Assembly: GCA_025929585.1 (NCBI GenBank)
Contig: JAICPY010000042.1
Span: forward strand, 1-32,668
Direction: 5' to 3'
Length of the DNA: 32,668 bases
DNA from: Steroidobacter sp.
Lineage (GTDB): Bacteria; Pseudomonadota; Gammaproteobacteria; Steroidobacterales; Steroidobacteraceae
Of the stretch, positions 1 to 32,668 are shown one piece after another (the first letter of the stretch is position 1; every line of letters starts with the position of its first letter). The notes under the pieces are model-generated. The model was given only the letters and a program-made list of their open reading frames with translations, made no database searches and had not been told where the DNA came from. The translations under genes were made by a program, and so were the position numbers.

Positions 1-2
1 AC

Positions 3-56
3 GTCTATGACCCTATCGGTCGTTCCTGGTATGCGGGTCTGAACATCTCCTTCTAG
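3..56 (+). CDS. TonB-dependent receptor, C-terminal end only (partial)
   Basis: Only the last 17 codons and the TAG stop are inside the window. The peptide reads YDPIGRSWYAGLNISF at its end: a YD-x-x-GR-x-(F/Y) strand followed by a terminal aromatic residue, the usual last beta-strand of TonB-dependent outer-membrane receptors. The complete receptor at 2191-5094 ends in a closely similar way (YDVLGRRYFVALSYAF). A strong terminator follows at once. The short length is the only reason for doubt. If correct, the sulfotransferase that follows is flanked by receptors on both sides. Confidence 0.7.
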   Translation, partial: VYDPIGRSWYAGLNISF

Positions 57-82
57 CTTAAAAACATCTTCGATACGCGATC

Positions 83-111
83 AAAGGCGGACCTCTAAGG
101 TCCGCCTTTCT
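83..111 (+). terminator. Rho-independent terminator after the partial TonB receptor
   Basis: An 11-bp perfect stem (AAAGGCGGACC at 83-93 with GGTCCGCCTTT at 99-109) closes a 5-base loop. Part of the T-run is contributed by the 3' arm. It separates the receptor from the following TPR-sulfotransferase. Confidence 0.85.
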
Positions 112-160
112 TATGCTCCTTCTTTCAGCGCGCGCGCAGGTATGACGTACACTTCTGCGG

Positions 161-1630
161 GTGAATCTCGCTCAAGAAACCGCGCTTGCCTATCGTGCCT
201 TCGCCGCGGGCAATCATGCCGAAGCAGTCACGCGTGGGCATCGCATCCTGCGTGAATACCCCAGCGACCCTGCGGCGTTGACGTTGATCGGCAGACTCGC
301 GCTCGCGATGGGGGAGCCCGATGTCGCGCATGATGTATTTCAAAAAGTGCTACGAGAGCACCCGCGAATCGCTGCGCTTTGGGTGGATCTCGGATTGGCT
401 TTCAGAGATCTCAATCGACATGAGCAAGCGCTTCAAGCCATGCAGAGCGCGGCTCGCTTGGATGGCCGCGACCGTGCCATTTGGGTGAGGATCGGCGAGA
501 TATATTTATCGTTGAACGATCGTCAGCACGCTGCCGACGCATTTCGCCGAGCGCTCGATCTGGACCCGGATAGCATTGCCGCTTTTCGGGGTTTGTCTCA
601 GGTCGAAGCGCTCGACGCCGATTCCTCTGTGGTGGTTCGATTCGAAGCGCTGAGTGTCGCGCCGCCGTCACTCGAGCCAGCCGCGCTTGCACAACTTCAC
701 TACGCACTGGCGCACATTTACCGGCGCTGCGGCCCGAAGCAGATGTTCATTCGCCACCTGTTTGAGGCCAACGCGCTGCAAAACAGCGCGAGCGCGGATG
801 CGCGTGCTCAATACGAGCGAATGTTCGATCGGCTGGAGGCGGTGTTTACGCGTTCTTTGTTCGCGAAACTGCAGCGTGCCGAAAGTATCGAGCCGACGCC
901 CTTGTTCGTTTTGGGGATGCCGCGCTCGGGAACGACACTGGTGGAGCGGTTGCTCGCGGCACATCGCAGCGTCAAGGCTTGCGGCGAGCTCGAGTACATG
1001 CGCGGTCCATTGCGGCGATCGATCGAACAAGCCACCGGCCGCGTTTTTCCGGAAGGCATGGACACACTGGAACTCCCGCAGCTCAACACGATGGCCCAAG
1101 CATTCGCGCACCGCCTACGCCTCATCGCGCCAGACTCCGCGTACGTCACCGACAAGACTCCCGGCAATTACCACCTGCTGGGCTTGCTGCGTGTGCTCTT
1201 TCCGCGCGGACACATCATTCATGTGCAGCGTGATCCGATGGATACGTGTTTTTCGATTCTGCAGTACCCCTTCGATGAGCGCTCGCCGCACACGTGTGAT
1301 ATCCCATTGCTCGCTTACTCCTACGCACGCTATGCGCGGCTGATGAGGGTGTGGGAAGACCTATTCCCGAGGGAATATCTGACGGTTCGCTATGAGCAGC
1401 TGGTTAGCGATCCGCTGACCATTGGCCGAAAGATGTACGAGCACTGTGGTCTTGATTGGCGAGACGAATACGCGCAAGCGGATGTGAGTGGCGGAGCGGT
1501 GCGCACCTTCAGCGCTCTTCAAGTACGTCAGCCGATTCACACCACCAGCATCGGAGCGTGGCGAGAGTATCAAGAAGCTCTCGAACCCTTGCGATCTGCA
1601 CTAGAGTGGGAGCTCAAGGCGCTCAGCTGA
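161..1630 (+). CDS. TPR-repeat sulfotransferase family protein
   Basis: Predicted two-domain protein of 489 residues. The N-terminal half (about 1-150) is a run of tetratricopeptide helices with alternating A/L/Y and D-P signatures, for example FRRALDLDPDSIAAF, and would bind a partner or substrate. The C-terminal half is a PAPS-dependent sulfotransferase of the Sulfotransfer_3 type: the 5'-phosphosulfate loop is GMPRSGTTLVERLL at about residues 251-264, and the 3'-phosphate-binding segment is HVQRDPMDTCFSIL. No signal peptide is seen, so it is probably cytoplasmic. The start is GTG at 161; an in-frame stop at 143 rules out much extension and no clear Shine-Dalgarno sequence is visible. It lies between two TonB-dependent receptors, a common setting for this family. 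The acceptor of the sulfate is unknown. Confidence 0.88.
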   Translation: MNLAQETALAYRAFAAGNHAEAVTRGHRILREYPSDPAALTLIGRLALAMGEPDVAHDVFQKVLREHPRIAALWVDLGLAFRDLNRHEQALQAMQSAARLDGRDRAIWVRIGEIYLSLNDRQHAADAFRRALDLDPDSIAAFRGLSQVEALDADSSVVVRFEALSVAPPSLEPAALAQLHYALAHIYRRCGPKQMFIRHLFEANALQNSASADARAQYERMFDRLEAVFTRSLFAKLQRAESIEPTPLFVLGMPRSGTTLVERLLAAHRSVKACGELEYMRGPLRRSIEQATGRVFPEGMDTLELPQLNTMAQAFAHRLRLIAPDSAYVTDKTPGNYHLLGLLRVLFPRGHIIHVQRDPMDTCFSILQYPFDERSPHTCDIPLLAYSYARYARLMRVWEDLFPREYLTVRYEQLVSDPLTIGRKMYEHCGLDWRDEYAQADVSGGAVRTFSALQVRQPIHTTSIGAWREYQEALEPLRSALEWELKALS

Positions 1631-1837
1631 GCCAGATCGAATATCGGTCGTGATTGCAAGCACTGACCGGGATCGATGCTCTTGTTGCAAAAAAAATCAT
1701 ACGTAATCGCCACGCAGAGCCTCCGCCGCAGACCGACGATAGGGTCAGCGCCCTATTTGCTGGGCCTTTGGGCGACCTTCGATGTCGCTCGAGTGCATAC
1801 AGGCCGCCAGGTCTACATTATGTCCACGGTCTTCTTC

Positions 1838-1873
1838 CGGCTGTCCTAATACGCCCTTCAGGCCGTTTTTTTT
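1838..1873 (+). terminator. Possible terminator after the TPR-sulfotransferase
   Basis: CGGCTG (1838-1843) can pair with CAGGCCG (1859-1865), with one bulged G, and is followed by eight T residues (1866-1873). The stem is short and lies about 200 bases after the gene, so this is a weak call. Confidence 0.35.
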
Positions 1874-1919
1874 GACATCGGTGGCATTCCGCAGGCCTGC
1901 GACGTAGCGATTGCGCAAC

Positions 1920-1943
1920 ATGTATACAGTGTAGCGTATACAT
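1920..1943. promoter_or_regulatory. Candidate operator: 8-8 inverted repeat
   Basis: ATGTATAC at 1920-1927 and GTATACAT at 1936-1943 form a perfect inverted repeat around an 8-base spacer. The TGTATAC half-site resembles operators of dimeric repressors such as GntR-family proteins. No regulator gene lies nearby, so the regulator is unknown. Confidence 0.45.
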
Positions 1944-2018
1944 CTTACCGTGCAGACGTCGGTCTGGGGCCGGGTTCTTGCACGCTTTTTCCTGAGAATT
2001 CTTCTAGTTCTATCTGTC

Positions 2019-2033
2019 TTGCTAAATTAGCAA
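2019..2033. promoter_or_regulatory. Candidate operator: 7-1-7 palindrome
   Basis: TTGCTAAATTAGCAA is a perfect palindrome around a single A, in the AT-rich part of the leader about 160 bases before the receptor start. It could be a binding site for a dimeric regulator overlapping the promoter. Confidence 0.4.
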
Positions 2034-2175
2034 CGCCGCTTTCATTGCGCTTTTTGCAGTTGTATGCTCGACACCACGCTTAGGTCGCGCAGCAGAGACA
2101 TCCGTCCACGCGCGACTCGAAGAAGGGAGCGCCTGAGGTGCTAAGCATCGGGCCAACACCAAACAAACCCTCTGT

Positions 2176-2181
2176 AGGAGG
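2176..2181 (+). promoter_or_regulatory. Ribosome-binding site of the TonB receptor
   Basis: AGGAGG sits nine bases before the ATG at 2191. It is the clearest Shine-Dalgarno sequence in the window and fixes the start. Most other genes here have weak ones or none. Confidence 0.85.
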
Positions 2182-2190
2182 AGCAATCTA

Positions 2191-5094
2191 ATGTCGACGA
2201 GTAATTCATTACGGCGCGCGGTCCGCTACGCGCTGTTGGCAAGTACCGCTGCGGCTGTCGCCGCGCCGGTATATGCGCAAGACGATGACGTTCAAGAGGT
2301 CGTTGTCACGGGTTCGCGTATCACCAGGCCCGACTATCAATCGGCGAGCCCGATTGTCACGGTCAGCGAAGCGGCATTTCGCGAGACAGGTTCGGCGACA
2401 GTCGAAACCATGCTCAACACGTTGCCGCAGTTCGTCCCTTCGATCACCAACACTTCGAACAATCCTTCGAACGGTGGTCAGGCGAATATCGAGTTGCGCG
2501 GTCTGGGCGTGGAACGCACGCTCGTCTTGTTGGATGGCAAACGCATCGTACCCTCCGGTGCAAGTGGCGCAGTCGACCTGAACATCATCCCGGCTTCGCT
2601 GATCTCGAACGTCGAGGTCATCTCGGGTGGTGCCTCGGCAGCGTACGGTTCCGACGCCGTCGCCGGTGTCGTGAACATCAAGACGCAGGACTTCGAAGGC
2701 TTGCAGTTCGATTCCAACTGGGGTCAAACGACCGAGTCTGACGGACAAGAGTGGCAAGTCGGTCTGACCGGCGGCATGCAGTTCGCCGACGGGCGCGGCA
2801 AGGCTATGATGAATGTGGCCTACGCCGAACGCGATTCTGTGTTGTCCTCGGAGCGCGATTTTTCTAACGTCGCCTATGGCTTCGTAGACGCAGAGACCGG
2901 GTTCATCCCGCAGGGGTCTGGCACCATCGAAGAGGGGTCGGTATCGGTCCCAGCTAGTCAGGCGGCGAAGGATGCTGTGTTTGCGCGATACGGAATCGCA
3001 CCCGGCACAGTCACGGGCAACACGTTTTCCTTCAACCCCGACGGCTCATTGTTTACGACAGGCGACGGAGAAACACCTGGAAGTGTCGTGAACTACCTCG
3101 GTGGCCGCACCGATGTCAGCGATATGCTGTACACGTACAACTTCTCGCCGACGAACTATTTGCAACTGCCCCTGGAGCGCAAGACCGCATTTGGTCGCGT
3201 GAGCTTCGAGATCTCACCGGCTGCGGAAGTTTACGCCCAAGGCATTTGGGCTGACTACGAAGCTGATACTCAGCTGGCGCCTAGCCCTGCAAGCCAAATG
3301 TTCATCCCGGCAACCAATCCCTATATCACGGCCGACTTAGCTGAGTTGCTGGCTTCGCGCGATGACCCTAATGCACCCATCAGCCTGGGTAAGCGTGTGA
3401 GCGAGATGGGTCCGCGATTCGAAAACAATGCGTATGACGTGTATCAGCTCACCGCTGGCATCAAAGGCGAGCTGTTCGGAAGCAACTGGACCTACGATGT
3501 GTACGGTTCGTATGGCGAGGTCAACCTCGACAACGTCCAGTTAGGCAGCGTTTCGCGCACCCGATTTGAAGAGCTGACGTTTGCTGCCGATGGCGGCGCC
3601 TCTATCTGCGGCGGTCTGAACCCATTCGGCATCGGGTCGATCTCGCCGGAGTGTGCTGAGTACATCAAGGTCGATGCACTCAATACCACAGAGGTCAAGC
3701 AAACGATTGCGGAAGCCACTGTGAGTGGTCCGCTGTTCAACTTGCCGGCGGGTGAAGTGTTCACGGCGTTCGGTGCGTTCTACAAAAAGGATGATGCGGC
3801 TTTCATCGCGGATGCGGGTCTGCGCGCAGAGACGACTGGCGCCTTTGGCTTGCCCGTTCGTGCTGATGTCACCGGCTTCAACGCGACCGATGACGTGGTT
3901 GGCGAGACGGATTCCACCGAACTGTATGCCGAAGTGGCGATCCCGCTGTTGGCCAATATGCCCGGGGTGAATAAACTCGAAGCCCGACTCGGCTATCGGT
4001 ATGCGGACTACTCCACCGTTGGCGGAGTGAACTCGTATAAGGGCGAGCTCACCTACGAACCTGTCTCATCATTCTTGGTGCGCGGTTCGTATCAACGTGC
4101 GGTACGCGCGCCGAACATTCAGGAACTGTTCCAGCCGCAGGTGACGAACTTCCCGAGCTTCAACCCACCGGATCCTTGCAATGCGACCAGCCCGCTGCGC
4201 ACTGGACCGAACGGCGCCCAGATCCGTGAGCTGTGCTTGGCGCAGGGCCTGCCCACTTCACTGATCGACAACTTCAACTATGCGAACCAGCAGGTCGAAG
4301 GTTTGTCGGGTGGTAATCCGGACCTGCAGGAAGAAACCGCGGATACGATCACCTTCGGCCTGGTGTTCAGACCGCAACTTGCCAACGGCGATCTCAGCGC
4401 GTCGATCGATTGGTATGACATCGAGATCGAAGATGCCATCGACGATGTCTCTGCAGAAACGTTCGTCGACCGTTGCTATGACGTTGCGTACAACCCAACG
4501 CTATCGACCGACAACTTCTACTGCGCCTTCTTCACGCGCAACACCTTCAATGGTGAAATCACGGATGCTGCGGAAGTTGAAAACAATATCGGTGCGATTC
4601 GTACCCGCGGTATCGACGTGCAGGTGGATTGGGGATTGGACGTAGGTCCGGGCCGCTTCGGATTGAACTGGGCTGCATCGTGGCTCGACAACTTCGACAT
4701 TCAAGAGCTGCCTGGCGATCCGTTCTCGATCTACGGCGGTACGATCGGCACCGACGTTGCCACGGCCCATCCTGAATGGAAATGGACCACAACGCTGCGA
4801 TACGGCATCGCAGGCGCCGACATTTCCGCACGCTGGAGATACATCGACAGCATGCAGGATGAAGGCGAGCCGGAGTTCAAAGTGGGCGCCGAGAACTACT
4901 TCGACGTCACCGCGAGCTATGGTTTCAGCCAGGGAATGTTGGACGGATTGGTCGTGCGGACAGGTGTCACGAACCTGACCGACGTGGATCCGCCTCTGTA
5001 TCCGAGCTATGTTCAGTCGAATACCGATCCATCTACTTACGATGTGCTAGGACGGCGCTACTTCGTTGCCTTGTCATATGCCTTTGGGCGATAA
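2191..5094 (+). CDS. TonB-dependent outer-membrane receptor
   Basis: Outer-membrane active transporter of 967 residues, powered by TonB-ExbBD. Residues 1-29 form a signal peptide ending VYA-Q. A TonB-box-like segment (DVQEVVVTGSRI) begins near residue 33. The plug domain (about 45-165) includes NIELRGLGVERTLVLLDGK and SAAYGSDAVAGVVNI. The rest is a 22-strand barrel with long loops. Cysteine pairs in several loops (GGASICGG with SPECAEY, DPCNATS with ELCLAQG, DRCYDV with NFYCAFF) probably form disulfides. It ends YDVLGRRYFVALSYAFGR, with two residues after the usual terminal Phe. The type is the large xanthomonad/Caulobacter-style receptor rather than a classic siderophore receptor. The ligand cannot be told from sequence; neighbouring sulfotransferases and oxygenases hint at a modified peptide or glycan. 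Confidence 0.95.
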   Translation: MSTSNSLRRAVRYALLASTAAAVAAPVYAQDDDVQEVVVTGSRITRPDYQSASPIVTVSEAAFRETGSATVETMLNTLPQFVPSITNTSNNPSNGGQANIELRGLGVERTLVLLDGKRIVPSGASGAVDLNIIPASLISNVEVISGGASAAYGSDAVAGVVNIKTQDFEGLQFDSNWGQTTESDGQEWQVGLTGGMQFADGRGKAMMNVAYAERDSVLSSERDFSNVAYGFVDAETGFIPQGSGTIEEGSVSVPASQAAKDAVFARYGIAPGTVTGNTFSFNPDGSLFTTGDGETPGSVVNYLGGRTDVSDMLYTYNFSPTNYLQLPLERKTAFGRVSFEISPAAEVYAQGIWADYEADTQLAPSPASQMFIPATNPYITADLAELLASRDDPNAPISLGKRVSEMGPRFENNAYDVYQLTAGIKGELFGSNWTYDVYGSYGEVNLDNVQLGSVSRTRFEELTFAADGGASICGGLNPFGIGSISPECAEYIKVDALNTTEVKQTIAEATVSGPLFNLPAGEVFTAFGAFYKKDDAAFIADAGLRAETTGAFGLPVRADVTGFNATDDVVGETDSTELYAEVAIPLLANMPGVNKLEARLGYRYADYSTVGGVNSYKGELTYEPVSSFLVRGSYQRAVRAPNIQELFQPQVTNFPSFNPPDPCNATSPLRTGPNGAQIRELCLAQGLPTSLIDNFNYANQQVEGLSGGNPDLQEETADTITFGLVFRPQLANGDLSASIDWYDIEIEDAIDDVSAETFVDRCYDVAYNPTLSTDNFYCAFFTRNTFNGEITDAAEVENNIGAIRTRGIDVQVDWGLDVGPGRFGLNWAASWLDNFDIQELPGDPFSIYGGTIGTDVATAHPEWKWTTTLRYGIAGADISARWRYIDSMQDEGEPEFKVGAENYFDVTASYGFSQGMLDGLVVRTGVTNLTDVDPPLYPSYVQSNTDPSTYDVLGRRYFVALSYAFGR

Positions 5095-5118
5095 ACGAAG
5101 TCGACCCTGAAATGGGTA

Positions 5119-5150
5119 AACGGCGGGTCATCTGACCCGCCGTTTTTTTA
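5119..5150 (+). terminator. Rho-independent terminator after the TonB receptor
   Basis: A 12-bp perfect stem (AACGGCGGGTCA at 5119-5130, complement at 5133-5144) is followed by a run of seven T residues (5143-5149). It isolates the receptor from the sulfotransferase pair. Confidence 0.9.
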
Positions 5151-5287
5151 TCTTGGTAGGTTGTGTCGAAAGGTCCATCCACGGACTTTCCGAACATCGC
5201 TTGTGAAAAGCGTATGTTTTCACTCGCTCACGATGCAGACTCAAACCATTGTGGGGTACGGTCCCGCATCGAAGGTGCCTTGCGCCC

Positions 5288-6097
5288 ATGGTTGCTGCGA
5301 ACCTAGGTAATCCGATTTTCATAGGCGGCGTGCCACGCTCGGGAACGACGCTGCTGCGTGTCGTGTTGGATACGCATCCCAAAATATTCTGCGGCACTGA
5401 GCTTCGAGCCGTTCATGCGCTCGCAACCCTCTGGTCTTCTGCCGATCAACGTTCCGGGCAGCTGTTGAATGACGCTTACGCTGTTCCTAGCGACTCTCTG
5501 CGCAGGATATTCGCAGATCTAATCATGTCCTTTCTCACGCCTGCCTGGGCGAAGAGCGGCAAAGCTCGAGTGGCTGAGAAGACACCTTCCAATGTGTTGG
5601 TATTCCCGCAACTGCACGCCTTGTTTCCGAACAGTCCGTTGATTCATGTCTTGCGCGATGTGCGCGATGTAGTCGCGTCGCGTCTGGAGCGCGATAAGGA
5701 ACGATCAAGCTCGTCCGTGGATAGCGTCGGGTTGGCCCGACTTCGAGCGCGGGAATGGGCGGATACGATGCGGATCCGCCGCGAAATGCTCGATCATCCG
5801 GATCGATCTCGCGTCTACCATGAGCTTCGATACGAGGACTTGGTGCGCGCTCCCCAGCAGACACTCACGCCCATGTTCGAGTTTATCGGCGAAGCGTTCG
5901 ACCCAGTCGTTCTGGGATTTCATCAGGTCAAACGCAATGTGAGTGGTACGGAGGAATGGAGTGCCGAGGCTGTCAGCCGTTCGATCTTCACCACCTCAGT
6001 GGGACGCGGCAGAACGACGCTCAGTCCGGCGGAGCTCGATGCCGTAATGACCGAGGCGGGCGCAACCTTGCACGAGCTTGGGTATGACGAGCGCTGA
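5288..6097 (+). CDS. Sulfotransferase family protein
   Basis: PAPS-dependent sulfotransferase of about 269 residues without TPRs. The 5'-phosphosulfate loop GVPRSGTTLLRVVL lies at residues 14-27 and the 3'-phosphate segment HVLRDVRDVVASRL near the middle, followed by YEDLVRAP. These are standard PAPS-binding features of the Sulfotransfer_3 group, which includes protein-tyrosine sulfotransferases. I chose ATG 5288 because the conserved fold starts just after it and AAGGTG lies ten bases upstream; an in-frame TTG at 5249 would add 13 residues. It overlaps the next sulfotransferase by about 14 bases, so the two are probably translated from one message. Substrate unknown. Confidence 0.88.
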   Translation: MVAANLGNPIFIGGVPRSGTTLLRVVLDTHPKIFCGTELRAVHALATLWSSADQRSGQLLNDAYAVPSDSLRRIFADLIMSFLTPAWAKSGKARVAEKTPSNVLVFPQLHALFPNSPLIHVLRDVRDVVASRLERDKERSSSSVDSVGLARLRAREWADTMRIRREMLDHPDRSRVYHELRYEDLVRAPQQTLTPMFEFIGEAFDPVVLGFHQVKRNVSGTEEWSAEAVSRSIFTTSVGRGRTTLSPAELDAVMTEAGATLHELGYDER

Positions 6098-6929
6098 AAT
6101 GAAACCGATCGAAACTCAGCCCAGCTCGATCGAGCTTCGTGATCCACTCATTGTGTGCGGTGCGCTACGAACGGGGGTGCGGCTGGTCGGTGCTCTCTTG
6201 GATAGTAATTCCGGGTTCGCAAGTGGCCCCGAGCTGCCCTTCGTCGTGACGATGGCGCACCAGTGGCGCGACCTCGACGCGACGCTAGGCCTCAATCACG
6301 AAAAGCACTACGGGGTTTCCAGGGAAGCCAGTCGCGAAGCTTTCCGGGTCGCAATCTTGAAGCTGTTTGCGCCCCGGCTCATCGAGATGCGCAAACCGAG
6401 TTTCGTTTTACAATCGTTTGCCGCCGCGATTTCTTTGGAGGTGTTCGGGAAATTGTTCCCCGCGGCGAAGTTCGTCCTGATGGTTCGCGATCCCCGTGAT
6501 GTCGCGCTTTCGTTACTGCGATGCCAGTGGCGAAATCCCCGCGATGGTCGCCCGCTCCCTTATACGCAAGACGTGCAATCCGGGGCGCGGTTCTGGGTGG
6601 AGTTCAATTCAATGATTGCGCGCAGCGTCGGGGCCTTGAACGCGCCCGGCCGCTTGCTCTGGGTACGCTACGAAGATCTCTGCTTGAATCCAGGAAGCTG
6701 CTTGGATCGCCTTGCCAAGTTCATTGACACTCCGAGAATCGATCCCAGTATTGCAGAGAGCTCGGCCGGGTTAGTGGCGCATTCCTCGGATGAACCGCAT
6801 CCGGCTTTACGTGTCGGAAGCCTAGATCCCGCGAGCGTGGGCCGCTGGCGCACTCAGCTCGCCGGCCGCGACATCGCCGCCATCGAGAGCATCACGGCGC
6901 CGCTACGCGGAAAGTTTGGCTATGGATGA
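6084..6929 (+). CDS. Sulfotransferase-like protein with degenerate PAPS loop
   Basis: About 281 residues, homologous in layout to the preceding gene. The position of the 5'-phosphosulfate loop reads GALRTGVRLVGALL (residues 26-39), so PRSGTT has become LRTGVR: the proline and three of the hydroxyl residues that hold the phosphosulfate are changed. The 3'-phosphate segment (MVRDPRDVALSLLRCQ) and the later RYEDLCLNP motif are intact. It may be inactive, bind a different nucleotide, or act as a partner of the intact enzyme it overlaps. Starts at ATG 6084 (used here), ATG 6099 just after the upstream stop, and TTG 6078 are all possible. No frameshift is seen and the frame is open to its end. Confidence 0.82.
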   Translation: MTSAEMKPIETQPSSIELRDPLIVCGALRTGVRLVGALLDSNSGFASGPELPFVVTMAHQWRDLDATLGLNHEKHYGVSREASREAFRVAILKLFAPRLIEMRKPSFVLQSFAAAISLEVFGKLFPAAKFVLMVRDPRDVALSLLRCQWRNPRDGRPLPYTQDVQSGARFWVEFNSMIARSVGALNAPGRLLWVRYEDLCLNPGSCLDRLAKFIDTPRIDPSIAESSAGLVAHSSDEPHPALRVGSLDPASVGRWRTQLAGRDIAAIESITAPLRGKFGYG

Positions 6930-6930
6930 A

Positions 6931-7125
6931 CGGGTGACGAGGTGCTGGATTCACTACGGTGAAAGTGATGACGTGATGAGGTGATAAAGTGATGACGACA
7001 GAGCCACAAAGCGCGGCCACCTTGAGGCAAGGTACGTCATCCGGTGCAATCTACTCGTAGCTCCTCATTCCGTCACCGCCTCTCGACTCTGGCCTTATCA
7101 CCTCATTACTTATCACCCCATCACT
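6931..7125. repeat. Inward-facing octad hairpin element A
   Basis: The left arm has four exact octads (GTGATGAC 6965, GTGATGAG 6973, GTGATAAA 6981, GTGATGAC 6989) and ends in core GACAGAGC (6997-7004). The right arm begins at core ACTCTGGC (7086-7093) and continues with CTTATCAC/CCCATCAC-type units to 7125, one of them seven bases long. Weaker units (GGTGACGA, GGTGCTGG) extend the left arm back to within a few bases of the sulfotransferase stop. The right arm ends seven bases before the ATG at 7133. The element occupies essentially the whole 203-base spacer, with a loop of about 81 bases. Confidence 0.8.
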
Positions 7126-7132
7126 TTTCCGC

Positions 7133-7846
7133 ATGCCCATTCACCTCGCTTGCGAAGCCAACCTTGCCCAGATTGCACAGCTGTATGCTCGAGTCGGGCG
7201 TGTGCACATCTGTCCTGCGCTCGATCCGCAAAGCGCCGAAGAAGCGTATCGCAGCTTGCAGCAAGAAGTACCTTGGCAGCTGCATCTAAACGATGGCGAG
7301 AAATCGTTCGACCTTGCGCAGGAACAAATAAGGGTGATTCCTGAAGCAACGCAAGTGATGTTGCACGAGCGAGTGCATGCGAATGCGCAGCAGGGATTCC
7401 AGTATCTGTTCGACAACTTTCCTCTGTCGGATGCGCATGCGTTGCAGCGCAATCTGGATTTGTACGCGATGCGTGTGTTCGAGTTCTTGAATTCGGAGCG
7501 CTTCCTGAATTTCGCGCGGCGGGCAACGGGACGGGCCGACATTGCTTTTGCCGATGCGCAGGCAACCGCGTATCGACCGGGGCATTTCTTGACTCAGCAT
7601 GATGACTCCGCCACGGGCAAGGAGCGGATCGCTGCGTATGTGCTGAACCTGACGCCTCGGTGGCACGCAGACTGGGGCGGAATTCTCAACTTCCTGGATG
7701 CGGACGGGCATGTGGCCGAAGGCTATACACCCGTATTCAATGCTCTGAATCTGTTCAAGGTCCCGCAGCCGCACACCGTCAGTTACGTGACGCCCTTTGC
7801 TCAGGGAATTCGTTACAGCATCACTGGTTGGCTGCGCGCGAAATGA
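7133..7846 (+). CDS. 2-oxoglutarate/Fe(II)-dependent oxygenase (prolyl-hydroxylase-like)
   Basis: Predicted non-haem iron dioxygenase of 237 residues that would hydroxylate a protein or peptide residue using 2-oxoglutarate and O2. The facial triad is visible: QHDDS gives H156 and D158, and PHTVSYV gives the distal H214. R227 in IRYSITGWL would bind 2-oxoglutarate. YRPGHFLTQHDD and the WGGILNFL strand fit the prolyl 4-hydroxylase/Ofd1-like group. No signal peptide. There is no Shine-Dalgarno sequence: the C-rich arm of the repeat element runs almost to the ATG. The stop overlaps the start of the next gene (ATGA), so the two oxygenases are translationally coupled. Function with the sulfotransferases (hydroxylate, then sulfate) is inference. 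Confidence 0.88.
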   Translation: MPIHLACEANLAQIAQLYARVGRVHICPALDPQSAEEAYRSLQQEVPWQLHLNDGEKSFDLAQEQIRVIPEATQVMLHERVHANAQQGFQYLFDNFPLSDAHALQRNLDLYAMRVFEFLNSERFLNFARRATGRADIAFADAQATAYRPGHFLTQHDDSATGKERIAAYVLNLTPRWHADWGGILNFLDADGHVAEGYTPVFNALNLFKVPQPHTVSYVTPFAQGIRYSITGWLRAK

Positions 7847-9657
7847 ACGAGCTGGAGCAGCAGTTGCAACAAGCGGCTCGCTTGCTCCAGGACAAGCGCA
7901 TCGCCGAAGCGGAAATGTTGTGTCGATCCGTGCTTGCACGAGCTCCGCTGCACGCGGATGCACTGCATCTGCTCGGCTTGGTGCGCAAACAAGCGGGGAG
8001 CCCTGCAGATGCCGAGATGCTCATGCGTCAGAGCATCCAGCTGCAGCCAAAGCGTGCCGACTTTCACGGTAATCTGGGCAACCTTCTACATGCTCAAAAG
8101 AGATCGCAGGAGGCTTGCGAGGTATATCGAATCGCCGTCGGTTTGGACCCGCGTCACGCTCTGGCGCATCTGGGGCTGGCGCGTGCGCTCAATGATCTTG
8201 AGAAGTTCACGCAAGCCGAAACTCAGTGCCGGATTCTGATCCGTTTACGGCCAAAGGATGCGCAAGCCTGGTCGACGCTCGCGAGTGCGCTGCGCGGACA
8301 GGCTCGCTTGAACGAAGCGGAAGACGCATATCGCCGCGCCGTTGCGCTTCAGCCTCAGTATGCCGCCGCGCACCACAATTTGGGCGCGTTGCTTGCCGAG
8401 ATGGATCGGGCCGAGGATGCGCTCGCAGAATTGGATCGCGCGCACGCGCTCGGGTTGATGACACGTGAGGCCGCGTTGAACCGCGGCCATGCGTTCCTGA
8501 AGTTATATCGACTAGAAGACGCAGAGCGTGAGTATCTGGCGGCCATCGGCTTGCAGCCGCAGGATGTCGATGCACACAGAAGCCTCGCACGCCTGCGCTT
8601 CATGACGGGCCATGCGCAGTTCGCGGGCGAGCTGTTGAAGGCTCTGGCGCAGCACCCCGACGCTATCGGCCTACACATGCTGTTCGTAGAGCTGATGCGC
8701 GATGCCGGTGACATTGCGCGCGCCGAAGAGGCGCTCCGCGCAATCATCGTGCGTTGGGGAAACGCGCCGATGCTGCATTCGGCCTTGTCATCGCTCCTGA
8801 TGCAAAGCGGACGGATCGAGGAAGCAGAGACGCAGGCCCGGCTCGCCGCCGCTGGCGCTCCAGATCATCCGGCCATCGTCGAAAACTTGATATCGGTCCA
8901 ATTGCTGCGAGCTCGGCCCGAAGAGGCGCTCGCTTGGATTCGCAAATTCCGATCTCGAGATCCGCTCGAGCAGCGATGGATTGCTTATGAAGCGACGGCC
9001 GCGCGTCTGCTCGGAGATTCGCTGTATGAAGAGCTTTATGACTACGATGCGTTGGTTCGCTCTTACGACGTGCAGCCGCCGAAGGGCTGGAATTCGATCT
9101 CCGAATTCAACGCCGAGCTGGAAGTCGTCCTGAACGCAAGGCACCGCTTTGCGAAGCATCCATTGGATCAAAGTTTGCGGCACGGCAGCCAGACTGCGCG
9201 CAGCTTGCTGGCGGATTCGGACCCGTTGATCAAAGCGATTCTGAAGCAGTTCGAGGAGCCGTTAGCCGACTACGCCGCGGCGCTTGAATCCAGCGAAACG
9301 CATCCGCTTGCATCGCGAAATCGAAGCCGCCCGCGCATCGATAAGTGTTGGTCGGTGCAGCTGCGCAAGGAGGGATTTCACGTCAATCACATCCACCCGC
9401 AGGGTTGGATCAGCTCGGCATATTACGTTGGCGTGCCTGCTGAAACGCAGGATGCGGCGGCGGCTTCCGGGTGGATCAAATTTGGCGAGCCGAAGTTGCC
9501 GATTCCAGGCTGCTCGCCCGAGCACCAATTACAGCCGCGTTCCGGCCGGCTCGTTTTGTTTCCTTCCTACATGTGGCATGGCACGACCGCCATCCACGGC
9601 CCCGAGCCTCGCACGACAATCGCGTTCGATGCGGTCCCGGAGGGAGAGAGAAAGTGA
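7843..9657 (+). CDS. TPR-fused putative 2-oxoglutarate/Fe(II) oxygenase
   Basis: 604 residues. Residues 1 to about 400 are tetratricopeptide repeats (for example ADALHLLGLVRKQAGSPADA and AAAHHNLGALLAEMDRAEDA). The C-terminal 200 residues resemble the putative 2OG-Fe(II) oxygenase family PF13759: FHVNHIHPQGWISSAYYV (H513, H516, H518), then SGRLVLFPSYMWHGTT with the distal His, then RTTIAFD with the cosubstrate Arg. The start is ATG 7843, overlapping the upstream stop by four bases; a longer open frame exists from 7660 but lies inside the upstream gene. The TGA stop lies in the first octad of repeat element B. TPR fusion here parallels the TPR-sulfotransferase at the other end of the block, suggesting both recognise a related substrate. 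Confidence 0.88.
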   Translation: MNELEQQLQQAARLLQDKRIAEAEMLCRSVLARAPLHADALHLLGLVRKQAGSPADAEMLMRQSIQLQPKRADFHGNLGNLLHAQKRSQEACEVYRIAVGLDPRHALAHLGLARALNDLEKFTQAETQCRILIRLRPKDAQAWSTLASALRGQARLNEAEDAYRRAVALQPQYAAAHHNLGALLAEMDRAEDALAELDRAHALGLMTREAALNRGHAFLKLYRLEDAEREYLAAIGLQPQDVDAHRSLARLRFMTGHAQFAGELLKALAQHPDAIGLHMLFVELMRDAGDIARAEEALRAIIVRWGNAPMLHSALSSLLMQSGRIEEAETQARLAAAGAPDHPAIVENLISVQLLRARPEEALAWIRKFRSRDPLEQRWIAYEATAARLLGDSLYEELYDYDALVRSYDVQPPKGWNSISEFNAELEVVLNARHRFAKHPLDQSLRHGSQTARSLLADSDPLIKAILKQFEEPLADYAAALESSETHPLASRNRSRPRIDKCWSVQLRKEGFHVNHIHPQGWISSAYYVGVPAETQDAAAASGWIKFGEPKLPIPGCSPEHQLQPRSGRLVLFPSYMWHGTTAIHGPEPRTTIAFDAVPEGERK

Positions 9658-9743
9658 TGAGGTGAGGAGGTGATAACGACAGAGCTCGGAAGGTTGCGTC
9701 CCGCTCTGTCGTTATCACTTCATCACCTTATCACCTCATCACT
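9653..9743. repeat. Inward-facing octad hairpin element B
   Basis: The left arm is GTGATGAG (9654), GTGAGGAG, GTGATAAC and core GACAGAGC (9678-9685). The loop is 17 bases. The right arm is core GCTCTGTC (9703-9710), then GTTATCAC, TTCATCAC, CTTATCAC and CTCATCAC (to 9742). That is three octads against four, plus a perfectly complementary core. Both convergent genes end inside it: the TGA at 9655-9657 and the opposite-strand TGA at 9739-9741 occupy the same position of mirror-image outermost units. It probably also acts as a two-way transcription terminator. Confidence 0.92.
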
Positions 9744-10215
9744 GTTTGCCCGCCATAACCTGTGCTCCGGGCCCAATTCTCAGTCTTTCCGCCATTCCCG
9801 CTTTGAGCTCGAGCACCGCGGACGCGGGCTTCTTTGAATCGATTGTCTCCAGCGACATCGGTTTCGTGTCCTTCGCGACGTGCACTACGCGTCCATCCGG
9901 GCCGATGAACACCATGTCCAGCGAGAGGTAGGTATTCTTCATCCACATCGTGATGATTTGAGTCTCAGGATAGACAAACAGCATCCCCTGGTCGTCCTCC
10001 AGGTGTTTGACGAACATCAGTCCTCTTTGACGTTGCTGATCGTCCTCGGCGACCCATACCCGGAAACGATGCAGCCGCGCGTCGGGGGTTGCGATCTGCA
10101 AATCGGTGGTGGAGAACGCCTGGTCTAATTGCGCAGTATCGGCGATGGCGAGCCGCGCCACGAGCGCAAAACCGACGCACAGTAGAAGGCGGAAAGGAAA
10201 TACAAGCGAGTTCAT
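9739..10215 (-). CDS. DUF192 family exported protein
   Basis: 158 residues. An N-terminal hydrophobic signal (LLLCVGFALVARLAIA) is followed by a DUF192 domain with the family pattern QQRQRGLMFVKHL, GMLFVYP, MWMKNTYLSLDMVFIGPDG and a closing AVLELKAGMAERLRIGPG. DUF192 proteins are small secreted or periplasmic proteins of unknown biochemical role. The start codon overlaps the stop of the upstream lipoprotein gene (ATGA at 10212-10215), so the two are co-translated. The stop is inside repeat element B. Confidence 0.9.
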   Translation of the reverse strand: MNSLVFPFRLLLCVGFALVARLAIADTAQLDQAFSTTDLQIATPDARLHRFRVWVAEDDQQRQRGLMFVKHLEDDQGMLFVYPETQIITMWMKNTYLSLDMVFIGPDGRVVHVAKDTKPMSLETIDSKKPASAVLELKAGMAERLRIGPGAQVMAGKQ

Positions 10216-10826
10216 TCTCGAGCCACCACAATGTCGTCTTCCGCAGTTTCTTCAGATTCGAAATCAACACGACCGGCAAAATCGAATCGCGACAATAACA
10301 CGGCCCCTTCGCCCCTCACGGCGCGAGCCGGTTCCGTGCAGTATCCTCGAGCGATGACACGATACGACCGTGATTTGAACGGAATACCGACGAGCGCCTG
10401 CTGGGTTACTTCATCCAGCATGCACTTGTCATCGCCCTGAGTGCTATAGAACTCGCCTTTACCTTCGCGGATCACGGTCACATTGACCGGCAAGGACTTT
10501 GCGGAGATTCCCTCGCGTAGCGCCGCTATGCCAAAGACCAGAACTATCTTGTTCTCAGGAGAGCTGTCGGTACGACTGAATCGCATTCGTACACCGCCAT
10601 CGGTTGGCCGCACGGCCCCGACGCATTCCGTGCCTTCATCCCCCCAGTCGAGCTCCGCGCTGATTGCTCCGGAGATTCGTGCACGCAGATAAGCGTCTCC
10701 GGTCGGTAGACAGCCGGCCGAAGTTTGCGTCTGAGCTTGCGTGTCCTTCGGTAGCTCCGCCCCACACGCGCTAGACAGTAGGGCGCTCAGAACGGCTGAG
10801 GTCCAGGCCAAATTCCGAAAGATCAT
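10212..10826 (-). CDS. Hypothetical lipoprotein
   Basis: About 204 residues from ATG 10826. The N-terminus FRNLAWTSAVLSALLSSACGAE looks like a lipoprotein signal with a lipobox-like SSAC, though the -3 residue is Ser rather than Leu. Four further cysteines (SAGCLPTG, TECVGAV, DKCMLDE, RGYCTEP) could form two disulfides in the periplasm. I recognise no family. A longer start at 10913 would put 29 residues ahead of the signal and is unlikely. It is coupled to the DUF192 gene by a 4-base overlap, and nothing in the sequence indicates function. Confidence 0.72.
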   Translation of the reverse strand: MIFRNLAWTSAVLSALLSSACGAELPKDTQAQTQTSAGCLPTGDAYLRARISGAISAELDWGDEGTECVGAVRPTDGGVRMRFSRTDSSPENKIVLVFGIAALREGISAKSLPVNVTVIREGKGEFYSTQGDDKCMLDEVTQQALVGIPFKSRSYRVIARGYCTEPARAVRGEGAVLLSRFDFAGRVDFESEETAEDDIVVARE

Positions 10827-10961
10827 CACTCGGTATGTTTTCACGATAGCTTTGAGGAACCACACTAGGCGGTCGGCGTTCTGGAGGATGCCGAGTGGTC
10901 CTGGAACAGGCAAGCGCTCCTTGGACGACGAGCAGTGTCGCCCCGAGCCCTCGCATGTCGG

Positions 10962-10980
10962 CTAATATGTGTCCTATTAG
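10962..10980. promoter_or_regulatory. Inverted repeat upstream of glgC
   Basis: CTAATA (10962-10967) and TATTAG (10975-10980) flank a 7-base spacer, about 30 bases before the glgC ATG in the divergent spacer shared with the lipoprotein gene. Its position suits an operator or part of the promoter. Evidence is symmetry and place only. Confidence 0.3.
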
Positions 10981-11010
10981 GCGTTGGAGCGCAGCGCGAG
11001 AGATCACCAC

Positions 11011-12327
11011 ATGCAGGATAGAGTACCGCCCGGCTCACCCGAAGAACACTCAAGCCAGCTGCTTACGCAGCGCCAAGCCGCGGCTCGCCGGTATGTCAGC
11101 CGTCTGACGCGGAACACTCTGGCGGTCGTAATGGCGGGCGGGCGAGGTGAACGGCTGAAGCATCTGACGGATTTTCGCTGTAAGCCGGCGACACCCTTCG
11201 GCGGTAAGTTTCGAATCATCGATTTCGTGCTCTCGAACTGCGTAAATTCCGGCATTCGCCGCATCCAGGTGATGACGCAGTACAAGGCACACTCGCTGAT
11301 TCAGCACATTCAGCGCGGCTGGGGTTACTTGCGCGGCGAGTTGGGCGAATTCATCGAGATCATCCCAGCGCAGCAGCAGCTCGGAAACTTTTGGTATAGA
11401 GGAACGGCGGACTCGCTGTACCAAAACCTCGAAATCATCAAGCTGCATCATCCGCGGCATATTCTGGTGTTGGCCGGCGATCACATCTACAAGATGGACT
11501 ACGGCCCGATGCTCGCATCGCACGTCGAGAAGAAGGCCGACATCACCGTCGGCGTCGTGGAAGTGCCGCGCGAGCAGGCAACTGGCTTCGGCGTAATGAG
11601 TGTCGACACCAGCTATCGCATCACCAAGTTCTCCGAGAAGCCCAAGGAGCCCGAAGGCATTCCGGGGCGCGAACAATACGCACTGGGATCGATGGGCATT
11701 TACGTCTTCAAAGCAAGTTTGCTCTATCGGCTGTTGGAGGAACAGGCGCAGCGGCCCGATACCTCGCATGATTTCGGCCGGAACATCATTCCCGAGGCAC
11801 TGAGCTCTCTGAAAGTGTTTGCCTATCCATTTACCGATGTGCAGACCCGCGTGCAGCATTATTGGCGCGATGTGGGAACCGTCGATGCGTTCTACGATGC
11901 GAACATGGAGTTGGTGCATGTCAATCCAGAGCTCAACATATATGACGAGCAATGGCCGATTTGGACGTATCAGCGACAGTACCCACCGGCGAAGTTCGTT
12001 CTCGATGAGGACGGGCGGCGCGGCATGGCCGTTAACGCGGTCGTATCGGGCGGCTGCATCATTTCAGGCGCACATGTGAATCAATCGCTGCTGTTCTCAA
12101 ACGTCCGCGTGGATGAAGGCAGCTATGTCGAGCGTTCGGTCATCTTCCCGGATGTGCGAATCGGCTCGGGGTGCGTCATCAAGCGCGCCATCATCGACAC
12201 TGCAGGTGTCGTCCCCTCGGGAATGCAGATCGGCGTCAATCGAGAAGAAGATGCCAGACGCTTCTATATCTCCGAGAAAGGCGTCGTTCTCGTGACTCGC
12301 GAGATGCTCTCCCGTTTGAGGGAGTAG
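11011..12327 (+). CDS. glgC: Glucose-1-phosphate adenylyltransferase (ADP-glucose pyrophosphorylase)
   Basis: Makes ADP-glucose from ATP and glucose 1-phosphate, the committed and allosterically regulated step of glycogen synthesis in the cytoplasm. The nucleotidyltransferase motif [15 protein letters not shown], the [14 protein letters not shown] segment, [11 protein letters not shown] and the glucose-phosphate-binding FSEKPKEP are all present. A C-terminal left-handed beta-helix follows ([32 protein letters not shown]). With ATG 11011 it is 438 residues, close to E. coli GlgC (431); an in-frame TTG at 10984 would add nine. It lies two genes from glgA but on the opposite strand, so the pair is not one operon. 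Confidence 0.96.
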
Positions 12328-12442
12328 TAAGATGTCCAGAGCCTGGTGAGCCGGACAGAAGCCCATGATCTTGTCGGTAGCGGGCTGGTCGAAGAATCGC
12401 TCGCCACCTCGCTGGCCACATCTCGCGAGTAAGAGGTATCAA

Positions 12443-12910
12443 ATGAGAGAGTTCCGCGGGCGCCTAGCGCTTGTGCTGTTGCTGGCATCCCTTTCGGGTT
12501 GCAGTGCCTTTGTCCCCAAACTCGAAGCGCCGCGACTGATGCTCGTGAGCGCCGCGATGACCTCAGGCGATATGTTCAGCCAAACCTTTCTGGTTCGACT
12601 GCACGTTCAAAATCCGAACGATCGCGAACTGCCGGTGCGCGGCATCGACTATCAATTGTTCCTCGAGGGAGATAGCTTCGCCGAAGGCTTGAGCGAGAAA
12701 CCATTTGTCGTCCCCGCACAAGGCGAAACCGAATTCGACCTCACCGTGCGTACCAACTTCGTCAGCAGCATCGGCCGCCTGCTTTCGCGCCTGAATGGCA
12801 AGCAAAAAGTCGATTACGTGATCGAAGGAAAGGTGCTCACCGATATCGGGATGCTGAAGAAAATCCCGTTTCGCGAAAGCGGGGTGGTGGATTTGGCGAT
12901 GGTGAGATGA
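12443..12910 (+). CDS. LEA14-like lipoprotein (LEA_2 / WHy domain)
   Basis: About 155 residues. The lipoprotein signal ALVLLLASLSGCSAF has a canonical lipobox LSGC. The remainder has the LEA type 2 / WHy pattern: QTFLVRLHVQNPNDRELPVRGIDYQLFLEG, with the conserved NPN turn, then VPAQGETEFDLTVRTN. Members are linked to desiccation or stress protection, but the bacterial role is unclear. The start is ATG 12443 with AGAGG at 12432-12436; an upstream in-frame start at 12365 would bury the signal. The last codons and TGA run into repeat element E. Confidence 0.85.
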   Translation: MREFRGRLALVLLLASLSGCSAFVPKLEAPRLMLVSAAMTSGDMFSQTFLVRLHVQNPNDRELPVRGIDYQLFLEGDSFAEGLSEKPFVVPAQGETEFDLTVRTNFVSSIGRLLSRLNGKQKVDYVIEGKVLTDIGMLKKIPFRESGVVDLAMVR

Positions 12911-13010
12911 AGGTAAACGAGGTCTAGAGGTGTAACGTGTAGAGGTCAGATCGAACGAAGGTCTGCTGTATTTTCTGACCCGTCCACCTTACACATCCAA
13001 ACCCATTCAC
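12901..13010. repeat. Inward-facing octad hairpin element E
   Basis: Left units are GTCTAGAG (12922), GTGTAAC (7 bases), GTGTAGAG (12937) and core GTCAGATC (12945-12952), preceded by looser GTGAGATG/GTAAACGAG units that contain the lipoprotein stop. Right units are core TTTCTGAC (12972-12979), CCGTCCAC, CTTACAC, ATCCAAAC and CCATTCAC (to 13010); the last contains the glgA stop. The loop is about 19 bases. Both arms carry a 7-base unit at the matching place, second out from the core. The element fills the space between the two convergent genes. Confidence 0.82.
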
Positions 13011-14452
13011 GCGCGCAGAGCTTCATACATCCCCACATACTGCCGCGCCTGCTTCTCCCAAGAGAAATCTTGCGCCATTGCATTGCGGATCATCTGCGTC
13101 CACGCGTCGTGATCTTTGTAAAGGTCGAGGGCGGTGTGGATGGCCCAGCGCATACCATGGATGTCGAAGTCGTTGAAGACGATGCCGGTGCCTTGGCGAG
13201 TGGTTGGATCCCACATTTGAACTGAATCGGCTAGGCCGCCCGTCCTTCGGACGATGGGAATGGTGCCGTACTTCAGGCTGTACATCTGGTTCAAGCCGCA
13301 CGGCTCGTACATGGACGGCATGAGGAACATGTCGCTCGCTGCCTCGATGAGATGCGAGAGCTCATCGTGATAACCCCGATGAAACACGACGCGGTCGCGA
13401 AATCGACGCTGTAAGGCGGTGAAGAAACTCTCGTAATGCGGTTCCCCGCTACCGAGCGCGACAAAAGACACGTCGCGTGTCGCCAAGATCTCCGGCAAGG
13501 TGTCGAAGAGCAGATCGAATCCTTTCTGCACGGTCAACCGAGACACCAAACCGATCAGCGGTGCGGTATCTGCTGCCGTCAAATTGAGCCAATCGAGCAG
13601 ACCACGCTTGGTCGCCGCCTTCCCGGAAAGATCCTCAGGCGAGAAGTGATGCTTTAGATAACGATCCGTCGCAGGATTCCATTCGCGATAGTCGACGCCA
13701 TTGAGAATTCCAACCACGCCGTCACCACGCGCGAGCAAATCAGCATCCAATCCGTGTCCTCCGAGCGGCGTGCAGATCTCCTGAGCGTACGTTGGGCTGA
13801 CGGTCGTCACTCGATGCGCATTACGTACACCTTCGCGCAACCAATTGATGCTGCCGCCGGCGACTGTGAAAGGCGAAAGCAAGTGCCGCACCTCGCCGCC
13901 GACATCGAACACTGTGTGGGGAGGGAACACCCCTTGATAGCCGATGTTGTGGATCGACATGACGGAGCGCGCGCCTGAGAACAAGCGATCCCACGCATAG
14001 AGTGATTTCAGCATCACGGGGATCAAGCCCGTGTGCCAGTCGTTGCAATGAACGATGTCGGGTGCGAAGGCGAGCCGTTGACACGTCTCGAGAACAGCGC
14101 GCTGGAGAACCAAGAATCGCAGATGCTCATCGGGACCTTGCGTATAGATCGAGGGTCGGTCGTACGCTTCCGGGCAATGCACGAAGTACAACGGAACGCT
14201 CGAATCGGGTAGACGCGATTCAATGATTGAAAAACGATAAAAGTGGGGGCCAAGATGCAGTGGGACGCCTTGGACGGCGTCGACTTTATTCGCATTCGCC
14301 GCCGCGCTACCGATACTCGAATACAAAGGCATGAACACGCGCACGTCATGACCCAAGGCGTGCAGATGTTTCGGCAGAACACCCGCGACGTCCGCAAGCC
14401 CGCCGGTCTTGGCGAAGGGTGCAACTTCCGAGGCAACGAAACAGATACGCAT
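13007..14452 (-). CDS. glgA: Glycogen synthase (ADP-glucose type)
   Basis: GT5 glucosyltransferase that adds glucose from ADP-glucose to growing alpha-1,4-glucan. 481 residues, against 477 in E. coli. The N-terminal ADP-glucose motif KTGGLADV is at residues 15-22. Later come HCNDWHTGLIP, the linker region LTVQKGFDLL, and the C-terminal catalytic segment MFLMPSMYEPCGLNQMYSLKYGTIPIVRRTGGL. The start ATG 14452 is fixed by the conserved first strand (MRICFVASEVAPFAKTGG). It faces glgC and shares the storage neighbourhood with phaR. Its TGA lies in the outermost unit of element E. Confidence 0.97.
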   Translation of the reverse strand: MRICFVASEVAPFAKTGGLADVAGVLPKHLHALGHDVRVFMPLYSSIGSAAANANKVDAVQGVPLHLGPHFYRFSIIESRLPDSSVPLYFVHCPEAYDRPSIYTQGPDEHLRFLVLQRAVLETCQRLAFAPDIVHCNDWHTGLIPVMLKSLYAWDRLFSGARSVMSIHNIGYQGVFPPHTVFDVGGEVRHLLSPFTVAGGSINWLREGVRNAHRVTTVSPTYAQEICTPLGGHGLDADLLARGDGVVGILNGVDYREWNPATDRYLKHHFSPEDLSGKAATKRGLLDWLNLTAADTAPLIGLVSRLTVQKGFDLLFDTLPEILATRDVSFVALGSGEPHYESFFTALQRRFRDRVVFHRGYHDELSHLIEAASDMFLMPSMYEPCGLNQMYSLKYGTIPIVRRTGGLADSVQMWDPTTRQGTGIVFNDFDIHGMRWAIHTALDLYKDHDAWTQMIRNAMAQDFSWEKQARQYVGMYEALRA

Positions 14453-14463
14453 GGAGTGTGCTT

Positions 14464-14568
14464 AGTCGCTTTAGTCCACAGTCCACCCCGTAGGGTTCCC
14501 GTTCGGTCGCAGTCCACAGCAAGACAAGGGCCCTGGCCCTGCCGTTCTTACCTGCGGACTCTGGCGCC
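14464..14568. repeat. Inward-facing heptad element J (partly decayed)
   Basis: AGTCCAC occurs at 14473, 14480 and 14511, the last followed by AGCAAGA (14518-14524). After a loop holding the 6-2-6 palindrome AGGGCCCTGGCCCT (14527-14540) comes TCTTACC (14546-14552) and TGCGGACT, the complement of an AGTCCGCA-type unit. The units match those of element I at 31613-31755. It fills the spacer between glgA and phaR. Confidence 0.55.
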
Positions 14569-15033
14569 TCATTCCGTCTTCCCCTTCTCTTTGTCCGTCG
14601 TGAAAGTCTCGAGCATGGATGCTTGCATCCGGGACGACAGCTCCGAATTCTGCCGCGTCATTTCCGACATCGCTCCCAGAGGTTCGGTGCTCATCATGCG
14701 CGCCAGTTGTGCATGGACGACTTCTTGCTGATCGATGAACGTCTCGACGCTTTTTTCCAGATAGCTACTCAAGAAGGCCTGTAGGGAGTTGCCATAGAAG
14801 CGAATCAAGGTTTCCAGCAAGGAAGTCGAAAGGATGGGTCGGCCGAACTGCTCTTGATCCGCGATGACCTGCAAGAGAATGAGCCGAGTGATGTCTTCGT
14901 TCGTCTTGTCTTCGACGATCCTGATTCGCTCGCCAGCGACAATCATCGCCCGGATGTCATCCAGCGTGATGTGCTTGCTCTGCGAAGCATCATAGAGCCG
15001 GCGATTGGCGTATTTCTTGATGACGCGTTCCAT
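14569..15033 (-). CDS. phaR: Polyhydroxyalkanoate synthesis repressor PhaR
   Basis: DNA-binding regulator of polyhydroxyalkanoate storage; PhaR proteins bind both phasin promoters and the polymer. 154 residues. The N-terminal PHB/PHA accumulation regulator domain is clear (VIKKYANRRLYDASQSKHITLDDIRAMI, residues 4-31). A second conserved domain spans about 55-110 (LLQVIADQEQFGRPILSTSLLETLIRFYG and SLQAFLSSYLEKSVETFI). The tail is Ser/Met/Glu-rich and probably disordered. No Shine-Dalgarno sequence precedes the start. The leader is a pyrimidine run (CCTTTTTCCTCCC) that follows the heptad array of element C. No phasin or PHA synthase gene is in the window, so target genes must lie elsewhere. Confidence 0.94.
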   Translation of the reverse strand: MERVIKKYANRRLYDASQSKHITLDDIRAMIVAGERIRIVEDKTNEDITRLILLQVIADQEQFGRPILSTSLLETLIRFYGNSLQAFLSSYLEKSVETFIDQQEVVHAQLARMMSTEPLGAMSEMTRQNSELSSRMQASMLETFTTDKEKGKTE

Positions 15034-15045
15034 GGGAGGAAAAAG

Positions 15046-15225
15046 GAAGCGGTTAGCGGTTAGCGGTTAGCGGTTAGTTCAGAGATGGCCGCCGCGATTG
15101 AGTAGCCAAACGCGCACGCGTTCTTCGCCCGAACTTATCCGCTCTTGCTCGTCCTCAGTTGCGTGTCGATTCAGCGTGGCTTACGCCTCGCGATTCTGAA
15201 CTAACCGCTAACCGCTAACCGCTTC
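15046..15225. repeat. Inward-facing heptad hairpin element C
   Basis: The left arm has four perfect GCGGTTA heptads (15049-15076) and core GTTCAGA. The right arm has core TCTGAAC (15195-15201) and three perfect TAACCGC heptads (15202-15222). GAAGC/GCTTC close the outer ends. Apart from the one extra copy the arms are exactly complementary over 31 bases. The loop is about 110 bases. This is the cleanest heptad element in the window. Confidence 0.93.
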
Positions 15226-15311
15226 TAACGACGAGCGATGGCTACTGTAGCGACGTAGTTTTGGCGGTGCAACATAGGAAAAAAATGCCCGTGGATCTGT
15301 CGGCGCGTGGT

Positions 15312-15408
15312 TCGTGACTCTCGGGTGGCGGGTAGAAGAGGGCGGCTTGCGAAGTTGAAGGGTTGAGGCCGGCTTGAATCTGATTATCTTTCTACCCGTG
15401 AGTCACGA
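15312..15408. repeat. Inward-facing hairpin element M
   Basis: The left arm begins TCGTGACTC (15312-15320) and ends CGGGTAGAA. The right arm (15390-15408) reads, on the other strand, TCGTGACTC-A-CGGGTAGAA. The left arm differs only by seven extra bases in the middle, one unit's worth (TCGGGTGG against A). The loop is about 52 bases. Confidence 0.7.
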
Positions 15409-15520
15409 CGCTGGTCTTCTCTCCCGGACCATCGTCCAAAAGGACACCGATTAGGCAGTTGACTGATCTGCATGGCCTCGCGCACTCTTTGATGTCCTCT
15501 ACCACCGTCCGCCAGTCACC

Positions 15521-15533
15521 GATCACCTCCTTA
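15521..15533 (+). promoter_or_regulatory. Anti-Shine-Dalgarno-like sequence abutting the cysK start
   Basis: GATCACCTCCTTA runs into the ATG at 15533 and matches the 3' end of proteobacterial 16S rRNA over 13 bases. It is the opposite of a ribosome-binding site. It may simply be the C-rich outer unit of a repeat arm whose complement is AAGGAGGTGATC. Confidence 0.5.
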
Positions 15534-16477
15534 TGATTTACGACAATATTCTTGGCACCATCGGCCGCACGCCCATCGTGCGCATCAACCGGCTCGCGCC
15601 CGCGCACACGACCATGTACGTGAAGTGTGAGTTCTTCAATCCGTTGGCTTCGGTGAAGGATCGCTTGGCCATTGCGATCATCGAAGATGCAGAGCGTCGT
15701 GGCACGCTGAAGCCGGGCCAGACAGTTGTCGAGGCGACCTCGGGCAATACCGGCATCGCGCTCGCGATGGTGTGTGCGGCGAAAGGCTATCCATTTGTTG
15801 CCTGCATGGCGGAGACATTCTCGGTCGAGCGACGCAAGATCATGCGTATGCTGGGCGCGAAGGTGATTCTGACGCCGGCAGCGGAGCGAGGAACCGGAAT
15901 GGTGCGTAAAGCCGAGGAGCTAGCGAAAAAGAACGGCTGGTTTCTGGCACGGCAGTTCGAGAACCCGGCCAATCCGGAGTATCACCGCAACACGACAGGC
16001 CCTGAGATACTGAGCGATTTCGCCGGCAAGCGATTCGACTTTTGGGTGACCGGTTGGGGCACTGGCGGCACGCTGACCGGCGCCGGGGAAATGATCAAGA
16101 AAGCCCGGCCCGATGTGCGCGTCATTGCTGCTGAGCCAGCGAGCGCATCCTTGCTGACCGGAGCGGAATTCAAGCCACACAAGATCCAAGGCTGGACGCC
16201 TGACTTCCTTCCAGCGGTGCTCAGTCGCACCATCGCGGATGAAGTCGTACAAGTGGGTGATGAAGAGGCAATTCAGACGTCGCGGTCCCTCGCGAGCAAG
16301 GAGGGCATTTTCTGCGGTATCTCTTCCGGTGCAACATTCGCCGCTGCATTGAAAGTGGCCCAGAAGGCACAAGAAGGTTCGGTGATCCTCGCCATGCTTC
16401 CCGATACAGGGGAACGCTACCTGACGACGCCTTTGTTTGAGGGGATCTCTGACTCCACAGATGCCGAACCTCTGTAA
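15533..16477 (+). CDS. cysK: Cysteine synthase A (O-acetylserine sulfhydrylase)
   Basis: PLP enzyme that makes cysteine from O-acetylserine and sulfide. 314 residues. The PLP lysine is K42 in NPLASVKDR, the substrate loop is TSGNTGIALAM, the phosphate-binding loop is GWGTGGTLTGAG and the C-terminal CGISSGATFAAAL is present. The first residues MIYDNILGTIGRTPIVRINR fix the start. The SVKDR and overall length favour CysK, although CysM cannot be fully excluded. There is no Shine-Dalgarno sequence; the bases before the ATG instead match the anti-Shine-Dalgarno end of 16S rRNA. It is not in an operon. A GC-rich hairpin lies downstream. Confidence 0.94.
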   Translation: MIYDNILGTIGRTPIVRINRLAPAHTTMYVKCEFFNPLASVKDRLAIAIIEDAERRGTLKPGQTVVEATSGNTGIALAMVCAAKGYPFVACMAETFSVERRKIMRMLGAKVILTPAAERGTGMVRKAEELAKKNGWFLARQFENPANPEYHRNTTGPEILSDFAGKRFDFWVTGWGTGGTLTGAGEMIKKARPDVRVIAAEPASASLLTGAEFKPHKIQGWTPDFLPAVLSRTIADEVVQVGDEEAIQTSRSLASKEGIFCGISSGATFAAALKVAQKAQEGSVILAMLPDTGERYLTTPLFEGISDSTDAEPL

Positions 16478-16490
16478 TCGGGCGGAATTG

Positions 16491-16530
16491 GCGCGCGCTT
16501 TTACGATTCTTTACAGGAATCCGCGCGCGC
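16491..16530 (+). terminator. GC-rich two-part hairpin after cysK
   Basis: GCGCGCGC at 16491-16498 pairs with GCGCGCGC at 16523-16530, with a nested GATTC/GAATC stem (16505-16509, 16517-16521) inside. No T-run follows, so it may be an imperfect terminator, a mRNA-stabilising structure or a block to read-through into the efflux genes. Confidence 0.45.
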
Positions 16531-16636
16531 TGCCGCTACGGTAGCTCCGCTTCGAATTTTCCTTTCGCAGCTCTAGATTCCGCGGTTCTTCGCGGATGCT
16601 GCTGTGCCGGTCTCCCTTGTTCGATTTCGGTGACTC

Positions 16637-17755
16637 GTGCCTGAATACGTTAACCGCCGCGGCATCGCCATCGGCCTTGCGGCGCTAATCGTCGCTGCCG
16701 CGGTACTTTGGCTATGGTTTGGCTCTGAAGCGAATGGCTCCAATGGAAGCGCGGATACTTTCGCGCGCACTGCCGACCCACCAGCGGTATCTGTGATCAC
16801 TCAAAGTCCGCAACTGAAGCGGTTCGCGCAAGAAGTCGAGGCGCTCGGCACCGTCAGAGCGAACGAATCCGTCGATATCACTGCCAAGGTCGCAGATCGA
16901 ATCGCCGCGATTCACTTCAAGGAAGGTCAGCAGGTTCGCAAAGGCCAACTACTCGTAGAGCTCGACAATGCGGAAGCTCGCGCGGATCTCGCCGCAGCCG
17001 AAGCTGCGTATTCAGACAGCCGCAGCCAATACAACCGCAGCCAAGAACTTTTTCAAACGCACGCATTGTCGCAAGCGCAGCTGGAGCAGCTGCAGGCCAC
17101 ATTGCTTGCGAATGAGGCGCGTGTTGCCGCAGCTCGTTCTCGACTGAACGATCGGTTGATCGCGGCTCCCTTCGCGGGACGTGTTGGGTTGCGCAACGTC
17201 AGTCTCGGCGGCTTGGTCAGTCCGGGCGAAGTGATTACCACGCTCGATGACTTGAGTGTGGTGAAGTTGGATTTCTCGGTGCCGGAGGTATTCCTCGCGA
17301 CATTGAAGCCGGAGCTGCCGGTTATGGCGAATAGTAATGCCTATCCAGATTCGCAGTTTTCAGGCCGCGTCTTGAGCATCGGCACACGGGTCGATCCTTC
17401 CACACGCTCGATTACGATTCGCGCGTTGTTCGATAATCCGCAAGGACACCTGCGACCGGGCATGTTCATGACGGTGAAGCTCGTCCGCTCGGCGCGTGAC
17501 GCATTGATGATTCCCGAACGCGCAATCGTTCCCGAGAATGAGCGGCACTTCGTCTTCCTCGTCGAAGACGCTCGAGCAGTCAAGCGTGAAGTTTCGATCG
17601 GCCGGCGTCGTCCAGGCGAAGTCGAAGTGCTGGAAGGCATCACGACAACCGATCAAGTGATCGTCGATGGCACGTTGAACATTCGCGATGGGTTGCCGGT
17701 CCGCGAGCAGGTGATTTCGCGCACGAATTCGGCCGCCGCGAGCGAAGCAACGTGA
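16637..17755 (+). CDS. RND efflux periplasmic adaptor (membrane fusion protein)
   Basis: 372 residues. An N-terminal membrane anchor (IAIGLAALIVAAAVLWLWF, about 10-28) precedes the HlyD/AcrA-type domains. The first lipoyl half is near VEALGTVRANESVDITAKVADRIAAIHFKEGQQVRKGQLLVEL, a coiled-coil hairpin covers about 115-165 (RADLAAAEAAYSD, SQAQLEQLQATLLANEARV), the second lipoyl half is APFAGRVGLRNVSLGGLVSPGE, and the beta-barrel follows. It would bridge the inner-membrane pump to an outer-membrane channel. The start is GTG 16637. The TGA overlaps the GTG of the pump gene, so the two are translationally coupled. No local TolC-like gene or regulator is present. Confidence 0.93.
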   Translation: MPEYVNRRGIAIGLAALIVAAAVLWLWFGSEANGSNGSADTFARTADPPAVSVITQSPQLKRFAQEVEALGTVRANESVDITAKVADRIAAIHFKEGQQVRKGQLLVELDNAEARADLAAAEAAYSDSRSQYNRSQELFQTHALSQAQLEQLQATLLANEARVAAARSRLNDRLIAAPFAGRVGLRNVSLGGLVSPGEVITTLDDLSVVKLDFSVPEVFLATLKPELPVMANSNAYPDSQFSGRVLSIGTRVDPSTRSITIRALFDNPQGHLRPGMFMTVKLVRSARDALMIPERAIVPENERHFVFLVEDARAVKREVSIGRRRPGEVEVLEGITTTDQVIVDGTLNIRDGLPVREQVISRTNSAAASEAT

Positions 17756-20700
17756 TTCTCTCGGACATTTCGGTCCGCCGACCCGTCTTCGCGATGGTGA
17801 TTAGCTTATTGCTGACCATCATCGGCCTGATGGCGATGGCGCGCTTGTCGGTACGTGAAGTGCCGAACGTCCAGCCTCCGATTGTGAGTATCGATACGTT
17901 GTATCGTGGCGCCTCCGCTTCGGTCGTCGAATCGAAGATCACGCAAGCGATCGAGAATCGGATCTCGGGTATCGAGGGCATCGAGAAGATGACCTCATCG
18001 AGCCAAGACGAGCGCTCGCGTGTCACCGTCGAGTTCAGTCTCGATCGGGACATCGATGCTGCTGCGAACGACATTCGCGATCGCGTCGCGCGCGTAATCA
18101 ACGATCTGCCTGAAGAGGCTGAGCCGCCCGAGATCGCCAAAGTCGATTCCACTGCCGAGCCAGTCATGTGGCTCAACGTTTCCAGCGATCGGCGCACCCC
18201 GCTGGAATTGTCCGACTATGCGGACCGCTACCTGGCGGATCGGTTCTCAGTCGTCGCAGGCGTCGCACAAGTTCGCATCGGCGGCGAGCGTCGTTATGCG
18301 ATGCGCATTTGGCTCGATCGCCAGGCGCTCGCGGCTAGGCAACTCACGGTACAAGACGTGGAGAACGCGCTTCGCGCGGAGAACGTCGAACTGCCGGCGG
18401 GACGCATCGAATCGGTCGATCGTGAATTCACGTTGCGAACCGATACCGGCTTGCGTGCGCCCGAGGATTTTCGCCAGCTTGTCGTTGGACGAGGTGCCGC
18501 TGGTTATCTCGTACGTTTGGGTGAAGTCGCCGATGTAGAGCTCGCGGCCGAAGATCTGCGAACCATATCGCGCACCGATGGCAAGTCTGGAATCAGCCTC
18601 GGCATCGTGCCGCAATCCACCGCCAACGTGCTGGAAGTCTCCGAAGGTGTGCAGGTCGAGCTCGCGCGCATTCAGGAGACCTTACCTGATGACATGCATC
18701 TGGACATCAACGTTGATGACTCTGTATTTGTGCAAGAGTCGCTCAACGAAGTCGTACATGCATTAGTAGTCGCGTTGCTGCTCGTTCTCATCGTGATCTA
18801 TCTGTTCTTGGGAACGGTTCGCGCCACGATCATTCCGGCGTTGACGATTCCCGTATCGATAGTCGCTGCGAGCATCGTGATGGCGATCGCTGGATTTTCG
18901 ATCAACGTGCTGACTCTGCTCGGCGCAGTGCTGGCGATTGGTCTCGTGGTGGACGATGCGATCGTCGTGCTCGAGAACATCGTGCGGCGTATTGAGCTTG
19001 GACAACCGCCGTTGCTTGCAGCCGTGGATGGAAGTCGCGAGATCGGATTCGCCGTGATTGCGACGACGCTCGTTCTTATCGCCGTCTTTATTCCCATCTC
19101 GTTCATCCCCGGCAACGTCGGCCGCTTATTTGGCGAGTTCGGCATATCGATAGCCGCTGCGATCGGAATCTCCGCGCTCATCTCCTTGACGCTCGTGCCG
19201 ATGCTGAGCTCGAAGATCTTCGCGCGCGGCATCATTCGCGGACGTGTCGCCGATGCAGTCGATCGCTTCTTTCGCTGGCTTTCGCAGCTCTATGAGCGCT
19301 CGGTGCGTCGCGCGCTAGCCTTGCGTCTCGTTGTGATGACGGCCGGTGCAGGTACGCTAGTGTTCGCCGCCGTCTTGTTTGCTCATCTGCCTTCCGAATA
19401 CGCACCGTCGGAAGATCGCCAGCGAGTTTGGATCGTGTTGTCCGCGCCGGAAGGGGCGAGCCTCCAATACCTAGAGCAGTACCTTCGAGCAGTCGAAGGT
19501 GTGGTCCTCGAAGAAATGCAAGCCGGCAACGTTAGACGAGCGCTGACGCGCGCCGGAACATTTGGCGGCGGCGGTGACGTGAACGTCGGGCGCGTATTCA
19601 TGGTCTTGAGCTCGTGGGATGAACGGGAAGAATCTGCGCAGCAGATTGCAGGACGTTTGCGCACCAAACTGCAAGATCTGCCGGTTCGTATTGTCGTGGG
19701 CACACCAGGTGGCATGGGCATCCGCGGCGGTGGCGCGCCTGTGCAACTCGTGCTTGGCGGTGGCGATTACGAAGAGCTGGCGCAATGGCGCGATATCTTG
19801 ATTGCCAAGGCCGCGGAGAATCCCGGCCTCATCAATATCGACTCGGACTACTACTCGCGTAAGCCACAGCTGAACGTCACTGTCGATCGCAATCGTTCTG
19901 CCGATCTTGGCGTGTCGCTCACCGCGGTCGGCCGTACCCTCGAAACGATGATGGGCTCGCGTATCGTGACGACGTTCTTGGATCGAGGCGAGGAATATAA
20001 CGTCATCTTGCAGGCGCGCGAGCAAGATCGAGCGACGCCGAACGACCTCAACAACATCTATGTGCGTTCGACGACTACCGATGCGCTGGTGCCCTTATCG
20101 AATCTGGTTACTCTCTCGGAAATGGCCGGAGCGCGAGAGTTGAAGCGTTTCGACCGGCTGCGTTCGATTACGATATCGGCGAACCTGAATCCTGGTTACT
20201 CGCTCGGTGAGGCACTCGACTATTTCGAAGAGCTGGTTCGCACGCAGTTGCCTTCGCATGCGCAGATCAACTACGACGGTGAATCGCGCGAGTTCAAACG
20301 TTCGGGCAGTGCTTTGTACGTGACGTTTCTGCTTGCCTTGGCCATCGTATTTTTGGTGTTGGCTGCGCAGTTCGAAAGCTTCCGCCATCCGATCATCATC
20401 ATGATGACCGTGCCGCTCGCGGTGGCGGGAGCGTTGCTTGGACTCCTCGCGACCGGTGGATCGATCAACGTCTTCAGTCAGATCGGCTGCATCATGCTGA
20501 TTGGCCTCGCCGCGAAGAACGGCATCTTGATCGTGGAATTCGCGAACCAGTTGCGCGATCGCGGAGTGGAGTTCGAGCAGGCCATCGTTGAAGCCTCGAC
20601 CATCCGGTTGCGTCCGGTGCTGATGACGAGCCTTTGCACGGTCTTCGGCGCGGTGCCCTTGCTGATCGCGACGGGCGCGGGCGCAGAGAGTCGCCAAGCA

Positions 20701-20874
20701 ATCGGATCCGTAGTGGTCTACGGGGTGACCTTCTCCATGTTGCTGACGCTCTACGTCGTGCCGGTTGTGTATAGCCTGGTTGCCCGAAATACCCACTCAC
20801 CGGAGCACATCGCCAAGCTCATTGACGCACTTCGCGACAAGGCGGCGACCGCTTCGGATCAGGTCTCGAGCTAG
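17752..20874 (+). CDS. RND efflux transporter permease (HAE1/AcrB family)
   Basis: Proton-driven inner-membrane exporter of 1040 residues, close to AcrB/MexB/MdtB. The first transmembrane helix is at about 10-30 (RRPVFAMVISLLLTIIGLMA). A periplasmic loop follows. Helices 2-6 contain the proton-relay pair in GLVVDDAIVVLENIVRR (D401, D402). The second half repeats the arrangement and includes the conserved GLAAKNGILIVEFANQLR segment. The start GTG 17752 overlaps the adaptor stop. Substrate is unknown; the EVPNVQPPIVSIDTLYRGAS segment fits the broad-specificity drug/solvent exporters rather than metal pumps. Without an adjacent outer-membrane factor it probably uses a chromosomal TolC. Confidence 0.95.
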   Translation: MILSDISVRRPVFAMVISLLLTIIGLMAMARLSVREVPNVQPPIVSIDTLYRGASASVVESKITQAIENRISGIEGIEKMTSSSQDERSRVTVEFSLDRDIDAAANDIRDRVARVINDLPEEAEPPEIAKVDSTAEPVMWLNVSSDRRTPLELSDYADRYLADRFSVVAGVAQVRIGGERRYAMRIWLDRQALAARQLTVQDVENALRAENVELPAGRIESVDREFTLRTDTGLRAPEDFRQLVVGRGAAGYLVRLGEVADVELAAEDLRTISRTDGKSGISLGIVPQSTANVLEVSEGVQVELARIQETLPDDMHLDINVDDSVFVQESLNEVVHALVVALLLVLIVIYLFLGTVRATIIPALTIPVSIVAASIVMAIAGFSINVLTLLGAVLAIGLVVDDAIVVLENIVRRIELGQPPLLAAVDGSREIGFAVIATTLVLIAVFIPISFIPGNVGRLFGEFGISIAAAIGISALISLTLVPMLSSKIFARGIIRGRVADAVDRFFRWLSQLYERSVRRALALRLVVMTAGAGTLVFAAVLFAHLPSEYAPSEDRQRVWIVLSAPEGASLQYLEQYLRAVEGVVLEEMQAGNVRRALTRAGTFGGGGDVNVGRVFMVLSSWDEREESAQQIAGRLRTKLQDLPVRIVVGTPGGMGIRGGGAPVQLVLGGGDYEELAQWRDILIAKAAENPGLINIDSDYYSRKPQLNVTVDRNRSADLGVSLTAVGRTLETMMGSRIVTTFLDRGEEYNVILQAREQDRATPNDLNNIYVRSTTTDALVPLSNLVTLSEMAGARELKRFDRLRSITISANLNPGYSLGEALDYFEELVRTQLPSHAQINYDGESREFKRSGSALYVTFLLALAIVFLVLAAQFESFRHPIIIMMTVPLAVAGALLGLLATGGSINVFSQIGCIMLIGLAAKNGILIVEFANQLRDRGVEFEQAIVEASTIRLRPVLMTSLCTVFGAVPLLIATGAGAESRQAIGSVVVYGVTFSMLLTLYVVPVVYSLVARNTHSPEHIAKLIDALRDKAATASDQVSS

Positions 20875-21067
20875 TTTGGCCCCGACTGAAGGTCTAATCG
20901 CTAAACTGACAGCCGAAAGAAAAACGCCTACAAACGCGGTCGAGGCCCAGTAATGGCGTGGCCGAAGTAAAGTATTTCTTAACGTTCTCCGCGGTGGCTG
21001 CGGCTTTCGCCGACGAACCGTGCGGTCGGCCCGTTAGAATCGATGTTTAGTCGACGACGGCAACAAG

Positions 21068-22564
21068 ATGGCCCAAAGCCCATACCAGCAACTCGAGCAA
21101 GAATTTCGCCGCGTGCACGCTTTTCGCACCGCGGCGTCGATTCTGCGATGGGACTCGGCCGTGATGATGCCGCGCGGCAGCTCGGACCTTCGAGGCGAGC
21201 AGCTCGCGGCGCTCGAGACGGAGGCGCACGCGCTAGTGACGTCGCCTCGCGTGTCTCGGTTGCTGGACCGAGCCGATGCGAATGCCCAGGGATTGGAGGA
21301 TTGGCAGGTCGCGAACCTTCGAGAAATGCGCCGCGAGCGCGACCACGCGATCGCGACTCCGCACAATCTGGTTTCCCGGCTTGCAAAGGCGACTTCTCGC
21401 GCAGAAGTTCGCTGGCTGGAAGCCAAACAGAAAAGCGATTTCTCGCTGTTCGCGCCTCATCTCGAAGAGGTCGTCAACCTGACACGCAACAAGGCTTCAT
21501 TTCTGGGAAAAGCCTTGAACTTGACGCCCTATGACGCGCTCATCGATGAGTTCAGTCCGGGACTCACCACCAAAGAGATCGACTCGATCTTCACGACACT
21601 TGGCCGGCGTCTTCCTGGATTGATTCAGGACGTCATCGATGGCCAAGCCGCGCGCCCGCCTCTGGATTTGTCGGGGCGCATTACGCCGTCGAAGCAGCGG
21701 CAGATCGCAGTGGACATCATGAAAACGATCGGCTTTCCTTTCGACCGAGGCCGGATCGATGAAAGCGAACACCCCTTCACCGGCGGAGCCCCGGGCGACA
21801 TTCGGATCACCACGCGTTTTATACCGACAGACCCACTCAGCGGACTGATGGGGGTGCTCCATGAAACCGGACATGCGATGTACGACCTCGGTTTGCCCGA
21901 GGCTTGGCGAGGCCAGCCTGTTGGACGCGACCGGGGAATGGCAGTGCAGGAGAGTCAGTCCCTGCTGTTGGAGATGTTCATCTGTCGCAATCGGCCTTTC
22001 CTGCGCTATCTGCGTCCGCTGCTCGAGAAGATCGGTGGTGTCAGCGGGCCCGAATGGGAGGTCGAGAACCTCTATCGAGTGCTCACGCGCGTTCGACGCA
22101 GCCTGATTCGAGTCGATGCCGATGAGATCACCTACACGATGCATATCATCTTGCGGCACGAACTGGAGAAGGAGCTCTTGTTGGGTGAATTGAAGATCAA
22201 GGACCTCCCTGAAGCTTGGAACTCTCGCATTCACGACCGCCTCGGCGTGCGGCCCTCGAACGATGCGGAAGGCTGCTTACAAGACGTGCACTGGGCAGTC
22301 GGATCCTTTGGTTATTTCCCTTCCTATTCGATCGGCGCTGTCATCGCAGCCCAGCTCTACGAAAGCCTGCGCAGCGACCGACCGGAGCTAGATGAGGAGA
22401 TTGCGGCTGGACATTTCGCCGGCTTGTTCGACTGGCTACGCCAGAACATCTACCGCCACGGCGCAATGTTGAGCACCCCCGAGCTCATCCAGAACGCCAC
22501 AGGCAAACCCCTAAGCGCCGCGGCCTGGGTGCGGTATGCGGAGGGGAAGTATCTTGCGGACTAG
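21068..22564 (+). CDS. M32 family metallocarboxypeptidase (Taq-type)
   Basis: Zinc or cobalt carboxypeptidase that removes C-terminal residues from peptides in the cytoplasm. 498 residues, the normal M32 length. The HEXXH metal site is LHETGHAMYDLG (H265, E266, H269), and the third ligand is expected in AVQESQSLLLEM. Further M32 signatures are DEFSPGLTTKEID, GDIRITTRF and the C-terminal YFPSYSIGAVIAAQLY. The start ATG 21068 has no strong Shine-Dalgarno sequence. The TAG stop lies three bases before repeat element H. About 190 bases separate it from the efflux operon; I see no terminator there. Confidence 0.95.
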   Translation: MAQSPYQQLEQEFRRVHAFRTAASILRWDSAVMMPRGSSDLRGEQLAALETEAHALVTSPRVSRLLDRADANAQGLEDWQVANLREMRRERDHAIATPHNLVSRLAKATSRAEVRWLEAKQKSDFSLFAPHLEEVVNLTRNKASFLGKALNLTPYDALIDEFSPGLTTKEIDSIFTTLGRRLPGLIQDVIDGQAARPPLDLSGRITPSKQRQIAVDIMKTIGFPFDRGRIDESEHPFTGGAPGDIRITTRFIPTDPLSGLMGVLHETGHAMYDLGLPEAWRGQPVGRDRGMAVQESQSLLLEMFICRNRPFLRYLRPLLEKIGGVSGPEWEVENLYRVLTRVRRSLIRVDADEITYTMHIILRHELEKELLLGELKIKDLPEAWNSRIHDRLGVRPSNDAEGCLQDVHWAVGSFGYFPSYSIGAVIAAQLYESLRSDRPELDEEIAAGHFAGLFDWLRQNIYRHGAMLSTPELIQNATGKPLSAAAWVRYAEGKYLAD

Positions 22565-22566
22565 AC

Positions 22567-22690
22567 GGCGATAGGGGATAGGAAGAGTCGGAAAGTCTAA
22601 TCGCGCACTTACTCGCTTGCTCACTGGCTAATCTCTATTCACTATCGCCACCCTATCGCCAATCCCCTATCCCCTATCGCCTTCTATCCT
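22567..22690. repeat. Inward-facing heptad hairpin element H
   Basis: The left arm has GCGATAG (22568) and GGGATAG (22575). The right arm, from 22642 to the ttcA start, has repeated CTATCGC/CTATCCC units (22642, 22653, 22667, 22674) plus CTTCTAT. Sixteen bases match perfectly (22567-22582 with 22666-22681). The right arm is about twice as long as the left. The loop is about 60 bases, and the outermost right unit abuts the ATG of ttcA. The inner core is less clear than in other elements. Confidence 0.82.
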
Positions 22691-23521
22691 ATGTCCGCCA
22701 TCCCCATCCCTCTCTCCAATAACTTCAGGCGGCTGCAAGCACGCCTGCGTGGGCTTGTCGGCAAGGCGATCGAAGATTTCCGCATGATCGAGGACGGCGA
22801 TCGTGTGATGGTGTGTCTATCGGGCGGCAAGGATTCCTACACGCTTCTCGACATCTTGATGTCCTTGCAGCGAAGCGCGCCGATCAAATTTGAGCTTGTT
22901 GCTGTCAATCTAGACCAGAAGCAACCGGGGTTTCCTGAGCACATCCTTCCCGAGTATTTGACTGCGCTCGGGGTGCCATTTCAGATCATCGAGCAGGACA
23001 CGTACAGCGTCGTAAAGCGAGTCATCCCGGAAGGCAAGACGATGTGCGGCTTGTGTTCCCGCATGCGCCGTGGAGCGCTGTATCGCTATGCGGCCGAGAA
23101 CGGCATCACGAAGATTGCACTCGGCCATCATCGAGACGACATCATCGAAACGCTATTCTTGAACATGTTCTTCGGTGGCAAGCTCAAGGCGATGCCGCCG
23201 AAACTGAAATCCGAGGATGGCCGCCACATCGTCATCCGTCCACTTGCCTATGTTGGCGAGCAGGAGATCGAGCGCTACGCGCGCGCCCGCGAATTTCCGC
23301 TCATCCCGTGTTCGCTCTGCGGCTCGCAGGAAAATATGCAGCGCATGGAAATCAAGAAGATGCTGCACGAATGGGAAAAGCAACACCCCGGTCGCACCGA
23401 GACAATTTTCTCGAGCATGTGCAATGTGGTGGCGTCGCATCTGGCGGATGCGCAGAGCTTCGATTTTGCGTCACTGAAAGCGACAGCGGAAGCGCACGAT
23501 CCAATCGATGAGGACGTGTAG
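22691..23521 (+). CDS. ttcA: tRNA 2-thiocytidine(32) synthetase TtcA
   Basis: ATP-dependent, iron-sulfur enzyme that thiolates cytidine 32 of certain tRNAs. 276 residues. The PP-loop SGGKDS is at 44-49. The CxxC pair [11 protein letters not shown] gives C119 and C122, with a further cysteine pair in [13 protein letters not shown] (C207, C210); these match the cluster-binding cysteines of the family. [28 protein letters not shown] is highly conserved. There is no Shine-Dalgarno sequence: the start follows the C-rich arm of element H. The TAG stop is inside the first octad (GTGTAGAG) of element D, so both ends of this gene are framed by repeat elements. Confidence 0.97.
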
Positions 23522-23609
23522 AGGTGCAGACGTGTAGATGTCAGACCGAGCCTGTATCCTTTCTGACCTTCGCACCTCCGCACGTCCACACCTCTACACC
23601 TCAACACGC
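23512..23609. repeat. Inward-facing octad hairpin element D
   Basis: Left units are GTGTAGAG (23516), GTGCAGAC, GTGTAGAT and core GTCAGACC (23540-23547). The loop is 12 bases. Right units are core TTTCTGAC (23560-23567), CTTCGCAC, CTCCGCAC, GTCCACAC, CTCTACAC and CTCAACAC (to 23607). That is three octads against five. The left outer unit contains the ttcA stop and the right outer unit ends two bases before the next ATG. It fills the spacer completely and resembles element E in units and core. Confidence 0.92.
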
Positions 23610-24134
23610 ATGCCCATCATCATCTTCTCCCACGGCAAGGACAGCGAACCTTGGGGCGGTAAGATTACTGCCATGGCGGAGGTCGCGCGACGGCACGGGT
23701 TGCAAGTCGAATCTGTCGATTATCGGGGGATCGATGATCCACTGGCGCGCGTACGCAAGTTGCTCGAGCTCTGCGGGACACTAAGTGAGGCGCCAATCCT
23801 CGTCGGTTCGAGCATGGGAGGATACGTCTCGGCCGCAGCGTCGATGCAGGTGCCAGTTCGCGCGATGTTCTTGCTTGCGCCTGCGTTCTTCATGCCCGGA
23901 TACGAGCAATACACGCCGGTGCCTGCGAAGTGCCCGATATCGATCGTGCACGGGTGGAACGACGATATCGTCCCGGTGGACAACAGCATTCGATTCGCGA
24001 AGTTATATAAGTCGCAACTGCACGTTCTCGACTCCGATCATCGTCTCACGGCGAACATCGGCGAGATCTGTGACCTGCTGGATCATTTCCTCGAAAGGCT
24101 GTCGAGCTCATCCGAGTCACGGTTTGTTTTTTGA
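23610..24134 (+). CDS. Alpha/beta hydrolase family protein
   Basis: Small hydrolase of 174 residues with a complete catalytic triad by inspection: nucleophile S68 in VGSSMGGYVSA, acid in HGWNDDIVPVD, and His in LDSDHRL. The first strand MPIIIFSHGKDSEPWGG carries the HG oxyanion turn. It probably cleaves an ester or thioester in the cytoplasm; the substrate is unknown, and it resembles short YqiA-like or dienelactone-hydrolase-like proteins. I start it at ATG 23610 because the upstream extension to 23538 would be translated repeat element D. No Shine-Dalgarno sequence is present. Confidence 0.85.
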   Translation: MPIIIFSHGKDSEPWGGKITAMAEVARRHGLQVESVDYRGIDDPLARVRKLLELCGTLSEAPILVGSSMGGYVSAAASMQVPVRAMFLLAPAFFMPGYEQYTPVPAKCPISIVHGWNDDIVPVDNSIRFAKLYKSQLHVLDSDHRLTANIGEICDLLDHFLERLSSSSESRFVF

Positions 24135-24175
24135 AAAGAACGGTATGATCGGCTCTGGCCACCAGAGGATTGAGC

Positions 24176-24397
24176 ATGCATACGGTCCGCGCACTTGCGA
24201 TGTCTTTCTTGGTCATCCTGACGATGACCGGCTGCGGAGCCAGCGAAACACCTGAAGAATCTCAATCGCCTCCAATCGAAGAAACCGCGTTCGGTGAGAC
24301 GGTTGGAACGCTGGATAAGGCGCGGGCAGTGGAGGGCACGGTCATGCAGCAAAAAGAAGACATCGATCAGGCCCTGCAGGAAAGCGAAGGTCACTAG
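24176..24397 (+). CDS. Small putative lipoprotein
   Basis: 73 residues. The signal HTVRALAMSFLVILTMTGCGAS has a good lipobox (MTGC). The mature part is short, polar and acidic, with EETPEES-like Pro/Glu runs and a predicted helix (QQKEDIDQALQES). AGAGGA at 24164-24169 supports ATG 24176 over the TTG at 24170. It would be tethered in the inner or outer membrane. I recognise no family. The clear signal, ribosome-binding site and lipobox make it likely real despite its size. Confidence 0.72.
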   Translation: MHTVRALAMSFLVILTMTGCGASETPEESQSPPIEETAFGETVGTLDKARAVEGTVMQQKEDIDQALQESEGH

Positions 24398-24455
24398 ACG
24401 AGCGTTCGCGCCGGGATGGGCGTGAACTGTCTGCCGACGCTTATCTGATTACCCG

Positions 24456-26906
24456 ATGGCCGATCTCAAAGCTTTCGATCGGATTTGCCTGTCTGCTTTA
24501 CGAGGACCCTTGTCCTGGTGGGCGCGTCCTCACGTACTGCCTGCTGATCTGAAACGCCGCTATGCCCAGCATCCGCGGCCAATTTGTTATGTGCTTGGTA
24601 TCGTCTCAGCGGCTGACGTGATCGCCCTTGAGCGAGCCTGCAGCGACAACGATCTGCCTGCGCCGATGCAGGCGCTCAGAAAGCCGCTGCCGGAGTGTTC
24701 AGTGCTCTTTCTGGAGCGGCGCGCGGGATTTTGGGGCGATCGCATTGATCGACGGATCTCCTCGGCGATGCGCCAGCTCGTGGCGGCGGTGGCGAGCGAT
24801 CCGTCCCTCGATGTCGATCTGATTCCGGTCAGTGTGTTTTGGGGCAGGGCTCCCGATAAGGAAGGTTCTTGGTTGCGAGTATTGCTCGCGGAGAATTGGG
24901 AGCGTGCCGGTCGTTTTCGACGATTTCTTTCGGTTCTGGTCAACGGGCGAAATCTCTTCATTCAATTCGGCGATCCGGTTTCGGTGCGCTCCGCGCTCGC
25001 AGAGAGTGCGCACGCGCCTCGCGCCGTTCGACGCTTGAATCGCACTCTGCGTACTCTGGTCGCGCGGCAGCGCGCCGCGGCAATCGGTCCCGATCTTTCG
25101 CATCGACGAACGATCGTGACACAGGTGTTGCGTGCGTCCTCCGTACGTCGAGCGATCGCCGAAGAGATGCGCGCGAAAAAAATTTCGCGGCGGGAGGCGC
25201 TCAAGCTCGCGCAAGACTACGCCGCTGAGATCGCTGCCAACTATTCGCACATCTTCGTCGCCATCATGGCACGGCTGCTAACGTGGTTCTGGAACAAGCT
25301 GTACGACGGTGTCGAGTTGCACCATGTCGATCAGCTGCAGAGCATCGTCGAAGGCAATGAAGTCGTGTACGTGCCTTGCCATCGTAGTCACATCGATTAT
25401 CTGTTGCTGTCCTACGCGATCTACTACAAGGGTTACGCAGTGCCGCACATTGCGGCCGGCATCAACCTCAACATGCCCGTCGTCGGCCGCTTCTTGCGCA
25501 AAGGTGGCGCGTTCTATCTGCGCCGCAGCTTCAAGGGCAATACTCTTTATACGATGGTGTTCATGAAGTATTTGGGATTGATGATGGCTCGCGGCCATTC
25601 CATCGAATACTTCATCGAGGGCGGACGCAGTCGCACGGGCCGTCTGCTGCAGCCGAAGACCGGCATGATCTCGATGACTTTGCGCAGTTACTTGCGCGAT
25701 CCTCGAAGACCGATCGTCTTTCTCCCGGTGTACTTTGGTTACGAAAAGATCGTCGAAGGGGAAACGTACATCGGCGAGCTCTCCGGAAAACCCAAGAAGA
25801 AAGAGTCCGTACTCGGCTTGCTAAAAACACTTCCGGCGTTGCGTGAGCACTATGGAAAAGTGCATGTGAGCTTCGGCGAGCCTATTGCGCTCGATCGAAT
25901 TCTCCAGCAGTACACGCAGCAATACGGCGAGAGCGTGCGCGAAGAACGTCCTGCTTGGCTAGGCGCAGCCGTCAGTGATCTCGCCGCACAGATCATGACG
26001 AACATCAACAGTGCTGCGTGCGTAGCACCCATCAACTTGATCGCTTTGGTCTTGCTCGCAACATCCAAGCAATCGATGCTGGAAAGCGATCTGGTGCGAC
26101 AGCTCGAGTTGTATGCGTCGCTCCTCCGGCAGGCTCCATACTCGAATCAAGTCTGGGTCACCGATGCGGACGGTTCATCCATCGTTCGTCACGCCGAGCG
26201 CATGGGTACCGTGCAGCGGCTGAAACATCCCTTGGGCGATGTCATTCGAATGACCGAAGAGAATTCGGTGCTGATGACTTACTTTCGCAATAACGTCCTG
26301 CATCTGCTCGCAATCCCATCGCTGATCGCCTGCTGCTTCCTCAACAATCGGACGATGCGTACCGATGACATTCAACGGTTGATGTGGCGGATCTATCCTT
26401 ACGTGCGTGATGAGCTCTTCTTGCGATGGAGCGAAGCGGAAATCGGTGCACGGGTTATCGAGACGCTGGAGGATCTCGCTAATCATGGGCTGCTCGAAGC
26501 GACAGAATCCGGCGCCTCGTGGCGCCGTCCGCCTACCGGCTCCACCGAGGCAGTGCAGCTATCAGTGCTGGCGCAAGTCACGGTACAGATCATCGAGCGC
26601 TACTATCTGGCGATCGCAGTGTTGTTGAAATCCGGCAGCGGTCGCATCAGCCAAGATGTGCTCGAATCCCAGTGCCAATTGATGGCTCAGCGCATGTCAC
26701 TGCTCTACGAGCTCAACTCGCCTGAGTTCTTCGACAAGACGCTGTTCAAGAATTTCCTCGACCTGCTGCGAGCGAGGAACGTCCTGGGCGTCAACGCCGA
26801 AGGCCGTCTCACCTACACCGATATGCTGCCCGCTGTTGCCGACGATGCACAACTCGTCTTGCACGAACAAATAAGAAACAGCGTGCTGCAAGTGACGCAT
26901 CGATGA
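24456..26906 (+). CDS. plsB: Glycerol-3-phosphate 1-O-acyltransferase PlsB
   Basis: Membrane-bound enzyme that acylates sn-glycerol 3-phosphate, the first step of phospholipid synthesis. 816 residues, against 807 in E. coli. The acyltransferase blocks are in order: HRSHIDYLLLSY (HX4D near residues 308-313), GGAFYLRRSFKGN, FIEGGRSRTGRLLQPKTGM and the VFLPVYFGYEKI strand. The long N- and C-terminal regions are typical of PlsB rather than PlsY. The start ATG 24456 lacks a clear Shine-Dalgarno sequence. The stop TGA lies within the first copy of a short hairpin repeat (26901-26919). A lipid gene (pldA) follows 500 bases on but with separate control. Confidence 0.97.
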   Translation: MADLKAFDRICLSALRGPLSWWARPHVLPADLKRRYAQHPRPICYVLGIVSAADVIALERACSDNDLPAPMQALRKPLPECSVLFLERRAGFWGDRIDRRISSAMRQLVAAVASDPSLDVDLIPVSVFWGRAPDKEGSWLRVLLAENWERAGRFRRFLSVLVNGRNLFIQFGDPVSVRSALAESAHAPRAVRRLNRTLRTLVARQRAAAIGPDLSHRRTIVTQVLRASSVRRAIAEEMRAKKISRREALKLAQDYAAEIAANYSHIFVAIMARLLTWFWNKLYDGVELHHVDQLQSIVEGNEVVYVPCHRSHIDYLLLSYAIYYKGYAVPHIAAGINLNMPVVGRFLRKGGAFYLRRSFKGNTLYTMVFMKYLGLMMARGHSIEYFIEGGRSRTGRLLQPKTGMISMTLRSYLRDPRRPIVFLPVYFGYEKIVEGETYIGELSGKPKKKESVLGLLKTLPALREHYGKVHVSFGEPIALDRILQQYTQQYGESVREERPAWLGAAVSDLAAQIMTNINSAACVAPINLIALVLLATSKQSMLESDLVRQLELYASLLRQAPYSNQVWVTDADGSSIVRHAERMGTVQRLKHPLGDVIRMTEENSVLMTYFRNNVLHLLAIPSLIACCFLNNRTMRTDDIQRLMWRIYPYVRDELFLRWSEAEIGARVIETLEDLANHGLLEATESGASWRRPPTGSTEAVQLSVLAQVTVQIIERYYLAIAVLLKSGSGRISQDVLESQCQLMAQRMSLLYELNSPEFFDKTLFKNFLDLLRARNVLGVNAEGRLTYTDMLPAVADDAQLVLHEQIRNSVLQVTHR

Positions 26907-26919
26907 CAGCAACGCTGTC
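26901..26919. repeat. Short hairpin repeat, copy 1
   Basis: CGATGACAGCAACGCTGTC contains a 6-3-6 inverted repeat (GACAGC, AAC, GCTGTC) and overlaps the plsB stop codon. An identical 19-base copy is at 27040-27058, and both are followed by a GGTGC motif. It may act as a terminator-like hairpin for plsB. Confidence 0.7.
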
Positions 26920-26925
26920 GCAGGT

Positions 26926-27007
26926 GCGTCATCCTTGCGCAGGCGAGGAGCTATCTTCCTCTGTGTCTTGAAAGCTCAGATGGGCCCTCGCCTACGCAAG
27001 GGCGACG
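26926..27007. repeat. REPIN-like inverted pair R1/R2
   Basis: R1 (26926-26958) contains CATCCTTGCGCAGGCGAGGA. R2 (26974-27007) is the same type of unit in the opposite orientation, with CCTTGCGTAGGCGAGGG on the minus strand. The two imperfect palindromes face each other across about 15 bases. This is the layout of a REPIN or other intergenic palindromic doublet, related in style to the CGTCATCCCCGCG-type repeats common in proteobacteria. Confidence 0.7.
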
Positions 27008-27039
27008 AGGGAATGTTTGGAGGGTTGTTCTCGCTTATG

Positions 27040-27058
27040 CGATGACAGCAACGCTGTC
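27040..27058. repeat. Short hairpin repeat, copy 2
   Basis: Exact 19-base copy of 26901-26919, with the same orientation and hairpin. Here it is not attached to a gene end, so it appears to travel with the R1/R2 pair rather than to belong to plsB. Confidence 0.7.
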
Positions 27059-27165
27059 AGGGGTGCCTGGACTTCCCCCCGCTTCACGACACTGCTCTAA
27101 CAGAGATCCGGGCAGCCGCAATCTCCGATAGCGGTGCTCTCAAACGCGCAACACCGATCCATCTC

Positions 27166-27199
27166 CGTCGCCCTTGCGTAGGCGAGGGCCCATCTTAAG
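27166..27199. repeat. REPIN-like single unit R3
   Basis: The first 30 bases (27166-27195) are the exact reverse complement of 26978-27007 in R2. It is a solitary copy in the R1 orientation, near the downstream end of the repeat-rich spacer. Confidence 0.75.
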
Positions 27200-27294
27200 A
27201 ACGCAGCAGCAAGACTACTGCTATGAGCCTGAGCCTTGGCGCTCCGGCACGTAGGTATTCGGGGCAGTAGTGTGCATGGACGAGCATGTTGCGT

Positions 27295-27394
27295 GGGTGA
27301 TGAAATGATGAGGTGATAAAGTCATGAAGTCAGGATCGAACTTGCGATCCGATGTTCCCTCGCCATCACCTTAGCACTGCATCACTCTCATCAC
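27295..27394. repeat. Inward-facing octad hairpin element F
   Basis: Left units are GTGATGAA (27297), ATGATGAG, GTGATAAA, GTCATGAA and core GTCAGGAT (27329-27336). A 6-6-6 stem (GGATCG 27333-27338, CGATCC 27345-27350) forms the tip. Right units are GTTCCCTC, GCCATCAC, CTTAGCACT, GCATCACT and CTCATCAC (to 27394). The right arm has diverged. Units resemble those of elements A and B. Unlike most elements, it leaves room for a ribosome-binding site before pldA. Confidence 0.78.
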
Positions 27395-27412
27395 GATAAT
27401 AGGGAGACGCGC

Positions 27413-28636
27413 ATGCGCGAAGCACGACGCCGGCCCTGCGTCTATTTCAACCATATCCTTGTTCTCCTGGTGGCGCTCGCTTGTACGCCGAGCTACGCCA
27501 GCATCGTTCTGTCGGTAGCGGATCCGCGGGTGGAGGCTGGAGGTGAGGTTACGCTCGAGCTACTGATTGCCAACGAAAGCGATGAGATCGCAGTCACCGA
27601 GGTGTCCACGCCGTTGCACATCCGATTGGAAACGGCAGACGCGGTCAGCATCCTGTCGTTTGAACCTGATCGAAGCGGGGAGCTTGCGGTTGATCCGCAT
27701 ACGTTCGTGAAAATCACGCTGAAAGGCCAAATGCCTGCGGACGCAGAAGGGATCGCGACGCTTGCGCCCACAGGTCTCACGGCCAATTCAATTTTAATTC
27801 AGTTCGCGGAGCCGAGCTCCACGAGTAGCGCGGTTGCACGACAAGAACCGCCGAGCGCCGAGAGGGACGAGGACAGCGGCACGATTCAGCGCTCTACGCT
27901 CATCGATAAACCGCCGCCGCTTGCGGTATCGGTTTACGAGCCGGTGTATTTCCTGATCGGTGGAGATAACGGTCTGAATGCCAAGTTTCAGATCAGCCTT
28001 CGCTATCGACTCTTCGATGGTCGAGGCAAGCTCGCGGAAAGATTGCCTTGGATCGACGATATTTACCTCTCGTATTCGCAGACCTCGTTGTGGGATCTGG
28101 ATGACCTCTCAAAGCCCTTCCGCGATTCGAGCTATCGACCGAGGCTGTTCTTCTCGAATTACGATCTCGGCCGCTTGCTCGACGGGCGGTTGCGCTTAGG
28201 TATCGAGGCCGGCGTTGGGCATGAATCGAACGGTAAGGAGGGCGATGAGTCGCGCAGTTTCAACATGCTCTATGCCCGACCGGTTCTCACCTTTGGTGAT
28301 CCAGATGGCTTACGTGCATATGCCGCACCATTGATCCACAACTACATCTCGGACGACGAGAATCCGAATATTCATCATTATCGGGGTTACGTCGACTGGC
28401 TTTTCGGTGTCGGCAGCAAAGGCGGATTGGATTTCTCCGCGACGATACGCAAAGGTACTCGCAGCGACTACGGCAGCGTGGAGCTCAACGCATCGTATCC
28501 CTTGTCCAAGCTCAGCGGCGGAGATCTCACCGGCTGGCTCATGCTGCAATACTTTGCCGGCTACGGTGAAAGCCTATTGGACTTTGATCGGAAGTTGGAT
28601 GCGCAACTCAGGTTGGGAATAGCGATCGCGCTGTGA
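27413..28636 (+). CDS. pldA: Outer-membrane phospholipase A (OMPLA)
   Basis: Calcium-dependent outer-membrane phospholipase, active as a dimer on surface phospholipids when the membrane is disturbed. 407 residues, longer than E. coli PldA (289) because of an N-terminal extension. The signal peptide spans residues 1 to about 29 (ILVLLVALACTPSYAS). An immunoglobulin-like beta domain (about 30-125) and a low-complexity linker (about 130-160) follow, then the 12-strand barrel. The catalytic residues are visible: H270 and S272 in GHESNGKEG, and N284 in RSFN, with the same spacing as H142/S144/N156 in E. coli. ATG 27413 is supported by AGGGAG at 27401. The TGA stop falls in a GTGAGGAG octad of element N. 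Confidence 0.92.
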   Translation: MREARRRPCVYFNHILVLLVALACTPSYASIVLSVADPRVEAGGEVTLELLIANESDEIAVTEVSTPLHIRLETADAVSILSFEPDRSGELAVDPHTFVKITLKGQMPADAEGIATLAPTGLTANSILIQFAEPSSTSSAVARQEPPSAERDEDSGTIQRSTLIDKPPPLAVSVYEPVYFLIGGDNGLNAKFQISLRYRLFDGRGKLAERLPWIDDIYLSYSQTSLWDLDDLSKPFRDSSYRPRLFFSNYDLGRLLDGRLRLGIEAGVGHESNGKEGDESRSFNMLYARPVLTFGDPDGLRAYAAPLIHNYISDDENPNIHHYRGYVDWLFGVGSKGGLDFSATIRKGTRSDYGSVELNASYPLSKLSGGDLTGWLMLQYFAGYGESLLDFDRKLDAQLRLGIAIAL

Positions 28637-28707
28637 GGAGCGCGAGTGACTAAGTGCCCGGGGCGGCGAGGTGGCGACATCAGAGATCGACGGCGGAGCT
28701 TCGTTAC
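28633..28707. repeat. Decayed octad element N
   Basis: GTGAGGAG (28633-28640) contains the pldA stop. GTGACTAA, GTGCCCGG, GGCGGCGA, GGTGGCGA and a CATCAGAG-type core follow to about 28685. The right side has only GGCGGAGC (28692) and TTCGTTAC (28700), and complementarity is partial. A small perfect stem (GCCGC-GAA-GCGGC, 28711-28723) then leads to the arfB start. The CAGAG core and inward GTGA units place it in the same family. Confidence 0.5.
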
Positions 28708-28734
28708 TAAGCCGCGAAGCGGCACAATAGCCGG

Positions 28735-29142
28735 ATGAACGCAGTGCCGCCGCCGTCTGCCCTGACATACCGCTTTATCCGCTCGGGCGGACCCGGCGGA
28801 CAAAACGTCAATAAAGTCGCGAGCGCGGTTCAGCTATTTTGCGATCTGAAGGAATGGCCGGACTTACCGGACAGAATCCGAGATCGTCTGCGCCGGCTCG
28901 CTGGACGGCGTCTGACGGACGACGATGTGATAGTCATCGCTGCCCAACGATTTCGCACGCAAGAACATAACAAGCGCGATGCGCTCGAGCGTTTGCAGAC
29001 TATGGTGGACGAAGCCTCCATCGAGCCAAAGGTCCGGCGAGCCACACGACCTACGCGGGCATCGAAGGAGAGAAGGCTCGAGGGAAAGCAGCAGCGTTCT
29101 CAGGTGAAGAGAGGAAGGGGGAAGGTGACACGCTTTGAGTAG
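28735..29142 (+). CDS. arfB: Alternative ribosome-rescue factor ArfB (peptidyl-tRNA hydrolase)
   Basis: Releases the nascent chain from ribosomes stalled on mRNAs without a stop codon. 135 residues, matching the family. The catalytic GGQ motif is RSGGPGGQNVNKVAS with Q23 as the third residue. The C-terminal tail is strongly basic (RRATRPTRASKERRLEGKQQ), as required to enter the empty mRNA channel. There is no Shine-Dalgarno sequence. The TAG stop lies in GTAGCGTC (29139-29146), whose exact complement holds the stop of the convergent mscS-like gene. A rescue factor of non-stop ribosomes amid stop-codon-rich repeats is a suggestive but unproven coincidence. Confidence 0.95.
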   Translation: MNAVPPPSALTYRFIRSGGPGGQNVNKVASAVQLFCDLKEWPDLPDRIRDRLRRLAGRRLTDDDVIVIAAQRFRTQEHNKRDALERLQTMVDEASIEPKVRRATRPTRASKERRLEGKQQRSQVKRGRGKVTRFE

Positions 29143-29258
29143 CGTCGTGACGGGGTGCACTGAGTCAACGTGACGAAGTCACGAGGTGACGAAGTCAGAG
29201 CGTTCCGCGCGATTTCTTTCTCTGACGTCGTCACTTCGTCACAGCCTTTAGACGCTAC
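29139..29258. repeat. Inward-facing octad hairpin element G
   Basis: Left units are GTAGCGTC (29139), GTGACGGG, GTGCACTGA (9), GTCAAC (6), GTGACGAA (29170), GTCACGAG, GTGACGAA and core GTCAGAGC (29194-29201). The loop is 17 bases. Right units are core TCTCTGAC (29219-29226), GTCGTCAC, TTCGTCAC, AGCCTTTA and GACGCTAC (29251-29258). The inner 23 bases match with three differences. The outermost units are exact complements, and each contains the TAG stop of its convergent gene. Confidence 0.9.
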
Positions 29259-30604
29259 GCATCCGGCGCCACCGCCTCATCACCGTCTGCCGTCCGCCGT
29301 CCACCTTTCACCGGCTGCTTCATTTCAAACAGCACTTCGCGTTGCGTGATCGGGATGGTGATGCCGTTTTCTTTGAACAGGCGCCAAATGATGCGGTTGA
29401 CGTCCGAGCGAACGTTGTTCACGCCTTCTTGCGGATCGGCGATCCAGAATCGGAGCTCCATATCGAAGCCGTATTCGTTGAAGCCCATCAGGCGTGAAAC
29501 GGCAGGCGGATCTTTCAGAATGCGTTTATGGTTTTCGGCAGCTTCAAGCAGTACCGCGAGCGCTCTCTCGGGATCGTCTTTGTAACTGACGCGCACCGGC
29601 AGTTTCAGACGTACGCGTGGATCGGTATAACTCCAGTTGATTACCGAGTTCGTAATCAGATTTTGATTCGGAACCAGCGTCTCGACGCCATCGCGATCCC
29701 GGACGACCACGTAACGACCGCGCAATTCCTGAACCCAACCAAATCCTTCAGTACTCGTGCCTGTCGTGCCCGTGAAGCTGATGACATCCCCAGGTTTGAT
29801 CGAGCGATCCATCAGGAGCACGAAGCCGCTGATGAAGTTCGCGACGATCGCTTGCAAGCCGAAGCCGAGGCCGACACCGATCGCACCGGTCAACACGTTC
29901 AGTGTGGTTAGATCCAGTCCGGTCGCGTTCAGGCCCAGCAGAATCGACAATGCGATCAGGAAGGTTTGCGTGAACTTGGCGATGCCGATGCGCATGCTCA
30001 GCGCCAAGCCTTGCATCGCCATCAGACGCCGCTCGACCCAGCGGGCGATCCACACCGCGATCAGAATGAAGGCGCCGACAGTGAACAGAATCTTCAGTAC
30101 CGACCACAGCGTGATGCGAGTTTTGGTCGTCCTGATACCGACGCTATCGAGGGCTTGTACCAGCGGATCGAACCATCCGAGCACATGCAGAGCGAGTACC
30201 GCCCAGATTACGAACGTGATCGCGTTACCCCAACCTTTGGTTCGATCTCCGAGCGATAGGCGAACCAGGTAAACACCGACACGAATCAGCAGCAGCAACC
30301 CAGCGAGCGTGATCGCGTGATCGACGACCGCGCTGTCTGTTTTCAGCGCGTGCAGGACTCCGCCGAACGCGGCAATCAGCACCGTAGCCGTTACGTGCGG
30401 GCTCGCAATCAAAAAAGCTTCTGTCACTCGCGCCCTGAACCCTTGTTCGACGAGCGCCGTACGGACGCGCTCCGAGGTGCGGATCTGCCGTGCAGCCCAC
30501 CAGGCAATCAGAATAGCGATCAGTATCGCCGCGACTTGCACCAGCGACTGCGGAGTGAGTAATGCGTCCAGCTGGCTGATGGCGTTGCGCAGCAGTTCAG
30601 GCAT
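29255..30604 (-). CDS. MscS-type mechanosensitive channel family protein
   Basis: 449 residues, longer than E. coli MscS (286). Several N-terminal transmembrane helices (about 15-35, 65-90, 95-115, 130-150, 165-190) precede the pore-lining helix and beta domain. The MscS signature is GAIGVGLGFGLQAIVANFISGFVLLMDRSIKPGDVISF. The pore helix is Gly/Ala-rich (VLTGAIGVGLGFGLQ). The C-terminal alpha-beta domain ends at about 430 and is followed by a short polar tail. It would relieve osmotic pressure. Start ATG 30604, with no obvious Shine-Dalgarno sequence, 63 bases after the DUF465 gene on the same strand, so the two may share a message. Confidence 0.92.
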   Translation of the reverse strand: MPELLRNAISQLDALLTPQSLVQVAAILIAILIAWWAARQIRTSERVRTALVEQGFRARVTEAFLIASPHVTATVLIAAFGGVLHALKTDSAVVDHAITLAGLLLLIRVGVYLVRLSLGDRTKGWGNAITFVIWAVLALHVLGWFDPLVQALDSVGIRTTKTRITLWSVLKILFTVGAFILIAVWIARWVERRLMAMQGLALSMRIGIAKFTQTFLIALSILLGLNATGLDLTTLNVLTGAIGVGLGFGLQAIVANFISGFVLLMDRSIKPGDVISFTGTTGTSTEGFGWVQELRGRYVVVRDRDGVETLVPNQNLITNSVINWSYTDPRVRLKLPVRVSYKDDPERALAVLLEAAENHKRILKDPPAVSRLMGFNEYGFDMELRFWIADPQEGVNNVRSDVNRIIWRLFKENGITIPITQREVLFEMKQPVKGGRRTADGDEAVAPDA

Positions 30605-30667
30605 AAGGCATCGGCGAGGAATGAAGCCCGTAAGGGCGGTCGCGATTGAGTTCTGGTTTTAGTGCGC

Positions 30668-30892
30668 TCACGCGTTCAAGTCCGGAATCAGCTCGCTTTC
30701 CAGGCGTGCGATCTGATCCTTGAGCATGAGCTTGCGTTTCTTGAGCCGGCGCAGTTGAACCTCGTTCACATATAAGTCCATTTGCAGCCGATGGATGACA
30801 TCGTCCAGGTCGCGGTGCTCGATTCTGAGTTCCCGCAGGCGCTCCAAGCGTTGGAACGTTTTTGTCTCGACGTTGTTGTCCGATTCGGTCAT
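30668..30892 (-). CDS. DUF465 (YdcH-like) small coiled-coil protein
   Basis: 74 residues, almost wholly helical and highly charged, with the DUF465 pattern LRELRIEHRDLDDVIHRL and then RRLKKRKLMLKDQIARLE. This family is widespread in proteobacteria with no assigned function. It lies just upstream of the mscS-like gene on the same strand and is probably co-transcribed with it. Confidence 0.88.
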   Translation of the reverse strand: MTESDNNVETKTFQRLERLRELRIEHRDLDDVIHRLQMDLYVNEVQLRRLKKRKLMLKDQIARLESELIPDLNA

Positions 30893-30985
30893 GGGGTCGG
30901 TACTTTACCGCAAGAGCACAGGTGCGTCCGCAGTCCGTGATACGGTCGGGCTGTATCCCAAGCTTGAATGAGGTCATGGCTGGGC

Positions 30986-31020
30986 TTGCCAACACTCATC
31001 CGATGAGCTGCGATGGGCAA
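30986..31020. other. Nested stem-loop in the DUF3301-DUF465 spacer
   Basis: CTCATC-C-GATGAG (30995-31007) is a 6-1-6 palindrome enclosed by TTGCC (30986-30990) and GGCAA (31016-31020). Further small stems (GCCTCG 31078-31083 with CGAGGC 31095-31100) occur in this 242-base spacer. It could be a structured untranslated region. No T-run follows on either strand. Confidence 0.35.
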
Positions 31021-31134
31021 AGGCCTTTCAGGCCCCGGTGCGAGGACAGCCTTGAGATCTTAATGGCTACGTTTTTTGCCTCGCATTAGACGATCGAGGC
31101 AGAACGCGGTACATGAAAGCACCGCTAACAGGCC

Positions 31135-31599
31135 CTAGTCTGGCGGCGGAGGTGAGGAGTCCGCCGGCTTATCGCTCTGCGCGGACTCATTCGGCGGCCT
31201 TTCCGGACCCATCCGATTTCTCCAGTCCTCGATGCGCAGTACCTGCGCGGGTTCCGCGCGCCTCGCGGGCGGTCTATCGGGCATGCGCTGGTCATCCTGA
31301 GCGTAACCGACGGTTTCTACCGTCCTTGCGCTCACCACGATGAATCCTTGACGGCGCTCGATGCTGTTCGCCGTGTAATCGAATACATAGGTGCGCCGCA
31401 GGACCAGCCGCCCGCCGCTTCGGCCCAGAGCGATGCGCGCGAAAGCGACCGTGCCATCCAGAAACTGCAATGAAAGTCCCTCGCAGGCTTCGATCGCCGC
31501 TGCATTCGCGATTTCGCGCGCCGCCAAGCTGTCCTGCCAAAACCAAAAGGTCGCGCCAGCTAGACACAGAAGGAGAAGAGAGGTCCAGTCGAGGTACAT
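31135..31599 (-). CDS. DUF3301 domain membrane-anchored protein
   Basis: 154 residues. A single N-terminal membrane helix (MYLDWTSLLLLCLAGATFWFWQ) is followed by the DUF3301 core (REIANAAAIEACEGLSLQFLDGTVAFARI and RTYVFDYTANSIERRQGFIVV). The tail is long, polar and Pro-rich (about 100-154) and probably disordered. Function unknown. Its start faces repeat element I, and its leader is CTAACTCCCCC-rich with no Shine-Dalgarno sequence. The family is typical of gammaproteobacteria, supporting the taxonomic guess. Confidence 0.83.
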   Translation of the reverse strand: MYLDWTSLLLLCLAGATFWFWQDSLAAREIANAAAIEACEGLSLQFLDGTVAFARIALGRSGGRLVLRRTYVFDYTANSIERRQGFIVVSARTVETVGYAQDDQRMPDRPPARRAEPAQVLRIEDWRNRMGPERPPNESAQSDKPADSSPPPPD

Positions 31600-31612
31600 G
31601 GGGGAGTTAGAT

Positions 31613-31755
31613 GAGTCCGTAGTCCGCAGTCCGCAGTCTGCAGCCAGATAAGGTTAAGTCCGCGAGCTGGCAGTCTACCTTGGGGGCGAACTGCATCATC
31701 GCGACATCAGGCCCGCCGCTCTGGCTACGGACTACAGACTGAGGACTGTAGACTC
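31613..31755. repeat. Inward-facing heptad hairpin element I
   Basis: The left arm is five consecutive heptads: AGTCCGT (31614), AGTCCGC, AGTCCGC, AGTCTGC and core AGCCAGA (31642-31648). The right arm is core TCTGGCT (31720-31726), then ACGGACT, ACAGACT, GAGGACT and GTAGACT (to 31754). The arms are both 36 bases including an outer G, and match at 28 positions. Seven of the eight differences are transitions. The loop is 71 bases. Confidence 0.88.
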
Positions 31756-31763
31756 GCACAACC

Positions 31764-32456
31764 ATGGCTGATACTTCCCCAACCTCACCTCATTGGCCCT
31801 CCATCGACCTCGTCCTGCTCGATATGGACGGCACGCTGCTGGACTTGCACTTCGATAATCATTTTTGGCTGGAGGTGATTCCGCAGCGCTATGCGAAGCT
31901 GCATCGGATTACGCTCGAGCGGGCGCGAGAGCTTCTCGATCCGCGGTTCGCGGCGAAGCAGGGGACACTCGACTGGTATTGCGTCGATTTTTGGACTCGC
32001 GAGCTGTCGCTGAACGTCGCGGAGCTCAAGCGCGAGCTGAGCGAGCACGTGCGCTTTTTGCCTGGGGCCGAGCGCTTTCTACAAGCACTCAGAGACCGCG
32101 GCTTGCGCACCGCGTTGGTGACGAATGCGCATCAAGAAAGCCTGGCTGTGAAGGCAAAACAAACGGATCTGATCCGTTATTTCGATCATGTCGTGAGCTC
32201 CCACCGCTATGGCGTCCCAAAGGAGCACCCCGAATTCTGGCAAGCGCTGCAAGCGGAGCTAGAGTTCGAGCCGGCGCGCACATTGTTCGTCGATGACAGC
32301 ATCGCCGTGCTGCGTGCCGCGCGTAACTATGGGATTGCACAGATCTTCGCGATCACACATCCGGATTCCACTCAGCAGGGCAGAATCGTCGAGGAGTTTC
32401 CAGCGGTGCGTTCAGTAATCGATTTATTAGGAGTGACGGTGACCGGTGACGGGTAA
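31764..32456 (+). CDS. yrfG: HAD-superfamily GMP/IMP nucleotidase
   Basis: Dephosphorylates GMP and IMP; homologous to E. coli YrfG. 230 residues. HAD motif I is LVLLDMDGTLLDLHFDN (D20 nucleophile, D22). The family segment FWLEVIPQRYAKLHRI comes next, with GTLDWYCVDFW in the cap, then motif II VTNAHQES, motif III around VPKEHPEFW, and motif IV FVDDSIAVLRAARNYGI. The start is ATG 31764, with no Shine-Dalgarno sequence, ten bases after element I. The last residues VTVTGDG are encoded by the first units of element K and the TAA lies in GGGTAAG, so the repeat supplies the C-terminus. Confidence 0.94.
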   Translation: MADTSPTSPHWPSIDLVLLDMDGTLLDLHFDNHFWLEVIPQRYAKLHRITLERARELLDPRFAAKQGTLDWYCVDFWTRELSLNVAELKRELSEHVRFLPGAERFLQALRDRGLRTALVTNAHQESLAVKAKQTDLIRYFDHVVSSHRYGVPKEHPEFWQALQAELEFEPARTLFVDDSIAVLRAARNYGIAQIFAITHPDSTQQGRIVEEFPAVRSVIDLLGVTVTGDG

Positions 32457-32668
32457 GAATGTCGATTGTGCGTGTCGCGACGTGGCTCGAACATTTACGT
32501 CCCGTATCCAAGGATGGCCATTTGAATACGCGTGGCTCTCCGAAACGGTCTGGCCGTCGGAGCTAACACTTGACAGACTGAAAGCAGGAAACGAAAACTC
32601 TTGCCCGTCACCCGTCACCCGTCACCCGTCACCCGTCACCCGTCACCCGTCACCCGTCACCCGTCACC
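32432..32668. repeat. Inward-facing heptad element K with expanded right array (runs off the window)
   Basis: The left arm is GTGACG, GTGACCG and GTGACGG plus core-like GTAAGAAT (from 32433). It overlaps the last codons of the nucleotidase gene. The right arm begins CTTGC (32600-32604) and continues with nine perfect CCCGTCA heptads (32604-32666) and two more bases at the window edge. The array probably continues. The loop is about 140 bases and contains no gene I can support. Confidence 0.88.

Follow-up and report, generated by a model that had tools for sequence, protein, structure and literature searches.

The closest known system to the elements described here is that of the GGGAATC heptamers of Xanthomonas (PMC4692102). 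According to the available text of that study, the GGGAATC and GGGGA(C/T)T repeats of Xanthomonas and Nostoc are mostly intergenic, consist of one unit type and were read as G-quadruplex sequences (Rehm et al., 2015, PMC4692102). In Xanthomonas they are described as lying no more than 50 bp from stop codons, on the coding strand, as rare between divergent genes and as having a mode of four units; convergent pairs are given as 70 and 75 cases, and most repeats are flanked by the same genes in two species, with very variable sequence and length (PMC4692102). The TAACTGA direct repeats of Beggiatoaceae likewise form intergenic heptad arrays, many per genome and patchy across phyla (MacGregor, 2015, PMC4679880). 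Unlike the elements here, these have, in the accessible part of that report, one unit in direct orientation, mostly just before start codons, with one indirect repeat (PMC4679880).

We show here that gene spacers of a Steroidobacter sp. genome carry tandem arrays of short units that mostly form convergent one-family pairs around a loop not common to the copies, and that many of these arrays begin at or just after a stop codon. Like the Xanthomonas heptamers, as far as the available description goes, they pair convergently (104 inward and 2 outward pairs), lie near stops (144/187 arrays), occupy few divergent spacers (11/104) and have a four-unit mode (138/299 arrays). Unlike them, they comprise about ten units in one genome, include octads and hold four GGG tracts in only 15/299 arrays; further differences are dispersal at the level of the arm, a common inner CAGA/AAGA end, replacement of one family by another at fixed sites and stop codons on the inward strand. 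The GGGAATC family contributes three of the 299 arrays, and the elements as a whole fall outside the GGGNATC unit by which the Xanthomonas repeats are recognised. An initial annotation that knew of no named family with these properties had missed the convergent GGGAATC pairs near stop codons already described in Xanthomonas (PMC4692102); its guess that similar arrays exist in xanthomonad-like genomes was a good one. A literature search by the repeat letters gave no bacterial paper among the matches listed.

Cyanobacterial STRR heptanucleotide repeats are dispersed tandem heptad arrays that are not known to have a paired inverted layout, and GTTGACA arrays occur in Microcoleus records. REP and REPIN sequences with RAYT are dispersed intergenic repeats of 20-40 nt in inverted pairs, with hundreds of copies; the REPs are not known to contain heptads. 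The elements here resemble them as inverted doublets of 20-40-nt dispersed repeats, but no link to RAYT was found. Drosophila foldback transposons carry inverted ends of short tandem repeats around variable middles; they are eukaryotic, much longer and make target duplications. Their layout is similar to that described here, where target duplication was absent (0/22 elements).

Materials and methods

The window is the whole 32,668-nt stretch that was analysed. The main sample comprised 806 kb of its genome (G000), with 657 spacers; G000 falls in the same genus group as Povalibacter uvarum. Genes were called with an in-house hexamer caller, and gene 28735-29142 was added by hand. Spacers longer than 700 bp or shorter than -20 bp were dropped, and arrays were scanned in spacers of at least 40 bp (486/657). 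Unit families were defined from the data themselves by the analyst. The first 20 stretches of G000 come from contigs chosen since a CGGTTAG search listed most of them, so that a genome-wide extrapolation, to some 660 pairs, is rough. The CGCAGCGG octad repeat was counted as a family in the tally of spacers with strong inverted repeats and was left out of the family scan because its loops are shared. In the orthologous-spacer (occupancy) test the threshold for the inverted-repeat score was 13; this test misses arrays seen by eye at L040 5425 (G000, G007), L040 13577 (G000), L040 6353 (G004) and L040 16788 (G008, G013).

Results

The strict test was passed by 7 of the 21 window spacers of at least 40 bp (6930-7132, 9658-9738, 15034-15532, 22565-22690, 23522-23609, 29143-29254 and 31600-31763). 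Looser tests added three sites, 12911-13006 (inverted repeat 12.5), 27296-27332 (a period-8 array) and 32433-32668, and one more element was recognised by eye. The initial annotation had listed thirteen elements, without individual coordinates for matching; two spacers in its range, 14453-14568 and 28637-28734, held nothing in the occupancy test. The elements are:

6962..7127, two-armed, octad GTGATGAR; arms about 6962-7003 and 7087-7127; tandem genes on either side; inverted repeat 15.5, period 8
9653..9743, two-armed, octad GTGATGAR; convergent genes, the stop codons of both neighbours inside the arms; RNA fold z -10.5
12921..13004, weak two-armed, octad GTGTAGAS; convergent genes; inverted repeat 12.5, below the threshold of 13
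15046..15225, two-armed, in a divergent spacer; heptad CGGTTAG, with arms at 15046-15083 and 15195-15225 and inner ends TTCAGA / TCTGAA; loop single-copy in the genome
15314..15406, possible degenerate element of GTGACTC / CGGGTAG units, by eye only; similar arms at L025 10650 and L191 18776
22562..22686, two-armed, heptad GATAGSG; first three bases are the stop codon of the upstream gene
23513..23607, two-armed, octad GTGTAGAS; stop codon of the upstream gene (23519-23521) within the left arm
27296..27395, octad GTGATGAR; left array detected at 27296-27332; right array, recognised by eye, at about 27364-27395
29170..29242, two-armed, octad GTGACGAR; convergent genes; inner GTCAGAG / CTCTGAC
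31613..31755, two-armed, heptad GTCYRCA; divergent spacer; inner CCAGA / TCTGG
32433..32668, heptad GTGACGG, at the window edge; right arm of about nine CCCGTCA units, left arm of about three

The architecture shared by these elements is far above chance. Strong inverted repeats occur in 142/657 spacers of the 806-kb sample and in 2/657 shuffled spacers, and gapless inverted repeats with a score of at least 16 number 83 in 414 kb versus 0 in Markov shuffles. Shuffling, which had been named as a check on the initial annotation, thus does not give as many inverted arrays. By period, intergenic arrays number 1, 3, 79, 15 and 3 for periods 5, 6, 7, 8 and 9 (shuffled 2, 1, 0, 0 and 0), and those of period 4 stay at the shuffled level (27 and 27). 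The family scan found 299 arrays in the 806 kb, against 7 in shuffles; adjacent arrays are the inward-facing and outward pairs given above, and 68 spacers hold a single array only. The view that elements differ in their units is half right: several units exist, but they recur as about ten families, eight of which have 20 to 61 arrays in the sample. One family stands on both sides in 93/104 inward pairs, an agreement that leans upward because the families were drawn from the same data; the other 11/104 are of mixed family.

The sites lie close to gene 3' ends and are scarce in divergent spacers, with strong inverted repeats in 46/90 convergent versus 11/104 divergent spacers (806 kb). Among arrays reading away from a gene 3' end, 53/187 include or overlap the stop codon and 91 more begin within 15 nt of it. 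This position could indicate transcription terminators or RNA-protecting stems, as could strong folds (4/5 pieces tested) and T-rich tails at 39/186 outer ends versus 10% of random spacer positions. We consider such a role unlikely: it leaves the heptads and families without explanation, two loops between convergent genes carry their own strong terminator-like hairpin, and terminator-like sites are at chance in window positions 12800-32668 (20 vs 17.8, sd 4.8), in a scan whose loop limit the long elements exceed. Rho-independent terminators, with a GC stem and then a T run, were rejected on the same count, which leaves out the long elements. Consensus arms, examined for the imperfect palindrome that each REP repeat forms, folded better than shuffles in four of nine families and no better in five. 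Rfam RNA families gave no match at gathering score in the window.

On the inward strand, at least one frame is closed in 238/247 arrays (55 on the other strand), compared with 175 for shuffled arms and 109 when shuffled units are tiled. Closure of all three frames, seen in 124/247, follows from the period, because tiling of shuffled units already yields 102. Broken down by family, the excess of stop codons comes from about eleven cases, and in some sister-species families (GGGGCTC, GGGCCTG) a stop codon was not visible by eye.

Two families, GATAGSG and TAGGGGG, were resolved down to the arm; in both, the arm is a fixed string of about 35 nt with its units in constant order and the inner end CAGA/AAGA. 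The TAGGGGG arm, the one family counted over the whole genome, has 55 copies, and in 22 elements its arms are about 89% conserved over 33 positions. Between neighbouring units some positions are 85-100% conserved while one to three vary; with the four-unit mode and the common inner end, this is consistent with clusters of binding sites, in which each unit would be bound by a protein that recognises DNA or RNA, with four sites per arm, a selected core of 4-6 bases, free linkers and different families for different proteins. Such clusters are possible, though we would not call them probable. The fixed unit order and the near-identical 35-nt arms point to copying, a family swap on both sides of a spacer is hard to reach by point mutation, and a candidate protein was not identified.

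The inward strand is G-rich in most families and some arms have clearly slipped (L072), features that, like the four-unit mode, would suit the proposal made for Xanthomonas, in which simple repeats that form quadruplexes expand by slippage of the polymerase. The scarcity of arrays with four GGG tracts (15/299), the same layout in families without G tracts and the fixed order of unlike units already contradict this for most families here, and it is highly improbable as the general explanation. Quadruplex formation cannot be the common cause, because placement, pairing and four-unit size are no different in families that lack G tracts.

The initial annotation had the two arms evolve together, by hairpin-templated repair plus slippage. 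The arms agree at family level (93/104), but within families they do not agree in detail. The native partner arm is no closer than the arms of other elements (percentile 0.50, SE 0.03, n=92); further percentiles, likewise with n=92, were 0.48 and, in unit-by-unit comparisons, 0.515 and 0.496, while TAGGGGG gave 0.55 (SE 0.04, n=22). Unit number does not differ less in native pairs (0.93 vs 0.79), and the arms of L072 were homogenised separately, the left to GGGAATC and the right to GGGAGTC. In a first comparison within exceeded between in 7/7 families, but the arms had been cut at their best self-match. A few elements do have private sequence common to both arms (GTCGTG in L028, ATTGAAGATATAGAA in L203), and GATAGSG leans toward arm-to-arm similarity (p 0.088; r 0.38, n=25). 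With native partners no more alike than others, and with 11/104 pairs mixed, we reject hairpin-templated co-evolution as the main process and regard it as distinctly unlikely. A native partner no closer than other arms is what is expected after a burst of copying.

Comparison with sister species bears out a conserved architecture with changing sequence. By occupancy, orthologous spacers of G000 and G007 were filled in both genomes in 7 cases, in one only in 2 and 0, and in neither in 7; with the arrays at L040 5425 and L040 13577 entered by eye the counts become 8, 3, 0 and 5, which is the same direction but weaker. Across the sister species, the retained paired inverted arrays are mostly of other families: the spacers compared have a family in common in 2/16 co-occupied comparisons (read from the table), about chance, as G000 family frequencies alone would give 0.13. 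Sister species tend to keep the site but not the family.

Loops behave differently from arms. Of 59 loops in same-family pairs, 56 have no second match in 806 kb (3/59 matched). TAGGGGG loops, 35-133 nt long, have no shared internal sequence (mean similarity 13.2 vs 12.4 shuffled; 231 pairs, 22 elements). An earlier loop comparison gave 10/43 matches, mostly the CGCAGCGG repeat and nested arrays; this octad repeat, whose copies have loops in common, is distinct from the families treated here. A strong terminator-like hairpin occurs in 3/59 loops (1.2 shuffled), and the two that lie between convergent genes hint that the loop is native spacer. At 22565, where G000 carries an element, the spacers of G001, G011 and G012 measure about 10 bp, a hint that the loop arrived with the element. 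Orthologous loops of G000 and G007 resemble each other only in the single comparison within one family (p 0.033 in 7 tests, the next lowest being 0.077), and for the 15082-15195 loop one of five relatives matched weakly (G013, p 0.028).

Short dispersed intergenic arms in inverted pairs, together with Y1_Tnp genes in G000 and G008, recall REPIN-type elements moved by RAYT (Y1 transposase), or MITEs. This origin appears quite unlikely, given that Y1_Tnp had no match in G007 (75% complete) or G004 (91% complete), that the G000 gene is flanked by a different inverted repeat, CTGATCGTGCA..., and that target duplication and shared loops are absent. None of the 6 Y1_Tnp loci examined, of 12, was flanked by family repeats; a short period-7 array adjoins one G008 gene (L209 2057) and belongs to no family found here. 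RAYT was rejected, since its presence does not correlate with arrays across genomes and its flanking repeat is another one. Templated repeat addition to both break ends by a telomerase- or RT-like enzyme would account for one family on both sides, the inward direction, unrelated loops as random filler and the absence of target duplication. It is very unlikely nonetheless: G008 (98% complete) has arrays and no RVT_1 match, by which an RT or telomerase-like origin is disfavoured, RVT_1 also occurs in array-poor genomes, and the ordered unlike units would need a template of about 35 nt.

Discussion

The account that we find most plausible, although tentatively, is that the elements are foldback-like dispersed repeats at gene ends, whose arms are copied and then decay independently, with family turnover at permissive sites. 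A family would expand by copying of arms rather than loops into many spacers, after which every arm may mutate and slip independently, with no correction between arms. At gene 3' ends, sites would persist since an insert would be tolerated in this position. A stop is almost always present on the inward strand, and a period of 7 or 8 sets it in successive frames, so that a gene reading in from either side could be closed within about three units; the transcript may also fold into a strong stem at the gene end. As the same permissive spacers would gain and lose families over time, the layout would last while the sequence changes. We infer mobility only indirectly, because target duplication (0/22 TAGGGGG elements), an enzyme and within-species empty sites were not seen. 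It is conceivable, if rather less than likely, that these are a class of bacterial foldback elements in which copying is confined to the arms, that a machinery recognising the arm and its CAGA/AAGA inner end lays one arm of about 35 nt in opposite orientation on both spacer edges, with a new loop each time, and that gene ends are repeatedly recolonised by new arm families. The occurrence of convergent GTTGACR arrays in other phyla suggests a widespread process.

Earlier interpretations took heptamer repeats for simple repeats that form quadruplexes, or for products of slippage. In the resolved families, the spreading entity is the arm and not the heptad, and partner arms decay independently. 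The puzzle of why heptamers occur paired and at stop codons thereby becomes testable, and Povalibacter uvarum DSM 26723 is a cultured strain that bears such arrays.

Abundance and architecture of the arrays

Paired inverted tandem arrays are a real feature of the genome from which the window comes (contig C162 of G000, 5.13 Mb in 297 contigs, with 13 further genomes in the same genus) and are common there. In 414 kb, comprising the window and 20 stretches, we found 83 gapless inverted repeats scoring at least 16 and none in Markov shuffles; with 20 stretches more (806 kb), 142 of 657 spacers held an inverted repeat scoring at least 13, compared with 2 after shuffling. Inverted arrays are thus far fewer in shuffled spacers, and the architecture described in the initial annotation, in which inverted tandem arrays point inward across the gene spacers, is borne out. 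Of the intergenic tandem arrays in the 414 kb, 79 had period 7 and 15 had period 8, while periods 5, 6 and 9 accounted for 1, 3 and 3; shuffled spacers contained no array of period 7 or 8, and period-7 arrays were about seventy times rarer per Mb in coding than in intergenic DNA. Among spacers of at least 40 bp, inverted repeats occurred in 46 of 90 convergent, 85 of 292 tandem and 11 of 104 divergent ones, an excess over divergent spacers for both convergent (p 6e-10) and tandem spacers (p 1e-4).

When 486 spacers were searched for units of eleven families, whether or not an inverted repeat was present, 299 arrays emerged vs 7 in shuffles. Adjacent arrays faced inward in 104 pairs and outward in 2, while 68 spacers held a single array only. 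One family stood on both sides in 93 of the 104 inward pairs (13% predicted from family frequencies), and the inverted-repeat score was 20.2 for native pairs vs 7.0 for arms of different families. The longest arms read (L072, contig C111 of G000, about 48300-48450) consist of GGGAATC units on the left and GGGAGTC units on the right, about twelve of each; the two units are one base apart, and each arm is uniform within itself.

Other repeats differ in form. The octad repeat CGCAGCGG with inverted ends (L023 10110-10228, L030 16129-16304, L034 15850-15970, L191 19523) has a MITE-like look: some of its copies have similar loops (as much as 92% over 76 nt), in contrast to the heptad families. AGATGGGCCCTCGCCTACGCAAGGGCGACG is a perfect 30-bp inverted pair (window 26978-27007 and 27166-27195) and not a heptad array; another site of the genome (L042 16656-16729) carries a close copy. 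An inverted repeat with GGCCTGTTAACACTCATT and loops of 222-224 nt occurs in two species of the genus (L198 12849; L055 7420-7711, genome G003). Window 28735-29142 holds an ORF with GPGGQNVNK near its start, a putative ArfB-type ribosome rescue factor.

Inner ends and gene ends

[CA]AGA was found at the inner end (-5 to +10) of 163 of the 299 arrays; the outer end had it in 48, or in 11 when the other strand was read there (CAGA alone, 105 vs 11). It is present in 10 of 11 families, GGGAATC (3 arrays) having none; at four GGGAATC loci read in the distant genome G423 it was not clear. Arrays that lead away from the 3' end of a gene numbered 187: the stop codon falls wholly or partly within 53 of them, another 91 begin no more than 15 nt past it, and 43 lie farther off. 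Of 247 arrays at least 21 nt long, 238 had at least one frame closed within 24 nt on the inward strand, compared with 55 on the opposite strand, 175 for shuffled arms and 109 for shuffled tiled units; all three frames were closed in 124, 12, 3 and 102, respectively. Against these controls, stop presence is therefore enriched, and all-frame closure follows from the period. By family, the stop-codon enrichment amounts to about eleven cases and is only moderate evidence.

The arm as the dispersed unit

The initial annotation had proposed that the arms of an element evolve together, perhaps by hairpin-templated repair and slippage. When the left arm of one element was compared with right arms of others of its family, the native partner fell at percentile 0.50 (SE 0.03, n=92), the outer flanks at 0.48, unit-by-unit comparisons at 0.515 and 0.496, and the TAGGGGG family genome-wide at 0.55 (SE 0.04, n=22). 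Arms therefore have family in common, not details, and arm-to-arm repair finds no support here, native partners being no closer than same-family arms elsewhere. A first comparison had given higher similarity within than between elements in 7 of 7 families, but with arms cut at their best self-match. GATAGSG leans to arm agreement (p 0.088; r 0.38), and L028 and L203, single elements with private sequence common to both arms, are counter-cases.

In GATAGSG and TAGGGGG, the two families resolved at arm level, the unit of spread is the arm. GATAGSG two-base linkers are ordered from outside (commonest GC, GG, CG and GG at units 1-4). The TAGGGGG arm, which contains an odd unit TAATGAT and ends in YMAGA, has 55 copies in the genome (at most 3 mismatches in 26; reversed control 0). 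In 22 two-armed elements, drawn from 30 of these loci and 7 earlier stretches, arms were about 89% conserved over 33 positions, and no target duplication was seen. Pairwise comparison of their loops (35-133 nt) gave a mean score of 13.2 and a maximum of 23, vs 12.4 and 24 after shuffling. With all families taken together, 56 of 59 loops lacked a second match in 806 kb, and that at 15082-15195 of the window is single copy in the whole genome.

Turnover among relatives

Two syntenic blocks were compared with relatives, the closest being the MAG G007 (86% amino-acid identity over 1968 positions). Arrays occupied 7 spacers in both genomes, 2 in G000 only, none in G007 only and 7 in neither (p 0.003; 8, 3, 0 and 5 with by-eye additions); pooled with G008, taken as Povalibacter uvarum, and G004, these counts were 14, 14, 3 and 26 (p 0.001). 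The family was the same in 2 of 16 co-occupied comparisons (by our count; G007 1/7, G008 1/4, G004 0/3, G013 0/1, G002 0/1), about chance level. The initial annotation was right on turnover: the site tends to stay while the family seldom does. Period-7/8 arrays occurred in 62/239 spacers of G000, 25/237 of G008, 6/19 of G007 and 3/30 of G004, and in 0 to 2 spacers of seven other sampled genomes. G013 groups with G007 yet has them in 2/65, so array loss is possible. In P. uvarum (L118, 4631 region), a long GTTGACG array stands opposite a short same-family partner, beside a gene start, and its length may differ from strain to strain.

A contig scan with GTTGACRGTTGACRGYCAGA across genomes gave 58 loci, 38 in the G007 MAG, 2 in P. 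uvarum and 18 in other records, including Acidobacteria, Gemmatimonadetes, Aminicenantes, cyanobacteria and Bacteroidota. At a distance of up to 260 nt, we found a convergent partner for 36 of the 50 MAG matches, for both P. uvarum matches and for 6 of the 17 other usable ones (4 Acidobacteria, 1 Gemmatimonadetes, 1 Bacteroidales); the control side gave none. None of these 6 partners had a TCTG/TCTT end; as the query already included the first arm's CAGA end, that end is no evidence.

Function and relation to known repeats

Four of the five pieces tested folded strongly as RNA, with z from -3.1 to -10.5; the remaining one (z +0.6) had been cut before its right arm. Terminator-like sites showed no excess over chance in window 12800-32668, T-rich tails at elements were twice background, and 15 of 299 arrays had quadruplex potential. 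No dedicated enzyme for the arrays is indicated: G008 has no RVT_1 match, and Y1_Tnp is patchily distributed, with another repeat flanking it in G000. There, CTGATCGTGCA..AAGCGGTG inverted pairs with 32-nt loops lie on both sides of the Y1_Tnp-containing gene (L208 856-1321 and 2743-3453), a layout resembling a RAYT with its own REPIN.

The GGGAATC heptamers of Xanthomonas form 70 and 75 convergent pairs, lie near stop codons, avoid divergent spacers and have a four-unit mode (Rehm et al., 2015, PMC4692102); according to the discussion of that paper, most of them are flanked by the same genes in two species but vary extensively in length and sequence. They are the same kind of feature as the G000 arrays. 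Our literature search, which covered few subscription journals, turned up no earlier description of many families side by side in one genome, of octads, of dispersal at the level of arms or of turnover between families. The kind of feature is already known but unexplained, and its form in G000 differs from the known ones.
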